Below, piece by piece: positions 1-64,000 of a stretch of 64,000 nt of DNA; the first letter of the stretch is position 1, and every line of letters starts with the position of its first letter. The stretch lies in NCBI RefSeq assembly GCF_029318685.1, contig NZ_CP119677.1:3525001-3589000 (forward strand). The letters are read 5' to 3'. The DNA comes from Ruminiclostridium papyrosolvens DSM 2782 (GTDB lineage Bacteria; Bacillota; Clostridia; Acetivibrionales; DSM-1351). The notes under the pieces are model-generated. The model had not been told where the DNA came from. It saw only the letters and a list, made by a program, of their open reading frames with translations, and did not search any database. Position numbers and translations under genes: made by a program.

Positions 1-1
1 T

Positions 2-2998
2 TTTTTCAAAAGGAACATCCTGATTAGAGTATGCTTCAAGGGTGACATTTCTTACATTTCTCAAAAGTTCACGAAAGCTGCTGTCTCCGTTGAAAGCTGT
101 CCTAATGACCAGATTGTTTGTAAAGAATCCTATCAGTGGTTCCAGCTCTGAACGGTTCCTGTTTGCAACAGGTGAACCGATGATTATGTCTTCTTGTCCT
201 GTATATTTAAAAAGTAAAACCTTAAAGGCTGCAAGTAACATCATATAAAGCGTGGCACCTTCTTGTTCTGCCCTGGTTTTTAGTTTTTGAGACAACTCCT
301 CTGAAAGTCTGCAACGTAAGTTTGAGCCTCTATAGGTTTGTACTGTAGGCCTTTGCTTTGAAAAGGGCAGTTCCAGTACCGGAAGCTTTCCTCCTAACTT
401 TTCCTTCCAGTAGACAAGCTGTTTGTGTATAGTATTTCCCTTGTATCTGTCTATTTGCCAACAAGCGTAATCCGAATACGAAATTTTTAGTTCAGGCAAG
501 ACATAATTTTTGTTTTGCAAATAGGAATTATATAATATTTCCAATTCTTTCAGCAGTATCTTGAAAGACCAGCCGTCAAACACCATATGATGAGCTGCCA
601 GAATCAAAATGTATTGGTCTTTTTCAAGCTGAAGCAATTTTCCTCTGATTAAAGGTGCCTTACTTAAATCAAATGGATAGCTTATTTCCTCTTTTGCAAG
701 AACCATAGCTTCTTTTTTTCTACTGTCTAATGGTATTTCTGTAAGACTAATTAAAGGCAGCTCCATGTGAACTCCTTCCATTACTGTCTGCACAGGTATT
801 CCATCCTCTTCACGAAAAGAAGTTCTCAGGCTTTCATGTCTCCCTATAATTGTATTAAAACTCTTTAACAGTAAGTCGTAATTAATATCTCCCTCAATAT
901 TAAGGCATGAATATAACATGTATTGGGAGCTGTTTTCATTCAGTCTGTCAAGAAACCATATCCTCTGCTGAGCATATGAAAGTGGTAAAGCACCCTTTTC
1001 TTGTAAACGCCGCACGATATTTTCATCATCTGATTTTATATCTGATTTTTCAATGATGTCAGCAAGGATGTCAAGGACAGGGTTTTCAAAGAAAACTGTC
1101 TGTTCAAGTTCAACTCCGAACTCCTCTCTGATTCTGGAGATTGTCTGAGTAAGCTTCAAAGAATCTCCTCCCAATTCAAAAAAATTATCCTTAATGCCTA
1201 TCTGCTTTACACCCAGTATCTCTTGCCAGATTTTTACCAGTTTTGCCTGTATCTCATTTTCTGGCAGGTCAATTGTTCTGCTGTCTGCTTCTGATTTAAG
1301 CAGTAATTCTAATTCATTCTTTATGGTATCAAACTCACCATTAATATAGTTTTCACGGAGCTTGTAACGCTGTACTTTTCCACTGGTGGTTTTGGGAATA
1401 CTTTTTATTGGAATTACCTGTGACACTTCTATTCCCATTCTCTCACTGATTAATTTTTTCAGAGTACGTACTGTTCCCGTAAATTTATCTGCTTTCATTT
1501 TGAACAGCACAAAGAGTATCAGTTCATCAGACTTTATTTTTTCATTGAAGGCTCCCACCGCTACAATCTTGCCCAAATCAATGCCGTCTGCTTCCTGTGC
1601 GATACGCTCAATATCATGGGAATAGTAGTTTTGGCCCTTTACAAATATTACATCCTTAGCACGTCCCGTTATAACAAGTCTTCCATCTCTCATAAAGCCC
1701 AAGTCCCCTGTATTGAGCCAGCCGTCCTGAGTTATTGCTTTGCGGGTTGCTTCCTCGTTGTTATAGTAGCCCGAGGTTACATTTGCGCCCGATATGCATA
1801 TGTAGCCAATTCTGTTTTCACCTATTTCATTGTTGTCAATGTCACATATTCGGACATAGCAGTCATATAGGGGATATCCTTCATCAGCAAAGCTGCAGCC
1901 TCTGATGTCGTCCTTGGCTACTTCTCTTACAGTATCACCTGTATTCAGGTAATTACGGTCTAAGGTTATAAATCTCATTTCGTCACCAAGGCGTGGAAAG
2001 GTTACTGCAATAGTCCCTTCTGCCAGACCGTAAACCGTATACATTGAGTTTCTCTGTAAGCCGTAGGGTGACAGCTTTTCCAGAAATTCATTACACAATT
2101 CATAAGATATAGGCTCAGCACCGTTGTATATAAGCCTGACCTTTGACAAATCCCAGTCCTTTTTTACATCCGGCTTAAAGAAGGTCAGAAAATGTTTGTA
2201 GCCGAAATTAGGTGAATACAATAGTGTAACCTTATGTTCACTGGCTTTTTGTATCCATAATGAAGGATGTCTTATAAACAATTGTGTTTCAATATTATAT
2301 TGGTTTATACATGCAATTACGTCCTTTATGTGTGTACCTATAAGGCCCATATCATGGGTCAGAGGCATCCAATTCAACCCCGAGTCCTCAGAATTTATAT
2401 TTACCCAGCGTATAACCGAGCCTATATCATACAATACATTTTTGTGGGTAATTATTACACCTTTCGGGTCTCCTGTGGAGCCTGATGAAAACTGAATGAA
2501 TGCAATATCATTTTCCTCAGCAAATTCAATTTGTCCTACACAAGCTGTTTTTTCTAAATTCTCCGGACTCAAGGTTCTGATTTTCATTATGTCAACTTGT
2601 TGAGATAACCCATTTTTCTCTCCAAAACTTTTGAGCCTTGAGAAAAAATCGTCGGAGGCAAGCATTTTCGGGTTTTTTAGTATATTCCATATTTTAAACA
2701 GCTTTAGTTTGTGTTCATCATTTGTCCCTGTTGTAACAGGAACCGGTATTAATCCTCCAAGTATGCATCCCCAGAAGGCAAACATAAATTGTCTGTTGTT
2801 ATCTATCTGAAATATAACTTCGTCGCCTTTTTTGAAGCCTGCTGCCTGTAAATTGTATAAAAGAGTCCTTGCTCCATGGTATAACTCACTATAGGATACA
2901 AAATTTTCTTCTTCTTCACTTAATATAAATGTGATACCCTTGGCTTTTTCATCCTGTCTGGAAACAATTAAATCTACTAATGTTTTATATGCATACAT
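2..2998 (-). CDS. NRPS starter module: FAAL - PCP - condensation domain (3' end beyond the left edge)
   Basis: Partial; 999 codons are visible and the frame is still open at the window edge. ATG at 2998 follows an AGGTGGTG ribosome site. Residues 1 to about 560 form an acyl-adenylate ligase: FSSGSTGDPKGV near residue 175, WMPLTHDMGLIG as in fatty-acyl-AMP ligases (FAALs), then TGDLGF and GRAKDV. A carrier domain follows with NFFELGGDSL, whose Ser near residue 612 is the phosphopantetheine site. A condensation domain from about residue 665 has HHMVFDG near residue 802 and HQDVPFEK-like QDVPFEK at the edge. Known of the family: a FAAL activates a fatty acid as acyl-AMP, loads it on the carrier, and the starter C domain acylates the first amino acid, giving a lipopeptide. 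It lies 25 bp after the Ntn-hydrolase gene, in the same direction as the exporter. Amino-acid specificities lie outside the window. Confidence 0.9.
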   Translation of the reverse strand, partial: MYAYKTLVDLIVSRQDEKAKGITFILSEEEENFVSYSELYHGARTLLYNLQAAGFKKGDEVIFQIDNNRQFMFAFWGCILGGLIPVPVTTGTNDEHKLKLFKIWNILKNPKMLASDDFFSRLKSFGEKNGLSQQVDIMKIRTLSPENLEKTACVGQIEFAEENDIAFIQFSSGSTGDPKGVIITHKNVLYDIGSVIRWVNINSEDSGLNWMPLTHDMGLIGTHIKDVIACINQYNIETQLFIRHPSLWIQKASEHKVTLLYSPNFGYKHFLTFFKPDVKKDWDLSKVRLIYNGAEPISYELCNEFLEKLSPYGLQRNSMYTVYGLAEGTIAVTFPRLGDEMRFITLDRNYLNTGDTVREVAKDDIRGCSFADEGYPLYDCYVRICDIDNNEIGENRIGYICISGANVTSGYYNNEEATRKAITQDGWLNTGDLGFMRDGRLVITGRAKDVIFVKGQNYYSHDIERIAQEADGIDLGKIVAVGAFNEKIKSDELILFVLFKMKADKFTGTVRTLKKLISERMGIEVSQVIPIKSIPKTTSGKVQRYKLRENYINGEFDTIKNELELLLKSEADSRTIDLPENEIQAKLVKIWQEILGVKQIGIKDNFFELGGDSLKLTQTISRIREEFGVELEQTVFFENPVLDILADIIEKSDIKSDDENIVRRLQEKGALPLSYAQQRIWFLDRLNENSSQYMLYSCLNIEGDINYDLLLKSFNTIIGRHESLRTSFREEDGIPVQTVMEGVHMELPLISLTEIPLDSRKKEAMVLAKEEISYPFDLSKAPLIRGKLLQLEKDQYILILAAHHMVFDGWSFKILLKELEILYNSYLQNKNYVLPELKISYSDYACWQIDRYKGNTIHKQLVYWKEKLGGKLPVLELPFSKQRPTVQTYRGSNLRCRLSEELSQKLKTRAEQEGATLYMMLLAAFKVLLFKYTGQEDIIIGSPVANRNRSELEPLIGFFTNNLVIRTAFNGDSSFRELLRNVRNVTLEAYSNQDVPFEK

Positions 2999-3023
2999 TC
3001 TTTTCACCACCTGTTAGTTAATA

Positions 3024-4322
3024 TTATTGAAATACTGAAATTCTCTCAAAAGTAGGTTTATCAGGTACCTTCAAAGTATTTCTCGGGAAAAAATAAATCT
3101 CCAGTGAAAGGGTATCCGGCTGAAATACAGTCATACTCATTGTTGCTTTTGTGTATAAATACCTTGTATCTAGTAAAGCTCTTGGTGAGCCTTTGGTATA
3201 AGTCATAATATTTTTGATATCCTCCGTGGAGAATTTTGCTTCCCTGCCGGATAACTGTTCTTTTATGTATTTCCATCTTCGTGTATTGTATTTATTTCTC
3301 GTATGGTTGTCCGTATTGCCATCCAGAAGAAATGAATTAACCGATGCAACCGCATCTTTTATTCCCCAAGTTATACCTTTGTTTAGCTTGGATTCATCCG
3401 TTCTAACGGCACGCCTGACTCTACCTTCTCCGGTGCCTCTTCCGCTGAAATTATTCTCAAGAATCTTACTCTCATTTGGATCTGAAAATACAATCAGATG
3501 ATTTACCGCATACTGCTTTTTTTCATCCTGCATAAGACTAATAGTTTTGTCCATATTTTCAGTGTTTTCTAATGCATATCTTAAATCCATGGGGTAGGAC
3601 CTTTTCCCTACCGAGGAATATGCTGCCCCCGAGGTTGATTCCTGAACTGCAGCGAATATTTTTCTGTCATTAAACCCTGTTATTATTCCCATAAAGCCCA
3701 TATACCCAATAGAGCATATGCTTCCAGTAGCATTTTTCATTGTAATAATCCCCTGAATTCTGGGAAGCTGGTTCTTATTACCTCCGTACCAATCAAGAAT
3801 CCTTCCGGTAATTGTTTTCCCCGTTGAACTCTTTGAGCCAAATACTGATACGAAACTGCACTGTGTAGACCTTATGGCATCAAGGAATAAATTAAACAGA
3901 TAAAACTCGTCCTTTGATATTTTGTTATCTCCCCTTATATTTTTGTCACCGCCGGAAAACACTTCCGACATACCTTCAATTTCTTCTCTGTAATCTTTAT
4001 CAATCTGCGTTTTTATATCGTCAACTCTCCAGAAAGCTTCATTATATTCACTTTTAAAAAGGTTATCCGCTATGTATGAATCAACCAAAGCTTCATAATC
4101 AGGTACAACACAAAGTATTCCTTTGGCAAATTCCTTTCCTATTTCCCTGTGGCTTAATCCTTTTGTAAAATCAAGCGTTACATCGAAATAGTTTCCTTTA
4201 TCCGTTATAGTAACACCCTTTCCTTTATAATCCGGCGAACCTTTTACAACAGACAGATCCTGTGTGCATGCAGTCTGAAAAACCAATAGAACAATTAATA
4301 ACCCTGCAAGTAATTTTTTCAT
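3024..4322 (-). CDS. Exported Ntn-hydrolase, C45 / acyl-CoA:6-APA acyltransferase-like
   Basis: 432 aa from ATG 4322, chosen because GGGGGAGTAGGA lies just upstream; an in-frame ATG at 4343 would overlap the transporter gene and has no better site. The N-terminus is a signal peptide of lipoprotein type (MKKLLAGLLIVLLVFQTAC; Gln at -3 makes the lipobox imperfect). The motif TQCSF...GRILDWYGG resembles the Cys nucleophile and G-R-x-L-D-W of C45/C59 Ntn hydrolases (penicillin acyltransferase, choloylglycine hydrolase, acid amidases), which cut or transfer acyl amides. Position between a peptide exporter and a FAAL-NRPS gene suggests it acts outside the membrane on the exported lipopeptide, for example by deacylation. 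Substrate and direction of reaction are inferred. It could instead be an immunity amidase. Confidence 0.75.
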   Translation of the reverse strand: MKKLLAGLLIVLLVFQTACTQDLSVVKGSPDYKGKGVTITDKGNYFDVTLDFTKGLSHREIGKEFAKGILCVVPDYEALVDSYIADNLFKSEYNEAFWRVDDIKTQIDKDYREEIEGMSEVFSGGDKNIRGDNKISKDEFYLFNLFLDAIRSTQCSFVSVFGSKSSTGKTITGRILDWYGGNKNQLPRIQGIITMKNATGSICSIGYMGFMGIITGFNDRKIFAAVQESTSGAAYSSVGKRSYPMDLRYALENTENMDKTISLMQDEKKQYAVNHLIVFSDPNESKILENNFSGRGTGEGRVRRAVRTDESKLNKGITWGIKDAVASVNSFLLDGNTDNHTRNKYNTRRWKYIKEQLSGREAKFSTEDIKNIMTYTKGSPRALLDTRYLYTKATMSMTVFQPDTLSLEIYFFPRNTLKVPDKPTFERISVFQ

Positions 4323-4335
4323 TCCTACTCCCCCA

Positions 4336-6345
4336 TTACACATTTACCGACATAATACTGCTGACTATCTTTCCCATGTCCATTTTGATTATCCTATCCG
4401 CCTCATCAAAGTATTTATCATCATGAGTGATTGCTATTACAGCTTTTCCTCTTGCTTTGAGCTCAGGAAGAAGGGTCTTGTAGAAGAACTTTCTGAATTC
4501 AGGGTCTTGGTCGGAGGCCCATTCATCAAAAAGATATGCGGGTCGATCCTCAAGATAGCTTACCAAAAGGGCAAGTCTTTTTCTCTGTCCCGAGGACAGC
4601 TTGAGTGTACTGAATTCCCCGTCCTTTATTTCAACCTTACTGTCTATTCCAAGTATATTAAGATATCTTTCTATGTCACCAAGCTTGTCCTTGTATTCAA
4701 TTCCATATAACTTTTCAAATAGATGATAATCACTGTAAACTGATGAAAAATATCCTCCCAGTTCCCTTGAATTCACTCTTTGACCGTTGACCAACACCTG
4801 TCCTTCATCAGGCAGATACAACCCTGTCAAAAGCTTTGCAAGAGTTGACTTTCCGCTTCCGTTGCCACCCATTATAAAAACTATTTCTCCGAAATTAAAA
4901 ATATAATTAATAGGACCGACTTCAAAGGATTCCCCGTTTTCATTTTTGTAGGCAAACTTGACACCTCGAAATTCAATGGTGAGGTTTTCTTTGGCGATTT
5001 CAATCTCAGAATCCTTATAATCCTCATCTGCTGAAATGCTGTTGGCAAAGCTGTTTATTCTTTTCCAGCTTACTACCACTCTCATACATGTGGGAACAAT
5101 AGCAAAGAGTGCTTCGTTTATTATTCCTCCCATATACAAAAGGACAAGTACAAAGTTTTGTAAAGTTGAAATTTGTATATCAAACAGTATCGGAAACGTA
5201 AATACAATAGCACCAATTACTCCTGTGTAGAGAATTTCTCCTAATATGGTTACATTTGTAAATTTAAAATCTCCTGCTATTCTGGAGTCGCGATAAGCCT
5301 CACAGCTGTCTTCTATGTCACGTCTGAACCCCATGCGCTTTCTTGTATTTATATAAAGCTCCTTAAAACCTTCTACAAGGTCCTTTATGTTTTTAAAGAA
5401 TGTTGTCTGAAAGTTTCTGTTCTGCTCAAAGAATTTTTGAGCACCGGATACAGCCAGTTGGAATATGCCTATTGTGGCAATAAGCACAATCAGGAAGAAT
5501 AACGTTCCTCTCTTATCAAGAATTGCAAGATATACAAAACAAGTTATCAGTGTAATAACTCCTGTTATACCTGCTACCAGATGCCCAACGAAATTTCCTA
5601 TGGTCTCAGTATCATTGTTTAATGCCGCATAAATGCTGCCGTCTTCAAGAGATGAGAATTTTATATATGGAGCTTTTAATATTTTGTCTATTATCTGGAT
5701 ACGCTTTTCAAATATTATGTTATTGGTAACAGAAATAAGTTTTTTCCGCACAATCATTGCTGCTACTGTAAAAAGCAGTATTCCGCATATAAAAAATATG
5801 TATAACTTACTTTCTATAAGAGCCCATTTTTCTACATCTCCGGCAAGCATTCCAAGTGCTCTGTTTATTATAAAAACTACTATGGAATTACCTATACCGC
5901 TGATTATGCTTAGTGATATTACCATAAAATAAGGTTTGTCGTTTGGTTTATAAAAGAATGAAGTTAAAACAAAATATATGTACAAGATAGAAATTACAAA
6001 GCTTAAACAAATAATAACCTTTTCAACATTTTCAGGTCCTACTTTCTCCAGACTGTTCCAGGATGACCCGAAAAAAAGAATTTGCGGTACATTGTAAAGG
6101 CAATATCCCATACTTCCCATAAATACAAGAGACATTACAAAATTAAACAGTCCTTTAAATCCTCCGCCCTTAAAATACCTTTCTCTACGTATAATTTCTT
6201 TTGTTGAAATAACAATATAGAATATCGTTATTAAACATACAACGGCCGAAATACATAGAATTGCCCAAAACATGCCGTCACTTATCATGAAAATCCTACA
6301 CCCCCCGATGTAATAACACTCTAATATAAACCTGCAAAGTGCCAT
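4336..6345 (-). CDS. Cyclic-peptide export ABC transporter, PvdE/SyrD-like, with extra N-terminal membrane segments
   Basis: 669 aa fused permease and ATPase. About three extra hydrophobic segments (residues 20-150) precede a six-helix membrane domain (about 150-420). The ATPase has Walker A GGNGSGKST, signature LSSGQRKR, and Walker B followed by LFDEWASDQDPEFR, which is characteristic of the PvdE/SyrD cyclic-peptide exporter family, then the H-loop AITHDD. These half-transporters dimerise and export non-ribosomal peptides or their acylated precursors. The start is uncertain: ATG 6345 has AAAGGA 5 bp upstream, while ATG 6288 (650 aa, MISDGMFW) has GTAGGA 5 bp upstream and begins directly at the first membrane helix. 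The next gene starts 13 bp after the stop, so the two are probably co-transcribed. Confidence 0.9.
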   Translation of the reverse strand: MALCRFILECYYIGGCRIFMISDGMFWAILCISAVVCLITIFYIVISTKEIIRRERYFKGGGFKGLFNFVMSLVFMGSMGYCLYNVPQILFFGSSWNSLEKVGPENVEKVIICLSFVISILYIYFVLTSFFYKPNDKPYFMVISLSIISGIGNSIVVFIINRALGMLAGDVEKWALIESKLYIFFICGILLFTVAAMIVRKKLISVTNNIIFEKRIQIIDKILKAPYIKFSSLEDGSIYAALNNDTETIGNFVGHLVAGITGVITLITCFVYLAILDKRGTLFFLIVLIATIGIFQLAVSGAQKFFEQNRNFQTTFFKNIKDLVEGFKELYINTRKRMGFRRDIEDSCEAYRDSRIAGDFKFTNVTILGEILYTGVIGAIVFTFPILFDIQISTLQNFVLVLLYMGGIINEALFAIVPTCMRVVVSWKRINSFANSISADEDYKDSEIEIAKENLTIEFRGVKFAYKNENGESFEVGPINYIFNFGEIVFIMGGNGSGKSTLAKLLTGLYLPDEGQVLVNGQRVNSRELGGYFSSVYSDYHLFEKLYGIEYKDKLGDIERYLNILGIDSKVEIKDGEFSTLKLSSGQRKRLALLVSYLEDRPAYLFDEWASDQDPEFRKFFYKTLLPELKARGKAVIAITHDDKYFDEADRIIKMDMGKIVSSIMSVNV

Positions 6346-6520
6346 TCATATCCTTTATTATTTATGTTCCTCCGATGGCTGAATAGGTGGTGTAATGTTA
6401 GCTGTGGAAAATCTAATGGTTTTGGAGAAACACTATATAAACACATATATAATTATATAAGCAAGGGGTTAGCTTTTTATGGAATTATTAGTGAAGGTTT
6501 TATGAAAGTTTTATGAAAGA

Positions 6521-7903
6521 TTAATGAATTAAAGTTTTTAATTCCGCATTAATCTGTTTATTGCAGACCGGGTATTCATCAGGTGTGTAAATCTTCAAGC
6601 TTTCAGTATATTCCTCGATTGCTCTCAATATATACTTACGTTTATTGTTGTCCAAGCCTGACAAAACCTTGTAAATGTCACCCATATACTTGTGTAATTG
6701 AGCATACTCCAGAGGGTAGCTCTCTACTGTCATTACAGTCAGAGCTTCTTCATAAGCACACTCAGCAGAGTCAGCGTTTTTTTCCTTGTCTGTAATCAAG
6801 GACAAGGATTTGCAGACATTTCCTAAATTATATTGCAGTAATGCCCACATTTCTCCATTCTCCTCTTTATTTACTTTTTTCAGGAGTATTAGGTATTTAT
6901 TCTGTGCTTTGATAAAACTTTTAACAGCCATTTGATTTTTACCAAGAGAATAATTAACCATACCCGTATTATAGTCGGTTAAAGCACTCTCTACACAGGT
7001 ATCGTTCAAATAGTCTGATTTTTGTATTTCGGAATAGATTTTCGAAGCAGCGGTCAAATCAGCATTTTTTCCCGTTGCCTCCCACGAATTGAAATATGCA
7101 TTTGCAAGATTGCTTAGGGTAATAAAGTAGTTTTTGCTCCGTTTATCAGACGAATAATTTCTCAGTGCATTAGTATAGGACGATATGGCATTTTGACTGT
7201 TTTTTTGTGCATCTCTGAACTCGGCAAGAATACTATAAGCATTACCCATATTATTTGTAACATGTGAATAGATTATTGGGGTTTCTTTTTCTGATATGTT
7301 TTCTAAAATGTTTTTATATTTTTCAATGGCCTCTTCCGGTTTTTTTGCACATAAAAGCACATCAGCATCATCTATCTGATCATATACTGTTTCTATTCCG
7401 TAAGGCTCAAATATATTCACAATTAAACCGTCTCCGGCAATTATAATATTGCCCTGACCGCTGACATTTATATTCCCGGTATCCCTGTTTGATAATACTA
7501 TCAGGTTTTCCTTCCTGTCCCACCTGACTTTTGTTCCGAATTCCTGAGCTACAAACCTACTGCTTACATATGATATACCATTTATAATAACAGGAGGACT
7601 GTTTTGTAAAACATAAGTTTTATTAAGAATGGCAATATTACTGCCTATTTTAATTACAAGGGTACTCTCTGCTTTTTGTGCCTGTACTGTCTTGTTCTTT
7701 GAATCCCAGGTTATTTTCCATCCAAGAGCCTCAAGTACTGGTTTTATTGGTATAAAGGGTTCTTTATTTATTATTATGGGCTTAGCTTCAAAATCAAAGG
7801 AGGGAGTTTGTACTGTGTGAATATTTTCAGCATTTGCTTTTACAGCGCCTGCCCCTGTGGTAAGTAGTAATGTAATTATCATTAGCAGCAGCTTTTCTTT
7901 CAC
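6521..7903 (-). CDS. Secreted copper-amine-oxidase-N domain + TPR protein
   Basis: 460 aa. Signal peptide (cut after about VKANA). Residues 35-140 hold two copper amine oxidase N-terminal-like repeats (PFIPIKPVLEALGWKITWD, YVSSRFVAQEFGTKVRWD); in clostridia this domain is a common extracellular module without oxidase function. It is followed by a short Gly/Asn/Ile strand motif (NINVSGQGNIIIAGDGLIVN) and then TPR-like helical repeats to the C-terminus. It is a shorter paralogue of the neighbouring 933-residue protein, 28 bp downstream of it. Probably a wall- or surface-associated scaffold for protein contacts. Function unknown; the link to the peptide cluster downstream is by position only. 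Confidence 0.75.
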   Translation of the reverse strand: MKEKLLLMIITLLLTTGAGAVKANAENIHTVQTPSFDFEAKPIIINKEPFIPIKPVLEALGWKITWDSKNKTVQAQKAESTLVIKIGSNIAILNKTYVLQNSPPVIINGISYVSSRFVAQEFGTKVRWDRKENLIVLSNRDTGNINVSGQGNIIIAGDGLIVNIFEPYGIETVYDQIDDADVLLCAKKPEEAIEKYKNILENISEKETPIIYSHVTNNMGNAYSILAEFRDAQKNSQNAISSYTNALRNYSSDKRSKNYFITLSNLANAYFNSWEATGKNADLTAASKIYSEIQKSDYLNDTCVESALTDYNTGMVNYSLGKNQMAVKSFIKAQNKYLILLKKVNKEENGEMWALLQYNLGNVCKSLSLITDKEKNADSAECAYEEALTVMTVESYPLEYAQLHKYMGDIYKVLSGLDNNKRKYILRAIEEYTESLKIYTPDEYPVCNKQINAELKTLIH

Positions 7904-7931
7904 AGTAACTCTCCCCTTTGAACTATCACAA

Positions 7932-10733
7932 CTATTTGCTTAAATCATTATTAATCCGTGTTATGTAAATTTTTATTTGCTCTATTTCAGCTTCATTTTT
8001 TATATTTTTTATAGCTTTATTATAATACTTTAGTGCCTCTAATAGATTTTTCTGTTTATCTTTAACCTCGGATAAGTCTAAAAAGCAGATACCAAGTTGT
8101 TTTTGTATTTTGGTATACATTGCAGGATTATCTTTTTCCTGCAACATGGTTTCAGCCCTTTGATAAGCTTCTATTGCACTTGTAAGGTTTTCCTCCCTAT
8201 TCTTGAACTTAGATAAAGCATAGTACATATATCCAAGATCCGTATTAAATTCCGGAGCATTTATAGAACCATTTTCATCAATATAGTAAGCTTTCAGTTC
8301 CTTGAATATTTCTTGTGATTTATTTAATATATCTTCTGAGCCCTTTAGCTGTGCTAAATTAACGTATAATAAAGCCTGATTAGCTTTGACTTCCATGTAT
8401 TTACCGGGATTTTCTTCCAAGGTGTACACTTTTAACGCTTCCTGACATGCCTCAACACCCTTTATAATTGCGTTTTCAGAGGGACTTGCCTCAGCAATTG
8501 CAATACTTAAATATCCTATACAGTATTGGGAATAGGCATAGTCTAGGGGGTATTTATCCAATGTGTATACCTTCAGAGATTCCTCATAACAATCCCGGGT
8601 TTTTGTCAGATTTTCTGCCGTATCTTTGATTTCAGACATCGCCCAGTACGCTGATCCCATATTTATTACTGTATCTGCATACCGTATTGGGTACTTGTCA
8701 AAGGTATATACCTTTAATGCTTCCTTGGAAGCTTGTAAGGATTTATTTATTGTTTCTTGGTCATCTAATACATCTCCTATATTCATATAAGTAATTGCCA
8801 GATTGCTTTGTATTAAAGCATAACTCATTGGCTGTTTTTCCAAGGTATTCACTCTCAGAGCCTCACTGTACGCTTCTATAGATTTATTCAGATTATCCAG
8901 TTTAAGTGTTAATGCGTACAAAGCTCTATAAGCGTTTCCCAAATTGTTTTTTACGTCTGCGTAATACATGGGATAATTCTCAAATGTAAGTATCTTTAGT
9001 GCCTCATCATACAATTTAATAGCTTTTTCAGTATTTGCCTGTCTGTCATCTAATTCGCCAAGGCCTTTATAGCATTTTCCCAAATAAGAAGTATTTAAAG
9101 AGTAATCTAATGGATATTTGGTGGAAGTATACACTTTTAAGGCTTCATTATATGCATTTATAGCCTTCATAAGATTTGCCCTCTTTGAGCTAAGACTGGC
9201 GAGTTTGAAATAGACTGTTCCAAGCCTGTTCTGCGCATCTGCATAATTTAAAGGGTATCTCCCTATTGAGAGAACTTTTAGGCTCTCGTTGCAGGCTGCT
9301 ACTGCCTTAGTGAGGTTTTCCCCTGAATTTCTTACCTCTGAAAGCTTAACATAGGTAGAACTAAGGCACATATTGGTTACGGCATAGTTAACAGGGTACT
9401 CTTCCGGGGTAACAACCTTTAAGGCTTCGTTGTAAGCTTTTATAGCTTTTAAGGCATTCTCTTCACGGTCTCTTATATCAGCTAACTTCCCATAGCACTG
9501 ACCTATATTGTTTTGCACGTATCCGTATTCATTCGGATATTTATCTATACTGCATACTTTCAAAACTTCATTGAATTCTTCAAACGCCTTGGATATATTT
9601 TTTTCGGAATCTGACAGCATTCCCAATCCCGTATAAATTAATCCCAAGGTATTGTGTAATTTAATATTCTTCTGGATATTTTTTTCAGGTGTAAAATACT
9701 TTAGTGCCTCATTGCAATACTCCATAGCAGTTTCAAGATTTTTTTGACGATCTTTACTACCTGCCAACACTAAATAAGCAGAACCCAGATTGTTTTGTAT
9801 TTGAGCATACTCTTGGGGGTATGCATCCCGACTGTATACTTTCATAGCTTGTGAGTATGAATCCAAAGCTTTAGAAATATTTTTTTCAGTATCTCTTACC
9901 TGTGCCAGAATAACATATGAATACGCCAAGCCATTTCGGGCGGCCGCATATACCACCGTGTTTTTTTCAGGAGTACTGACTTTAAGTGCGGCCTCATACG
10001 CCATAACCGCTTTTTCCGCATTGTCTTCCATGTCAATCATTGCAGCAAGCCTGTTATATGCATTACCTATGTTTACCTTGGTTCTCCCGTATTCCTCAGG
10101 ATTTTGTGTGCTTGAAATATTCTCAAGGACTGTTTCATACATACCTATAGCTCCGGTAAAATTATTATTTTCCAGAAGCTTGTCGGCATCATTTATCTTA
10201 TCGTTGATTTCGTTCACTCCGTATTTGTTTGTTATGTTTACCAGAATATTATTTCCTACAGCTATTACACATTCGTTGGAATTCTGAACATTTACATTAA
10301 TATTATTTTTTGAGCCGGATATGTATAAAGTGTTTTCATTGCTTTTCCATTTAACAATTTTCTTCAGACCGCTTTCAATTGCCTGTACAGGTACATATAA
10401 CCTTTGCTGATGCAAATATGAAACTGAGCCCAAAGTAATTTTTTTGCCGTCTGCTGTTATCTCTCGGCTGCCAAGCTTGGAGGAAATCAGCTTACCATTC
10501 TTCATTGCTATGGCAGTATTTGTATTTTTATCCCAGCTTACACTATATCCGAACAAGGTCATAGTTTCTCTGAAAGGTACAAAAAGCTGATTATTTACAA
10601 GTTGCAAAGGCATAGCAAATTCTATTGTTTCATTATCAATTTTGATTTTAAGCTTATCAGAATTTGCCCCTACAGAAGTTATTTGCGCAATAATAATTAA
10701 CGCAGATACCAATATTCCTAAAATTTTTTTCAT
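7932..10733 (-). CDS. Large secreted copper-amine-oxidase-N + tandem TPR protein
   Basis: 933 aa from ATG 10733 (GGAGAGAATCTT before it; a longer in-frame start at 10772 lacks a site). Signal peptide MKKILGILVSALIIIAQ, then a copper-amine-oxidase-N-like domain (residues about 25-130), the shared Asn/Ile motif (INVNVQNSNECVIAVGNNI), then about fourteen TPR-type units of 46-47 residues. The units carry a repeated linker of the form EALKVYT..KYP..YA, unusual because the linker is as conserved as the helices. Such regular TPR arrays usually form superhelical protein-binding scaffolds. It is the middle gene of three on one strand. No catalytic domain is seen. Confidence 0.8.
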   Translation of the reverse strand: MKKILGILVSALIIIAQITSVGANSDKLKIKIDNETIEFAMPLQLVNNQLFVPFRETMTLFGYSVSWDKNTNTAIAMKNGKLISSKLGSREITADGKKITLGSVSYLHQQRLYVPVQAIESGLKKIVKWKSNENTLYISGSKNNINVNVQNSNECVIAVGNNILVNITNKYGVNEINDKINDADKLLENNNFTGAIGMYETVLENISSTQNPEEYGRTKVNIGNAYNRLAAMIDMEDNAEKAVMAYEAALKVSTPEKNTVVYAAARNGLAYSYVILAQVRDTEKNISKALDSYSQAMKVYSRDAYPQEYAQIQNNLGSAYLVLAGSKDRQKNLETAMEYCNEALKYFTPEKNIQKNIKLHNTLGLIYTGLGMLSDSEKNISKAFEEFNEVLKVCSIDKYPNEYGYVQNNIGQCYGKLADIRDREENALKAIKAYNEALKVVTPEEYPVNYAVTNMCLSSTYVKLSEVRNSGENLTKAVAACNESLKVLSIGRYPLNYADAQNRLGTVYFKLASLSSKRANLMKAINAYNEALKVYTSTKYPLDYSLNTSYLGKCYKGLGELDDRQANTEKAIKLYDEALKILTFENYPMYYADVKNNLGNAYRALYALTLKLDNLNKSIEAYSEALRVNTLEKQPMSYALIQSNLAITYMNIGDVLDDQETINKSLQASKEALKVYTFDKYPIRYADTVINMGSAYWAMSEIKDTAENLTKTRDCYEESLKVYTLDKYPLDYAYSQYCIGYLSIAIAEASPSENAIIKGVEACQEALKVYTLEENPGKYMEVKANQALLYVNLAQLKGSEDILNKSQEIFKELKAYYIDENGSINAPEFNTDLGYMYYALSKFKNREENLTSAIEAYQRAETMLQEKDNPAMYTKIQKQLGICFLDLSEVKDKQKNLLEALKYYNKAIKNIKNEAEIEQIKIYITRINNDLSK
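7980..10190 (-). repeat. Tandem ~141-bp repeats coding for 47-residue TPR units
   Basis: Within the 933-residue protein the segment from residue about 180 to the end is built from roughly fourteen units of 46-47 codons, each ending in a version of EALKVYT-x-KYP. At DNA level the copies have diverged, so they are old duplications, but the period is very regular from about 8340 to 9990. Confidence 0.7.
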
Positions 10734-10830
10734 AAGATTCTCTCCGACATTTATTTTTATTTTGTTTCTCATTACTTTACATACATTACTGTCTTAGAGG
10801 TATAAATTTTGCTGCTTAAATTGTAAAGTT

Positions 10831-11928
10831 CTATTTTTTGCTTTTATCAGTGGATTGAGCTGATGATGCAGCTGTCTTCCCTTTGGAGCATGAAGTATCT
10901 GAAGCCTCATTAGTTTTGTTGTTATTAATTATAATGTTGTTACCTACCCCAATGTTTAAATCAGAACTTCCTGATATATTTATATTTATGTCGTTATTTT
11001 TCTGCTCGGTTTGAGTCTTTATATTATTATTTGTTTTTGGTCTGTTTATAGTTTTATTTTTGGATTTATCAACAGAAGCAGGACTTTTTTTCTGATTATT
11101 ATTCTGGTTTTCCCGACTTGGGTTTGTTTTATTTTCATCCGACTTCTTTGTCGGCACTGTTTTGTCTTTTTTTGCCGCAACTTCCCCTTGAACTGCTTCT
11201 ACAGGCTTCTTTGACTGATTTGCTGATTGAGAGGCTTGAGTTGGATTTATGTCAGAAGCTACTTTTTTATTATTGTTACTTGCCTGAATAAATGTATAGC
11301 TTAAAATAGCAACAATCAAAATCACGGTTAAAACGCTTCTCGCTTCTATAAACTTTTTTGCATTACCAAGTTTGTTTCTTGGTATCACATTGATTTCACT
11401 GTTTTTTAGTAGAGAATTTTTCTTATTGCTTGTACTTTCCTGATTATTTTTAATCAGCTCAAGATCAAACTTAACAATTCCTTTATAGCCCCCTTCCAGT
11501 CCCTTATCCAACTCCAAGCTGTAGTCATCTTCACTGCCGAGCTTACCGGTAAGTCCGTTACTTATGTCTGCATCAGGTACATCGTAGGACCATGAAGTAC
11601 ATACATTTAAAGATTCTTCGATAAATTCACCAAAGTCTTTTATTTCCGTAAGCATTTGTTTTATTTCTTCTGTAACGGAAGAGCAGTCAATTACAGTTAG
11701 TATTTCTTTTCTAATCATTTTACGCTGTACTTTACTTGTTTCTTTTACTGCAAAATCTACAATTCTGTATATATCTTCAGATTTAATTTCTGTTTTGTTA
11801 TTTTTCCATTTAGATATTATGGAAACTTCTTTAAGTAAATATCTATCTGCCAGTATATTTGCATTTTTTTTTGTTATTTTAAACAAAATACCTAATATGG
11901 TTTTAAGATTAAAACAGTTATCTTCCAT
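10831..11928 (-). CDS. Membrane-anchored HTH protein with extracellular low-complexity tail
   Basis: 365 aa. Residues 20-60 look like an XRE-type helix-turn-helix (ANILADRYLLKEVSIISKWK followed by NNKTEI). The middle part (60-190) is not recognised. One transmembrane segment lies near residues 200-220 (VLTVILIVAILSYTFIQ), then a Lys/Asn/Ser/Gln-rich stretch, then ININISGSSDLNIGVGNNII near residue 325, the same motif found in the next two proteins. Inside-HTH / outside-tail topology suggests a one-component membrane regulator or anchor that might sense or bind the secreted TPR partners. First gene of the presumed three-gene operon (98 bp to the next start). The DNA-binding role is inferred. 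Confidence 0.65.
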   Translation of the reverse strand: MEDNCFNLKTILGILFKITKKNANILADRYLLKEVSIISKWKNNKTEIKSEDIYRIVDFAVKETSKVQRKMIRKEILTVIDCSSVTEEIKQMLTEIKDFGEFIEESLNVCTSWSYDVPDADISNGLTGKLGSEDDYSLELDKGLEGGYKGIVKFDLELIKNNQESTSNKKNSLLKNSEINVIPRNKLGNAKKFIEARSVLTVILIVAILSYTFIQASNNNKKVASDINPTQASQSANQSKKPVEAVQGEVAAKKDKTVPTKKSDENKTNPSRENQNNNQKKSPASVDKSKNKTINRPKTNNNIKTQTEQKNNDININISGSSDLNIGVGNNIIINNNKTNEASDTSCSKGKTAASSAQSTDKSKK

Positions 11929-12270
11929 ACAATACTCCTATTAGGGGTTTCTTTTAGAATTTTTATTAAATTTAATACATTTATTAATATTTTACCATAA
12001 ATTATCAAGTATTGTAATCAAATTACATTCTCTTTTATGGTTTAACGACAAAAAAAGATATTTTGTTGTATATATGTTGATTATATGGTATTATTTGTAT
12101 GACTTTTAATTATTTAGTCCATGGAGGTGATAGGTGGATAAAAAGTACAAATTAAAGGTTCCTTGAAGTACTTTTCTCATTTATTCCAATTCACAACTTT
12201 CATTCCCTTAAATATTTAATTTCCAAAAGAGAAATGTATTAGTATTTTATTTTATTTGGGAGGAAAAAGT
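11929..12270. other. Divergent intergenic region upstream of the cellulase
   Basis: 342 bp between the minus-strand HTH gene and the plus-strand cellulase. AT-rich; contains a possible 10-codon leader ORF (12134-12166) and an 8-bp inverted repeat (12141-12148 / 12168-12175). The cellulase ribosome site GGGAGG lies at 12258-12263. No confident promoter was assigned. Confidence 0.5.
12134..12166 (+). CDS. Possible 10-residue leader peptide
   Basis: GTG at 12134 follows GGAGGTG (12123-12129) at short spacing and reads VDKKYKLKVP before TGA. The ORF overlaps the left arm and loop of the AAAAGTAC/GTACTTTT inverted repeat. A start with such a strong ribosome site about 105 bp ahead of the cellulase could be a regulatory leader, but so short an ORF may be chance. 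Confidence 0.25.
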   Translation: MDKKYKLKVP

Positions 12271-13887
12271 ATGAAAAAAACAATTAGTTTATTTCTTGTG
12301 TTAGTAATGTTTTTGACATTATTAATCCCGTCAGTAACAAAGGTTTCAGCAGCGGAACCCGGTGTGGCAGAGCCCGGTGATGACTGGCTGCATGTTGAAG
12401 GCACAAATATTGTAGACAAATACGGCAATAAGGTATGGATTACAGGTGCCAACTGGTTTGGTTTCAATTGCCGTGAAAAAATGCTTTTGGATTCATATCA
12501 CAGTAATATTGTTGCGGATATCGAAATGGTTGCAGACAAAGGAATTAACGTTGTCAGAATGCCTATTGCAACAGATCTGTTATATGCCTGGAGTAAAGGT
12601 GAATATCCTGCTTCTACGGATACAAGCTACAATAATGCCGCTCTGGAAGGCTTGAACAGTTACCAGCTTTTTAACTTTATGCTGGAAAACTTCAAAAGAG
12701 TCGGTATCAAGGTTATTCTCGACGTACATAGTGCAGAAACTGACAATATGGGTCATACCTATCCCTTATGGTATAACGGCACCATAACAGAGGATGTGTT
12801 CAAGGCAGCATGGGTTTGGGTGGCTGACCACTATAAAAACGATGATACTATTATTGGTTTTGATTTAAAAAATGAACCTCATACAAATGCAGGAACATTG
12901 AAAATGAAATCCCAAAGTGCTATCTGGGATGACTCAGCACACGCAAACAACTGGAAAAGGGTAGCACAAGAAACGGCCCTTGCAATAATGAAGGTTCATC
13001 CTAACGCATTGATTTTTGTTGAAGGTGTTGAGATGTACCCAAAAGATGGTTTATGGAATGATGATTCCTTTGATACAAGTCCATGGACAGGTACCAATGA
13101 CTACTACGGCAACTGGTGGGGCGGCAACCTGAGGGGTGTAAAAGATCACCCTATTAATCTGGGAGCTTATCAGAAGCAGCTTGTTTATTCACCTCATGAC
13201 TACGGTCCTATGGTTTTTGAGCAGGAGTGGTTCAAAGGTGATTTCCCGACCTGCGATGATGCCACAGCAAAGAAAATTCTTTATGAAAAGTGTTGGAAGG
13301 ACAATTGGGCTTATATTATGGAAAACGGAACTTCCCCTCTGCTTATAGGTGAATGGGGCGGACTCACGGAAGGAGAAGACAAACTTCTGGAGGCCAATAA
13401 GAAATATCTTAGAAGTATGAGAGACTACATTTTAGAAAACAAATACAAACTCCATCACACTTTCTGGTGTATAAATATTGACTCAGCGGATACAGGAGGA
13501 CTTTTTACCCGTGGTGAAGGAACCGCTTTCCCCGGCGGAAGAGACCTGAAATGGAATGACAATAAGTACGACAACTACTTATATCCCGTACTATGGAAAA
13601 ACAGCGAAGGAAAGTTTATCGGTCTGGATCATAAAATCGTCCTTGGTAAAAATGGTGTATTACTTGGCAGCCCTGATGAACCAACTATATTATATGGAGA
13701 TGCTAATAAGGACGGACAAATTGATACACTTGATTTGATTGCCTTGAAGTCATATATTTTAGGCATTAATCAGAACATTGACACAAAGGCGGCTGACCTT
13801 AACAGGGACAACTCAATAGATGCTTTGGATATGCAAATTCTAAAAGGATATATTTTGGGGCTGGTGACTCAACTGCCTTTAGGGTAA
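12271..13887 (+). CDS. Cellulosomal GH5 endoglucanase with type I dockerin
   Basis: 538 aa. ATG 12271 follows GGGAGGAAAAAGT; the upstream in-frame TTG at 12256 is part of that site. Signal peptide MKKTISLFLVLVMFLTLLIP, cut near VSA-AEP. The GH5 domain (about 40-460) has the acid/base Glu in KNEPH (residue 202) and the nucleophile Glu in IGEWGG (residue 361). The C-terminus (about 475-538) is a dockerin with two Ca-binding repeats (DANKDGQIDTLDLIALKSY and DLNRDNSIDALDMQILKGY). It would cut beta-1,4-glucan outside the cell, docked on a CipC-type scaffoldin. Probably a relative of the Cel5D-type (GH5 subfamily 1) enzymes of C. cellulolyticum; the subfamily is by resemblance. Stands alone and is followed by a strong terminator. 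Confidence 0.93.
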   Translation: MKKTISLFLVLVMFLTLLIPSVTKVSAAEPGVAEPGDDWLHVEGTNIVDKYGNKVWITGANWFGFNCREKMLLDSYHSNIVADIEMVADKGINVVRMPIATDLLYAWSKGEYPASTDTSYNNAALEGLNSYQLFNFMLENFKRVGIKVILDVHSAETDNMGHTYPLWYNGTITEDVFKAAWVWVADHYKNDDTIIGFDLKNEPHTNAGTLKMKSQSAIWDDSAHANNWKRVAQETALAIMKVHPNALIFVEGVEMYPKDGLWNDDSFDTSPWTGTNDYYGNWWGGNLRGVKDHPINLGAYQKQLVYSPHDYGPMVFEQEWFKGDFPTCDDATAKKILYEKCWKDNWAYIMENGTSPLLIGEWGGLTEGEDKLLEANKKYLRSMRDYILENKYKLHHTFWCINIDSADTGGLFTRGEGTAFPGGRDLKWNDNKYDNYLYPVLWKNSEGKFIGLDHKIVLGKNGVLLGSPDEPTILYGDANKDGQIDTLDLIALKSYILGINQNIDTKAADLNRDNSIDALDMQILKGYILGLVTQLPLG

Positions 13888-13891
13888 TTAG

Positions 13892-13940
13892 AAACATGTC
13901 AAAAGGGAAGTCGTCAAACGACTTCCCTTTTGACATGTTT
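13892..13940 (+). terminator. Strong hairpin terminator after the cellulase
   Basis: Perfect 23-bp inverted repeat (left arm from AAACATGTC, right arm ending GACATGTTT) with a 3-nt loop, four bases after the cellulase stop codon. The T-run after the stem is short (TTTTCT), so efficiency rests on the stem; the element is symmetric. Confidence 0.85.
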
Positions 13941-13994
13941 TCTATAGTACAGGCATACAATGTACTATAATCTTACAAATATTGAGAGGATAAA

Positions 13995-14405
13995 ATGGTA
14001 AATATATTTTTATCATGCAGCAGTCACGACCAAACATATATTAAGTATATAATTGCTGACTTGGGAACACTGCCTGAAAAATATAAACTGTTTTACTTTT
14101 TGCCTCCTTACAAAAAGAACATCCCCATTGACAATATCCTTGAAAGATTATATGAAATTGACTTGTTCATTTTGTTTATAACAAGTAATTCACTTAACAG
14201 CCAATTTGTACAGCGTGAATTGAGTCAGGCAATTTATTTAAATAAATTAAACAGAATTAAAGAAATATGCCCCATTTCATTGGATAGCAGTATTGATGTA
14301 TCTAAGGACAACCGAATACCGGAATATATCAAAAAATATATTCATTTATCCGAATCGCCTTTAAATACATTGCAAATAGTAAGGAATTTTATAATGAGTT
14401 ATTAG
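13995..14405 (+). CDS. Small TIR-domain protein (candidate defence sensor/NADase)
   Basis: 136 aa, ATG after GAGAGGATAAA. The whole protein is one TIR-like fold: strand A VNIFLSCSSHD, a second strand KLFYFLPP, the conserved LFILFITSNSLNSQFVQREL segment whose Glu (RELSQA) matches the catalytic Glu of bacterial TIR NADases, and a late strand ICPISLD. No other domain is fused. It is followed 9 bp later by a two-helix membrane protein of the DUF4231/SLATT type. Bacterial TIR domains make or cleave NAD-derived nucleotides in Thoeris, CBASS and related systems. The role here is inferred from the pairing. Divergent enough that it could be a non-catalytic TIR. Confidence 0.65.
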   Translation: MVNIFLSCSSHDQTYIKYIIADLGTLPEKYKLFYFLPPYKKNIPIDNILERLYEIDLFILFITSNSLNSQFVQRELSQAIYLNKLNRIKEICPISLDSSIDVSKDNRIPEYIKKYIHLSESPLNTLQIVRNFIMSY

Positions 14406-14414
14406 GTAAACCAT

Positions 14415-14855
14415 ATGAATGATAAAAACAGATTTTATGCTAAAAATTATTTATACAGAAACCTTAATTATTATGATAAAAAGGCAGCCTCCAACAAAAA
14501 GCTGTACAACCTTTTTGTTGTTCTGGACATAGTTATTTCAGCCTTTATTCCTTTTACCGCCTTATTTAATGATGTATTTTTCCAGACCAAATATATTGTT
14601 GCCCTCATGGGTTCATTTATTACTATCCTGTCTGCTTTTAAGACAAGTTTCGGTTTACAAAAAAAGTGGATTGAATACCGTACAACGGCTGAAATTCTGG
14701 AATATCACAAACGCCTGTATCTAACTGAATCAGCTCCTTATAACAAGCTAAACAGGCATGAATTGCTGATTTCAAATGTTAAGTCCATAGTTGAAAAGGA
14801 AAATAAAGCTTGGAGGTCTGTTGAGCTTAGCATAAAAAAGCCCTCAAGAAACTAA
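14415..14855 (+). CDS. DUF4231 / SLATT-like two-TM membrane protein
   Basis: 146 aa. A basic, Tyr/Asn-rich amphipathic N-terminus (1-40) leads to two adjacent hydrophobic helices (about 35-55 FVVLDIVISAFIPF and 65-85 YIVALMGSFITILSAF), then a long charged helical tail (KKWIEYRTTAEILEYHKRLY) rich in Glu/Lys. This layout, and the WIEYRTTAE segment after the second helix, match DUF4231, a family related to the SLATT membrane domains predicted to form pores in nucleotide-signalled conflict systems. Translationally close to the TIR gene (9-bp gap, weak ribosome site), so it may be the membrane effector of a two-gene system. Confidence 0.7.
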   Translation: MNDKNRFYAKNYLYRNLNYYDKKAASNKKLYNLFVVLDIVISAFIPFTALFNDVFFQTKYIVALMGSFITILSAFKTSFGLQKKWIEYRTTAEILEYHKRLYLTESAPYNKLNRHELLISNVKSIVEKENKAWRSVELSIKKPSRN

Positions 14856-14867
14856 TATATTAAATTA

Positions 14868-15146
14868 TTAAACATTTAATATTGTGTAAGTCTTTAAAAA
14901 GATATCCTTTTTACATGGATACCTTTCTCCGTCAACTCCTGTTATAATATAGTCTCCCTTGCTGATATAATGCTTTCCCTCCAGCGTTATTATAAACGGA
15001 ATCTCATTACAAGTATCAGGGTTTACATAATTATCAGTATCCAATCCTGCATTAATAGCAGTCTGAATGTCATCAAAACCGTCTTCTAGCCCTCGTCTGT
15101 ATTCAATTGCTTCAATTGGTATAGGGTTTTTAATATATTTTGCCAA
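14868..15146 (-). CDS. Small phage-type protein
   Basis: 92 aa, likely TTG start at 15146 with GAGGTG 8 bp upstream. The N-terminal KNPIPIEAIEY and C-terminal GDYIITGVDGERYPCKKDIF segments match a common small phage protein whose members read roughly K-P-V-x-I-E-A ... P-G-D-Y-I-I-x-G-V-x-G-E-x-Y-P-C-K-P-D-I-F. Function of the family is not known. No other phage genes surround it, so this looks like an isolated remnant or moron gene. It converges with the TIR/SLATT pair (12 bp between stops). Confidence 0.6.
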   Translation of the reverse strand: MAKYIKNPIPIEAIEYRRGLEDGFDDIQTAINAGLDTDNYVNPDTCNEIPFIITLEGKHYISKGDYIITGVDGERYPCKKDIFLKTYTILNV

Positions 15147-15329
15147 ATTAGCTTCACCTCATGGATATTATCGCTCATTACGATATTTTTTATTCAAATT
15201 CGCCATAGTCCTCAATACATAATATGTAAAAAAGTATAAAATGCTATAATTAATTAAAATTGTTCAATATTCTTTACTTTATGTTTATGGTAAAATTATC
15301 ATATATTTTTTATTGTGGGGTGAATCTCA

Positions 15330-17681
15330 ATTAACGATTTTATTGAAATCAAAAATGCAAGAATACATAATCTTAAAGGAGTAGACATAAAAATCCCTAA
15401 AAACAAACTTACGGTTATTACCGGAGTATCCGGCAGCGGAAAATCAAGTCTGGCTTTTGATACCCTTTATGAAGAAGGCAAACGTCGCTATCTCATGTTT
15501 TCAGGTACTCAGTTTATGATTGACAGCACACCCACCTTTGACTCAATAACGGGCCTTTCTCCTACTGTTGCAGTTGAACAGAGAATTATCCGGCAGTCCA
15601 ACCCACGCAGTACGGTAGGTACACGTACAAAAATCAGCAATATCCTTGCCATGTTATTTGCAGCTTATGGGACTAGTGACAGCAGCTTTAATGACGGTCT
15701 TCCACTGTCTATGGAAATGTTCCAGAAGAATTCTCCTAAGGGTATGTGCGTTAAATGCCTGGGGTCAGGAATTGTAAAAAAAGTAGATGAAGGAAAGCTT
15801 TTTGGAAACTTGTCTTTAAAGGTTGAAGATGTTTGTCTGGGAGTTGGCAAACGAGGCAGTACCAAGAAATTGCTGGACAGCTTTTACAAGCACCATAACA
15901 TATCACCAAGTCAGGAATTATCCTCCCTTTCAGAGGAGCAGTTATTCTCCCTGAAATACGGGGACGGCGGAAAGTCCTCTTTTATGGGATTTATTCCATG
16001 GATATTCCATGTTACAAATGGTGCATTTTCAACTAATAGTCGTCTTTCCTATTTGCTCACGGAAGCAGGCTACATGACAAATTCCTCTTGTCCGAAATGC
16101 GGCGGTACGGGGCTTGGGGTGCACGCCTCCAGCACTACCATAGGAGGTAAAACTATATCTGAACTTGATAGCATGTACATTAAAGACCTGTTTGAGTTTC
16201 TCGGCAGTGCTCCTTTAAAAAGCTCGCCTCTCCTAAATGAGATAATAAGCAAGCTTTCTTGTATGGTTGACGTGGGACTTCACCACCTCTCCCTCTCCCG
16301 TCCGGTACCAACTCTGTCCGGGGGTGAGATACAAAGATTGTTTCTGGCATCATACATTATTGCTGAAATGGACAGTATAATATTTGTTTTTGACGAACCC
16401 ACAATTGGTCTCCATGAAGTGGAAAAAGAAAAGCTTATTTCAATAATAAGTAATCTTGTAAACCGTGGTAATACGGTAATAGCTGTAGAGCATGACGAAA
16501 ACTTCATGCGTTGTGCCGATTATATTATTGACCTTGGCCCCCTTGCGGGAATAAACGGCGGAGAGCGGATTTTCCAAGGGAGCTTTAAAGAATTTCTGGA
16601 TTGTAACAGTTCAAACACATCACCCTATTTAAGAGATAACGGCCTTTTAAATATAAAGCAAATCTACAGAACAGTTAATTCTGACAAAACACTCAAAATT
16701 GAGAATGCAAATATTCATAATCTTCATAACGTAAATGTCACCATTCCCTTAGGCTTAATGGTAGGTGTTGCAGGAGTATCCGGCAGCGGAAAATCCAGCC
16801 TTATTTCAGATACCCTCGTTCCTAAGTTAAAAACTTTGCTAAATGATAAATTTGTTGGGAGCGAAGACGAGGAAAGTGAAGAAATTTCGGAAGATAATTC
16901 TGCTATAACTGGATGGGAGCAAATTAAAAAATGCTTGGTAATAGACCAAAAGCCTATCGGCAGAAGCCGCACCTCTTGTCCTGCTACCTACACAGGAGTT
17001 TTTGACCGAATCCGCACTTTATTTGCAAAGGAAAGCGGTATGCCTTCCGGGCTTTTTACCGTTAATTCTGAAGGTGGCTGCAAGATTTGCAAAGGTGACG
17101 GTGAAGTACATTATCATGTGGGGTTTGGGAATTTTATTGATACCCAATGTGATGCCTGCAGTGGAACAGGGTTTATACCCCAAGCTCTTGAAGTAACTTT
17201 GGACGGTAAAAATATCAGAGATATCCTTTCCCTCACCGTAGATGAAGCGGTAGCCTTTTTTAAAGGCAAGGATAATCAGATAGATAAAATACTTGCTACC
17301 CTCCAAAGAGTAGGTATGGGTTATATAACTCTTGGACAAAAGACACCAACTATTTCAGGAGGTGAAAGTCAGCGTATAAAGCTGGCAAAGGAACTTTCAA
17401 AGGGACAATCAGCTAAGGATTCTGTTTATGTACTGGATGAACCTACAACGGGCTTGTCTTTTCACGATAGTGTAAGGCTTATGAAGCTCATGGAAGAACT
17501 TGTAGAAAAAGGCAATACAGTTATTGTCACCGAACATGACCCTTATATATTGTCTAACTGTGATTACATAATTGAAATGGGACCGGGTGGTGGAAGTGAC
17601 GGTGGAGAACTTATTGCAGCAGACTCTCCCGCAGCTTTGAAAAACAACCAAAACTCCATAATAGGAAGGTACTTGAAATGA
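15330..17681 (+). CDS. UvrA-like ABC ATPase (short UvrA paralogue)
   Basis: 783 aa if translation begins at ATT 15330, preceded by GGGGTGA at 15317-15323. The first in-frame ATG (15495) would remove the N-terminal Walker A, GVSGSGKSSLAFDTLYEEGK, which is clearly coded upstream, so a non-ATG start is needed (stop TGA at 15321). Two ABC modules: signatures LSGGEIQR and ISGGESQR, Walker B FVFDEPTIGL and YVLDEPTTGL, second Walker A GVSGSGKSSL, and CxxC zinc pairs (CVKCLGSG, CPKCGGTG, CKICKGDG, CDACSGTG). It is shorter than housekeeping UvrA (about 940 aa) and seems to lack the UvrB-binding insert, like UvrA2/DrrC-type proteins tied to drug tolerance. Overlaps the next gene by ATGA. Confidence 0.85.
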   Translation: MNDFIEIKNARIHNLKGVDIKIPKNKLTVITGVSGSGKSSLAFDTLYEEGKRRYLMFSGTQFMIDSTPTFDSITGLSPTVAVEQRIIRQSNPRSTVGTRTKISNILAMLFAAYGTSDSSFNDGLPLSMEMFQKNSPKGMCVKCLGSGIVKKVDEGKLFGNLSLKVEDVCLGVGKRGSTKKLLDSFYKHHNISPSQELSSLSEEQLFSLKYGDGGKSSFMGFIPWIFHVTNGAFSTNSRLSYLLTEAGYMTNSSCPKCGGTGLGVHASSTTIGGKTISELDSMYIKDLFEFLGSAPLKSSPLLNEIISKLSCMVDVGLHHLSLSRPVPTLSGGEIQRLFLASYIIAEMDSIIFVFDEPTIGLHEVEKEKLISIISNLVNRGNTVIAVEHDENFMRCADYIIDLGPLAGINGGERIFQGSFKEFLDCNSSNTSPYLRDNGLLNIKQIYRTVNSDKTLKIENANIHNLHNVNVTIPLGLMVGVAGVSGSGKSSLISDTLVPKLKTLLNDKFVGSEDEESEEISEDNSAITGWEQIKKCLVIDQKPIGRSRTSCPATYTGVFDRIRTLFAKESGMPSGLFTVNSEGGCKICKGDGEVHYHVGFGNFIDTQCDACSGTGFIPQALEVTLDGKNIRDILSLTVDEAVAFFKGKDNQIDKILATLQRVGMGYITLGQKTPTISGGESQRIKLAKELSKGQSAKDSVYVLDEPTTGLSFHDSVRLMKLMEELVEKGNTVIVTEHDPYILSNCDYIIEMGPGGGSDGGELIAADSPAALKNNQNSIIGRYLK

Positions 17682-18607
17682 ACAACAAGCTCTCACAACA
17701 TATAGACACTTATATAAAGCAAAAGCAATACAGACTTATAAACAGTATTCTTCTGTTTAAGGATGGTCAGCCCATTGTGGAAAAGTATTATAATAAATTC
17801 ACTAAAAACAGCCGTAATAATATAAAATCCATATGGAAAAGCATTTTATCTGTTTGTACGGGAATATGTCTTGATAAGGGTTACATAAAAAGTATTGATG
17901 AGCCTGTTGCAAATTATTTAAGTGAATTTGCTGCTGACAATCATCCCTATCACAAGCTGATTACCATTAGACATCTGCTGAACATGTCTTCCGGCATTTA
18001 CTGGAACGGCGGAATTCATTATCACTGCCCCATGCTTGAGCAGCTCTGGCGTTCTGATAATTGTCTGGAGCATTTGGCTGATATAGCAATGGCAAATGTT
18101 CCGGGAGCAAAATTCGTCTATAAGGAATGGGACGTCATTTTACTCTCTGCAGTTATTTCCAAGGCCGCCAAAATGGATACCTACGAATTTTGCAAGACTT
18201 ATTTGTATGAGCCTCTTGGAATAACAAGCGACGAATGGGCAAAACTGCCGGGAGGTATAAATTACAATATAGACAGAGATTTCGCTATTGAGGCTCACTC
18301 CGATTTATCTGCTAATGATTTGGCCAAGCTTGGTTTTCTGCTTCTAAATAAAGGTAACGATATTTTAAGCGAAAGCTATATAAATGCTGCTGTTCAGCCT
18401 TCTCCTAACGCACAGGAATACGGCTCTCTTTTCTGGCTTTTTGAAGGTGGCTTTGCCTGCAGGGGTTACGGAGGTCAAGGGATAAATGTAGTCCCCGGCA
18501 AAAATATTGTATATGTAATTCAGGCAACTCCTACAAGCAGCAGCAAAAGCTATGAGGATGTATTCAGGTTGTGTATGGATTACTTGGACAAGGGAAGTAT
18601 AATGTAA
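17678..18607 (+). CDS. Serine hydrolase, beta-lactamase class C / DD-peptidase-like
   Basis: 309 aa; ATG overlaps the stop of the UvrA-like gene (ATGA), implying translational coupling. The S-x-x-K motif is SIWK near residue 52. The family's IRHLLNMSSGI block is present near residue 100, and a Tyr region YKEWDVILLSAVI replaces the usual Y-S-N. The C-terminal GYGGQG stands where class C enzymes have K-T-G/H-x-G, as in many serine hydrolases of this superfamily. No signal peptide, so it acts in the cytoplasm, unlike true beta-lactamases. Substrate unknown; it may hydrolyse an ester or amide of a xenobiotic. Confidence 0.8.
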   Translation: MNNKLSQHIDTYIKQKQYRLINSILLFKDGQPIVEKYYNKFTKNSRNNIKSIWKSILSVCTGICLDKGYIKSIDEPVANYLSEFAADNHPYHKLITIRHLLNMSSGIYWNGGIHYHCPMLEQLWRSDNCLEHLADIAMANVPGAKFVYKEWDVILLSAVISKAAKMDTYEFCKTYLYEPLGITSDEWAKLPGGINYNIDRDFAIEAHSDLSANDLAKLGFLLLNKGNDILSESYINAAVQPSPNAQEYGSLFWLFEGGFACRGYGGQGINVVPGKNIVYVIQATPTSSSKSYEDVFRLCMDYLDKGSIM

Positions 18608-18643
18608 TAAACTTCAAATAAAATACACAGGTGGAGGTTTAAG

Positions 18644-19546
18644 ATGAAACAAAATATACAACATAATTACAGAGCAGGAGATTCAGATGAAATCACCCGC
18701 CACTACTTTGATTCCCTTCTGATTGAAATGCGTCACATAGATTCTGTACTACCGTCTACTGCACTGGAGCTTTATGGCGAAAATTTTTCTTCACCTATTA
18801 TGACCGCTGCATTGTCTCATCTCAAAATCGATGGAAACAACGGAATGGTAGAAATGGCAAAAGGTGCAAAGGCTTCCAATGCAGTCATGTGGACAGGCAT
18901 GGGTGATGAAGCTGAGTTGGAAGCAATAACAGCCACCGGTGCCAAAACAATTAAAATTATTAAGCCTCATTCTGATAATAATATAATTTTTAAGAGAATT
19001 GAACATGCTGAGAAGTGCGGAGTACTCGCCCTTGGCATGGATATAGACCATTCCTTTAACAGTAAAGGAGATTTTGACAATGTTTTGGGCTTTCCTATGT
19101 CTGGTAAAACCCTTGATGAAATCAAAGAATTTGTAAATGCCACAAAACTGCCTTTTATAATTAAAGGTGTACTTAGTGAAAAGGATACCTATAAATGCCT
19201 TGAAGCAGGTGTTAAGGGTATAGTAATCTCTCATCACCACGGAATTATAGATTATGCAGTTCCTCCACTTATGGTACTGCCTAAGATTGCAAAAATGGTA
19301 AAACGCAGTATACCGATTTTCGTAGATTGCGGTATTGCCAGCGGTATAGACGTATTTAAGGCATTGGCTCTTGGTGCTGACGCAGTTTCCGTTGGTCGTA
19401 CCTTAATCCCTCACCTGAATAAGGACGGCGCCGACGGGGTGCGGAATATAATCGAAGAAATGACTAAAGAACTTGCAGGTGTAATGGCAAGAACTTGTTC
19501 AAAGGACATTGCCTCCATTGATGCTTCCGTGATTTGGCAAAGATAA
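18644..19546 (+). CDS. FMN-dependent alpha-hydroxy-acid oxidase/dehydrogenase family protein
   Basis: 300 aa, ATG after GGTGGAGG. TIM-barrel with the family's features: N-terminal PIMTAALSH substrate/FMN loop, KLPFIIKGVLSEKDTYKCLEAG with the FMN-binding Lys, then VISHHHG (usually S-N-H-G; here an extra His), FVDCGIASGIDVFKALALGADAV with the phosphate-binding region, and VGRTL. Related to lactate/glycolate oxidases and type 2 IPP isomerase, but shorter than the usual 350-370 residues. Third gene of the apparent operon after the UvrA-like and serine hydrolase genes (36-bp gap). Substrate unknown. Confidence 0.8.
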   Translation: MKQNIQHNYRAGDSDEITRHYFDSLLIEMRHIDSVLPSTALELYGENFSSPIMTAALSHLKIDGNNGMVEMAKGAKASNAVMWTGMGDEAELEAITATGAKTIKIIKPHSDNNIIFKRIEHAEKCGVLALGMDIDHSFNSKGDFDNVLGFPMSGKTLDEIKEFVNATKLPFIIKGVLSEKDTYKCLEAGVKGIVISHHHGIIDYAVPPLMVLPKIAKMVKRSIPIFVDCGIASGIDVFKALALGADAVSVGRTLIPHLNKDGADGVRNIIEEMTKELAGVMARTCSKDIASIDASVIWQR

Positions 19547-19879
19547 TTTAAAGGGTAGCTGTAAAACAGAAAGTTTTCTTTTTTAACACAGGTACTCCCG
19601 TATAAAATTGTATCAATGATTGCTTCCAAGATATTTGCAAGAGTTTATATCGGCTCATCTTAGGATATTTTACCGTCGCTCACATTCATCATCCATGATT
19701 CATTGTGTCGCTAAAACCTACCTCGTATAGGTTTTCCGGTAAAATATCCTCATTCGCCGATAAACAACTGCAAATATCTTTAACCAAGCTTCCATTGATA
19801 CAATTTATACTCGCGTACAGGTAAAAAAGATAAAATTTAATGCTACAACAACACCTTCAGCTTGTAGACTTATGCCTAT
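19547..19879. other. Intergenic region occupied by a long fold-back element
   Basis: 333 bp between convergent genes. Almost all of the right two-thirds is the imperfect inverted repeat at 19588-19822; no coding potential is seen. Confidence 0.7.
19588..19822. repeat. Long imperfect inverted repeat with internal hairpins (fold-back / MITE-like or structured RNA)
   Basis: The left arm (about 19592-19674) and right arm (about 19738-19818) are reverse complements with scattered mismatches and small indels; shared blocks include TTGTATCAATG, AAGATATTTGCA, GTTTAT and GGATATTTTACC. The 63-bp centre carries AAAACCTA/TAGGTTTT (19713-19720 / 19728-19735) and ATCA/TGAT around TCCA, plus a repeated GTCGCT (19675 and 19707). 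Outer ends read CAGGTAC and GTACAGGT. Far larger than a terminator. No transposase inside. Confidence 0.7.
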
Positions 19880-20371
19880 CTACCTGATTATTCCTTCTTG
19901 AGTCTCTATTTTATTCACAAAATCCATATTGTAACGTACAGCACCATGGTCTTTAATTACAGTACATCTTGTAATGCGGATAGCTAAAATAACGCAGTTT
20001 TCATTCTTTTCATCATTTGCGTGGTCGTACCATTCGGCAAATGTCTTACGAAGTTTAGTCCTTATTTCAGCATTTTTGGGGTCTAATACCCATCCGAGGT
20101 TTTCGCCAATTCCATTTCCTGAAAACCACCCCAAACAAACCGAAAATGCAACCTCATTATTTTGAGCTATCTGCTGCATCTTTGTTGATGCGCCCCAAGT
20201 TGTAACATAAAACACGCCATCCTCATAATAAGCATCTACATCACGGACATATGGACGGGATTTTCCTTCGCTGTTTGGTTCCATTGCGATAGTTGAGAGA
20301 GAGATGATATTATCTTTTCCGTTGCCGCATCTTTCCTCGATTAATTTTAATCCTTCTTCGTACCTGCCCAA
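19880..20371 (-). CDS. Pyridoxamine 5'-phosphate oxidase-family (split-barrel flavin-binding) protein
   Basis: 163 aa with TTG start at 20371 behind AGGAGGAG. The fold is recognised by the N-terminal IISLSTIAM, the YVRDVDAYYEDGVFYVTTWG block and the IAQNNEVAFSVCLGWFSGNG segment typical of general-stress/PPOX-like small flavoproteins. These usually bind FMN or F420 and reduce small molecules, but many have unknown substrates. Monocistronic and close to the next minus-strand gene (35 bp). Confidence 0.8.
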   Translation of the reverse strand: MGRYEEGLKLIEERCGNGKDNIISLSTIAMEPNSEGKSRPYVRDVDAYYEDGVFYVTTWGASTKMQQIAQNNEVAFSVCLGWFSGNGIGENLGWVLDPKNAEIRTKLRKTFAEWYDHANDEKNENCVILAIRITRCTVIKDHGAVRYNMDFVNKIETQEGIIR

Positions 20372-20406
20372 TTTTAACTCCTCCTACTGCTAAATTTATC
20401 AACATA

Positions 20407-21060
20407 TTACAGCTTGAGCCACAAGGCAGGACGAACACCGCCTGTGCATCTGCCGTCGCTGATGTTGCCCTTTAATATATTGTTGCCTTGGATACCTATA
20501 TTACCGTCAGTCCCGTGGATGTACACTGCTTTTACGTTTATGCGGCCGGGGGACCGAAGCCACCACCAACTACCCCATTCTGTACCCTGAATTCTTGCTA
20601 TTCGCTTACTGTTGTTTTCATCTTTTCTTTCAAACCAATACCTCTGATTTTTTCCCGGATTATAAAGTTTTGAAAGGCTGTTACCGAAGTACTTGCAAAC
20701 CTCCTCAACACTTAATAAAAAAATACTGTCTTGGGTATCTTCTCCGCCTTTTGATTTATACCACTGATTGTCAGGATTATTATTTAGTACCTGAATTATT
20801 CTTGATTTATCAGCTGCGGTGAATTTGTCATAAAATTCACTGTTGAGATACTCTCTTAAGGAGCATTCAGCCCATGTTATATCTATATAAGCGTTGTGGT
20901 AAGAACGCTGCTCTATAATATATTCGGTTATAACCAAAGCCCTATCGTTTATTATGTCAAGTACTCGCCAATCATAACTGCCAAATGATATTTTATCTCC
21001 TACTTGCATATTTAACCCCATATCTAATATAAATTTTCCGTGTTTTACAATATTCGACAT
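20407..21060 (-). CDS. DUF6273-like protein
   Basis: 217 aa, no signal peptide. Opens with a small domain KISFGSYDWRVLDIINDRAL and ITEYIIEQRSYH, then ITWAECSLREYLNSEFYDKF, then a C-terminal WWWLRSPG...GGVRPALWLKL block. This is the layout of DUF6273 proteins, common in Firmicutes, whose C-terminus resembles a sulfatase-modifying-factor/C-type-lectin-like sheet. The start ATG 21060 has no good ribosome site. Biochemical role unknown. Confidence 0.7.
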   Translation of the reverse strand: MSNIVKHGKFILDMGLNMQVGDKISFGSYDWRVLDIINDRALVITEYIIEQRSYHNAYIDITWAECSLREYLNSEFYDKFTAADKSRIIQVLNNNPDNQWYKSKGGEDTQDSIFLLSVEEVCKYFGNSLSKLYNPGKNQRYWFERKDENNSKRIARIQGTEWGSWWWLRSPGRINVKAVYIHGTDGNIGIQGNNILKGNISDGRCTGGVRPALWLKL

Positions 21061-21132
21061 TATTTAATCGTATTATAGCATAGTTAGTCTGGTGAAGCTA
21101 CCAAAATATAAAATATTGATATTGTTTTATCT

Positions 21133-24100
21133 CTACTCCACCGACTTCAGTGATTCTATCATATCAATCGTCTGCAATTTGAAATAAGTTACTACTTGCA
21201 TAACCACAGAGAATATAACTGTGAGTAGCGATGCCAGTAAAAAGCTAAGCCATTTTATTTTTTTGAACAGCACCATTGAATTTTCTCCAATTACGTCTGT
21301 TACCAGACCGTGGATATAAATTCCCAATATCAAGCCCACCCCAATACTGATTAACGTAAGGATAAAGGCTTCACGGTAAATATAACCGTTTGTTTCTTCA
21401 TCAGTAAAACCCAGCACCTTCAGCGTTGCAATTTCACGGGTTCGCTCACTGATATTGATGGAGGTCAGGTTATAAAGAACAATAATTGCTAAAAGCGAGG
21501 CAACTACCACAAGCAACAGAATTATGCTGTTAAGGCTTTCATTACTGTCAAGAACTTTCTTTATCAAGTCACCGTTAAATACCACATTTAAAACAAAGCC
21601 ACTGTCAATAAGCCTTTCTGCAAAAGCCTTTTCATCTGCTTTATGATTTGACACAATAGCGTTATAGGATGCAGCTTTACCAAAAATCTTATGGTACATA
21701 TTATTGTTCATATAAATATAATCAGCTGTATAGTTTTCTGCAATACCGCCAACGGTCAGCTTATATGAATTATTTTCAGCATCTTTTACTGTAATGGTAT
21801 CGCCTTTTCCTGCATTATAAACCTCTGAAAGTTTTTTCGTAATAATGACGCCACTGTCATTCAGGGTTAACTGATTTTTGTCAGAAGAAGTTCTCAGATT
21901 AAAATATTTATAAAAAGCCTTCTCATTAGCAGGCACTATTAAAAAAGCGTCGTAGGTTTTGCTCTTTGTTTCACATTTCAAGGCAGTCTGCTTGATTAAC
22001 AGTGGTTCCGTTACCTGTTCCTTTGTTAAAAGGTTTTCCAAATCGCCTTGTATATTTTTTACTTCGTCTTTTAAAATAAACACATTGTCATAACGGAAGA
22101 TTTCACCATACTGCTTTTCCGCAACACCATTCATACTGTCCCTCAGACCAAAACCGACAAGAAGAAGGGCTGTACAACCTGCTACTCCAACAATAGTCAT
22201 TAAGGCTCTCTTTTTATACCTGAACATATTTCTCAAAGTAACCTTCCACGTAAAGGACAAGCGGCTCCATAGAGGTTTAATTCTTTCCAGAATAATTGTT
22301 TTACCGTTTTTAGGGGGAACCGGGCGCATTAGTGCCGATGGCTTCTGCTTCAGCTCTTTGTAGCATGACATAACCGTTACTATGCTCATAAGGACAAAGG
22401 TAATAAGTAAAATTAACGAAAATGTTCCCATGCTGTATTTAATAGCAAGAGGCGGCAGATTAAATCTGAAGGTTGAATAAATCAACGGGGGAATAATACC
22501 ACAGCCGGTGAAGAATCCTACAGCAGCTCCCAAGCCTGAAGCAGACAGTACATAGAACAGATAGGTTGAAATTATACTTCTGTCTTTGTACCCCAATGAG
22601 GTTAACGTACCCAGCTCGCTTCTCTCTTCCTCTATCATCCTGACCATTGAGTTTGATGCCATGAGCATTACAATGAGTATGAAAAAGAATGGAAAAAGTG
22701 CTGCAACGGACGAAACCACGTCTATACCGGATTTTAGTTCCCTATATCCTACGGCTGCTTCTCTGCCAAATATATGCCATTTTGGCTTTTCAATATCAGA
22801 AACGTCTTTTTCTGCATTACTTATCTTCTCTTGCGCATCCGTTATTTCCTTATTAAACTTTTCCAGATTTTTATTATACTCCGCATACCCGTCCTTCAAT
22901 TTTTTTTCATTCTCAGCTAATTCTATTTTACCCTCTTCTATTTTCTTTGCAGCTTTAGCAATTTCACCGTTAAAGGTTTTAATCCCCTTATCTAACTTTG
23001 CTTCCTGAGTGGTCAATTCAGTTATTGATTCTTTGAGCTTTATCAAGCCTTTTTGCATTTCGGAATATTGATTTATAGTGGCATTGAGCTTTATATATTC
23101 CGGACTTTCCGCGGGAAGCTGGCTTAACTGTACCTTCATTCCCCCAATGGCGGAATTCAGCTCACTGATTTTTGTGTTTAATTCTTCTTTCTTTAATTTA
23201 TTTTGATTAAGTGCATTATTTATATCCTTCCAACCCGTGGATATCTTTGCTTTTGCCGAAGCAAACTCCGCATTTTGCTTTTCGGTATTTCTTTTCAATT
23301 TAGCCTCGTTGGCTATAAGCTCAACTTTTCCTTTTTCCAGTTTTCCGGCATTTTCATCAAGGGTAGCTTTTGCGTCAGCCAGCTTCTTTTCGCCTTTTTC
23401 CTTCTCATCCTTCAATTTGGTTTCATTTTTTCTTATTTCACTGTCAGCTTTTGTATAAATCTCCTGATATCTCGCATTTTCTCTGTCCGACTTTATTTTC
23501 AGAAGTTCGTCTTTCAGCTTTGAGGCTTCAGTATCATACTCTTTGGAATATGCCGCTGTTTTTACGGTACCTGCTTCAATAAGATATATTTCCGTATACG
23601 CATCTATAATAAAATTATCCTTGTTAATAAAAGCAAAGGAGGACAGCTTTCCGTCACCTATAGTGGTGTTTCCATAGTCTTCGGCAAGGTAAAGCGCTGT
23701 TTTTACTGTGCCTGTAACGGTATATTCCTTGTTTTTCAGCTTTTTGTCCGTATCGCTTGTAATTTTTATTTTCTCCCCTGTTTTGTAGGTTTTGCTGTCT
23801 GCAATACACTCGTCATCTTTTTCAGGCATTCTGCCGTCCTCAAGTTTAAAGCTATTAACCCCCTCTTCTATTGCATGAACCCTAATAGCCTTATCTTTAT
23901 TCAAAACATCCAGTGAATAGCTTGGTATCACTGTACTTACATTTTTAAGTTTCTTAATAGCATTAACATCTTGGTCAGTCAAACCCAATGTACTGACTAT
24001 TTTAAAATCAAATAGATTATTCTCTTTATAGTATTTATCTGCTATGTCTGTAATATCAGGTGTCGTGGCTTGTATCCCTGCAAAAAAACCAACACCTATC

Positions 24101-24174
24101 ATTACTATAATAAAGAGGGATATATATCTTCCAAAGGATTTCTTTATTTTTTTAAGAGTATTTTTATACAGCAT
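21133..24174 (-). CDS. FtsX-family ABC transporter permease with long coiled coil
   Basis: 1013 aa from ATG 24174 (GTGGTGATTAAT before it; tandem GTGs at 24186 are alternatives). A TM helix at residues 10-35, a periplasmic-type domain, then a long Glu/Lys coiled coil (about 230-470), then three TM helices, a short loop, a second TM helix and extracellular domain, and three final TM helices: the two-FtsX-domain plan of 'SalY/YvcS' exporters. The coiled coil between the first TM and the FtsX bundle is typical of the large permeases that act on lipids, lipoproteins or antimicrobial peptides. Overlaps or abuts its ATPase partner and is probably controlled by the divergent TetR. Confidence 0.87.
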   Translation of the reverse strand: MLYKNTLKKIKKSFGRYISLFIIVMIGVGFFAGIQATTPDITDIADKYYKENNLFDFKIVSTLGLTDQDVNAIKKLKNVSTVIPSYSLDVLNKDKAIRVHAIEEGVNSFKLEDGRMPEKDDECIADSKTYKTGEKIKITSDTDKKLKNKEYTVTGTVKTALYLAEDYGNTTIGDGKLSSFAFINKDNFIIDAYTEIYLIEAGTVKTAAYSKEYDTEASKLKDELLKIKSDRENARYQEIYTKADSEIRKNETKLKDEKEKGEKKLADAKATLDENAGKLEKGKVELIANEAKLKRNTEKQNAEFASAKAKISTGWKDINNALNQNKLKKEELNTKISELNSAIGGMKVQLSQLPAESPEYIKLNATINQYSEMQKGLIKLKESITELTTQEAKLDKGIKTFNGEIAKAAKKIEEGKIELAENEKKLKDGYAEYNKNLEKFNKEITDAQEKISNAEKDVSDIEKPKWHIFGREAAVGYRELKSGIDVVSSVAALFPFFFILIVMLMASNSMVRMIEEERSELGTLTSLGYKDRSIISTYLFYVLSASGLGAAVGFFTGCGIIPPLIYSTFRFNLPPLAIKYSMGTFSLILLITFVLMSIVTVMSCYKELKQKPSALMRPVPPKNGKTIILERIKPLWSRLSFTWKVTLRNMFRYKKRALMTIVGVAGCTALLLVGFGLRDSMNGVAEKQYGEIFRYDNVFILKDEVKNIQGDLENLLTKEQVTEPLLIKQTALKCETKSKTYDAFLIVPANEKAFYKYFNLRTSSDKNQLTLNDSGVIITKKLSEVYNAGKGDTITVKDAENNSYKLTVGGIAENYTADYIYMNNNMYHKIFGKAASYNAIVSNHKADEKAFAERLIDSGFVLNVVFNGDLIKKVLDSNESLNSIILLLVVVASLLAIIVLYNLTSINISERTREIATLKVLGFTDEETNGYIYREAFILTLISIGVGLILGIYIHGLVTDVIGENSMVLFKKIKWLSFLLASLLTVIFSVVMQVVTYFKLQTIDMIESLKSVE

Positions 24175-24179
24175 ATTAA

Positions 24180-24881
24180 TCACCACACAATCTCTGCGGC
24201 TTTTTTAGGATTATTGTTTTTAATAACATCCACAACCGTGCCATTTTTTATTTTTATTATCTTATCTGCAATATCTGCAATGACTGCATTATGAGTAATT
24301 AAAACTGTAGTCATACCCATTTCCTTACAGTTTTTTTGCAAAAGCTCAATAATCCTCTGACCTGTTACGCTGTCCAAGGCACCTGTTGGTTCATCACACA
24401 AAAGCAGCTTTGGATTTTTTGCAATTGCCCGTGCTATAGCTACTCGCTGCTGCTCTCCTCCTGATAGTTGAGTTGGGAAACTCGCCATTCGGTCAGCTAA
24501 CCCAACCTGTTCCAAGACCGTTTTGGGGTCCAATGAATCTGAACATATCTGACAGGCAAGTTCGACGTTTTCCAGTGCAGTGAGATTCCCTACAAGGTTA
24601 TAGAATTGAAATACAAATCCTATATCCTTACGTCTGTAGCTTACAAGCTTTTTTTTGTTGTATTTATGGATTTCGTTGCCATCAACAATAAGTTTACCGT
24701 CGCTGGGACTGTCCATACCACCCAGAAGATTTAAAACTGTAGTTTTACCTGCGCCTGACGGACCAAGTATGACAACCAGCTCGCCTTTTTCTATTGAGAA
24801 AGTACAATCATCAACTGCCGTAATCTTAACGTCACCTACTGCATATTCTTTTTTAATATTTTCAAACTTTATAAGCGCCAT
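24180..24881 (-). CDS. ABC transporter ATP-binding protein (MacB/LolD type)
   Basis: 233 aa; ATG 24881 lies behind GGAGGCAGAGA, and the in-frame ATG at 24917 is not needed. Walker [11 protein letters not shown]-loop FVFQFYNL, signature LSGGEQQR, Walker [13 protein letters not shown] and H-loop LITHN are all present. The stop overlaps the beginning of the permease gene, so the two form one exporter. Confidence 0.92.
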
Positions 24882-24902
24882 TCTCTGCCTCCGATTTATT
24901 AA

Positions 24903-24960
24903 ACACTGTGTTGACAATCCAACTTAGATATATTATATTGACAGTGTGAAACTAATACAA
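24903..24960. promoter_or_regulatory. Overlapping divergent promoters (ABC exporter / tetR)
   Basis: Plus strand: TTGACA 24911-24916, 17 bp, TATATT 24934-24939, reading toward the TetR gene. Minus strand: TTGTAT (24960-24955), 17 bp, TATAAT (24937-24932), reading toward the exporter. The -10 boxes share bases. ACACTGT (24903) and ACAGTGT (24941) form a wide inverted repeat around the plus-strand promoter. Confidence 0.65.
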
Positions 24961-24994
24961 CAATCAGAATTTTAATAAATGTAAGTTACCCAAC

Positions 24995-25020
24995 AAATAC
25001 TAAAAAAATGTTTAGTATTT
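24995..25020. promoter_or_regulatory. Palindromic operator candidate for the TetR regulator
   Basis: AAATACTAAA and TTTAGTATTT are perfect 10-bp arms around AAAATG. It sits between the tetR promoter and its ATG (25054), where a bound dimer would block autoregulated transcription. Confidence 0.65.
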
Positions 25021-25053
25021 AGCAAAACTAATTTTTGGTACGGGGAGGCACTT

Positions 25054-25632
25054 ATGGAAACAAAGAATTCGGACCGCCGTGTAAAATACACCAAGATGGT
25101 TATTAAAGACAGTTTTGTAAAGTTTTTAAAAGAAAAACCTTTATCAAAAATTACAGTTAAAGAAATCTGTGAAGATGCGGATATTAACCGAGCAACTTTT
25201 TACGCACATTATACTGACCAGTATGATTTACTTCAACAAATTGAAAATGAAATTATTGGCGATATTAATCTATACTTAAATGAATACAATTTTGAAGAAA
25301 CCAATTTAATTGACGTTAGAATTATAGAGAGAATTCTTGATTATATTGCTGATAACGCCGAACTTTTTGACCTTTTGCTCAATTTAAACGGGGATATGAA
25401 GTTTCAGCAAGAATTCATTATTATTATAGGGCAGCAGCATTTTCTTCCTATTCTCGGAAGCAACTCAGTAAATAAAGATGATGCAGAATATTTATTCCAC
25501 TTTTTAGCCTCAGGTGCTGTGGGCGTCATTCAAATGTGGCTCAAAAGCGGAATGAAAAAATCAGCCAGAGATATATCAGAATTAATACTAAAAACCTCAA
25601 ATAACGGCAGGACAGCTTATATGCCGCAATAA
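25054..25632 (+). CDS. TetR/AcrR-family regulator
   Basis: 192 aa, ATG behind GGGGAGG. The N-terminal HTH is clear: ITVKEICEDADINRATFYAHY followed by YDLLQQIENEI (residues about 32-65). The C-terminal ligand domain resembles the TetR_C type found in Firmicutes regulators of membrane exporters. Divergent from the FtsX-type ABC exporter, so it most likely represses that operon and itself through the palindrome at 24995-25020, responding to a small exported molecule. The ligand is unknown. Confidence 0.88.
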   Translation: METKNSDRRVKYTKMVIKDSFVKFLKEKPLSKITVKEICEDADINRATFYAHYTDQYDLLQQIENEIIGDINLYLNEYNFEETNLIDVRIIERILDYIADNAELFDLLLNLNGDMKFQQEFIIIIGQQHFLPILGSNSVNKDDAEYLFHFLASGAVGVIQMWLKSGMKKSARDISELILKTSNNGRTAYMPQ

Positions 25633-25680
25633 AAAAGTGGCCCTTGCAAAACAAAATCAGTTTTGCAAGAGCCACTTTTC
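25633..25680. terminator. Bidirectional terminator between convergent genes
   Basis: AAAAGTGGC-CCTTGCAAAAC pairs with GTTTTGCAAG-AGCCACTTTT around a 7-nt loop with one internal mismatch. Flanking A and T runs let it serve both the TetR gene and the minus-strand Big2-like gene. Confidence 0.85.
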
Positions 25681-25694
25681 ATGTATATAAAATA

Positions 25695-26903
25695 TTAGTC
25701 ATCTTCGGCAGGAATGTTATCGACAGTAATTTTTTGAGTCTTTGTGATGTCACCGCAAGTTACAGTGATAGTAGCTGTTCCTGCACCAACGGATTTAATA
25801 AGGCAAAAGCCTTCCTCATCAGGTTGTGAAACTGTAACAACCTTAGTGTCTGATGAAGTAACAGTAATGGTTCCCGGTGCGTTAGAAGGATATTTTGATA
25901 TATATAACTTAACCGGAGCATCACCTACATACAATTCTGTTTCATCAAAATCGCATTCGAGATCTTCCAATACAACCTCTTTAACAGTTACCTTACAGGT
26001 TCCAACCAGCTTGTTTTTATCAGGAGTAGATGTATTTTCATATATTGTTATATTTGTAGTTCCTACTTTTAATCCTTTTAAATAAACGGTTTTCTCCTCA
26101 CTATACGTGTCAACAATTTTTTCGTCTTGAGAAACAAACAGGTAATTAACATCTGACCTATAATAATTCATAAGATCAAATGCCCACATTCTGGAGCCTA
26201 AATCTACTGATGTGTCACCTGCCATTGTTGCTTTTTTTACAGTATACTTAATTGTACCAACTGTTCTGGTAACTTTATTATAGGTTTCTTTAACAGTTAC
26301 GGTATAAGTTCCGGGTGCTTTTGCAGTAAAAGTGCGTGCAATGAAATTCATATCATCAAATTTACTCAAAATTTCTTTCATGGAAAAATTCTTATTATTT
26401 GAAACGTATGTATATGTTGCATTATTATTACGGTAAGAGAAATCAACAGGCTCACTGGAAGAACTTGTTCCCATTGGTATATTAGGTATAAAATCCTGTG
26501 ATACAGTTGAACTCTTTACTGTAACAGTACAAGTTCCGACTTTTGTTGTTTTACCGTTTAATTTCTGATTACAAGTAATAATAGCACTTCCTGCCTTTAC
26601 TCCTGTCAAATATGCAGTAGTTCCACTTGCTGCTACTTTTACTATATTATTGTTATTTGACGTAAAGCTATAAGTGGCTTTTTTTACCGGATTTGATACA
26701 ACGAAAGTATACTTAGCATCTTTAGAATAAAAATCAATACTACTAACAAAACTTCCTGCCCCAATAGTCATTTTACTTGGAATTGACGTCTTTGCAGCAG
26801 CATTTGCTGCATTTGTTGCTAAACCTGCAGGCAGAATCATGGTCATAACCAACATCATACAAATAAAAATTCTTGCAATTCTGTTTCTTTTCAATTGGTA
26901 CAT
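25695..26903 (-). CDS. Secreted protein with bacterial Ig-like (Big2-type) repeats
   Basis: 402 aa. Signal peptide with basic start (MYQLKRNRIARIFICMMLV) and cut near ATNAANA. The mature part is made of about four beta-rich repeats of 80-100 residues, each ending in a version of GTCTVTVK and containing V..G.A.ITC-type segments, as in Big2 invasin/intimin-like domains. No sorting motif, dockerin or SLH domain is visible at the C-terminus (ends DNIPAEDD), so it is probably released or loosely bound to the wall. Followed by a terminator shared with tetR. Role unknown, likely adhesion or surface structure. Confidence 0.72.
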   Translation of the reverse strand: MYQLKRNRIARIFICMMLVMTMILPAGLATNAANAAAKTSIPSKMTIGAGSFVSSIDFYSKDAKYTFVVSNPVKKATYSFTSNNNNIVKVAASGTTAYLTGVKAGSAIITCNQKLNGKTTKVGTCTVTVKSSTVSQDFIPNIPMGTSSSSEPVDFSYRNNNATYTYVSNNKNFSMKEILSKFDDMNFIARTFTAKAPGTYTVTVKETYNKVTRTVGTIKYTVKKATMAGDTSVDLGSRMWAFDLMNYYRSDVNYLFVSQDEKIVDTYSEEKTVYLKGLKVGTTNITIYENTSTPDKNKLVGTCKVTVKEVVLEDLECDFDETELYVGDAPVKLYISKYPSNAPGTITVTSSDTKVVTVSQPDEEGFCLIKSVGAGTATITVTCGDITKTQKITVDNIPAEDD

Positions 26904-27022
26904 AGGTTTAAACCTCCATATATTTTTTTGTATTGCAACATTACAGGAATTTATTACCTTTCTAACTTTATTTTACTACAATTATATCATAATTCTGCCT
27001 TTTTTCATCACTTTTTCCTATT

Positions 27023-27973
27023 TTAATCGCAATTTACCATGGTGTCGTAGAAGTTAGTATAATCCTCTCTTTTACTGTCTAAAAAAGCGATTGCTTCACG
27101 GGGATGCTTATTCATAAGCCCTGTAAGCATATATGCCACATCAAATCCCCAATTATTTTGCTTTTTTATTGCAGGTATATGCTTTTCAATGCATTCAATA
27201 ATCGGTCTTAAATCATATTTTGGGTTCTTTAAAAATCCCAGAATCAACTCTATAGGACAGTTTCCGGCACCTCTGCCCAATCCCGCTATTGTTGCATCCA
27301 CAAATTCAGCCCCATGGCCAATGGCTTCAATAGTATTGGAATAGGCTAACTGTTGGTTGTTATGACAATGTATACCTACTTTTTTTCTATCTGCTTTTGC
27401 ATACTGCATATATTTATTTACCAGTTTATGTATGTCATTTGAGTAAAGAGAACCAAAGCTGTCAACAATGTAAATAACCTCTGCTTCTGATTTTGATAAC
27501 TGCTCCAGAGTACTATTCAATATACTTTCGGTAAGTAGTGAAACTGCCATAATATTGATAGTAGTTTCATATCCTTTGTCATGAGCATCCTTTATCATAT
27601 CAATAGCTGTGGGTACTTGATGCGCGTAAGTTGCTACACGTACCATGTCAATTACACTATCAGTTTTTCTTAATATATCAGTGTGATAATCTGTTCGTTC
27701 TGCATCAGCCATTACAGAGATCTTTAATCCTGTATTGTTGTCTCCTACTATCCTGCGTATATCGTTTTCATCACAAAACTTCCAAGGGCCATACTGATTA
27801 CCTGTAAATATTTTTTTATCTGACTTGTATCCTACTTCCATATAATCTATATGTGAACCAACACATGTGTCATATACAGCTCTTACAAAACCATCCTCAA
27901 AACTAAAATTGTTAATCAGTCCGCCATCTCTTATGGTACAATCCAATATTTTTACATTGTTATTGTATGACAT
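27023..27973 (-). CDS. DRE-TIM metallolyase-like aldolase (HMGL/4-hydroxy-2-oxovalerate aldolase family)
   Basis: 316 aa from ATG 27973 (upstream GAGGGG lies 12 bp away; a longer ATG start at 28036 has no ribosome site). LDCTIRDGG near the N-terminus is the D-x-x-x-R-D-G metal/substrate motif; VGIHCHNN supplies the metal-binding His pair, and DATIAGLGRGAGNCPIE is the conserved barrel-end loop. This superfamily makes or breaks C-C bonds next to a keto acid (HMG-CoA lyase, isopropylmalate synthase, oxovalerate aldolase). No partner dehydrogenase is adjacent, so the substrate cannot be named. Confidence 0.75.
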   Translation of the reverse strand: MSYNNNVKILDCTIRDGGLINNFSFEDGFVRAVYDTCVGSHIDYMEVGYKSDKKIFTGNQYGPWKFCDENDIRRIVGDNNTGLKISVMADAERTDYHTDILRKTDSVIDMVRVATYAHQVPTAIDMIKDAHDKGYETTINIMAVSLLTESILNSTLEQLSKSEAEVIYIVDSFGSLYSNDIHKLVNKYMQYAKADRKKVGIHCHNNQQLAYSNTIEAIGHGAEFVDATIAGLGRGAGNCPIELILGFLKNPKYDLRPIIECIEKHIPAIKKQNNWGFDVAYMLTGLMNKHPREAIAFLDSKREDYTNFYDTMVNCD

Positions 27974-28130
27974 GATATTACTTCGCCCCTCTCTACTATC
28001 TTTAGTAAACAGATTTTTGTATAGAGTATACTGCATTTATCTATAGCTTAAAATTATACATTAAATCCTCATTTAAATCCATATATTGTATAATTTTTTA
28101 TTTATATCCAGTAGAAAATATGGTATAAAA

Positions 28131-29015
28131 CTAAATTTCTTGTTTTTTCCGTCTGAAATTTATGAAAAACAGAACTAATGAAACCAACGAAACTATTAAG
28201 ATAAATGTAATTGAAATGTATGAACTGATTTCATTTCCATTCCAGTCAAGAACCACTCCAAAATCATGGGTATAACTTTCACGCACTGATACAGGTGCAT
28301 TCTTAAAGCACAAATCAATGGATTCTTGCATAAGTACCCGTCTGAAAAGTGAAGCAACATGGCCAAATGGCAGGCACTTTAATACACTTTGAATTGTTTC
28401 AGGCAATGCTCCCATTGGTACATAAAGGCCATTAATAAAACCTATTACTGTTCCTATTATCAGACTGGCTGAGGAATATGCACTGTTTGTTGAAAAAAAG
28501 GAAACCAAAAAACCCATAAATGCAGCATTCATCATAGCTGACAGGCAAATCAATCCAAGGCATTTTAGAATCATTCCGATGCCGAATAAGTACCCTGTTC
28601 CAAAATAAATGTAAGCGCCATAAACTACAAATGATATAACACTTATAATAGCTCCCACTGCAAAGGAAGTTATTACACAAGAAATCGGATATGTCATTGC
28701 TGATAGCGGTGAACTTTTAAAGTCCATAACAATTCTGTTCGCCCTGTCATTTACCATCGTGCCTAATGCGCCCAGTGTACTAGTCACTGTGGTTATGGAC
28801 AATAATCCTGCTAAAATCCAGCTGTTTATAAGGTACGACAAATCATCGCCCTTCAGCATACCATTTGTTTGTTGATTAACAGAGTCCACTTGCATTTTTG
28901 CTAAAAATAAAATATATAATGCAATGACTATTAATACTGACAGCAAAGAAAAGAATACTGATGTTCTGTCACGAAAATACAGGCTAGAATTACGGTAAAT
29001 TAGTTTTTTTAGCAT
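28131..29015 (-). CDS. ABC-2 type transporter permease
   Basis: 294 aa with six hydrophobic helices: one near residues 15-35, then five between about 55 and 285. The C-terminal motif region (GTVIGFINGLYVPMGALP and LKCLPFGHVASLFRR) is typical of DrrB/ABC-2 drug and polysaccharide exporters. Its start overlaps the end of the ATPase gene by 7 bp, showing they are one transcript and one exporter. Confidence 0.88.
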   Translation of the reverse strand: MLKKLIYRNSSLYFRDRTSVFFSLLSVLIVIALYILFLAKMQVDSVNQQTNGMLKGDDLSYLINSWILAGLLSITTVTSTLGALGTMVNDRANRIVMDFKSSPLSAMTYPISCVITSFAVGAIISVISFVVYGAYIYFGTGYLFGIGMILKCLGLICLSAMMNAAFMGFLVSFFSTNSAYSSASLIIGTVIGFINGLYVPMGALPETIQSVLKCLPFGHVASLFRRVLMQESIDLCFKNAPVSVRESYTHDFGVVLDWNGNEISSYISITFILIVSLVSLVLFFINFRRKKQEI

Positions 29016-29929
29016 TTGCCTTCCTCCTGACCTTCTCCAATTACATTTAAAAATACATCATCCATATTGCCATGTATCGCTTCAAATGATGTAATGGAGC
29101 CTTTTAAATCAGACAATATACTAATTGCCTTCTCCGAAGTTTCTATATTTATTTCAAGTATATTTTTATTATTAATATAAGCAATCTTCTTTTCGTTTAA
29201 ATAATTTATAACGATTTCTTTAGGCTCGTAAATCTTGAGCAAATCACCCGTGTACTTCTCTTTCAATTGATTTGGAGTACCTTCAGCTACTATTTTACCT
29301 TTGTTAATAATTGTAATTATATCTGCATTTGCTGCCTCTTCCATGTAGTGTGTAGTCAGAAAAACGGTCATTTCAAAGCGCTTCTGCATTTCACTGATTG
29401 TATTCCATATTGATGCTCTGGTTTTAGGGTCAAGGCCTGTTGTCGGTTCATCTAAAAAGAGTATCTTAGGTTGATTTATTAGTGCACGAGCAATATCAGC
29501 CCTTCTTCTTTGTCCTCCCGATAGCTTGCCATACCTGCGATTAAGAAACTCTCCGCATTCAGTTATTTTTGAAGCCTCACTTATTCTTTTCTTTAAATCG
29601 GAGCTGCTTAAACCATAAAATGACCCTCTGACAGATAAATTCTCTCTTACAGTGAGTAAATCATCTAAAACATTGTTTTGAAATACAACTCCAATATCTT
29701 TTCTAATTTTTTGGTCATCCTTGCCCAGTTCCCATTCATTTATCACAACACTGCCCGAATTCTTGGTTATAAGTGTGGATAATATATCTATTGTTGTGGA
29801 TTTACCTGCCCCGTTTGTACCCAGAAATGCAAACAAACTTCCTTTTTCAACTTCAAAGGATACATTTTTTACTGCTTCAATTGAACCGTAATTTTTTGCT
29901 AAATTATTTACTGTAATTATTTTTGCCAT
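29009..29929 (-). CDS. ABC transporter ATP-binding protein (DrrA type)
   Basis: 306 aa. Walker A GTNGAGKST, Q-loop VVFQNNVLD, signature LSGGQRRR, Walker B ILFLDEPTTGLDP, H-loop TTHYMEEA. The extra C-terminal 80 residues match the DrrA-type tail. With the downstream ABC-2 permease it forms an exporter for a drug-like or lipid substrate; the substrate is unknown. No linked regulator is seen in the 165 bp upstream. Confidence 0.92.
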   Translation of the reverse strand: MAKIITVNNLAKNYGSIEAVKNVSFEVEKGSLFAFLGTNGAGKSTTIDILSTLITKNSGSVVINEWELGKDDQKIRKDIGVVFQNNVLDDLLTVRENLSVRGSFYGLSSSDLKKRISEASKITECGEFLNRRYGKLSGGQRRRADIARALINQPKILFLDEPTTGLDPKTRASIWNTISEMQKRFEMTVFLTTHYMEEAANADIITIINKGKIVAEGTPNQLKEKYTGDLLKIYEPKEIVINYLNEKKIAYINNKNILEINIETSEKAISILSDLKGSITSFEAIHGNMDDVFLNVIGEGQEEGKC

Positions 29930-30094
29930 TAACTAAATTACCCCTGTCCAGTCCACGGTATAATGAGACTTCTTATTAGAAAAGACCATAGACTTAAAAA
30001 TAGAATTATTATGTAAGATTTAGTAATATTTAATTATATAAACACTTTTTGTATATTGTAAAGAATTATTGACAAACAAACAGATTGATTTGTA

Positions 30095-30570
30095 TTATTT
30101 GAATGAAAAATCGACTTTGCCTAATGAATGTTCATTTTCAAATATTTCAAGTGTATACTTTTCTCCCTGTACAAACTTAGGAAATTCAAAATAAACCCGG
30201 TAAGCTTTGAACATAAAAAAGTCAGGTCCTGCAAATATATTGAAATCTTTTTGCATTGTTTTATGGGATTCTGAAGTTAAAACAGCTTTTGCTCTGAACA
30301 TATCGTCAGTTTGTTTCTTTATCATTGCAAAATGAAGCTGATGCGTATTTTCAAAATAAACCGGTTCACTTATCCGGATTCCATCTTCCCTTTTACTTAG
30401 TATTGTGCCTTTGAGCTTTGACTCTGGGGTGAATGCATTTGTTTTCGTGTAAATAGCATGGCATGAGTTGTAGAAATTAAATCTGACGTTAAAAAACTGT
30501 AGCCAAACAAGCCAGTTCCGATTATAGATATAAATATTACTGATATTAGGATAAGTAATCTCTTTTTCAT
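30095..30570 (-). pseudogene. Frameshifted small secreted/anchored protein
   Basis: ATG 30570 opens a frame with a clear N-terminal signal/anchor (MKKRLLILISVIFISIIGTG) that stops after 57 codons at 30397. A second frame, open from about 30581, overlaps it and runs on without a break to 30095 through AFTPESKLKGTILSKRED and the later AKAVLTSESHKTMQKDF to end DFSFK. The second frame has no start of its own with a signal peptide, so the two appear to be one gene split by an indel near 30430-30460. No family recognised. A true overlap or a sequencing error is possible. Confidence 0.5.
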
Positions 30571-30639
30571 ATAAGATACCTCTTTAAGGCTATTACATTT
30601 TCTATAATTATACCATTAAATAGCTATTTAAGAAAATTC

Positions 30640-30679
30640 AGGAATTGATTATCATACTGAATATGTGATAACAATTCCT
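30640..30679 (-). terminator. Hairpin after the DUF3221-like lipoprotein gene
   Basis: AGGAATTGATTATCA pairs imperfectly with TGATAACAATTCCT across an 11-nt loop, 21 bp past the stop at 30701 on the minus strand. Confidence 0.6.
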
Positions 30680-30700
30680 GATAGGCTTATACATTTACTT

Positions 30701-31051
30701 TTATGTTGCAAAATCAATGACCTTTATAGTTTTAGCCTTCCCCTGAACAGGATATGATTCCATCACCTCGCCTTTAAAAACTACTTCTACCCTCATGCCT
30801 TCCTTCAATTCACTTGCAGATATTTTTGTACTCTTATCTATGCTAACTGTTGCTTTATCATGTATGGTGTCGCCTTCAACCTTTCCCTCTACAAAAATAC
30901 CAGTTACTTTTTTGTTATCATCCGTCAAGACCTTGGTAATTAGCCCCCGAATCCCTATCTTTTCTTCATTTTTATTATTGGATGTTTTCATGCACCCCAT
31001 CATATTGAGCATTAACACAGTTGCAAGTACAATGATTAGTATTTTCTTCAT
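30701..31051 (-). CDS. Small lipoprotein, DUF3221/YobA-like
   Basis: 116 aa. Lipobox near residue 20 (MLNMMGC) after a basic, hydrophobic leader. The mature part is a small beta-rich (OB-like) domain: GIRGLITKVL, IFVEGKVEGDTIHDKATVSI and GMRVEVVFKGEVMESYPVQG, which matches the DUF3221 pattern of T-x-I...L-x-x-G-x-x-V-x-V-x-F-x-G-x-V-x-E-S-Y-P. Function unknown; members are single-gene lipoproteins on the outer face of the membrane. Confidence 0.65.
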   Translation of the reverse strand: MKKILIIVLATVLMLNMMGCMKTSNNKNEEKIGIRGLITKVLTDDNKKVTGIFVEGKVEGDTIHDKATVSIDKSTKISASELKEGMRVEVVFKGEVMESYPVQGKAKTIKVIDFAT

Positions 31052-31139
31052 ATTGAGGCCGCCTCCTTTGTTTATACTCTATTTGACGTAAGAGGCATTT
31101 ACAAGTTCCATGGCTACGTAATCTCATTCTTTGGAGACA

Positions 31140-32012
31140 TTACTTTTTTAAAACAGGTATCCATATTTCACTTTTAAAAGTAGGTGAAGTAACATCTTTA
31201 TGCTCATTCCACAAAATTTCCGGTCCTTCTGCCTGTTCATAGTTTGAGGCTGGAAACCATTCCGAATAGATTCGTCCCCAAACATTTTGCAAGGCATCCG
31301 GAAATGTTCCAACCGCTTCGAATACTGCCCAGGTAGAGGCTTTAACCTCAATCTTTGCCAGATTTTCCGGACATTCTTGCGTTGTGGCTACACCGATATA
31401 ATGATCAAGTTCACCCTTTTCTTCCATTCTACCTTCTGAAAAGTTTACAGATGCGCTAATAAGTCCTAAGGGCTCGACATTTGACAGCTCTTTAAGTTTA
31501 GTAATAATTTCCTCGTTTAGACTTTGCCACATTGCAGCAATCTCAGGATTAACTCCACTAAAAACGATTGGTACCCTTTTTTTAATACCTATGATGTGAA
31601 ACGCCTCTTTTTCTACAATTCGATAGTTCATTTCATTTCCCCCTTTAATTGATAATTGGAAAGTCATTCTTGGATAGGCTTTTAAGGATTTGCCATTATG
31701 TCTCGCTTCTGACGGTGTTATCCCATGCAAGCCTTGAAACGCTCTCGTAAAAGAATCAGGTGAGCTGTATCCATATTTAACTGCCAAATCGATGATCCTG
31801 ATGTTGCTGTTGTTAAGTTCAAAGGCTGCGACTGTAAGACGTCTGCGGCGAATATATTCCGATAGTGAAATACCAGATAAAAAAGAAAACATTCTTTGAA
31901 AATGGTACTCCGAGCAAAAGGCCAATCTTGCCACTTCCTTAAGATCAATTTCATTATCAAGATTTTCTTCAATATAGTTCAATGCGTCATTCATTCTCTT
32001 TAACGAATCCAT
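31140..32012 (-). CDS. AraC-family regulator with GyrI-like ligand domain
   Basis: 290 aa; ATG behind AAAGGAGG. Residues 1-105 hold the two AraC helix-turn-helices ([20 protein letters not shown] and [20 protein letters not shown]). Residues about 125-290 form a GyrI-like (SOUL/multidrug-binding) domain that begins [19 protein letters not shown]. Such proteins bind drug-like ligands and activate resistance or efflux genes. It is a paralogue of the regulator at 34091-34936 and shares an upstream palindrome with it. The Vat-type gene lies just upstream on the same strand. Confidence 0.88.
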
Positions 32013-32060
32013 TTGTGACCTCCTTTCATCAATAGGATAGCAAAATTCAAGTAAACCTAT

Positions 32061-32088
32061 CCGACATTCCCCGTACGCTTTATGTAGG
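32061..32088 (-). promoter_or_regulatory. Putative autoregulatory site of AraC/GyrI regulator 1
   Basis: CCGACATT-N4-GTACG-N4-ATGTAGG lies 49 bp before the start codon at 32012. The same pattern lies 50 bp before the start of the paralogue (34985-35012). A lone CCGACATTTC also occurs at 32134. Confidence 0.5.
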
Positions 32089-32203
32089 ATTTTCTTAATG
32101 ATATAAGCAACATCATTGGCCTGCGGAATTCATCCGACATTTCAGGGATACTGTTCAGTAAATATTCTGCCGGTTTGGACTCAACAAGTCCTGTTATTTC
32201 ATT

Positions 32204-32863
32204 TTATTCCTCTATAACAATCGACTTAAGCTTATTAATATCATCACTGCAAAGATTAGGAATATTTTCTGTTATCTTCTCGACACTCCAATTCCACCAC
32301 TTTATTTGTTGCAAATACTCTATGACTTCATCGTCAAACCTCTTTTTTATAATCTTAGCCGGATTCCCTCCCACAATACTATAAGGCGGCACATCCTTCG
32401 TAACTACTGATTTTGCAGCTATTATCGCACCATCACCGATTTTTATTCCAGGCATGATAACAGTTTCATACCCAATCCAAACATCGTTTCCAATTACGGT
32501 ATCACCCTTAAAGGGTAAATCCTTTAATTTAGGAATCCCTGCTTCCCAACCATTTTGAAAGATACCGAAAGGATATGTTGTAAATGCCTTCATTTTATGA
32601 TTTGCACCATTCATTATAAACTTTACATCAGAAGCAATAGCGCAAAATTTTCCAATGAGAAGTTTATCTCCTAAGAAGTCATAGTGATACAACACATTTT
32701 TCTCAAATTTTTCAGGATTGTTGTCGTTATCATCGTAGTAGGTGTACTCTCCTACTACGATATTCGGATTCTTTATTATATTCTTCAAAAAAGCAATTCT
32801 GGTAAATTCCTCCTTAGGATAAACAGTATCCGGGCTCGGTCCGTATTTCTTTTCTTCTGTCAT
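32204..32863 (-). CDS. vat: Vat-type xenobiotic (streptogramin A) O-acetyltransferase
   Basis: 219 aa, the usual length of Vat proteins. Left-handed beta-helix hexapeptide repeats run from [20 protein letters not shown] through [20 protein letters not shown] and [20 protein letters not shown]. The catalytic His is in NGANHKM, and the [11 protein letters not shown] tail is the family's C-terminal signature. The enzyme acetylates the hydroxyl of group A streptogramins with acetyl-CoA; chromosomal homologues may use other substrates. The gene precedes an AraC/GyrI-like regulator, a plausible drug-sensing partner. Whether it gives resistance cannot be told from sequence alone. Confidence 0.85.
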
Positions 32864-33005
32864 TAGAATTATTACCTTCCTTAAAAAATCTCCCTATTTT
32901 TATTATGAGTATAATAATATTATTTATGATAATATAGAAAGTAATCTTTCACAACCTGATCCATGCTATACTTTAATAATGGTAGGTATATAAAAGGAGA
33001 CCCCT

Positions 33006-34007
33006 ATGGATATTCAAGCCTTAAAAGATAAGCTTAATTCTAAAGAATATGATTTTTTAAGAAAAGACTCTCATCTGGGAGATAATATACTAATTCTCAC
33101 AACCGGTGGGTCTATCGCCTATGGAACCAATGTAGATACAAGCGATATTGATATCAGGGGCGTTACTTTGGAAAACAAGCAGGATATTATGGGTTTGTCT
33201 GACTTTGAGCAATTTGAAGACAAATCAACCGATACGGTTATATACGGCCTTAAAAAATTCATCTTACTTTGTATAAATTGCAATCCCAATGTACTGGAGA
33301 TTCTTGGAACAAAACAAGAACATCTCCTTGTCATTTCAAAAGAAGGGGAGTTGCTTAGAGACAATGTTGAATTATTTCTATCAAAAAGAGCTATACAAAG
33401 TTTTGGCAGCTATGCCACAGCCCAATTAAGAAGGCTGCAAAATGCTTTAGCAAGGGATAATTATCCCCACTCTGAAAAGGAGCAGCATATCTTAAATAGT
33501 ATTCTGTCGCAAATGGAACATTTGCAAAGATCTTATAAAAGTTTTACTAACAAGGAAATAAGTTTATATATAGATAAATCTGACAGACAAGATATGGATA
33601 CGGAGATATTTATAGATGTAAACTTAAAGCATTATCCCCTCCGGGACTTTAAAAATATTTATTCCGATATGAACAATATAGTTAAGGATTATTCCAAGCT
33701 GAATCACAGAAACAGCAAAAAGGATGAACTTCATCTGAACAAACATGCTATGCATCTGATTCGCCTTCTGGTAACAGGCACAGAAATCCTTAAAGGAAAA
33801 GGTGTAACTACGTATAGAGAAAAAGAAAGAGCATTTTTTCTTGATATACGCAGTGGAAAATATAGTTATACCGAGATTTTTGAAATGGTCGATGATTATG
33901 AGAATGAATTTAAATTGGCAGCTGCAAATACTGCTCTGCCGGACAAACCTGATTATAAACGAATTGAAGAGTTGATGCTAGATATTTATAGTACTACATT
34001 ACCCTGA
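33006..34007 (+). CDS. YcgL-type nucleotidyltransferase (DNA polymerase beta superfamily)
   Basis: 333 aa, ATG after AAAAGGAG. The nucleotidyltransferase motif is TTGGSIAYGTNVDTSDIDIRG near residues 35-55 (G-S, then D-x-D), with the third acidic residue probably further on. A helical C-terminal half follows (LHLNKHAMHLIRLLVTGTE). This is the COG3541 'predicted nucleotidyltransferase' family, found in phages and bacteria; substrate unknown. Single gene between minus-strand neighbours. Confidence 0.8.
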   Translation: MDIQALKDKLNSKEYDFLRKDSHLGDNILILTTGGSIAYGTNVDTSDIDIRGVTLENKQDIMGLSDFEQFEDKSTDTVIYGLKKFILLCINCNPNVLEILGTKQEHLLVISKEGELLRDNVELFLSKRAIQSFGSYATAQLRRLQNALARDNYPHSEKEQHILNSILSQMEHLQRSYKSFTNKEISLYIDKSDRQDMDTEIFIDVNLKHYPLRDFKNIYSDMNNIVKDYSKLNHRNSKKDELHLNKHAMHLIRLLVTGTEILKGKGVTTYREKERAFFLDIRSGKYSYTEIFEMVDDYENEFKLAAANTALPDKPDYKRIEELMLDIYSTTLP

Positions 34008-34025
34008 CTCCTATATGTTCTTGCA

Positions 34026-34072
34026 GTTACCTTTTAGGTGTAAGTGGAGAGCATATAGGAAAGGTAATCATT
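34026..34072. terminator. Weak hairpin between convergent genes
   Basis: TTACCTTT and AAAGGTAA bracket a long loop between the nucleotidyltransferase stop and the AraC gene stop. No strong T-run, so a terminator role is tentative. Confidence 0.3.
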
Positions 34073-34090
34073 CTTAAAGAAATCTATTCA

Positions 34091-34936
34091 TTATTTAGGT
34101 ATGATGGGAACCCATAATTCATCTTTAGGGTTATGATCAGGTGCATAAAAGCACTCAATGCATGGAAGATTAGCAAGTTCATAGCCTGAAGTCGGAATCC
34201 ATTCTGTATATAAACGTTTCCAAGCTTCCACAGTATTTGGGAACACCGCCCATGTACTCGGTGGAATTACAATAGCCTCCATTCCTTCTTTAACCTCTCC
34301 ATCGTACCTTACTCCCATAAAGTAATCAAATTCTTCATGGTTTATGGTTGCCTGCTTTCCACAAATTCCCAATATACTTTCCAGTTTACATTTTGGGTTT
34401 TCCCAAGACATATCAACAAGTGTCTGAACAAAACCCTCCTTCACAGCTTCTTCCCAAAGAGCAGGGATTATTTCAAACCCTCTCCTTGTTTCAACAGTTT
34501 TCTTTTTACCAATAATCCTTAATTCAAAATCCAAATTTTCAATCCTATACTCCATCTCGGTTTCTCCTTTAATAGATATTTGAAAGGATATTCGAGGAAA
34601 GGCCTTTAACTGTACCCCCTTATCACGAGCATTGGACGGATTTATCCCATGTAGCTTTTGAAAAGCCCGTGAAAACGAGTCCGCAGAGTCATATCCGTAT
34701 TTTACGGCTACGTCAATAATGCGAATATCACTTCTTTGAATTTCAAACGCAGCAAGGGTTAACCTCCTTCGCCTGATATATTCCGACAGGGAAACATCCG
34801 TAATAGACGAAAACATCCTTGAAAAGTGATACTCCGAACAACATGCAGCTTGAGATACCTTCGAATAATCTATCTCACCCTCAAGATTACTTTCTATGTA
34901 ATCCAATGCTTTGTTAATTCTATTTAGCCAATCCAT
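34091..34936 (-). CDS. AraC-family regulator with GyrI-like ligand domain (paralogue 2)
   Basis: 281 aa. Helix-turn-helices SKVSQAACCSEYHFSRMFS and IDVAVKYGYDSADSFSRAFQ, then a GyrI-like domain starting MEYRIENLDFELRIIGKKK. The protein matches the 31140-32012 regulator along its length, so the two came from a duplication. Starts with ATG behind AGGGGAG. The upstream palindrome at 34985-35012 suggests autoregulation. No drug-modifying gene is adjacent on its own transcript, so the target is unknown. Confidence 0.88.
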   Translation of the reverse strand: MDWLNRINKALDYIESNLEGEIDYSKVSQAACCSEYHFSRMFSSITDVSLSEYIRRRRLTLAAFEIQRSDIRIIDVAVKYGYDSADSFSRAFQKLHGINPSNARDKGVQLKAFPRISFQISIKGETEMEYRIENLDFELRIIGKKKTVETRRGFEIIPALWEEAVKEGFVQTLVDMSWENPKCKLESILGICGKQATINHEEFDYFMGVRYDGEVKEGMEAIVIPPSTWAVFPNTVEAWKRLYTEWIPTSGYELANLPCIECFYAPDHNPKDELWVPIIPK

Positions 34937-34984
34937 TTGCTCTCCCCTTTCTATATCAATTTTATACAGGATGAAAAAATACTG

Positions 34985-35012
34985 CCCGACATTTCTTGTA
35001 CGAAGATGTCGG
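34985..35012 (-). promoter_or_regulatory. Putative autoregulatory palindrome of AraC/GyrI regulator 2
   Basis: CCCGACAT and ATGTCGGG are perfect arms around a GTACG-containing loop, 50 bp ahead of the start codon and upstream of a TATAAA-like -10 on the minus strand. Confidence 0.55.
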
Positions 35013-35050
35013 GTAAAATTTTATTTGTTTTACCATTTTAACATATAAAA

Positions 35051-35087
35051 CCCCCTTAACCGAAAATATAATTTCCAGCTAAGGAGG
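35051..35087 (-). terminator. Terminator of the GH31/ABC importer operon
   Basis: On the minus strand CCTCCTTA pairs with TAAGGGGG (one G-T pair) across about 20 nt, followed by TTTTAT, 18 bp after the GH31 stop. Confidence 0.65.
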
Positions 35088-35104
35088 TAAAATATATCGC
35101 TGAT

Positions 35105-37108
35105 TTATTTTATTCCATACTGCTTCTGAATTGATTCAAACAGACTTGCATACTTGGAATTCTTTTTATAAAATGCAGGTGTGAAGCCCATTCCTGCCTC
35201 CACTGTAACTGTTCCGCCCTCATACTCCTTACCTGTCCAAAGGTGAACCCACTGGTCATTTGGAAGATAAACCTCCCATTCCCGTGCATCAGGCAAATAT
35301 ACAGGTGCAATCAACATATCTTCTCCGAATAAATATTCGGTTTGAATATCATATGTTTTTTCATCATTTTCATAATGTAAGAACAGTGGCCTTTGTACAG
35401 GTAGTCCTGAAGCTGCATTAATACTTACAAGACTCTTTATATATGGTGCCAGCATAGTATAGATTTCCGTCAGTCTCGCAAACTGCTCCAAAGTATCTGC
35501 ATCATCATAATACTGGAAGTTTTCCTCAGGCCTGTTTCCTTCATGAGTTCTCATTACAGGAGTAAATACAGCCATTTCAGCCCATCTTAAAAATACTTCC
35601 TTTGTCCTGCAATTATTAAACAGGGAGGTATAACCGCCGATATCACTATGATGCAGGCCACATCCGCTCATTGCAGCACTGAGTGCACCGCAGATTACAG
35701 TAACCAGACCATCGTGCATTGAGAAATCCACACTTTGATCCCCTGCCCACAGCAGTGTACAGTATTTTTGAGAACCGGCTCCTCCTGCTCTCATAAAGTA
35801 TACTATTTCCCCAAGCTTTCCTGTTTCTACAAGAGCTTCGTAGTTGCATTTTGCCCAAAGGACAGGCCAGTGATTGTGTTCTATCATCGCCGGAGAGCCA
35901 TTGTATAACTGTAAATCTGTAGGTAGGTATTCCCCGAAATCAGCCATCCAACCATCTATTCCAAATTCAATAATATGTTTTTTTATCAGCTCTTTAAACC
36001 ATTCATAAGCCTTGGGATTTGTAAAATCTACAACACCGCAGTCAAACTCTCCAAAATCCACAAGATAATCATTTCCGTCAAGAGACTTAGCGAAATATCC
36101 CTTTTCCTTGCCTTCCTTATACAAATCTCCCTCTTTTACAAGGTACGGGTTGTTATAAGCAAGGAATCTGATATTTTTTGCTTTATATTCCTTAATTTTT
36201 TCAGGCAACTCAGGATACATTTCCTGATTCCACTTCCAGTTCCAGTTAAGGCGCTTACCAAATGAAGTGATTCTCTTTCCCGCCCAATCCTGACACCAGA
36301 CACCTGAGACTTTAATCCCATTTCTAAGAGAACGGTCAACAAGAGCGAAAGAGCGTTCTGTGCCTCCTTGAAGCCCAAGGATTGCCCCATTATATATCCA
36401 GTCAGGCAATTCTACCTGTCTTCCAAGAAATCCGGTGAGCTTTTCAAGCAACTCAATATAGGTAGGTGCGGCTTCAATCCTAATCTGCTTTGGCACTTCC
36501 CATATTTGCAATTCATGAAAAGCTTTGTTTTTGAAGTTAAAATCCGCATAAGCAGTTGAATCAACATGGAGGTAATAGTGTTTGGTTGATACGTAAGTAG
36601 GCTGAGGATAATTAGTATTGTAATAGTCTCCTCCGGCTTTATTCTCCACATCAGACCTCCAGGTTACATAGGTAGTTTTATCCCTGCCCACACCCGGCTC
36701 CGACGTCCAGAGCGGAAAATTTCTCCCTCGCAGATTAAAATAGGACATCTGCTCTCCGCAACCGAAACATTTTTCGTTTTCATCGGCATCTATTCTAATC
36801 CAAAATCTGTTGATTTTATCATCTTTCTTTTCAAAGTCCATCAAGAACCTATTATCTTCGATTTTAATATTAGCCGTTAATTTATTTTCAAAATTTAATG
36901 AATATCCATTGTTAATTTTTTGTATAGTAAAACTCTTTAATGGATATCTTTCAATTACATAATCCTTGATATCAAAGTTTCCTCTATACATCTCCACAGT
37001 TTCATTGCCATACCCTATATAAATAGACGGATTTTCTGCCGTGTGATGAATAATACATTTATCCTGATATAATAGCTTAAAGCCATCATTTAGTTTAACT
37101 AGTTCCAT
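35105..37108 (-). CDS. GH31 sulfoquinovosidase (YihQ/SftG-type)
   Basis: 667 aa from ATG 37108 (GGAGGAGAAATA before it; the longer frame from 37144 lacks a site). Closely resembles E. coli YihQ from memory: VWCQDWAGKRITSFGKR then LNWNWKW near residue 272. The Gln, and the Arg and Trp 13 and 16 residues later, match the sulfonate-binding Gln288/Arg301/Trp304 of YihQ. The nucleophile Asp is in GWMADFGEYLP (about 386), the acid/base Asp in WAGDQSVD (about 455), and HHSDIGGYT carries the Tyr508 equivalent. No signal peptide, so it cleaves imported sulfoquinovosides (such as sulfoquinovosyl glycerol) in the cytoplasm. Last gene of the ABC importer operon. An ordinary alpha-glucosidase is unlikely given these residues. 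Confidence 0.88.
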   Translation of the reverse strand: MELVKLNDGFKLLYQDKCIIHHTAENPSIYIGYGNETVEMYRGNFDIKDYVIERYPLKSFTIQKINNGYSLNFENKLTANIKIEDNRFLMDFEKKDDKINRFWIRIDADENEKCFGCGEQMSYFNLRGRNFPLWTSEPGVGRDKTTYVTWRSDVENKAGGDYYNTNYPQPTYVSTKHYYLHVDSTAYADFNFKNKAFHELQIWEVPKQIRIEAAPTYIELLEKLTGFLGRQVELPDWIYNGAILGLQGGTERSFALVDRSLRNGIKVSGVWCQDWAGKRITSFGKRLNWNWKWNQEMYPELPEKIKEYKAKNIRFLAYNNPYLVKEGDLYKEGKEKGYFAKSLDGNDYLVDFGEFDCGVVDFTNPKAYEWFKELIKKHIIEFGIDGWMADFGEYLPTDLQLYNGSPAMIEHNHWPVLWAKCNYEALVETGKLGEIVYFMRAGGAGSQKYCTLLWAGDQSVDFSMHDGLVTVICGALSAAMSGCGLHHSDIGGYTSLFNNCRTKEVFLRWAEMAVFTPVMRTHEGNRPEENFQYYDDADTLEQFARLTEIYTMLAPYIKSLVSINAASGLPVQRPLFLHYENDEKTYDIQTEYLFGEDMLIAPVYLPDAREWEVYLPNDQWVHLWTGKEYEGGTVTVEAGMGFTPAFYKKNSKYASLFESIQKQYGIK

Positions 37109-37148
37109 TATTTCTCCTCCAGGCATATTTTTCGCGAAAATCAAAGTA

Positions 37149-38018
37149 TTAACCCTTTACAGCACCACTTGTCAAACCCGATATAACCTGTTTCTGGAAT
37201 AACATGTATCCAATAATACTAGGAGCTATACTGATAATAATTGCAGCGTACATAGAAACGTAATCTGTAGTAAACTGGTTTGTAAAATATCTGATACCTA
37301 TCTGTATAGTTTTTGTAACCGGTGATGAAGTAAGAAGATTCGCATATACGAATTCATTCCAACAGGTTATAAATTCAAAAGTTGCCGCTGTTACCAAACC
37401 TGTTTTAGTTAATGGTAAAATCATTTTAAAGAATCTTCCGTAAAATCCGCTTCCGTCAATATAAGCGGCTTCTTCTATTTCAGCAGGGAAGCTGGCCATA
37501 AACCCACGAATAATAAAGGTTGAAATAGGTAATCCGATTGCAGCGTAAAGAATAATTAATGCACCTAAAGAATCTACCAGACCCATTTTACTGAATATTG
37601 AAAAATAAGGAACCATAAGTGCATTAAGAGGAACAAGTACACCTACTGAGAATAATGTAAATATGACTTCTCTACCTTTAAACTTGAAACGAGATAAACA
37701 GTATGAAAGCATAGCGGCAATCAGAACGTTTATCACTGTAGCTGTTACAGCAACAATAACAGAGTTTGAAATCATTCTGCCTAGATTTGCTTGTTGAAAT
37801 GCATTTACATAGTTCTGCCATTGTGGTACCGCAGGTAAGGAAAATGGATTATCGAAATATTCCGCATTAGTTTTCAATGATGTAATAAACAGCCATAATA
37901 GTGGAAACAATGTATATACTGCAAAAAATATGATTAAAACCCATTTAAAAAACGATGTTAAGTAATCTTTGATGTTCTTTTTATCTCTTACAATTGACTG
38001 AGTAGTTTTCGCTGACAT
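37149..38018 (-). CDS. Sugar ABC transporter permease, MalG type
   Basis: 289 aa with six predicted membrane helices; the EAA loop EIEEAAYIDGSGFYGRFFKMILP contacts the ATPase. Second permease of a CUT1-type importer, 12 bp after the MalF-like gene and 40 bp before the GH31 gene. No ATPase gene is present, so a shared MsiK-like ATPase elsewhere must power it. Likely imports a sulfoquinovoside, judged from the linked hydrolase. Confidence 0.9.
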   Translation of the reverse strand: MSAKTTQSIVRDKKNIKDYLTSFFKWVLIIFFAVYTLFPLLWLFITSLKTNAEYFDNPFSLPAVPQWQNYVNAFQQANLGRMISNSVIVAVTATVINVLIAAMLSYCLSRFKFKGREVIFTLFSVGVLVPLNALMVPYFSIFSKMGLVDSLGALIILYAAIGLPISTFIIRGFMASFPAEIEEAAYIDGSGFYGRFFKMILPLTKTGLVTAATFEFITCWNEFVYANLLTSSPVTKTIQIGIRYFTNQFTTDYVSMYAAIIISIAPSIIGYMLFQKQVISGLTSGAVKG

Positions 38019-38030
38019 ATTTCTCCTCCT

Positions 38031-38903
38031 TTACTCCTTATTTAATTTAGCAAATACACCACGAATGAGTAAGATAACAAAGGCTCCTGTTAATATAAGC
38101 ATAACGCTGGAAGCATTTGCTCCACCATAGTTATTTGTTTTCATCTGATTGTACAGATAAAGTACAAGCACGGAAGTTCTGTTTGCAGGTCCTCCATTTG
38201 TTAACAGATATACCTGTTCAAACGTTCTTAATCCGAAAATCATAGCCAATGTTACACAAGTCTGAAATGAACCTTTGATTAAAGGTATTGTGATATGAAT
38301 ATGTTGTCTTATTCCGTCAGCACCATCAATTTGGGCCGCTTCATAATAGCTTTCATCAATATTGGTTATATCCGCCAACATTATAACCATATAATAGCCG
38401 ATGTAAAATACCCAATAAATCAGCATACACGGAAAAGCAGTTTTTACTGTACCAAGCCAGTTTGTTGCATATTCACCAAGACCTATGGCTCTCAGCAAAC
38501 CGTTAATCAAACCGAATTCGCTGTTGTACATTGCTGCCCATAACATGGCGAGAGCAATTCCCGAAATAACCTGTGGCAAAAAGTACACTGTTCTGAAAAA
38601 TTGCCAACCTCTTGGTTTCTTTGATAATATTAATGCCATAAGCATTGCGAGAGGAACCTGCACGCCTCCGGCAACTACAGCCCACAGAACATTGTTTTTT
38701 ACACTGCGCCAAAATACTTTATCACTAAAAATATCCCTATAGTTATATAACCCTTTAAATATAGGAGATGTAATCCCGTTCCACTCAAAAAGACTGGTTA
38801 TTGATACATAGCCTACCGGTATAATAAAGAATAATGTAAATAGTGCAAGTCCCGGCAATATAAAGATGCAGATGTTTTTTATGTCATGTTTTTTAACTTC
38901 CAT
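38031..38903 (-). CDS. Sugar ABC transporter permease, MalF type
   Basis: 290 aa; ATG 38903 is preceded by GGAGGCAGGAGCG, whereas the longer frame start at 38930 is not. Six helices, EAA loop YYEAAQIDGADGIRQHIHITIP. Partner of the MalG-like permease. Separated from the binding-protein gene by a stable stem-loop. Confidence 0.9.
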   Translation of the reverse strand: MEVKKHDIKNICIFILPGLALFTLFFIIPVGYVSITSLFEWNGITSPIFKGLYNYRDIFSDKVFWRSVKNNVLWAVVAGGVQVPLAMLMALILSKKPRGWQFFRTVYFLPQVISGIALAMLWAAMYNSEFGLINGLLRAIGLGEYATNWLGTVKTAFPCMLIYWVFYIGYYMVIMLADITNIDESYYEAAQIDGADGIRQHIHITIPLIKGSFQTCVTLAMIFGLRTFEQVYLLTNGGPANRTSVLVLYLYNQMKTNNYGGANASSVMLILTGAFVILLIRGVFAKLNKE

Positions 38904-38957
38904 CGCTCCTGCCTCCATCATCCGAACCAACTCAAAATAATATAGTCGTTATTTTTA

Positions 38958-38985
38958 CTTTGGCAGGCTGTAAAGCCTGCCAAAG
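38958..38985 (-). other. Intra-operon stem-loop between binding protein and permease genes
   Basis: CTTTGGCAGGC and GCCTGCCAAAG are perfect 11-bp arms around a 6-nt loop. Such a hairpin after the binding-protein gene commonly protects its mRNA or partly terminates transcription, so more binding protein than permease is made. Confidence 0.7.
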
Positions 38986-39018
38986 CACTTCAATTTTTTG
39001 TATTGATTATAGTATTAT

Positions 39019-40335
39019 TTATTTTGCAGCTTTTTTTAATTCTGCAACAAACTGCTCTGGAGTATATTCTCCAAGAATAAGACCTTCAAGTGCTGGTGGG
39101 AATGCTGTTACTACCTTTGTAGGCATTGCAGACTCAAATGTTCCTATCATATATGGAGCAGCAGTACTTTGTTCAATCATTGTAGCCTGAAGCTTTTCTG
39201 TTTGATCAGTAATCTTAGACTTGATAGTAAATATTGAACCTGATGAATTTGACAATTCAGTCACTCTGTCAACATCACAAATATATTTTAAGAACTTAAC
39301 TATTGCTTCTTCTTTTGCAGGATTGTCCTGCTTAGCAGCAGCTATGTAAGCCTGAACTGCATTTACGTATGCTCCTGACTTACCGCCATTGTAGCCTAAA
39401 CCTGCACTGATAGCCAGATTGTCATATAAGCCCTGAACACCTTCTTTTTTAATTCTGGATAAAATCCATGATCCGTTTGTATATATTGCTGATCTTTCAT
39501 TAAAGAAATGTCCGTTTACAACTGTAGCATCAGCTCCAAGTGCATCAGGAGAAGTGTAAGTAAACATCTTTTGCATTATCTTTGCAGCTTCTACAAATGC
39601 AGGATCATCCAGTCCTTTTTGATAAACATCAGGTCCTCCTGCTGCTGCGAGCGCATATGAATACCAGAGCATTGAAGTCCATGCGTTTTTATTTGTCATC
39701 TGTGCAGTTGGGAATATCTTTTTAGCTTTTAGTGCATCACAGACTTTCCACAACTCTTCGTAAGTAGTAGGAACATTACTTATTCCCACGCTGTTTAATA
39801 ATTTCTTATTAAACATTATTGCAATAACCGCATTCTCATATGGGAGTGCAAAGTTTTTGCCCTTGTACTGAGATGTCTTAATTACACCTTCTGCAAATTT
39901 ATCAGCCCATTCCTTATCAGCCAAGTAGGAAGTGAGATCCATTAACTTACCTGATTCAGAATACAACTGTAGGTCTGCGCTTGATTTGAAGGTAAAAATA
40001 TCAGGTGCATTACCAGTTGATATCATAGCCCTAATCTTATCTTCATAAGCATCATAATCTGTGTATTCTTCAATTTTTACTTCGATTTTAGATTCATTTT
40101 CCTTGTTGAATGAATTAACCATCTGACCAAAAACTTTTGCTTTTCCGTCTGTTCCAACCCAAATACTAGGGAAAGTGATTACAACCTTTTCAGTACCTGT
40201 ACTTTTCCCGTTTGTTGAATTAGAGGTTGAATTTGTCGACTGGCTTACATCTGATTTACCACATGCTGCAAAAATCGCCATTGTCATTGAAAGAACTACC
40301 ATTAATGCCATAATACGTTTGATAATCTTCCCCAT
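39019..40335 (-). CDS. Sugar ABC transporter substrate-binding lipoprotein
   Basis: 438 aa. Lipobox after MALMVVLSMTMAIFAAC, then a Ser/Thr/Asn linker. The mature part is an extracellular solute-binding protein family 1 (CUT1) with VVITFPSIWVGTDGKAKVFG, PDIFTFKSSADL and the ISAGLGYNGGKSGAYVN stretch. It captures the sugar outside the membrane and delivers it to the permeases. First gene of the operon binding protein-permease-permease-GH31; the ligand is inferred to be sulfoquinovose or its glycoside. Confidence 0.92.
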   Translation of the reverse strand: MGKIIKRIMALMVVLSMTMAIFAACGKSDVSQSTNSTSNSTNGKSTGTEKVVITFPSIWVGTDGKAKVFGQMVNSFNKENESKIEVKIEEYTDYDAYEDKIRAMISTGNAPDIFTFKSSADLQLYSESGKLMDLTSYLADKEWADKFAEGVIKTSQYKGKNFALPYENAVIAIMFNKKLLNSVGISNVPTTYEELWKVCDALKAKKIFPTAQMTNKNAWTSMLWYSYALAAAGGPDVYQKGLDDPAFVEAAKIMQKMFTYTSPDALGADATVVNGHFFNERSAIYTNGSWILSRIKKEGVQGLYDNLAISAGLGYNGGKSGAYVNAVQAYIAAAKQDNPAKEEAIVKFLKYICDVDRVTELSNSSGSIFTIKSKITDQTEKLQATMIEQSTAAPYMIGTFESAMPTKVVTAFPPALEGLILGEYTPEQFVAELKKAAK

Positions 40336-40962
40336 AATTGTTAACCTTCTTTCTCATATTATTTTACCAAATAAAAATTTTACCCTGCTGTATGGATTTT
40401 AACATTGGGCACAAGCTATATTTTTAGGCATTTATACCAATTCTTCAATAAATTAAAACCTTTAATTTATTGAAGAAAAAAATAAAACTTGTCGGTGGCT
40501 ATCCAGTCATTAAGTAACCCTTGGGTTCGTTATGTTACTAACAACTATACATATTCACCAAAAACATTAGTTTACAATGGCAATTATATATCATATATGA
40601 TAAAAAGTAAACAGTTATTTTATATTTTTCGACTTAATAATACATTTAATAAATTTCACATTTTGTACGGTAAAATTATTTGTTTAAATATTTTAATTAT
40701 GTCGCACTTCTTTAAGTATCTCAGTATTAATTGGCCTAATACGGGTACTCATGCAGCCATAGTATTTTAAGTCCAACGGATTGAAAGATTTTGATTACTA
40801 TGATATTCTTAAATAAAGTTCTGCATAATATATTTTCTGGCTTTTTTATTAACACTTATAATTAATTTCTCTTTTACGATATTAATTACGAGATATATTT
40901 CCATATATTGTGTAGACAGCTTTATATTTTTTTGTAATATATTATATTTATAAGGAGACTCT
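40336..40962. other. 627-bp divergent regulatory region of the sulfoquinovose locus
   Basis: Very AT-rich. It contains the palindrome at 40441-40477, and promoter elements are expected at both ends: on the plus side a TAGACA-N17-AATATA-like pair just before AAGGAG and the ATG at 40963. The open frame 40489-40770 has no ribosome site and atypical composition, so it was not called as a gene. Confidence 0.6.
40441..40477. promoter_or_regulatory. 37-bp perfect palindrome, operator candidate for the ROK regulator
   Basis: Arms of 17 bp (TTCTTCAATAAATTAAA and its complement) around ACC, about 105 bp upstream of the binding-protein start. No T-run follows on the plus strand and none is clear on the minus strand, which favours an operator over a terminator. 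Confidence 0.5.
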
Positions 40963-41628
40963 ATGATAAACTATTTAAAACAATTAAATCCTGCTCTGCA
41001 AATAAAAAGTATATTAGATGAAGCTTTTTTAAAGTATGGAAAAGTACTTGACCAATATGACTTTTCCCAATGTATTGAAATTACCAAAACCAAAGGTATT
41101 CCCGATTCCGGTAATGTGTATGTTGCAAGTGACGATGAACTAATGAGCACAGCTATTGCAAAAGAGCTTAGTAATAGGTTTTATGGTAACATGCCTATTC
41201 AGATAGGATATTGCAACGGTAACAGTACTATGCTCAACGCTCTGGAATACCACAAAGGCTCTGAGATAGATGTAGCTGTAACAGATTTGGTACTTATTTT
41301 AGCAGATATAAGAGATATTAAGCATAATCAACTGCCAAGTACATCAACTGAGATTTTCTTTGTTCCACAAGGAACTGCTGTTGAACTATATGGTACTACA
41401 CTGCATTTTGCCCCCTGTAAAGTATCAGATAATGGGTTTATGAGTATAATAGTACTTCCTGAGGGAACTAATCAGCCACTCCCATCTATTCCGTCCCCCA
41501 TATGTGAAGAGGATAAGCTTTTATGGATGCAGAACAAATGGTTAATTGCCCACAAGGATAGTATTCCGGCATCTAAAGGAGCATGTGTAGGAATAACAGG
41601 TGAAAATATTGAAATAAAATACAAATAA
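40963..41628 (+). CDS. DUF4867 protein, candidate sulfoquinovose isomerase
   Basis: 221 aa, ATG behind AAGGAG. Cupin-like beta-rich protein: VYVASDDELMS, IQIGYCNGNSTMLNALEYHK, GSEIDVAVTDLVLILADIRD, FFVPQGTAVELYGTTLHFAP. The TLHFAPCKV part and the LEYHKGSE His/Glu pair look like metal-binding cupin residues. I recall that DUF4867 proteins have been assigned as the sulfoquinovose-to-sulfofructose isomerase in Firmicutes sulfoglycolysis clusters; this should be checked. Divergent from the importer/GH31 operon and followed by the ROK regulator gene, a good context for that role. It might be any aldose isomerase. Confidence 0.7.
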   Translation: MINYLKQLNPALQIKSILDEAFLKYGKVLDQYDFSQCIEITKTKGIPDSGNVYVASDDELMSTAIAKELSNRFYGNMPIQIGYCNGNSTMLNALEYHKGSEIDVAVTDLVLILADIRDIKHNQLPSTSTEIFFVPQGTAVELYGTTLHFAPCKVSDNGFMSIIVLPEGTNQPLPSIPSPICEEDKLLWMQNKWLIAHKDSIPASKGACVGITGENIEIKYK

Positions 41629-41658
41629 TTTTAAGATAACATAATCTAAGGAAAAGAA

Positions 41659-42897
41659 GTGAGAACTATGGATCAATCCGCAAATGGAATTAACATGCTG
41701 GGAGTTAAGATAAAAAACAGGAGTTCAATTTTATATTTGATTTACCGTTCAGGTGGTATCTCCAGAAAGGAGATAGCCAATAAGCTTAATTTGACTCCGG
41801 CTGCAATTACTCTGATTACAACTGACTTGATTAACGAAGGAATCCTTGTTGAATCTGCAGTGGAACAAAATAACAATCGTAAGGGACGTAAAGAAATCCT
41901 TTTAGATATAAACAGAAAAAAATATGCAACTATCGGTATCTATATAAGTACTAATAAATTTCAGATACTATGTATGGACTTGAATAATATTGTTATTTTT
42001 GAAGATACAGTATTTACAGCTGATTGTCACAAGAAATCCTCAGCCATATTAGATAAGGTATGTACAATTTTGGAGCATAACCTTATTTATTATGATATAG
42101 TCAGAACGAGAACTATTCTGGGTGTCGGTGTAAGTGTTAAGGGTATTGTAAATTCCAGAGCCGGAGTGAGCATTAATTCTTATAACGTCTGGGAGGATAA
42201 TGTTAATGTTGTTGAATATATTCAGAAAAGAATGAAGGTTCCCGCAATATTAACAAACAATATCTGTTCTCTGGCACATGGAGAAAGTTTTTTTGCAAAC
42301 ATGGAGCATCCCAAGGATATGCTGTTTATAAAATACGGCCCCGGTGTGGGAGCAGCCAGAGTATTTTATCAGGACACATTAAGTGTTTATGATTTCAATG
42401 CAATTCAACTGGGTCATACTATCGCAGACCCCAACGGTGCAATATGTGAATGCGGTAACCGAGGTTGTCTTGAAACCATCGCCGGATACGATGCTATCGA
42501 AAGAAATGCCGCCAATATATTATCAAACAAGCTGACGCCATATCTCTTCTCATACACAGACGGAAACACAGAAAATATAAATATAAAAAATATAATAAAA
42601 GCATACTATGATGGAGATAAATTGATAGAGGACATTCTTGACAGGTCTATTTATTTTCTGTCTATTGCAATAAAAAATGCAATGTGCTTGTTTGACCCAA
42701 AATCAATAATTTTGTACGGCGAACTTTTTGAAAACGAAAAATTCCGAAAGAATCTGTATATACATTTATCAAATTACTCAGGTTATGAAAAAGTAACCTT
42801 CAGCAGCTTCAATCTGCAATTGGAAACTCAAGGGCCTGCTTCAACCATAATAAACTTTTTCTTTGAAAACGGCGGCTTAATAGATACAAAGGATTAA
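41659..42897 (+). CDS. ROK-family transcriptional regulator
   Basis: 412 aa (GTG 41659 with AAGGA upstream; ATG 41668 is an alternative). N-terminal winged HTH: SGGISRKEIANKLNLTPAAI, then a ROK sugar-binding/kinase-like domain with the zinc motif CECGNRGCLE near residue 270. DNA-binding ROK proteins (XylR/NagC type) usually repress sugar genes and are released by the sugar or its product. Co-transcribed with the DUF4867 gene and facing the importer operon, so it is the likely local regulator of sulfoquinovose genes. It ends at a strong terminator. Confidence 0.88.
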   Translation: MRTMDQSANGINMLGVKIKNRSSILYLIYRSGGISRKEIANKLNLTPAAITLITTDLINEGILVESAVEQNNNRKGRKEILLDINRKKYATIGIYISTNKFQILCMDLNNIVIFEDTVFTADCHKKSSAILDKVCTILEHNLIYYDIVRTRTILGVGVSVKGIVNSRAGVSINSYNVWEDNVNVVEYIQKRMKVPAILTNNICSLAHGESFFANMEHPKDMLFIKYGPGVGAARVFYQDTLSVYDFNAIQLGHTIADPNGAICECGNRGCLETIAGYDAIERNAANILSNKLTPYLFSYTDGNTENINIKNIIKAYYDGDKLIEDILDRSIYFLSIAIKNAMCLFDPKSIILYGELFENEKFRKNLYIHLSNYSGYEKVTFSSFNLQLETQGPASTIINFFFENGGLIDTKD

Positions 42898-42915
42898 ATT
42901 ATATTTTGCATAACT

Positions 42916-42937
42916 TGCGGGTTCTTCAGAACCCGCA
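42916..42937 (+). terminator. Terminator after the ROK gene
   Basis: TGCGGGTTCT and AGAACCCGCA form a perfect 10-bp stem with a 2-nt loop, followed by TTTATTATTTT. Confidence 0.85.
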
Positions 42938-42964
42938 TTTATTATTTTAATGGCAAAAAAATAA

Positions 42965-43003
42965 CTGATGCACAGTGAATATAATTTATTCTCTGTACAT
43001 CAG
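42965..43003 (-). terminator. Terminator of the sulfoglycolysis operon
   Basis: On the minus strand CTGATG-ACAG pairs with CTGT-CATCAG around an AT loop, followed by TTATTTTTTT, 20 bp after the EamA stop. Confidence 0.7.
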
Positions 43004-43022
43004 TCTCTATACCTTAATCAGT

Positions 43023-43934
43023 TCAGCTTTTTTGCATTTCAGCTTTTTTCTTTTGCTCAAGCAATATTCCAAACGCTCCTGCTAAAACTATTGCTATTCC
43101 AATATACTGGCCCGACACCATAACATCTCCAAACAGGAGAAAGGCTACTATTGTCGCAACTATCGGCATCAAAAGCAGGAATACTTTAACAATCCAAACA
43201 GGGAAACGTCTAAGGTTATAATAATATACAATATAGATGAGAGTCTGTCCCAAGCCTGCGACCAATATCGCCACCAACAGCGGCCTGTTTTCAGTCAGCC
43301 TGCTGAGTTGTCCCATGGTACCCATAAATATCGACGTGCCAATAAACATAATCATAGTAATAAAATTATTATAATAAGCTACTACATTATCCGCCGCAGG
43401 ATTCTTCTTGTCCAACTGAACGCTTTTAATTACAAAGGCGTTGATGGATACAAATAATGCGCTCAATATAAAGAATATATCTGCTTTATTCCCAATTTTG
43501 AACTTACTGAAATCAATTCCCATAACCATAAGAACACCAAATAGCATTATAAAGGTGTATGTCCAGTCCAGCTTCGTGAATTTTTCCTTGTATATTATAA
43601 CAGAAATTAAATTAACAAAGATAATATCACATTTTAGCAAAGCTGTTCCTGCCCCTGCATGGGAAAGACTAAGTCCAATAAAGGCTGTTAAATCAAGGGA
43701 AAAACCCAGAACACCAATCAGTATTAATCTAAATAGAATGCCTTTTGTATTTAATAAAAGCTTTAGCTCGTTTCTTTTAAACATTATTACAGTTAAAAGA
43801 ACCATAGTTATAAATCTAATAACAATTCCCACTGTAAAAACTGACATTTCCGAGACGGCTTTTTGACTTGCGACATAATAGCATCCCCATATGAATGCTA
43901 ATAGCAATAAAGGAGCTGTTTGTTTTATTTTCAT
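43023..43934 (-). CDS. EamA/DMT-family permease (possible organosulfonate exporter)
   Basis: 303 aa with ten predicted membrane helices in two EamA repeats. The start codon overlaps the stop of the transaldolase gene (TAATG), so it is tightly coupled to the pathway. EamA proteins export amino acids, sugar phosphates and other metabolites. As the last gene of a fermentative sulfoglycolysis operon, export of the C3 sulfonate (2,3-dihydroxypropane-1-sulfonate) is a reasonable inference. Uptake of another substrate is possible. Confidence 0.8.
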   Translation of the reverse strand: MKIKQTAPLLLLAFIWGCYYVASQKAVSEMSVFTVGIVIRFITMVLLTVIMFKRNELKLLLNTKGILFRLILIGVLGFSLDLTAFIGLSLSHAGAGTALLKCDIIFVNLISVIIYKEKFTKLDWTYTFIMLFGVLMVMGIDFSKFKIGNKADIFFILSALFVSINAFVIKSVQLDKKNPAADNVVAYYNNFITMIMFIGTSIFMGTMGQLSRLTENRPLLVAILVAGLGQTLIYIVYYYNLRRFPVWIVKVFLLLMPIVATIVAFLLFGDVMVSGQYIGIAIVLAGAFGILLEQKKKAEMQKS

Positions 43935-44998
43935 TAAATCATGTATCCCCTTACAAGTTTTAATAATTCGTCATAACCGCCAATAAACCCGGATACTGTG
44001 GTTCTGAAGCCGCCATATTTTTCGAATTCGTTATACTTCATTCCAAATTCGTCAAAGGATTTTTGAAATTCGCTAAGCTTTTTGAGTTGATTCATGTATT
44101 CTTCTTTAACAGGTATTTCAATTCTGCTTACAACTTCGATTTCACATGAGTTCAGTTTTTTATGCCAGTTGAAAGGAATAGTCATTGACAAATCCCCACC
44201 TATTAATTGTGACCAATGGTGATGGTTTCTGCATGCCGCTGAAAGCAATCTGGTTTTATAGCCTCTTTCCTTAAATATTCTGTAGGCTTCTTTCATAACA
44301 GCAACCCCTGACCATTCCATGATTTCAGGATCAACAATTATATCATTTTCGTCAGCATATTTCTTCATCCAGTCATCAGTCCTGCCTATCATTATTGTGC
44401 AAACAGGTGACATAGCGTCAGTTGACAGACCTTCAGCTTCTCTTCTCTTTAAACCTCTTTCAACAGCTTCGGCAACTGCAACAGCCTGTGCAACAGTGAA
44501 AGAAACAGTTGCATTAATACTGATTCCTCTGTAAGTTGCCTCTTCCATTGCCTTAATTCCTGCTTCTGAGGCAGGCATTTTTACCTGCATATTTTCGCCA
44601 AGGCTATTGATAACATCTGCTTGCTGTAACATTTTTTCAGTATCTCTGTAATACTTGGGATTAGTCTGAATTGACAGTCTGCCCTTTTTACCCTTTGACT
44701 CACTGAAAATAGAAAGAAGCTTTTTTGATCTAAGTTTACCTATTTCATAAATCAGAGCCCATGCCACATCTTCTTCAGTCATGTCTTTTCTTTCTGCAAC
44801 CATTTCTTTTATACGCTTTTCCCAAATAGCCAATTCTCCCTTGATAACAGAACCTACTATAGCAGGATTACTTGTAGCACCAACACAGCCTCTCTCCAAT
44901 GCGTAGTTCAGTTCGTTTTCACCACAGGAATCCATCCATATATCCGTATTTGGAAATTTAACTACCGTTTCATGTAATTTGCCCTTAAATGTGCTCAT
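43934..44998 (-). CDS. Transaldolase-family protein, 354 aa
   Basis: DIWMDSCGENELNYAL and VGATSNPAIVG at the N-terminus match the D-x-x...G-x-T-x-N-P region of transaldolases. MQVKMPASEAG holds the Schiff-base Lys, and INATVSFTVAQAVAVAEAVE is the conserved follow-on strand. It is longer than the TalC type and divergent from classical TalB, so its donor/acceptor may be unusual. In sulfo-TAL pathways a transaldolase splits 6-deoxy-6-sulfofructose to 3-sulfolactaldehyde and moves the dihydroxyacetone unit to glyceraldehyde 3-phosphate. A second, TalC-like enzyme lies in the same operon (46438-47118), so roles may differ. Confidence 0.82.
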   Translation of the reverse strand: MSTFKGKLHETVVKFPNTDIWMDSCGENELNYALERGCVGATSNPAIVGSVIKGELAIWEKRIKEMVAERKDMTEEDVAWALIYEIGKLRSKKLLSIFSESKGKKGRLSIQTNPKYYRDTEKMLQQADVINSLGENMQVKMPASEAGIKAMEEATYRGISINATVSFTVAQAVAVAEAVERGLKRREAEGLSTDAMSPVCTIMIGRTDDWMKKYADENDIIVDPEIMEWSGVAVMKEAYRIFKERGYKTRLLSAACRNHHHWSQLIGGDLSMTIPFNWHKKLNSCEIEVVSRIEIPVKEEYMNQLKKLSEFQKSFDEFGMKYNEFEKYGGFRTTVSGFIGGYDELLKLVRGYMI

Positions 44999-45085
44999 AA
45001 TTTAACCCCCTGTATTTTTTAAATGCTTTTGTTAAGGCAATTACCATCAGTTTGTTATCTGAAAAGTAATTGCCCTATATTTTTA

Positions 45086-46402
45086 CTACTCTATAACTTC
45101 GTAATTCATCATTTTTGCTGCCAGTCTCAATACATCTCTGTACTCTCCGTACAGCATAGCCAGATGGTGTGCGACACCTGTTTCTGTTACTGTATTGAGC
45201 AAGTCATTTATGTTCTGTTCAAATTTTACCTTTGTGTAAGTTCCGCAGAGCTGTTTCTTCATTTCTATTGACTCACCTGCTGCAAGGAACATTCTTGTTT
45301 TTCCGCGGGCAGTGTCAAACCTTATAAGATTAACATGTCCCTCTTTCATTACAAACCCTGCAGTTACACCTTTACCTCCGGCAAAATAAGTATCCAGTGT
45401 TCTTTCACTCTTTCCGTCCCACAGATTAGCCGGTGCAACACCGCAATGCCACATAAGAGCAAAATCTTCCTGGAGATCAACTTGTGAAAGGTCTGCAAGG
45501 AATGGTGTTTCAGCACCCAATGCAGCTCCTGCCAACATGGATAGAGCACCTTCAACGTCACCCTCACAGGATAAAATTATTCCTTTTGATTGAAGAATAG
45601 ACATTGCTGCACAAGGTGAAATTCCGTAATTTGCTGCAAATTCCGGCCAGCATCTTACTGCTACTGCCGTAAGGCCATTTTTCTCAACAAACTTAGTAGC
45701 ACTTACACAAAGCTGAGCAACTTTTTTAACCTGTGTATCATTTACTTCCTTACATATGAATAAAGAGCGGACTTCCTTTTCTTCTTCTTCAATTTCAACA
45801 TCTGTAACAGGCTGTGAAAACATATCAGCAATTTCATAATGGTCTATCAAAATGCCTGTTTTCTGATAGATATCCATGTCATCAACACCAACATTAAAGA
45901 ATCCGTGTGCACGATAGCCTACAAGTCCTACCCTTGCATTTTGGAGAGCAACCTTTACTCTCAAGGCATCTACCCATTTTTCGTCAATGCTGTCTCCTAT
46001 AGTGCAGGAGTAGTCATCCTTTCCTGTCTTATAAAGATTGGAAGCATTGAGGTTCAAACCGCAGACAGCATTCAGACGAATTTTACCGCCGTCGTAAGGA
46101 AGCTCATTGTACGCCCAGAGTAAAAATGGCTTTTTAATGTATTTTGCAAAAATCAAGGCCAGATGTCCTAAATGGAAAGTACCGCTTATTATAACAACAC
46201 CATCTACATTTGCTGCTAAAAGCTTAACCGCTGCATCTTCTGCATCTTGTATTTCAATTACGCATTCTTCAATAAACGTATAGTCCACATCAGGCAGCTT
46301 TTTCAAGTCTTCAATTGTTTTTGTATACATTGCCTGTGCTGTCTTGTATTCATAAGTAGTTCTGGTCAGACAAACAACTCCAAGTTTAACTTTTTGTTTC
46401 AT
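45086..46402 (-). CDS. L-fucose/L-arabinose isomerase-like protein
   Basis: 438 aa from ATG 46402 (GGGAGATACT before it). Signature residues of the FucI/AraA superfamily: Glu in RCWPEFA, Asp in CEGDVEGALS and His in LMWHCGVAP, which bind the metal ion. It is shorter than FucI (about 590 aa), as in related 'fucose isomerase-like' proteins. It probably interconverts an aldose and ketose in this pathway, perhaps sulfoquinovose or the C4 sulfo-sugar. With the DUF4867 and RpiB-like proteins it gives three possible isomerases in one locus. Confidence 0.8.
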   Translation of the reverse strand: MKQKVKLGVVCLTRTTYEYKTAQAMYTKTIEDLKKLPDVDYTFIEECVIEIQDAEDAAVKLLAANVDGVVIISGTFHLGHLALIFAKYIKKPFLLWAYNELPYDGGKIRLNAVCGLNLNASNLYKTGKDDYSCTIGDSIDEKWVDALRVKVALQNARVGLVGYRAHGFFNVGVDDMDIYQKTGILIDHYEIADMFSQPVTDVEIEEEEKEVRSLFICKEVNDTQVKKVAQLCVSATKFVEKNGLTAVAVRCWPEFAANYGISPCAAMSILQSKGIILSCEGDVEGALSMLAGAALGAETPFLADLSQVDLQEDFALMWHCGVAPANLWDGKSERTLDTYFAGGKGVTAGFVMKEGHVNLIRFDTARGKTRMFLAAGESIEMKKQLCGTYTKVKFEQNINDLLNTVTETGVAHHLAMLYGEYRDVLRLAAKMMNYEVIE

Positions 46403-46437
46403 AGTATCTCCCATCTACGCATACAGCGTTCGTAATA

Positions 46438-47118
46438 TTATTCTTTTGCTGTACCATCCCAAGCATTTCTGAATACACCTAATCCATATGCTGTAAAAGG
46501 ATGCTCAAAGCTTGCCTTGTATACATCCAGTCCACAGGTTACAATGTCTGCACCCAGGGCTGCGAAATCACCGATTTGCTTACCGTTTCTTACTGCTGCA
46601 ACAATTATTTCAGTATCAAAGCCGTAGTTTCTGTATATATCAATAATGTCAGAAATATAATCTATTGAGTTGTCACCGCTGTTTTCCTTCCAGCCTACGA
46701 AAGGTGAAACAAACTTAGCTCCAAGTTTTCCTACAGGAATTGCCTGTGATGGAGAAAATACCAGTGTAACGTTTGTTCTTATTCCCATTTTTTCAAGCTT
46801 TTTAGCGGCAATCAGTCCCTGTTCTGTACAAGGAAGCTTTATTACGTAGTTTGGTGAATAAGATGCGACTTCCTTAGCTGCTTCAACTATATCCTCCCAC
46901 TTATCATGATGTGGATTGATTTCGAAGGATACTGGAAACTTATCCATACCCTCAATTCCTTCTTCCTTTATCCATGCTGCTACATCTTTAACAACCTGCA
47001 TAAAAGGCTTTCCGCTTAATTGAATATGTTTTGGGTTAGTTGTAACACCATCAATACAAAAATTTTCGTATGCATACTTGATTTCGTCCAGTTTTGCACT
47101 GTCTAAAAAATATTTCAT
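46438..47118 (-). CDS. TalC-like transaldolase / fructose-6-phosphate aldolase family
   Basis: 226 aa from ATG 47118 (GAGGGAAACTTCT before it). FLDSAKLDEI and DGVTTNPKHI match the TalC/FSA family; VIKLPCTEQG carries the Schiff-base Lys. Short decameric enzymes of this group act as transaldolases or aldolases on ketoses. In the operon it could cleave sulfofructose (sulfo-TAL) or feed transketolase products back to glycolysis. Its place next to the RpiB-like and transketolase genes fits both ideas. Confidence 0.85.
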   Translation of the reverse strand: MKYFLDSAKLDEIKYAYENFCIDGVTTNPKHIQLSGKPFMQVVKDVAAWIKEEGIEGMDKFPVSFEINPHHDKWEDIVEAAKEVASYSPNYVIKLPCTEQGLIAAKKLEKMGIRTNVTLVFSPSQAIPVGKLGAKFVSPFVGWKENSGDNSIDYISDIIDIYRNYGFDTEIIVAAVRNGKQIGDFAALGADIVTCGLDVYKASFEHPFTAYGLGVFRNAWDGTAKE

Positions 47119-47173
47119 AGAAGTTTCCCTCACTTTTCTTAATTGTTTTGGTTATTTGTTTTGGTTGTTTGGT

Positions 47174-47650
47174 TTATTTATAAATCTCATCTTCAATATT
47201 TTTAACTTGTATTCTTGCATTTCTTAAATTCTTTGCTCGCCATTCTTCAAGGTTCTGTGTAAATTCCGTATTAAGGAAGGTGTCTACCATGGCACAGCCC
47301 ACAATTTCGGCAGTAAGCCAGCCGCCAAGGCATAAAATGTTAGCATCGTTTATAGCTCTGGCTTTTTCAGCAGCATATGTATTTTCACAAACTGCTGCAT
47401 ACACTCCCTTGTGCTTATTAGCAACAATTGATACTCCCATACCGGTACCGCAGATTAATACAGCTCTTTCAAATTCCCCGTCTGATACTCTCTTTGCAAC
47501 TGCCGAAGCTACTTCAAAATATGGTTTGGGTTCCTCTTCGTTGAGTGTGCCACCGTCAGTAACTTCATAACCCAACTGTGTCAAATGTGCTTTTATAGCT
47601 TCCTTTAATGGAAAACCTGATTTGTCGGAACCAATAATTATTTTTTTCAT
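47174..47650 (-). CDS. RpiB/LacAB-family sugar isomerase
   Basis: 158 aa. IIIGSDKSGFPLKEAI at the N-terminus, LICGTGMGVSIVANKHKGVYAA (G-T-G-x-G with the catalytic-site loop) and CENTYAAEKARAINDANILCLGG are RpiB hallmarks; the active-site Cys of RpiB is at LICGTG. Known members isomerise ribose 5-phosphate or allose/galactose phosphates. In the described sulfo-TK pathway an RpiB-like enzyme converts 4-deoxy-4-sulfoerythrose to the ketose; location beside the transketolase fits that. A plain pentose-phosphate isomerase is the alternative. Confidence 0.87.
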   Translation of the reverse strand: MKKIIIGSDKSGFPLKEAIKAHLTQLGYEVTDGGTLNEEEPKPYFEVASAVAKRVSDGEFERAVLICGTGMGVSIVANKHKGVYAAVCENTYAAEKARAINDANILCLGGWLTAEIVGCAMVDTFLNTEFTQNLEEWRAKNLRNARIQVKNIEDEIYK

Positions 47651-47660
47651 AAAATCCCCC

Positions 47661-48605
47661 TTATCTTTTCATGGCTATGGCTTTTTCAGCTGCCAGAACT
47701 ATTTCTTTTTCAGTAAGTCCATATTTTTCTTTCAGAAAGTCTGTAAAACCTACTTCTCCAAAGGTATCCTTTACTCCAACTCTCTGTACTGGAACAGGAT
47801 AGTTTTCGCTGAGGTATTCTGCAACTGCTCCTCCCAATCCGTTGAGTATGGAATGATTTTCGGCGGTTACAACTGCTCCCGTCTTTCTTGCACTTTGCAG
47901 CACAAGTTCTTCATCTAAAGGTTTAATTGTATGAATATTTATTATTTCTGCGTCTATTCCTTTTGCAGACAGTGTTTGAGCTGCCTTCAAAGCCTCCGCC
48001 ACCATTATTCCGCTTGCCAGAATGGTAACATCTTTTCCCTCTTTAATAACAATACCCTTACCAAGTTTGAATTCAGTATTGTCATCAAATATCTGAACTG
48101 CATTTCTTCTTAACAACCTTATATATACAGGGCCGTAATGCTCTAATATTTGTGGGAAAATCTTCTTTAACTGAGCGCTGTCTACGGGTTCGTATATAAT
48201 CATATCCGGTATATTTCTCATAATTGCTACATCTTCCATACTCATATGAGTACCGCCATTAAGCTCTGCAGTCACTCCGGGGTCACTACCCATAATCTTT
48301 ACATTCAGTCCTGCATAAGCAACTGATAATGTAACCTGATCACATACACGTCTTGTAGAAAAAGGAGTAAAGGTATGAGTAAACGGTACTTTTCCCATTG
48401 CAGACATTCCTGCTGCAACTCCAATCATATTTGCTTCCTGAACGCCGCAGTTTATAGTTCTTTCGGGAAAAGTTTCACCAAAGCGTGTAGTTCCAGCCGC
48501 CTTCATAAGGTCAGCTTCTACTATAACAAGTCTTTCATCCTGCTTTGCATATTCTATCAGCAGGTCTACATAGGTCTCTCTTAACCATCTGTTTTCAAGT
48601 ACCAT
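47661..48605 (-). CDS. Transketolase, C-terminal subunit
   Basis: 314 aa carrying the pyrimidine and C-terminal domains: RFGETFPERTINCGVQEANM (the Glu that contacts TPP), AVVTAENHSILNGLGGAV. It follows the N-terminal subunit gene after 2 bp, so the active transketolase is a two-subunit enzyme. It transfers C2 units between ketoses and aldoses; here the presumed donors are sulfofructose and sulfoerythrulose and the acceptor is glyceraldehyde 3-phosphate. Confidence 0.92.
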   Translation of the reverse strand: MVLENRWLRETYVDLLIEYAKQDERLVIVEADLMKAAGTTRFGETFPERTINCGVQEANMIGVAAGMSAMGKVPFTHTFTPFSTRRVCDQVTLSVAYAGLNVKIMGSDPGVTAELNGGTHMSMEDVAIMRNIPDMIIYEPVDSAQLKKIFPQILEHYGPVYIRLLRRNAVQIFDDNTEFKLGKGIVIKEGKDVTILASGIMVAEALKAAQTLSAKGIDAEIINIHTIKPLDEELVLQSARKTGAVVTAENHSILNGLGGAVAEYLSENYPVPVQRVGVKDTFGEVGFTDFLKEKYGLTEKEIVLAAEKAIAMKR

Positions 48606-48607
48606 AA

Positions 48608-49438
48608 TTATGCATCCTCCCTTTTATCCAGTAATTCCACGGCCTTTTTCCATGTATCATCGGAAATAGGCATATTATGAGAGGCAACACTATTTTCACA
48701 GAAAAATCCACCCTTACCCTTAATGGTATTTAAAATAATCATATGTGGTTTTCCTTTAATCTTCTTAGCATTGTCAATGGCATATAAAATTTGTTTTAAA
48801 TCATGTCCGTCAATTGTTTGTACATGCCAGCCAAAAGCTTCCCATTTCCTGTCCAGAGGTTCAAGTCCATTTACTTCCTCTATCAGACCGTCAATCTGCA
48901 TTTTATTGTAATCTGTAAAGGCTATGATATTGTCAAGGCCTCTGCTGCCTGCCAGCATGGCTGCTTCCCAAATCTGCCCTTCCTGACTCTCTCCATCTCC
49001 GATAATTGAGTATACATAAAGACTTTTCTTATCCATTTTAGCTGCAACCGCCATTCCTGTTGAAGCTGAAAATCCTTGGCCCAGTGAACCTGTCGACATG
49101 TCGATACCATTTGTTCTCTTCATGTCACAGTGGCTTGGAAGGTTTGTATTAGGCTTGTTCAGGGTATCTAATTCCTCCATTGGAATAAAACCCTTTAATG
49201 CCAGTGCCGAATACAGTGCCGGACCTCCATGGCCTTTTGATAAAACCAACCTGTCTCTGTTTTCCATTTTTGAATCATTTGAATCAATGTTCATAACTTC
49301 AAAATAAAGTGCTGACAAAACTTCACAGAGTGATAATGCTCCACCTATATGTCCAACACCAAGTTTCCCAATGGTTTGTATGGTTAACTTCCGTATTTCA
49401 CATGCTCTGCTTTCAAGCATTTCAATTTTGTTATCCAT
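48608..49438 (-). CDS. Transketolase, N-terminal (TPP-binding) subunit
   Basis: 276 aa. GVGHIGGALSLCEVLSALYF, LSKGHGGPALYSAL and the TPP motif IGDGESQEGQIWEAAMLAG (G-D-G...) mark the PP domain. Partner of the C-terminal subunit gene immediately downstream; the pair corresponds to a full transketolase of about 590 residues. Split transketolases occur in many Firmicutes; the link with sulfosugars is by context. Confidence 0.92.
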   Translation of the reverse strand: MDNKIEMLESRACEIRKLTIQTIGKLGVGHIGGALSLCEVLSALYFEVMNIDSNDSKMENRDRLVLSKGHGGPALYSALALKGFIPMEELDTLNKPNTNLPSHCDMKRTNGIDMSTGSLGQGFSASTGMAVAAKMDKKSLYVYSIIGDGESQEGQIWEAAMLAGSRGLDNIIAFTDYNKMQIDGLIEEVNGLEPLDRKWEAFGWHVQTIDGHDLKQILYAIDNAKKIKGKPHMIILNTIKGKGGFFCENSVASHNMPISDDTWKKAVELLDKREDA

Positions 49439-49494
49439 TTGCTACCTCCAAATCTTTGACTACCAAATAATCATTAATTTATTTTAATTTTTCA

Positions 49495-50616
49495 TTATAG
49501 AATTGATTTAAGAAGTTTATAAACTGTTTCCTTATTCATTTCAGCCGGAGTTAACTGTATAATCGCAGCTCCAAGACCAACTTCTGTTATATGCTCTAAG
49601 TCAGTTTCCTTAACTCCGATTTGGTGTAAACGTACAGGCATATTCATACCTTTCATAAGCTCTTCAATTGCTTCGGAGAATTTCTCCAGACTTTCAAAGC
49701 CAAGGTAATCTGTCAGAGCTTTCATTTTTGCTTCAGCCTGCTGTCCGCTGATTTTTATAAATGCAGGAAGAGTTATGGAGCAGGCAGTTCCATGGTTTGC
49801 TCCAAATTCTGTTGTTAATGGAAAACTTAATGCGTGTATACCGGTTGTTCTTGTCTGGCTGAAGGCAATTCCTGCAATCAGACTGGCCTTAATCATTGCT
49901 GCTCTTGCTTCCTTATTTGTAGGTTCGCTGTACGCAGTTTTTATATTGTCAAGTATCAGCTTCATAGCACCAATTGCAAGCATATCGCAAATTGGCTGTG
50001 ATGCCTTGTTCCAGTATGCTTCAATCGCATGGCAGAAAGCATCCATTCCTGTAGATGCCGTAACCGGAGCCGGCAAGGTATATGTAAGCTCACAGTCAAT
50101 TATTGAATAGTCAGGCCAGAATTCATTATTAACCATTGGCATTTTTATGCCGGCCTTTTTGTTTGTATATACACCAACATTTGTTACTTCGCTGCCTGTT
50201 CCGGCAGTTGTTGGAATACATACCAGAGTTGCCTGTCTCTTTGACAGTGTCCTGCTGCCGCCGCTGTAATAGTCATAAATGCTGCCTTCGTTTGTAACCA
50301 GACAGGAAACTATTTTTGAAATATCAAGAGCGCTTCCGCCACCTAAACCGATAACGCAATCAGCGTTTATAGCTCTTGCAACTTCTGCTGCTTTATCAAC
50401 GCTTTCACATGAAGGATTAGGCTCCACATCACTAAAGTAGGCAACATTTTTACCTGACATACCTTCTCCGATCTGTTTTGCAACACCGGACTGATAGAGA
50501 AAAGGGTCTGAAATAATCAGAACATTCTTTCCGCTGATATACTTATCAACTTTCTTAGATATTCCGGCCTCAAAACATATTTTGGTAGGCATAAAAAATT
50601 CAAATTGGTTATCCAT
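49495..50616 (-). CDS. Iron-containing alcohol dehydrogenase (candidate sulfolactaldehyde reductase)
   Basis: 373 aa, first gene of the operon. [17 protein letters not shown] binds NAD(P); the metal His residues lie in FCHAIEAYW and ANHGTACSI, and an upstream Asp in TGMDAF completes the site. Group III Fe-ADHs reduce aldehydes or oxidise alcohols. In fermentative sulfoglycolysis 3-sulfolactaldehyde is reduced to 2,3-dihydroxypropane-1-sulfonate to balance NADH; this is the obvious candidate here. Not related by sequence to E. coli YihU (a beta-hydroxyacid dehydrogenase). Confidence 0.87.
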
Positions 50617-50742
50617 AACTTATTCCCCTCCTGAAAATAATTATTTTGCAACTTTTATATTTGATTAATCTTTTTAATTCAATTTCCAAATTTTTTTAAA
50701 TTTATCTATGGATTTCGACATCTTTCGTCTCTTTATGTATAA

Positions 50743-50772
50743 ATTATATTGCATTTCACTGTGGTATGTCAA
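50743..50772 (-). promoter_or_regulatory. Promoter of the sulfoglycolysis operon
   Basis: On the minus strand TTGACA (50772-50767), 18-bp spacer, TATAAT (50748-50743): near-perfect sigma-A boxes. The start would lie near 50736, giving a leader of about 120 nt before the dehydrogenase ATG at 50616. Confidence 0.75.
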
Positions 50773-50820
50773 CATATTTTTAAAGGATTTAATTAATTAG
50801 ATTCAATGAGTTAAAATAAT

Positions 50821-50856
50821 AAGACCGTATAAAAATTAAGTATTTTATACGGTCTT
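50821..50856 (-). terminator. Terminator of the gldA-dhaKL operon
   Basis: AAGACCGTATAAAA and TTTTATACGGTCTT form a perfect 14-bp stem with an 8-nt loop, 43 bp after the DhaL stop, next followed on the minus strand by ATTATTTT. Confidence 0.8.
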
Positions 50857-50898
50857 GATATTTTTAGTATTGAGTTCAATTATCTTTAATTAAATTTT

Positions 50899-51531
50899 TT
50901 AAGCCAAATTTAAATCCTTTGTCAACTCAGTAAAAATTACTCCTATAGCAACTGCTCCTGCATCAGGATAGTTTACACTTCTTTCGCCTACATAGCTGGC
51001 TCTGCCTTTTGTCGCCACCATAGTTTTTGTTTTTTCTCCGCCTGCAACAGCAGCTTCAGCAGCAGCCTTCATTGCAGACAACATTTCTTCACCTTTTTCA
51101 GCACTGGCTTTTAAGGATTCAGTAGCAGGAATTAAGGCATCCAACAGAGTTTTATCACCTAACTTTGCTCCGCCTCTCTTTTGAATACCCTCTACCGCGC
51201 TTTGCATAAGTGCTGCCAATCCCGGTAAATCTAGTTCAGTCTTATCACCTGCGTACTTTGCAGCACTTCTGAAAGCAGACCCCCATATTGGCCCTGACGC
51301 TCCGCCACAGTACTCGGTAATTATCATTCCGCAGCCCTTAAGGAATGCCCCTATATTTTCCTGAGAAACGTCATTCCACTCCTGCTTCAACTGCTTAAAT
51401 CCCTTTGCAACTGACATTCCAAAATCTCCGTCACCCGCAACAGAATCCAGTTCACAAAAATACACCTCGTTTGCTATGATAACATCTGCCATATTCATAA
51501 CAAGCTCTGTTATTTTTTTAGTAGTCAACAT
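50899..51531 (-). CDS. dhaL: Dihydroxyacetone kinase, ADP/ATP-binding subunit DhaL
   Basis: 210 aa. LDSVAGDGDFGMSVAKGF holds the Mg-nucleotide Asp residues (G-D-G-D-x-G) and GGASGPIWGSAF the phosphate-binding loop. It phosphorylates dihydroxyacetone bound by DhaK. No DhaM (PTS) gene is present, so it may use ATP directly or a DhaM coded elsewhere. Starts 22 bp after dhaK. Confidence 0.92.
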   Translation of the reverse strand: MLTTKKITELVMNMADVIIANEVYFCELDSVAGDGDFGMSVAKGFKQLKQEWNDVSQENIGAFLKGCGMIITEYCGGASGPIWGSAFRSAAKYAGDKTELDLPGLAALMQSAVEGIQKRGGAKLGDKTLLDALIPATESLKASAEKGEEMLSAMKAAAEAAVAGGEKTKTMVATKGRASYVGERSVNYPDAGAVAIGVIFTELTKDLNLA

Positions 51532-51553
51532 ATCTTGTACTTCCTCTCGTTTT

Positions 51554-52546
51554 TTAGATTTTTAGTGCCGGAGTATCAGCTGAAGCATCCAAATAACTCT
51601 TAAGCTCATCATCCAGCTTAAGCAGTGATATGGAAGCACCTGCCATATCTATTGCGGTCATATAGTTGCCCACAAAGGTTTTGTATATCTTTATATTTTT
51701 ATTTTCAAGGGCAGCAGCAACTGAATTATTGAGTAAATATAGTTCCTGCAACGGTGTTCCTCCAAGACCATTAACCAGAAGAGCAACTTCGTCTCCTGAA
51801 ACTATTGGGAGATCCTTGGTCACTAAATCTACCATTCTAACGGCCAATTCTTCTGCAGTAGCAATCTTTTCACGGGCAATTCCGGGTTCACCATGAATTC
51901 CTACACCAAATTCAATCTCATCATCATTAAGGCAAAATGTTGGTGTTCCCTTTGCCGGAACGGTACAGGAAGTCAATGCAAAACCGATTGAACGTACGTT
52001 ATTTATTACCTTTTGTGCTACTTCCTTAACCTGCTTTAAATCCATACCCTGTTCAGCAGCAGCACCGGCAAGTTTATGAACAAATACTGTTCCGGCAACT
52101 CCTCTTCTTCCAACAGTGTACAAGCTGTCTTTAACTGCCACATCATCGTTTACATAAACTTTATCAACAACAATATCATCATCTTCCGCCATCTCAGCCG
52201 CTGCGTCAAAATTCATGCAGTCTCCTGAGTAGTTCTTTATTATGAGAAGCGTACCCTTGTCAGACTCTGTCTCCAGAATAGCATTGTAAACCTGTATGGT
52301 GGATGGAGATGCAAATACGTCTCCGCAAACTGCTACATCCAGCATACCTTTACCTACAAAACCTGCATGAGCAGGTTCGTGTCCGCTACCGCCACCACTG
52401 ATGAGTGTAACCTTGTCTTTATTCAAGTGTTTTCTTTTAATAATTTTATATTTTTTACTGAAAGCAAGTTGCTCAGGATGCGCCTTTACAATTCCCTCGC
52501 ACATTTCAATGACTATATCTTCAACTTTATTGATTATTTTTTTCAT
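51554..52546 (-). CDS. dhaK: Dihydroxyacetone kinase, substrate-binding subunit DhaK
   Basis: 330 aa, the normal DhaK length. SGGGSGHEPAHAGFVGKG near residue 50 is the Dha-binding loop, and FGVGIHGEPGI holds the His that covalently binds dihydroxyacetone as a hemiaminal. With DhaL it makes dihydroxyacetone phosphate from the product of GldA. Gene order gldA-dhaK-dhaL describes a complete glycerol-to-DHAP route. Confidence 0.93.
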   Translation of the reverse strand: MKKIINKVEDIVIEMCEGIVKAHPEQLAFSKKYKIIKRKHLNKDKVTLISGGGSGHEPAHAGFVGKGMLDVAVCGDVFASPSTIQVYNAILETESDKGTLLIIKNYSGDCMNFDAAAEMAEDDDIVVDKVYVNDDVAVKDSLYTVGRRGVAGTVFVHKLAGAAAEQGMDLKQVKEVAQKVINNVRSIGFALTSCTVPAKGTPTFCLNDDEIEFGVGIHGEPGIAREKIATAEELAVRMVDLVTKDLPIVSGDEVALLVNGLGGTPLQELYLLNNSVAAALENKNIKIYKTFVGNYMTAIDMAGASISLLKLDDELKSYLDASADTPALKI

Positions 52547-52563
52547 ATGCGTTTACTCCTATT

Positions 52564-53646
52564 CTATTGGCCTAGTTTGTCGGCAGTCATTATTGCAGCA
52601 TATACGTCCTTTGCCTTAACAGGGAAAGGCATGTTGTGTATTGTTTCACCTTCGGCAGTGGCAGCTTCTGCTATAGCCATGATTTTTTCTTCTGTTACCT
52701 GAACAATTCCAAGGTCTTTAAGACAAGTTGGAAGACCTACAGATTTACAATATCCAATTACATTGTCTATTTCTTCTTGTGGTGCATTTTCCAGTACCAA
52801 ATGAACAACTGTTCCAAAGGATACTTTTTCACCATGCATATAATGATGAGTTTCCTCAAGTACGGTAAGACCGTTGTGAACTGCATGTGCTGCTGCAAGA
52901 CCGCTGCTTTCAAAGCCCAGACCACTTAGCAGTATGTTTGCTTCAACTATATTTTCAAGTGCAGGTGTAACAACTTTCATTTCACAAGCTGCCTTTGCTT
53001 TCAAGGATTCCTCCATCAGTGTTTCAAAGCAAAGTGTTGCTAATGCGTATGCAGCCTTGGTGCTTTTGCCTCCGGGCATGTTGTTTGCGCCGGATCTTAT
53101 ACAAGACCTTGCCTCAAAATATGTGGAAAGCGCATCCCCCATACCTGCTATAAGGAACCTTACCGGAGCCTTTGAGATAATCCCTGTATCAACAAGTACA
53201 AGATCAGGATTCTTTTGCAGATGGAAGTATTCTTCAAATTCGCTTTTTTCGTTATATATTATAGCAAGCTTACTTGTGGGAGCATCTGTGGATGCTATGG
53301 TAGGAACAATAATTACAGGCTTCTTTGAAAGGAAGGAAGCTGCTTTAGCTGTATCCAGAGCCTTTCCGCCTCCTAAACCGATAAATACTCCGCAGTTTTT
53401 ATCTTCAGCAAGTTTTTGCAATCTTGCTATTTCTTTTTTTGTACACTCTTCTCCAAACTCTCCATACACTATATCAAAGGAATCTGTTTCCAATGCTTTA
53501 TCAATATAATTCTGTACTCTTGATTGGTCTACCTTTGAGGCTACCAGTAATGCCCTGTTGGAAAATTCCTTTGCATAGGTTCCTAAATTATACAGTTCAT
53601 CCTCACCCTGTATATATTTTGATGGTGATATCATTACTTTTTTCAT
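52564..53646 (-). CDS. gldA: Glycerol dehydrogenase (GldA-type)
   Basis: 360 aa. IGLGGGKALDTAKAAS binds NAD; PTIASTDAPTSKLAIIY is the GldA substrate region, and the zinc/iron ligands are in AGMGDALSTYFEA, AHAVHNGLT and HGEKVSFG. It oxidises glycerol to dihydroxyacetone with NAD. First gene of the operon; start ATG behind AAGGAG. Direct repeats for an AraC-type activator lie upstream (53768-53795). It could also act on 1,2-propanediol or other vicinal diols, including a C3 sulfonate, but GldA with DhaKL points to glycerol. Confidence 0.87.
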   Translation of the reverse strand: MKKVMISPSKYIQGEDELYNLGTYAKEFSNRALLVASKVDQSRVQNYIDKALETDSFDIVYGEFGEECTKKEIARLQKLAEDKNCGVFIGLGGGKALDTAKAASFLSKKPVIIVPTIASTDAPTSKLAIIYNEKSEFEEYFHLQKNPDLVLVDTGIISKAPVRFLIAGMGDALSTYFEARSCIRSGANNMPGGKSTKAAYALATLCFETLMEESLKAKAACEMKVVTPALENIVEANILLSGLGFESSGLAAAHAVHNGLTVLEETHHYMHGEKVSFGTVVHLVLENAPQEEIDNVIGYCKSVGLPTCLKDLGIVQVTEEKIMAIAEAATAEGETIHNMPFPVKAKDVYAAIMTADKLGQ

Positions 53647-53707
53647 AAAAATAAACCACTCCTTTAAATTTAATATAGAAATGAAATTAAATACTAATTA
53701 CATTTTC

Positions 53708-53736
53708 ATTATAATTTAAGGAGTGGTCAGGAACTT
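53708..53736 (-). promoter_or_regulatory. Activator-dependent promoter of gldA
   Basis: On the minus strand TATAAT (53713-53708) is 17 bp from a poor -35, AAGTTC (53736-53731). The weak -35 with activator-type repeats just upstream fits class II activation. Confidence 0.5.
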
Positions 53737-53767
53737 GAACATAAAAGCACAGTTTTGGGAAAAATCA

Positions 53768-53795
53768 ATAGTAAAATTGCGCAATGATAGTAAAA
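53768..53795 (-). promoter_or_regulatory. Direct repeats, probable PocR/AraC binding site
   Basis: ATAGTAAAA (plus strand) occurs at 53768-53776 and 53787-53795, exactly 19 bp apart, close to two helical turns and in direct orientation as for AraC-family sites. Confidence 0.5.
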
Positions 53796-53824
53796 ATCAG
53801 CACAAATTTTTTATGTATTTTTTA

Positions 53825-54814
53825 TCAAAGAGCATCGTTTCTGAATTTAGAAGGTGTAACTCCCTCGAATTTTTTAAAGACTTTAATAAAATAGCCGCTG
53901 TCTTCAAAGCCCAAATCCAACGCTATATTTGTTATGGGAATATCAGTGGTTTCAAGGAGTTCTCTGGCTTTTTTTATTCTGATTCTGTTTATGTGATTTG
54001 AGAAATTATCGCCTATTGTTCTTCTGAACAGCTTACTGAAATAACTTGTACTGATATTGCATAAGCTGGCCATATTATTAAGGCTGATATTTCGGGTATA
54101 GTATTTTTCTATATAATCAAGAGCCGGTTTAAGAATAATATTTTCCCGGTTGCTTATATCACTTTTATTTTTTTCAGATATGCCTGTATTCCAGCTTTCC
54201 GTATTTACAGACGTTTTGTTATGCTGATAATGATTATAGTGTGCTTCCTTTGAAATAGCCCCATCGCTAAGGTTTATTTTCAGAACTGCTTCGCCTACAA
54301 TATAGTTACAGATGTTATATATCATTGCAGCATTGGCTCGTACCTTTTGAAGCTTCATTACCGGCAGACTTTTGTACAAATCTTCAAGTTCATTTTTATT
54401 GATATAATCAAGAATATCTGTTTTTTGGCTGGTAATTTTCTCTAGTGATTCCATTTCCGAGGCATCTTCAACTCGAACCTGACCTCCCATAACAGCACCA
54501 AGGTACTGCCCGTCAACTGCTATGGGTATGGCAAAATCCACTATCCCCATATGGCACAAGTATATATAGGGCTGATTTAACCGAGCTGCCTCCAGACCTC
54601 CTCTGGAATCACACTTTTCGCATATGAGGGACAGTTCAGGATGAGAACGTACAAATTTACATAAATTTGTACATTTGCTATGATGAGTTATGGGTTTACC
54701 CTTGTAATCCACCGTAATAATAGCCATATCTGTGGAATCAGCAATTGAATCCTGAATATTTCTATAGTTATCGGCGTTTATTATATAATCCAGATCCAAC
54801 AAGTTCTTTTTCAC
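53825..54814 (-). CDS. AraC-family regulator with PocR sensory domain
   Basis: 329 aa with GTG start at 54814: GGAGG sits 8 bp upstream, and the in-frame ATG at 54829 is part of that ribosome site. Residues about 10-165 are a PocR ligand-binding domain (DLDYIINADNYRNIQDSIAD, CEKCDSRGGLEAARLNQPYI with a Cys pair, CHMGIVDFAIPI). Residues about 230-329 have two AraC HTH motifs (NMASLCNISTSYFSKLFRR and ITNIALDLGFEDSGYFIKVF). PocR domains sense small diols or their derivatives. It lies just upstream of gldA-dhaKL on the same strand and is its likely activator. Confidence 0.88.
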   Translation of the reverse strand: MKKNLLDLDYIINADNYRNIQDSIADSTDMAIITVDYKGKPITHHSKCTNLCKFVRSHPELSLICEKCDSRGGLEAARLNQPYIYLCHMGIVDFAIPIAVDGQYLGAVMGGQVRVEDASEMESLEKITSQKTDILDYINKNELEDLYKSLPVMKLQKVRANAAMIYNICNYIVGEAVLKINLSDGAISKEAHYNHYQHNKTSVNTESWNTGISEKNKSDISNRENIILKPALDYIEKYYTRNISLNNMASLCNISTSYFSKLFRRTIGDNFSNHINRIRIKKARELLETTDIPITNIALDLGFEDSGYFIKVFKKFEGVTPSKFRNDAL

Positions 54815-54969
54815 AGAAAAGACCTCCATTAGTACAGATTTTTACCATATATTTCCTTTTATTTACATAATATTTTAAGTCTATAGATTAACTGTACTAT
54901 AGATATTTATACTTTTGCAAGTGTATTTTATGGCGGGAAGGTTTGTAAGGGATTTTGGGGACAAAAAAA

Positions 54970-54991
54970 GCGAGTTATTTGTTTAACTCGC
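54970..54991 (-). terminator. Terminator of the transglutaminase-like gene
   Basis: GCGAGTTA and TAACTCGC form an 8-bp stem; on the minus strand TTTTTTT follows, 18 bp after the stop at 55009. Confidence 0.85.
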
Positions 54992-55008
54992 CTTTGGCCT
55001 TTTATGTA

Positions 55009-55809
55009 CTAATATATTTTCATAACTTTATAATCACTATTTTGTTTAATCATTGAAACTTTTTTGTTATTACTCAGTTTTGTAGAATCATACGTAGTAT
55101 CTATGGTAACCCACTTGTTAATTTCCTTGATATATACCTCATTCCATGCATGGTAAGTTTTTATATCGGATTTATATCCTGTAACCATTTTTGCCGGAAT
55201 CCCCACACTTCTTAACATTGCTGAGTAAATCACTGCAAAATCATAACAAATGCCTTTAGACTTTTTATATACAGTAGGTATATCCGTAATATAATCAGCA
55301 CTTACTTTTGAAATCTTGCTATAATCATATTTATAATTTTTAACTACATAATTATAAATTGCAATTGCTTTTTCATTATCAGTTTTAAGGTTCTTTGTTA
55401 AGCTTGCAGCTTTCTTTATAACCTCCATATCATTATTCCAATTTATTAATTGGATTGACTGGAGAAACACTTTATTTTTGTCCTTTAAATCAAGGGTAAT
55501 CGTATCGTCTTCTATCAGCTGATAAGAATTTCCTTCTATGTTCTCCCAAACGGAAACATCATAATCCCCATCCCCCAATGTCAATGGGTAAACACCATTA
55601 TTGTTTAAATTATATGTGTATTTGACGCCATCTTTGGTAATTACAACCTTAGTTTTGGCACCGGAATCAGATGAATAATTAATACTAATAATGCCGTTTC
55701 TAAGATTACTTTTATCAATTGCTGTTGATTCTCCTCGTACAACGGTTGTAGAGAAAAATATTGATAAAACCAACACTAGTGACAGTATTGCAGATAGTTT
55801 TTTAAACAT
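55009..55809 (-). CDS. Secreted transglutaminase-like cysteine protease/ligase
   Basis: 266 aa. Signal peptide MFKKLSAILSLVLVLSIFFS, cut near VRG-EST. An N-terminal beta domain (about 35-120) precedes a transglutaminase core with the triad Cys in SKGICYDFA (about 190), His in YHAWNEVYI (about 220) and Asp in TIDTTYD. Such extracellular domains make isopeptide bonds or cut peptides at the cell surface. It follows the sortase gene on the same strand, separated by a cyclic di-GMP riboswitch, so its expression is tied to that signal. Target unknown; the adhesin next door is an attractive candidate. Confidence 0.85.
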   Translation of the reverse strand: MFKKLSAILSLVLVLSIFFSTTVVRGESTAIDKSNLRNGIISINYSSDSGAKTKVVITKDGVKYTYNLNNNGVYPLTLGDGDYDVSVWENIEGNSYQLIEDDTITLDLKDKNKVFLQSIQLINWNNDMEVIKKAASLTKNLKTDNEKAIAIYNYVVKNYKYDYSKISKVSADYITDIPTVYKKSKGICYDFAVIYSAMLRSVGIPAKMVTGYKSDIKTYHAWNEVYIKEINKWVTIDTTYDSTKLSNNKKVSMIKQNSDYKVMKIY

Positions 55810-55825
55810 AAAAAACTCCCCTTTC

Positions 55826-55915
55826 GGTAACTGGCTATCAACTCAAATGAGTAAGACCCTATAGTTTTGCGTCCTAATCTTTCGATTAGTTTGCCTTTGT
55901 CGGTGGAAAGTCACC
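55826..55915 (-). ncRNA. Cyclic di-GMP class I (GEMM) riboswitch
   Basis: Minus-strand aptamer: P1 GGTGACT (55915-55909) pairs with AGTTACC (55832-55826). Conserved parts are AAAGGCAAACT, the P2 hairpin CTAATC-GAAA-GATTAG with its GNRA loop, GGACGCAAAACTATAGGG, and a second hairpin before GATAGCC. Compare the Vibrio Vc2 consensus: AGGGCAAACC...GGGACGCAAAGC...GGTAGC. The P1 3' strand is followed within a few bases by the ribosome site AAAGGGGAG of the transglutaminase gene, suggesting translational control. On or off direction cannot be fixed by eye. Confidence 0.88.
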
Positions 55916-55976
55916 GCAATCATATTACAATTAAATTTTAGCATGTGGTGCTTAATATGTATATAGGTATTACTAC

Positions 55977-56651
55977 CTAATTAATTTTATTAAGTACTCC
56001 CTTTACTACCAGTCTATGTGTTGCAATTCTAATTGGTGAACAGGTGATTAAAGTAATTGTTGGTTTTGCAGTAGTATTAAGTACCCACGTGTCTTCAGGC
56101 TTGACTACGATTTTTTCTGTAACAATATATTCATATGTCTTTGTGCCACTCTTGATACCAATAGAATCTCCTTTTTCCAGTTCATCCAATCTGTTAAAGA
56201 ACTGTCCGTATTTATAACTTCTATGCCCAATTACTGCAAAATTTCCATTTTCACCGGGGTAAGCTGTTTCTAAGAAATGTCCAACAGTGTATCTCATTGC
56301 TGCATTGGATGAACCGTCACCAATAGCTACTTTTAAATCTAATTTTGGGATACTCATAATTCCTATAATCTTCGGGAGCTTTCTTTCCTCCTCTTTTTTC
56401 TCATTTTCTTGGTCAGGATTCATTATAGTGTCAGGTAACTTTTTTTCGGTAGGTTTATTACTATCAAGAGAAACCTCCGGATTATTATCCGAAGGTCCCC
56501 CTTTTTGATTCTTTATATTCTCGCAATATTTCTCATACTGATTTATGAGTTTATGCTGGTTCCAATAAGTATCAGCTTTAAGATATATTGCAAATCCAAT
56601 TATTAAGCAGCCCAATACTATTAGAATCCAAGGTATTAATTTTTTGAACAT
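55977..56651 (-). CDS. Sortase
   Basis: 224 aa from ATG 56651 (TTGGAG upstream). One N-terminal membrane helix (about 8-28) then a Lys/Glu/Pro-rich stalk, then the sortase barrel with catalytic His in VIGHRSYKYG (near 145), Cys in TLITCSPIR and Arg in the same loop. The stalk and short barrel resemble class C/D sortases. It joins proteins to the peptidoglycan or to each other at LPxTG-like signals. Directly downstream (about 25 bp) of the giant SpaA/Cna-B protein with an LPQAG signal, its evident substrate. Confidence 0.88.
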   Translation of the reverse strand: MFKKLIPWILIVLGCLIIGFAIYLKADTYWNQHKLINQYEKYCENIKNQKGGPSDNNPEVSLDSNKPTEKKLPDTIMNPDQENEKKEEERKLPKIIGIMSIPKLDLKVAIGDGSSNAAMRYTVGHFLETAYPGENGNFAVIGHRSYKYGQFFNRLDELEKGDSIGIKSGTKTYEYIVTEKIVVKPEDTWVLNTTAKPTITLITCSPIRIATHRLVVKGVLNKIN

Positions 56652-56675
56652 TGCTTTCTCCAATCAAACCTAATC

Positions 56676-59600
56676 TCACTCTTTAGAAAGCTTTCTCTTT
56701 CTGGAATTAATGAGCAGTGTTGTACCTGAAATAACTAATACAGCACCTGACAATAACAGCATATATGTATCCATCATTTCTCCCGCCTGCGGAAGTGTTC
56801 CTTTTTTATGGTCATTTTTAGTGCTGTTTGGATTGTTTGGCTTACCATCATCTTTATCCGGATTACCATCATCAAACCACCCAAAAGGTACATCTTCGTC
56901 TTGTAAATCCTCAACTCTCCTGTTTCTAAAATCAAGTTTTAATGTTTCCTTTTTATCCAACTTGATATCCAGCTTTTTAGTATCTATAACATAACCTTTA
57001 GGAGCTTTTGATTCTTGTACTTGATAGTTACCCGGTTTAAGGTTGGAGAAAACCGCCTGTCCATCGGCTCCCGAAACTGCTTTTGCTATAATATTACCTT
57101 TTGAATCAAACAGAGTAAATTCAGCACCTGATAAAGGTTTATTCTTGATATCTACTTTATTAATAATTATTTTAGAAGTTCCCTTCTCTTGAGGGATGTC
57201 GGTTCCGGGCAATCCGGCATCTTTCTTCTTATTTACAAAAGTAATCTTTTTTGTACTGTTGCTTTGAACTACTACGCTAATGGAAACAGTAGAAGCAACG
57301 TATCCTTCCGGAGCTTTACTTTCAACAATTTTATAACTTCCTACCGGGATATTGCTGAATGATACTATACCTGATTTACCGGTTATTGATTTGGCGACTG
57401 CTTTGCCTGCATTATCAAACAAAGTAAACTCCGCACCCTCTAAAGGATTTCCGCCTTCATCGTTCTTTTGGACTTCAATTGCTCCATACTGTTTCTTTGT
57501 GTTATTTACAACAGTTATTGCTTTAGTATCTCCTGTTGTTACATTAACAGGGTAATCATTTTTGTTGAGTTCATAGCCTTCAGGAGCTTCCGTTTCACGA
57601 AGGCTATATTGTCCTGCAACCAAATTATTAAACCTGAGTTTACCGTCATTTTGTGTTATTCCCGATTGAATTATTGTTCCGCCTGCGTTTAATAGTACAA
57701 ATTTTGCTTCCGGCAATATTTTACCGTTCTCATCTGTTTTCGTTAGAACTAAATCACCGAAAGATACTCCCGGAATTGGACTATTCTTAATTACATTTTT
57801 AGAAAGAGTAACTGCCATACCTGTTTTGTCTGCCTTGGTATCTACAGTTGCCAGTATAACGTCGTTTGAAGCATAGTATCCCGATGGTGCTTTTGTCTCT
57901 TTTATAGTATATTCACCTTTAGGAATATCACTGAATAAAACTTTCCCCAAACTGTCACTTAAAGCAGTTTTTACAACAGCCCCATTGCTTTTGTTATATA
58001 GCGTAAACTCCGCTCCACCCAGAGGTTGGCCTCCCGCACTCTGCTTATGGAACTCTATCTTTGCAGTTGCCTTTTGGTTTTTAAAGGTTATAACATAAGG
58101 AGTTTCCGAATTAATTTTTACTTTTTGCAGTTCTGTATTTATCAAGTAACCATCTGGGGCTTTAGTCTCACCAATATAAAAGGTTCTGAATTTAAGTGAA
58201 GTGAAATCAGCCTTACCGTCTATATCTGTTGTTTTTGTTGTTACTAATTGTTTGTTTATATCATATAGAGCAAACTCTGCTCCACTAAGCTTTTTGCCGC
58301 TATCATCGGTATCCTCTTTTATGATGGATATTTGCCCTCGTTTAGCATACCCAACAGCACTTGAATCATTCACATCAACCCTAACAGTACTTGCAGTACT
58401 GCCTGCACTAAATGCCGAACCCTGAAAGGTTATACTGTTTTTTACAGTTGCGTTGTCTGTAAGTACGTCTGTAGTAAATTCCAGTTGATACGCCCCTGTG
58501 ACAGGGCCTTTTAAAGTCAGTGTGAAGGTTTTACTGCTGTAAGCCACAGAATAGACCGTTTTTGGCAATGGAGACAAAGGATTAACCTTTGTTAATGTTC
58601 CGTCCGCATTCAGATTCATTTCATATAACTTTACAGTATCCATATCCAATTCTAATTCATTTTGTAGATTATCTGTTAAAGTTATTCCATCCCAACTTAC
58701 CTTGCCTGTATTTATAGGCACAACCCAATCAATACTGTCTGCACCTTTTATGTATTGTGATGTCTTATTTACAATTGGATTCTTTATGACCTGTGTTGCT
58801 GATGAGCTTACTGTCTTGACCTTATTATCTACAATAATACTGATACTGACATTATTAGTAAAATTCTGTGTAGGAAATTGATTAGCTTTAAGATAACTTT
58901 CCTTCATCTCAGTTTCATAAGATATATTGTAGGTTTCACAATCTGAAATTCCGTTGAATATATATTGAAAAGTATCTTTGCCAACAGTATCAGAATCTTC
59001 TTTATTAAGATACGTCAAAGCCCCCGCACTGTCGGTTACAGTATTTCCTTTACTATCCAGTACTTTAAAGCTACCGCTTATAAACTTCATTCCTGTTGGT
59101 ATGGTATCATTAATTTCTGCCTTTGTAAGGGGTATTTTGTTTTTATTAACTGTTATATTCCACTTTACTCTGCGAGTTATATAGTTATATTGCGTCTGTA
59201 CAGTCTTTTTAATTACTTCGCTGTCAAAAACCTGAGTAGCCGGGCCTGATGTCTGAACTCCTCCTGCGACGCTGGAGCTTTCGAGTTTAGCTGTGTTTGT
59301 AAAACTAATTACGCCACCTGTACTGCTATTACTAAAAAATTTAGTGTAATCCGTTACTTTGGTACGGAAAGTAATTGTGTATGTACTATTAATGGTTCTA
59401 TTTCCAAAATCATATTTTATACTAGATGCGGTGGTTGTTAGTGTACCATTGAAACTCTCCCCGGTTTTATCATTTATGTCAAAAGAATCAGCTACATATT
59501 CAACACCGGAAGGAAAATCATCAGTTACAATAGGGTCTACCATGTCAATTTTATTTCGATTGACATATATGGTCCATGTAATAATATCATTTTTATCTTT

Positions 59601-61073
59601 TTCAAAAGATATTTTGCTTCCTGCTGATTTGGCTATTACGCTTAACCCTATACCTACTCCCAGTCCATCGGATGGAGTTCCATAGGTTGTATTTTCATCC
59701 CAAGTAATATTTGCAGTATTATTATATACTTTACCGCCGTTCTGATTTAAGGCAGTGTTATAATCTGAAACTAATGTATCAAAAGTTAATACCTGTCGTC
59801 CTGTTAATGTGCCGATATGACTATAAGTTAATTTATTAGCCACATATGTATATAAATCAGACGTTCCTAAACTGGTAACAGGATTATTATTTATTTTTAC
59901 AGAATCTTCAACTAAATCTAACCCATCCGGAAGAGTGTCAGTAATTACAGGATTAGTCATACTTTGACTGGATGTCGTTGTATAATGCTTGCTATCTTCG
60001 GCTACTGAATCATTATTAAAATTAATAGTCCAGTGAATAAGTCTATAATTATTTTGATCGACTTGACCGTTCTTTTGAATCCAATTCAGAGCAACCTTTG
60101 CAGCAGCTGTACCTTTGACATCGGTACCCTGTTTTATTGTAGCAGTGTTAACATACTCAACACTTTCATGGCTGCTGTCTTCTGCATTAAAAGAATCCTG
60201 TGCCAGTGTTGTTTGGTATGTAATTACTTTTTCTACTCCCATGCCTATGTCTTCCGGGAATACATATGTAAGTTTATGTGCTGATGTATCAACAACTAAA
60301 TCGGCAGAAGTCGGTACACCATCAACTGCAAATGAGTCACTGACATATTGCTGATTATTACTATATACATCCTCTACGCTAATATTTTTCCCTGTGGTAT
60401 TTGTTGGTTTTACTTTGACCGTCCAGGTTATCAGATTATTTTGAGGATCATAAACCCCTGACTTGTAGGTATCAACAACTAAATCCGGGTCTGGAGGCGT
60501 CTGGGGTTCCTGATGGAATCTAATAGTTATGGCATTACCAGCAAAAATGAATTTTACAGGGTCCGGAGAAGGGTTATTATTTATACTACTATCAAAAGAA
60601 CCATTTATTGTAAATGAACATCCCATATCACTGTTATTGGATGAATCATCTACATAGTCATTAAAGGTTACTATAATAGAAGAACCGCTGCAGGTCACCA
60701 CACCCATTTGAGTATTACTGGCATCCTTAATTGGTATACCCTCGGAAGGAACACTAAAAACTATACCCGCCGGTAAAGTAATTGTATGAGTTTGATTTTT
60801 ATGATAATGGTATTCGGTACCGGCACCGTCATCATCAAGTAATTTAAATGCATACTCAATTTTAAAGGTAGCATTTGTCGGAACATTATCATACTGATTA
60901 CCGTTTGGCAGTATTTCAGTACCTCCATCCATAACTTTCAAGTTCGCTGTAGTAACTTTAATCTGGTTTTGCGGTATTTCATCTGTATCCGCCGATACAA
61001 AATTTATTGGTGAGATAATCTGAAATACCAATGCTATTACTACTAATAGCCATAATTTTTTCTTGTTTTGCAT
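56676..61073 (-). CDS. Giant sortase-anchored adhesin with Cna/SpaA isopeptide domains
   Basis: 1465 aa. Signal peptide MQNKKKLWLLVVIALVFQII, cut near VSA-DTD. N-terminal collagen-adhesin-like region (40-200), then about six related beta domains of the surface-DUF/Cna type (residues 200-920) with repeated V...DTLP.G and WTVKVKP/WTINFN-type starts, then five SpaA/Cna-B prealbumin-like repeats (about 935-1390) each with KxD/KxN...L.GAEFTLY and E.KAPEGY. These form Lys-Asn isopeptide bonds. The C-terminus has the sorting signal LPQAG near 1425, a hydrophobic helix and RKRK. It is a wall-anchored rod for adhesion, possibly to cellulose or partner cells. Its sortase follows. Confidence 0.9.
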   Translation of the reverse strand: MQNKKKLWLLVVIALVFQIISPINFVSADTDEIPQNQIKVTTANLKVMDGGTEILPNGNQYDNVPTNATFKIEYAFKLLDDDGAGTEYHYHKNQTHTITLPAGIVFSVPSEGIPIKDASNTQMGVVTCSGSSIIVTFNDYVDDSSNNSDMGCSFTINGSFDSSINNNPSPDPVKFIFAGNAITIRFHQEPQTPPDPDLVVDTYKSGVYDPQNNLITWTVKVKPTNTTGKNISVEDVYSNNQQYVSDSFAVDGVPTSADLVVDTSAHKLTYVFPEDIGMGVEKVITYQTTLAQDSFNAEDSSHESVEYVNTATIKQGTDVKGTAAAKVALNWIQKNGQVDQNNYRLIHWTINFNNDSVAEDSKHYTTTSSQSMTNPVITDTLPDGLDLVEDSVKINNNPVTSLGTSDLYTYVANKLTYSHIGTLTGRQVLTFDTLVSDYNTALNQNGGKVYNNTANITWDENTTYGTPSDGLGVGIGLSVIAKSAGSKISFEKDKNDIITWTIYVNRNKIDMVDPIVTDDFPSGVEYVADSFDINDKTGESFNGTLTTTASSIKYDFGNRTINSTYTITFRTKVTDYTKFFSNSSTGGVISFTNTAKLESSSVAGGVQTSGPATQVFDSEVIKKTVQTQYNYITRRVKWNITVNKNKIPLTKAEINDTIPTGMKFISGSFKVLDSKGNTVTDSAGALTYLNKEDSDTVGKDTFQYIFNGISDCETYNISYETEMKESYLKANQFPTQNFTNNVSISIIVDNKVKTVSSSATQVIKNPIVNKTSQYIKGADSIDWVVPINTGKVSWDGITLTDNLQNELELDMDTVKLYEMNLNADGTLTKVNPLSPLPKTVYSVAYSSKTFTLTLKGPVTGAYQLEFTTDVLTDNATVKNSITFQGSAFSAGSTASTVRVDVNDSSAVGYAKRGQISIIKEDTDDSGKKLSGAEFALYDINKQLVTTKTTDIDGKADFTSLKFRTFYIGETKAPDGYLINTELQKVKINSETPYVITFKNQKATAKIEFHKQSAGGQPLGGAEFTLYNKSNGAVVKTALSDSLGKVLFSDIPKGEYTIKETKAPSGYYASNDVILATVDTKADKTGMAVTLSKNVIKNSPIPGVSFGDLVLTKTDENGKILPEAKFVLLNAGGTIIQSGITQNDGKLRFNNLVAGQYSLRETEAPEGYELNKNDYPVNVTTGDTKAITVVNNTKKQYGAIEVQKNDEGGNPLEGAEFTLFDNAGKAVAKSITGKSGIVSFSNIPVGSYKIVESKAPEGYVASTVSISVVVQSNSTKKITFVNKKKDAGLPGTDIPQEKGTSKIIINKVDIKNKPLSGAEFTLFDSKGNIIAKAVSGADGQAVFSNLKPGNYQVQESKAPKGYVIDTKKLDIKLDKKETLKLDFRNRRVEDLQDEDVPFGWFDDGNPDKDDGKPNNPNSTKNDHKKGTLPQAGEMMDTYMLLLSGAVLVISGTTLLINSRKRKLSKE

Positions 61074-61209
61074 TTAGCATCCCCTTTCGGTAAATAAAAG
61101 TTAAACAATAAAACATTTTATAGTAACCATAGACAAATACTTCCTTTAGTTACCTCTCTCTTCTAATTGGAAAAAAATTTTTCCAACTATATTATTACAC
61201 ATCTTACAT

Positions 61210-61244
61210 TTTATATCAATTGTGAAATGTCATACAAAATGACA
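61210..61244 (-). promoter_or_regulatory. Adhesin promoter with overlapping operator
   Basis: On the minus strand TTGTAT (61237-61232), 16 bp, TATAAA (61215-61210). The -35 lies inside a palindrome, TGTCAT-N5-ATGACA (61228-61244), so a bound repressor would exclude RNA polymerase. Confidence 0.5.
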
Positions 61245-61324
61245 TGGAAATTATGAAATAAATTAGCAATATAGTGTAGCGGAAAACTAGGGTTTCTTTT
61301 TTTGAATACTATTATACAAATGTT

Positions 61325-61374
61325 AAAATCCCCTTTAGGACAACCTTTAAAAAGGTTGTCCTAAAGGGGATTTT
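61325..61374 (-). terminator. Terminator of the RiPP maturation operon
   Basis: Perfect 24-bp arms (AAAATCCCCTTTAGG...) with a 2-nt loop, 17 bp after the ACP-like stop, with flanking A/T runs on both sides. It isolates the RiPP operon from the adhesin. Confidence 0.87.
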
Positions 61375-61390
61375 AGAATAATGGACAAAC

Positions 61391-61639
61391 TTAATTAAGT
61401 GAAAGCAAAATATCAGCTGTTTTATTAATTGTACAAAAACTGCCGTCAGCAATACATTTCTCCGGTATCCGAACACCATATTGCGTTTCAACCTCCAGAA
61501 AATAATAAACCAGTTCTCTGGGGGAGATACCTAATTTATTGGAAAAATAGTGTTCGTCAGACATTGTGTTATCTATTTTTTTATTAAACATATCATTAAA
61601 CATATTTATCAGTTTTTTGACTACTTCTTCCCGCTCCAT
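61391..61639 (-). CDS. Peptide-maturation ACP-related protein (TIGR04069-like)
   Basis: 82 aa from ATG 61639 (AAGGGGGCATATA before it). Acyl-carrier-like helical layout: KKLINMFNDMFNKKIDNTM, LGISPRELVYYFLEVETQYG, RIPEKCIADGSFCTINKTAD. There is no D-S-L phosphopantetheine site, so it is a carrier-related protein, not a working ACP. Belongs to the small protein family encoded beside the CcpM radical SAM maturase in clostridial bacteriocin-like clusters. The start of this gene overlaps the TIGR04066-type gene end closely. Confidence 0.75.
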   Translation of the reverse strand: MEREEVVKKLINMFNDMFNKKIDNTMSDEHYFSNKLGISPRELVYYFLEVETQYGVRIPEKCIADGSFCTINKTADILLSLN

Positions 61640-61652
61640 TATATGCCCCCTT

Positions 61653-62789
61653 CTAAACACTTTTTACCTCTGCATTTTGACCTAATTCGTCTAACAAGTA
61701 TTCGTATAGTTTTAACGAATCATGGACATTAATTGAGTTAAACACCGGCAGACCCTCTCGCTTATACTTCTCTGCATTATTATCAATGGCAGGCTTCGCC
61801 AGAGTAATATACTGTATGGTATCTTTTGCAGCAGTGGCATCCCAGCTGATTTTTGTATTGGAAAGGTTAAAGGCATTCACATCGTATCCGAATTTGTACT
61901 TAATAGAAAGTTTGATTTGCTTAAAATACTCCGGAAAGTAATCTTCGAACAAGGTGCTAAATATTGAAAAATCAGGGGATACCGCTTGGGATACCATATA
62001 GTTTACCAAACCAAAGTGGTTATGATATTTATCGGTATATGGCATAATTCCTCCGGGAACACCTATTACAATAATATCGGGGTCCTCCCTCTTCTCCAAC
62101 TCTATTACAAAACGGTTAAAGCTTTGAATCTTCTCAACATTATCTATTTGTTTGTCAAACATAAATCTTGGAAATGAGTGAAAACCTAACATTTCGCAAT
62201 AATGTCTGGAGCCTATCTGGCCAACCTTATAGCCATTTTCCAGAAAAAACTTACGCAAAGTCAGTTGTATATCAAACTTATTTGCACGTTCTCCGTTTCC
62301 AAACACTAACACCACAGGGACTTTAGGCTCTTTAATAGAATATCCGGCTGAAACCTTTGGCTCTGTATTTCCTAGATAAAAAGCCTGACCATGACTTGGA
62401 AAATAGGTAAAGTCTACTCCTTTTTTTTCGCAGTAGTCTTCTATTTCTTCTACCTGATTTTTCTCCAAGGAAAGAAAACACAATATATCTTTTCCCTTTT
62501 CAGCTGCCTCAAAAACTTTCGGTCTCAATACTTTGGTATAGTTTAATTCAATATAGGATTCAGTAAATATTACAGTATCACAATTCTCCAAGCTGCCACT
62601 AAAATCTCCATTTACAACATGCCCCGTACTAAGCCCTGCTATATGTCCTGCATCAGTCTCTGTCAGACCCCAACCATTAGGTGATACTGTTCTGACAATC
62701 TCATAATCGGTTATAAGAGCTGAATTCTTTACAAGTGGAAAACTTTTAAAATCGTAAGGGTATAAAATTGCCCTCTTTTTTTTGCTCAT
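61653..62789 (-). CDS. TIGR04066-type peptide maturation system protein
   Basis: 378 aa. The opening RAILYPYDFKSFPLVKNSAL, followed by VSPNGWGLTETDAGH, is the family signature from memory. The middle region VPVVLVFGNGERANKFDIQL resembles a P-loop-like or Rossmann strand with nucleotide contacts, and IIVIGVPGGIMPYTDKYHNH follows. No catalytic activity is established. Always found with the radical SAM CcpM and the ACP-related protein in RiPP clusters. Located 20 bp downstream of the maturase gene. Confidence 0.82.
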   Translation of the reverse strand: MSKKKRAILYPYDFKSFPLVKNSALITDYEIVRTVSPNGWGLTETDAGHIAGLSTGHVVNGDFSGSLENCDTVIFTESYIELNYTKVLRPKVFEAAEKGKDILCFLSLEKNQVEEIEDYCEKKGVDFTYFPSHGQAFYLGNTEPKVSAGYSIKEPKVPVVLVFGNGERANKFDIQLTLRKFFLENGYKVGQIGSRHYCEMLGFHSFPRFMFDKQIDNVEKIQSFNRFVIELEKREDPDIIVIGVPGGIMPYTDKYHNHFGLVNYMVSQAVSPDFSIFSTLFEDYFPEYFKQIKLSIKYKFGYDVNAFNLSNTKISWDATAAKDTIQYITLAKPAIDNNAEKYKREGLPVFNSINVHDSLKLYEYLLDELGQNAEVKSV

Positions 62790-62809
62790 ATTTATCCTCC
62801 TGTATATTT

Positions 62810-64000
62810 CTAAAGTATATACACATCTTCTTCATCGAAGTTCATTTCCTTTAATAAACAGTATTCCTTTAATTGTTGCTCTACATTTTCTCTAACTTGC
62901 TTACAATAGAACATCTTTCTATCTATTGATAAATTACCTGAATCATCAGCAAATAACGCACATAAATAACAAAACTTTGCAGCCCAGCACCCTTTACACT
63001 GGTTCTCCGTTAACTGTCCTATGTTTATTAATTGGTAGATTTTATCCTGGTTGAAACCACTATCAATACTTCCAATTTTCATTGCTTCTGAGCATTCACT
63101 TACTTTTTCACAAGGATAAAAATCTCCCTGTGCATTAACAAACAACTTGTGCATTCCTGCTATACACGGCCCTCCATGATGCCCAATCTTTGCCATACCT
63201 GCAGTAACGGGACGGTTATCTATCATAGCATTTTTAATATTAAGATAGTAGGCCTCTACAATCTTGGATACATGTTTTTTATCCAAGCGCCCTATTTTTG
63301 ACATAAACAGCTTAAAAACTTCATAATCATACTGTTTTGAATATTCTTCGGCTGTATCATATACATCATTTATGATATATTCTTTGGCAATATGGGCAAA
63401 GCTTGAGTAAAACCCATTAATTCCTTCATAGTTTGTAAAAAATTCATTTATACATCCAAAATCGTTCCGTGGGTCAAGTACACAATTAAACATGACTTTA
63501 TCCCCATAGGAAGGAAATTTTTCTGATATCATTTTAATATTTTCTATGATTGTATCGAATGAGCCGGAACAGTCCTTCTTGATACGATTTTTATCGTGTA
63601 TCTCCTTTGGACCATCTATGCTGATTGTTAGCCTGACATCATATTCCTGTAAAAAAGAAACAATTTCTTCATTTAATAAAGTAGCATTAGTGGTTAGATT
63701 ATACCCCTTTTCCTTCCCCTCGCTGTTTTTTTCTATATACTCTATTACGTTTTTAATAAGCTCAAACTCCAGAAGCGGCTCGCCGCCGTAAAAACCAAAG
63801 TTTAGTTTATCGGTATTCGTAGAATGTTTTATATAAAAATCAACTGCTTTTTTTGCAGTATCATAACTCATTCTTACATTTGAGTGGTGTCTGTTCACAA
63901 AATTACCTGAATATGTACAATATGCACACCTTAGATTACAAGCCTGAGTTACCTGAAGTGTAAGCATTTGCATACAATTATCAAGGTAATATGGCAGTAG
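62810..64000 (-). CDS. Radical SAM peptide maturase, CcpM-like (5' end beyond the right edge)
   Basis: Partial; the frame is open to the edge and an N-terminal part is missing (the ATG at 63973 is internal). 396 codons are visible. The [4Fe-4S] motif is CNLRCAYC (C-x3-C-x2-C), near visible residue 22. A C-terminal SPASM-type region has Cys at GGPCIAGM, FYPCEKVSEC and QCKGCWAAKFCYLCALF for extra Fe-S clusters. Such enzymes install thioether links or other changes in Cys-rich precursor peptides. With the TIGR04066-type and ACP-like proteins downstream it marks a clostridial 'Cys-rich peptide' RiPP system. The precursor gene should lie beyond 64000. Confidence 0.87.
   Translation of the reverse strand, partial: LLPYYLDNCMQMLTLQVTQACNLRCAYCTYSGNFVNRHHSNVRMSYDTAKKAVDFYIKHSTNTDKLNFGFYGGEPLLEFELIKNVIEYIEKNSEGKEKGYNLTTNATLLNEEIVSFLQEYDVRLTISIDGPKEIHDKNRIKKDCSGSFDTIIENIKMISEKFPSYGDKVMFNCVLDPRNDFGCINEFFTNYEGINGFYSSFAHIAKEYIINDVYDTAEEYSKQYDYEVFKLFMSKIGRLDKKHVSKIVEAYYLNIKNAMIDNRPVTAGMAKIGHHGGPCIAGMHKLFVNAQGDFYPCEKVSECSEAMKIGSIDSGFNQDKIYQLINIGQLTENQCKGCWAAKFCYLCALFADDSGNLSIDRKMFYCKQVRENVEQQLKEYCLLKEMNFDEEDVYIL

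Follow-up and report, generated by a model that had tools for sequence, protein, structure and literature searches.

We think it very likely (roughly 85%) that the locus described here, from Ruminiclostridium papyrosolvens DSM 2782, lets the cell use sulfoquinovose (SQ) and SQ glycosides anaerobically, by a bifurcated pathway of the sulfo-transketolase (sulfo-TK)/sulfo-transaldolase (sulfo-TAL) kind, a reading in which all reactions and products are carried over from published relatives; gene content, gene order, residues and conservation are what we observe in the locus itself. The two-way layout was first published in 2024; the role of the second transaldolase, F2, may be new. New here is the observation that, across the surveyed loci of the first transaldolase, F1, F2 is tied to F1 and a transketolase (TK) together. 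In the numbering of the window (the whole stretch analysed, 64,000 nucleotides of contig NZ_CP119677.1) the locus spans 35105-53646, plus a regulator to 54829. This is larger than the extent first given: gldA-dhaK-dhaL and a PocR-type AraC regulator (50899-54829) lie beyond it, yet extend the locus. Every gene named in an earlier note on this DNA is indeed present, as an intact open reading frame at its given place and with agreeing family matches.

35105..37144, minus strand: GH31 sulfoquinovosidase (YihQ family), likely start M13; NCBIfam PRK10426 1026 bits, cut-off 553
37149..38018, minus strand: ABC permease 2, by family match
38031..38930, minus strand: ABC permease 1, by family match
39019..40335, minus strand: sugar ABC transporter solute-binding protein; PF13416 109 bits
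40441..40477, no strand: perfect 17-nt inverted repeat upstream of the binding-protein gene, candidate ROK operator
40963..41628, plus strand: SqvB/SftX, DUF4867 cupin; PF16161 262.7 bits, cut-off 28.7; solved relative 9gyy, E=4.6e-67
41659..42897, plus strand: ROK-family repressor; PF00480 126 bits plus MarR/HTH
43023..43934, minus strand: EamA permease; PF00892 94.5 bits; 1-base overlap with F2
43934..44998, minus strand: F2, transaldolase-family enzyme; PF00923 150 bits; D23, Q111, K140, R206, A255, R257
45086..46414, minus strand: SqvD/SftI-type sulfoquinovose isomerase; NF048012 201.7 bits, cut-off 700; PF02952 41.2 bits
46438..47133, minus strand: F1, sulfofructose transaldolase (SftT/SqvA), TalC-type; likely start M6, 226 aa
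47174..47650, minus strand: SqwI, RpiB-family isomerase (4-deoxy-4-sulfoerythrose); PF02502 154 bits; PRK05571 146 bits, cut-off 135
47661..48605, minus strand: SqwH, second subunit of the split transketolase; R9, A36, D108, R166
48608..49438, minus strand: SqwG, TPP-binding subunit of the split sulfofructose transketolase; PRK05899 257.5 bits, the cut-off of 488 being for the whole enzyme
49495..50616, minus strand: SqwF-type Fe-dependent dehydrogenase; best NCBIfam model SarD 240.6 bits, cut-off 700
50813..50864, no strand: terminator-like inverted repeat between dhaL and sqwF; 22-nt arms, 91%
50899..51531, minus strand: DhaL, dihydroxyacetone kinase; TIGR02365 178 bits, cut-off 138
51554..52546, minus strand: DhaK, dihydroxyacetone kinase; TIGR02363 468 bits, cut-off 406
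52564..53646, minus strand: GldA, glycerol dehydrogenase; PRK09423 537 bits, cut-off 336
53825..54829, minus strand: AraC-type regulator with PocR sensory domain; PF10114 158.7 bits, HTH_18

The same block recurs in the same gene order in two congeners, so the layout is not due to chance; the stretch beyond dhaK is, among congeners, seen in L052 (R. papyrosolvens C7). Given the terminator-like repeat between dhaL and sqwF there are probably two transcription units, and GldA-DhaKL, with this repeat before sqwF and a regulator of its own (TransRegPocR 210.6 bits, cut-off 500), could be a neighbouring glycerol operon. Allowing up to 3 mismatches, the candidate ROK operator occurs once in the window. 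Its 31-nt core is conserved in L032 and in the single contig represented by both L033 and L052; its half-site has 7 matches, where chance would give 5.3. No relative was found in the viral contigs searched, and plasmid transketolases were less than 60% identical.

The importer and the GH31 glycosidase, for which the best solved structure is 6pnr, followed by 8r56 and E. coli YihQ (5aed), would deliver SQ, and the FucI-type isomerase would turn it into sulfofructose (SF). SqwGH would then transfer a two-carbon unit of SF onto glyceraldehyde 3-phosphate, SqwI, of the RpiB type, would isomerise the remaining sulfoerythrose (SE) and SqwGH would cut again, leaving sulfoacetaldehyde that the Fe-dehydrogenase would reduce to isethionate, for which the EamA permease is the candidate exporter. 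F1 would cut SF too, to sulfolactaldehyde (SLA) and a C3 unit, and the glycerol of SQ-glycerol, with any free dihydroxyacetone, would enter via GldA and DhaKL. By homology, the SF transketolase subunits, an SEu isomerase and an SF transaldolase are thus found together with an SQ isomerase. The earlier note had taken three isomerase candidates as a hint of something undescribed, and here we disagree: the FucI-like protein fits SQ to SF and the RpiB-like one SE to SEu, with no isomerase in surplus, and the DUF4867 protein is a cupin, proposed to be a mutarotase or ring opener and a known, common companion in SQ clusters (PMC11968277). The FucI-like protein carries a fucose-isomerase C-terminal domain, and SftI (NF048012) is the sole NCBIfam model that it matches, if below the curated cut-off. 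A hybrid pathway, also suggested, is real, but it is already in print with expression and product data (PMC11659671, PMC13219744), so that no route to an undescribed sugar need be invoked.

That key enzymes of both routes are encoded is borne out by F1 and, less specifically, by SqwH, whose R9, A36, D108 and R166 are the positions of the RAFDR site published for Faecalicatena (numbering from PMC11659671). These R-A-D-R positions are present in 24/24 hybrid loci, yet also in 4/4 aligned transketolases outside SQ loci, of one other family (L171-L173 and L175), so this published mark proves little; they were not found in transketolases L177 and L185. The supposition that sulfo-TK needs an SLA reductase, and that one is present, was mistaken, since the route terminates with a sulfoacetaldehyde reductase instead (SqwF, or SqwD/KL; PMC9594981). 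The SqwF-type enzyme is probably that reductase, as predicted from its family; with SarD at 240.6 bits, below its cut-off of 700, and ErcA nearly level at 238.7, it belongs to no named equivalog. Among the best 80 of 342 F1 relatives, a SqwF match of at least 100 bits (tblastn) accompanies all 24 hybrids and 0/56 other loci.

F1 is, by close homology, a sulfofructose transaldolase: among solved structures it matches the sulfofructose transaldolase 8bc3 best (320.5 bits, the first other transaldolase scoring 158.6), and D6, E66, K94, W143, A175 and R177 make its catalytic set and W-A-R sulfonate motif complete. (The 62% identity to 8bc3 in print refers to the Faecalicatena F1, not to this one.) The isomerase and transaldolase of a sulfo-TAL route are therefore present, as had been claimed, but the arm is not complete: the locus holds no SLA reductase or dehydrogenase, and no PF14833 protein was found in the whole genome or in the two congeners, the positive control being found in 9/14 genomes.

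In our survey of the best 80 of 342 F1 relatives, 24 loci were hybrids (TK plus F1), and F2 was present in every one of them (one an edge fragment) and, among the 56 loci lacking TK, in 1 on a cut contig. Within the SQ loci examined it occurs only alongside F1 and TK together. The examined stretches of the 24 hybrids contained no SLA reductase or dehydrogenase, whereas 47/56 of the others did, as did 25 of the 29 TK-minus loci with 8 kb on both sides. Fisher values for such co-occurrence overstate it, because F1 loci are mutually related. The TK-only comparison is a single locus, L174, which lacks F2, and its genome, G199, is not among the 22/391 genomes with an F2 match; since the L174 SqwG shares 75% identity with a further transketolase encoded in G199, L174 counts as sulfo-TK by context. 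A search for further TK-only loci gave none in 51 genomes. Matches were found in 5/398 genomes (E<=1e-90), namely this genome and four others at 51-55% identity, and in 5/22 genomes (G199, G109, G310, G807 and G808), L174 being the only SQ locus among the sites annotated in G199, G109 and G310.

The F2 AlphaFold model (pLDDT 95.5) has classical transaldolases as its nearest folds (3clm: Z 40.0, rmsd 2.1, 322 aligned), with K140 as the Schiff-base Lys, and D23, K140 and Q111 match residues published for the bifurcated cluster (PMC11659671). The classical catalytic Glu and phosphate-site Ser are replaced by Q111 and A255: Gln111 aligns with FsaA Gln59, where TalB has Glu96, and Ala255 is Ser in both. 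The TalB phosphate site consists of two Arg and one Ser (PMC3962226); the F2 tail pocket R206/A255/R257 retains two Arg and shares its Ala with F1, while the Trp of the W-A-R motif is missing. Of the ten nearest non-SQ relatives of F2, five sit in inositol operons of genomes without IolC, a link based on a class sample (391 genomes, 22 with an F2 match); a wider survey for inositol-type F2, across 333 genomes, yielded nothing but this genome's own F2.

Our favoured role for F2 is a tentative one, that it cleaves 5-deoxy-5-sulfoxylulose, releasing sulfoacetaldehyde plus a dihydroxyacetone unit; isethionate would thereby become the end product of both arms. SqwGH would add a C2 unit to the SLA made by F1, giving 5-deoxy-5-sulfo-D-xylulose, which F2 would split at C3-C4, the dihydroxyacetone unit passing to glyceraldehyde 3-phosphate (to give fructose 6-phosphate, F6P) or leaving as free dihydroxyacetone for DhaKL. 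One reductase would then suffice, with all sulfonate leaving as isethionate, and the need for glyceraldehyde 3-phosphate per SQ would be below that of TK alone. Sulfoxylulose would be the sulfonate twin of 2-deoxy-5-keto-gluconate, with identical C3-C4 configuration, and the latter would be cleaved by sister enzymes of F2, yielding malonate semialdehyde, in an inositol pathway that needs no kinase; the literature searched gave neither such a pathway nor any mention of such sulfopentuloses or related sulfoketoses. Several points count against the proposal: Gln111 is found in every aligned row, distant ones included; R206 and R257 also occur in phosphate transaldolases; and TK alone would also yield mainly isethionate. 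Published isethionate falls below one per SQ, leaving room for lost C3 products: a pure culture with such a cluster turned 6.9 mM SQ into 5.8 mM isethionate and 0.2 mM sulfolactate, Caproiciproducens turned 10 mM into about 7 mM (PMC13219744), and another published figure is 5.4 of 8.7 mM. Excretion of SLA and sulfolactate in traces, or of DHPS in a consortium, is also described.

The role proposed by Borusak et al. (PMC11659671), rather unlikely in our judgement, is that of a fructose-6-phosphate aldolase, which would take F6P from F1 and release glyceraldehyde 3-phosphate for the TK arm and dihydroxyacetone for DhaKL. The FsaA-like Gln111 and the restriction of F2 to loci with both F1 and TK are consistent with it, as is the occurrence of GldA plus DhaK in 8/24 hybrids and 0/56 others among the best 80 of 342. 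However, phosphofructokinase and aldolase would yield the same trioses, and F6P is not known as an intermediate of inositol breakdown, whose operons hold half of the nearest non-SQ kin of F2. Ala255, too, replaces the Ser that TalB uses in its phosphate site (PMC3962226). It seems quite unlikely that F2 merely duplicates F1 as a sulfofructose (trans)aldolase: the two Arg and the Ala shared with F1 would suit it, but the Trp is missing and F2 was not seen in TAL-only loci, where it would be equally useful.

More doubtful again is ordinary pentose-phosphate transaldolase activity of F2, or of both enzymes, which the earlier note, as recycling of xylulose 5-phosphate, called the simpler reading. 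It gains from the genome having no PF00923 proteins besides F1 and F2, from annotated transaldolases being mostly absent from cellulolytic clostridia (PMC7029132) and from the search for a phosphoketolase finding none, the matches to that model (22-28 bits, Pfam cut-off 23.7) all lying within transketolase subunits: SqwG here, the SqwG of each congener and, with the best match at 2643069-2643461, L185, the second transketolase locus. A phosphoketolase route for xylulose 5-phosphate is accordingly rejected. Recycling nevertheless fits F1 badly, given its homology, and F2 poorly, since F2 is found solely beside F1 and TK and is missing from L174 (and G199 has no F2 match); moreover, 5/8 genomes of the genus in the class sample lack F2, Gln stands where transaldolases have Glu, and the phosphofructokinase route is the one reported for cellulolytic clostridia in general, with R. 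papyrosolvens named as a possible exception on account of its two annotated transaldolases (PMC7029132). A block for an ordinary, non-sulfonated sugar only, to which the unspecific R-A-D-R positions lend something, is highly implausible beside a GH31 sulfoquinovosidase-family enzyme, an F1 with W-A-R and an isomerase matching the sulfoquinovose isomerase model alone.

Why should this matter? The locus extends the bifurcated SQ pathway to the cellulose-degrading clostridia of the genus Ruminiclostridium, and may explain a published oddity: among 45 cellulolytic clostridial genomes, annotated transaldolases occurred only in both R. papyrosolvens genomes, two in each (PMC7029132). Both F1 and F2 lie within the SQ cluster of strain C7, from which we infer that the two annotated enzymes probably act in SQ breakdown rather than in the pentose pathway. 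If sulfoxylulose cleavage by F2 is true, the fate of SLA, left open by both hybrid papers, would be solved, a new sulfopentulose intermediate would exist, and a kinase-free inositol pathway would become testable with the same enzyme family.

Of the known systems, the closest is the bifurcated cluster described in Faecalicatena sp. DSM22707 (Borusak 2024, PMC11659671), whose two transaldolases, GldA and DHA kinase were SQ-induced. As described there, it has in common with ours SqwG, SqwH, SqwI, SqwF, F1, F2, GldA, DHA kinase, a drug/metabolite-type permease, a repressor, a SqvB-type mutarotase candidate and an ABC importer. It differs in naming an NAD-dependent sulfoquinovosidase, where we find GH31, and in its DHA kinase, dhaK and dhaL here being separate and beside a PocR-type regulator. 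The SQ isomerase here, between F1 and F2, is of another subgroup (26% identity to F. contorta L057); L057 otherwise has the shared genes in our order (RpiB and DhaL by tblastn), its importer being unlike ours, with permease matches of 94 and 150 bits and none for the binding protein. The hybrid cluster described again in rumen Caproiciproducens (2026, PMC13219744), in KNHs216 and rumen MAGs, has, like ours, TK and SF transaldolase and no SLA reductase or dehydrogenase, with isethionate as its product, as predicted here; that account reports both known sulfoquinovosidases as missing and, in the portions available, leaves F2 unmentioned. The sulfo-TK cluster of Clostridium sp. MSTE9 shares SqvD, SqwGH, SqwI, SqwF and SqvB, unlike ours with no transaldolase named in the sections available (PMC9594981, PMC12890257), and the sulfo-TAL clusters of Bacillus and gut Firmicutes share F1, SqvD, SqvB and SQase (same sources) but, unlike this locus, possess an SLA reductase or dehydrogenase.

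The genes that the earlier note named in this sulfoquinovose (SQ) locus are all intact and lie where it placed them, and the gene families it assigned are borne out by family models and by comparison with solved structures, or for the SQ isomerase (SqvD), for which a search for solved relatives found none, by family models. The span of 35105-50616 proposed there holds for the genes within it but not for its end point, as the functional block extends beyond 50616 to dhaL, dhaK, gldA and a PocR-type AraC regulator. The genome is a single contig of 5.03 Mb, of which the window spans 3525001-3589000, and F2, the second transaldolase-family enzyme, occurs in three of eight Ruminiclostridium genomes (this one and two congeners), all three of which carry the same block. 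A putative resistance gene adjoining the locus, at 32204-32863, encodes a streptogramin A acetyltransferase of the Vat family (332.7 bits against a cut-off of 300). The features needed here are:

46438-47133, minus strand: F1, the predicted sulfofructose (SF) transaldolase
43934-44998, minus strand: F2
40441-40477: perfect 17-nt inverted repeat, a candidate ROK operator, its core conserved in both congeners (L032; L033, the L052 contig)
50813-50864: terminator-like repeat between dhaL and sqwF

The cluster is of the bifurcated sulfo-transketolase/sulfo-transaldolase kind; it is real and well conserved, and its kind has been in print since 2024. According to PMC9594981, the sulfo-transketolase (sulfo-TK) route runs through SqvD, SqwGH, SqwI, SqwGH again and SqwF to sulfoacetaldehyde and isethionate; the sulfolactaldehyde reductase that the earlier note had required of it belongs to other routes. 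Borusak 2024 (PMC11659671) describes a "bifurcated" Faecalicatena cluster with both key enzymes and two transaldolases, F1 and F2, shown by proteomics to be SQ-induced and yielding mainly isethionate. In addition, a 2026 rumen study (PMC13219744) reports a Caproiciproducens with the same pathway genes in which sulfolactaldehyde reductase and dehydrogenase genes are absent, and leaves open the fate of the transaldolase product.

An F1 alignment scanned against the genome collection gave 342 relatives, the best 80 of which were analysed, presence being a tblastn match of at least 100 bits to the window proteins. Among these best 80 of 342, SqwG lies in 24 loci (hybrids), and F2 accompanies it in all 24, strongly in 23 and in L083 as an 80-residue fragment at a contig edge (46% identical, 76 bits). 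F2 occurs in just one of the 56 loci lacking SqwG, L063, which is probably a cut hybrid, given that it has RpiB and that its stretch has an F1 starting at base 543. SqwH and SqwF follow the same division (24/24 against 0/56), as does RpiB (23/24, missing in L060, against 1/56, L063), and GldA with DhaK is found in 8/24 and 0/56. Within the same best 80, a sulfolactaldehyde-reductase-type gene matched in no hybrid and in 36 of the 56 others, including a weak match in L072 (29% identity) and one cut by the contig end in L124, the query from L104 itself scoring below cut-off with both HIBADH, its best NCBIfam model (202.5 bits), and sulfolactaldehyde 3-reductase (165.9). The type of aldehyde dehydrogenase seen in Bacillus loci was likewise found in 0/24 and 11/56, and nine non-hybrids have neither enzyme: L063, L122 (a 4-kb contig) and seven without an SQase, SqvD or SqvB match. 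Every one of the 24 hybrids has 5 kb or more of sequence on either side of F1, and 18 have 8 kb. Hybrids spread over seven of the 15 F1 clusters at 80% identity in this set, two of them mixed, so the pattern is not confined to one clade.

The single TK-only locus found, L174 (genome G199), holds ROK, SqvB, SQase, SqvD, RpiB, an Fe-ADH (best model ErcA, 248 bits; SarD, 197), a TauE exporter, a split TK and an ABC importer; F1 and F2 are absent from it. Besides the hybrid L044, genome G110 has a second SQ-type locus on a short contig, L170, with an SqwG 74% identical to that of the window. A hybrid subgroup (L070, L071, L074, L102) carries a 362-364-aa protein between F2 and SqwF, the L044 counterpart of which is weakly M24-peptidase-like (23.6 bits, cut-off 23). 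L090 (10001-20130), L084, L086, L087, L094, L100 and L125 each carry a gene resembling F1, at 62-65% identity to that of the window, and the stretches examined matched neither SQase nor SqvD nor SqvB. Family models place beside that of L090 a triosephosphate-isomerase-like protein, a LarA-family isomerase, DUF4838, an amidohydrolase and, below cut-off, an SsuA-type sulfonate binding protein; the F1-like genes may serve to break down a different sulfonate or sulfosugar by way of a transaldolase.

Residues of F1 and F2 were read from an alignment with E. coli TalB and FsaA. F1 has D6, E66, K94, A175, R177 and W143, matching the SF transaldolase residues given in PMC11659671. F2 has D23, K140, Q111, R206, A255 and R257; Gln111 corresponds to FsaA Gln59 and differs from TalB Glu96, and Ala255 is as in F1, where TalB and FsaA have Ser (the TalB phosphate site comprising two Arg and one Ser, according to PMC3962226). 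The predicted F2 model (pLDDT 95.5) has the classical transaldolase fold (3clm, Z 40.0, rmsd 2.1, 322 aligned), which gives no substrate. SqwH carries R9, A36, D108 and R166 at the RAFDR positions given in PMC11659671, as do all 24 hybrids among the best 80 of 342 F1 relatives. Split TKs outside SQ loci (L171-L173 and L175, the L174 paralogue) also have R-A-D-R, so the motif is not diagnostic of an SF transketolase; L177 has R-S-D-R and L185 R-S-S-R. L185 (7958-15580; G000:C1:2640457-2648079) is the second split TK of the window's genome, lying near an FGGY kinase, a 475-aa weak SqvD match, a LacI-like regulator and an apiosidase-like enzyme, a locus that we take to resemble the D-apiose transketolase pathway.

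In a 48-sequence tree, the 25 F2s of SQ loci form one group, with the orphan L034 inside and the enclosing fork weakly supported (92/64), and the neighbours are F2-type enzymes from other genera. Five of the ten non-SQ clade members sit among inositol genes:

L037:7280-14839, inositol operon with F2-type transaldolase
L038:7420-14782, the same
L040:7037-15212, the same
L041 and L042, the same

Iol models confirm these genes in L038 only (IolG, IolE and IolD 507, 440 and 988 bits above cut-off, an IolB-like protein 124 below), the others being assigned by N-terminal likeness; L040 has a semialdehyde dehydrogenase above cut-off. In L036 (9409-11473) the F2-type gene adjoins IolN (532 bits, cut-off 245), and inositol genes were not recognised in the remaining four stretches (L034, L035, L039, L043). 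In the five genomes with these operons no IolC attains the cut-off of 300 bits, the best score being 228; the window's genome scores 192, and as a control the model passes in 3 of 14 genomes; no class II aldolase was seen by eye in the inositol-type F2 stretches. These operons possibly represent a kinase-free, transaldolase-type inositol pathway, for which no fitting report stood among the listed titles and opening lines of abstracts from openly licensed papers, a weak absence. The L038 acylating dehydrogenase is nearest the SauS sulfoacetaldehyde dehydrogenase (593.5 bits, cut-off 600), which highlights the likeness of malonate semialdehyde and sulfoacetaldehyde. By eye, L177:3255-12197 has IolG/IolE/IolD-like genes beside a split TK, phosphoglycerate-kinase-like and GAPDH-like genes, with no F2; similar TK groups, also named by eye, occur in L178-L180 and L189.

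Written as a ketose, 2-deoxy-5-keto-gluconate is CH2OH-CO-CHOH-CHOH-CH2-COO-, and a transaldolase cut would give malonate semialdehyde and a dihydroxyacetone unit. Its sulfonate twin is 5-deoxy-5-sulfo-D-xylulose, which SqwGH could make by placing a C2 unit onto sulfolactaldehyde (SLA). We tentatively propose, at a probability of about 0.3, that F2 cleaves this sulfoxylulose to sulfoacetaldehyde. With free dihydroxyacetone, the balance would be 2 SF + 2 GAP -> 2 sulfoacetaldehyde + F6P + xylulose 5-phosphate + dihydroxyacetone, with 18 carbons each side, where TK alone would need 4 GAP. The proposal would explain why F2 is found together with F1 and TK, since F2 would cut what TK makes from SLA, and why hybrids need no sulfolactaldehyde reductase, SLA leaving via TK and F2. 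It would also explain small C3 products (0.2 mM sulfolactate beside 5.8 mM isethionate from 6.9 mM SQ, according to PMC11659671), although low F1 flux could account for these too. Counting against it are published yields of about 7 mM isethionate from 10 mM SQ (PMC13219744) and, in a consortium, 5.4 mM from 8.7 mM (PMC11659671), the occurrence of SLA traces, a TK-only comparison of one locus (L174), and the lack of any report under sulfopentulose names in the openly licensed literature searched, itself a weak absence. That F2 is instead an F6P aldolase seems to us unlikely, and that it is a second SF enzyme quite improbable; pentose recycling is very doubtful.

PMC11659671 also assigns to the Faecalicatena cluster two kinds of transporter (an ABC importer and a drug/metabolite permease), a repressor, a candidate mutarotase, and GldA with a DHA kinase. 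The window cluster differs from it in having a GH31 glycosidase, in a split dhaK/dhaL and in the place of its SQ isomerase gene, between those of F1 and F2; compared with the Faecalicatena contorta locus L057, that isomerase is only 26% identical and the importer differs.
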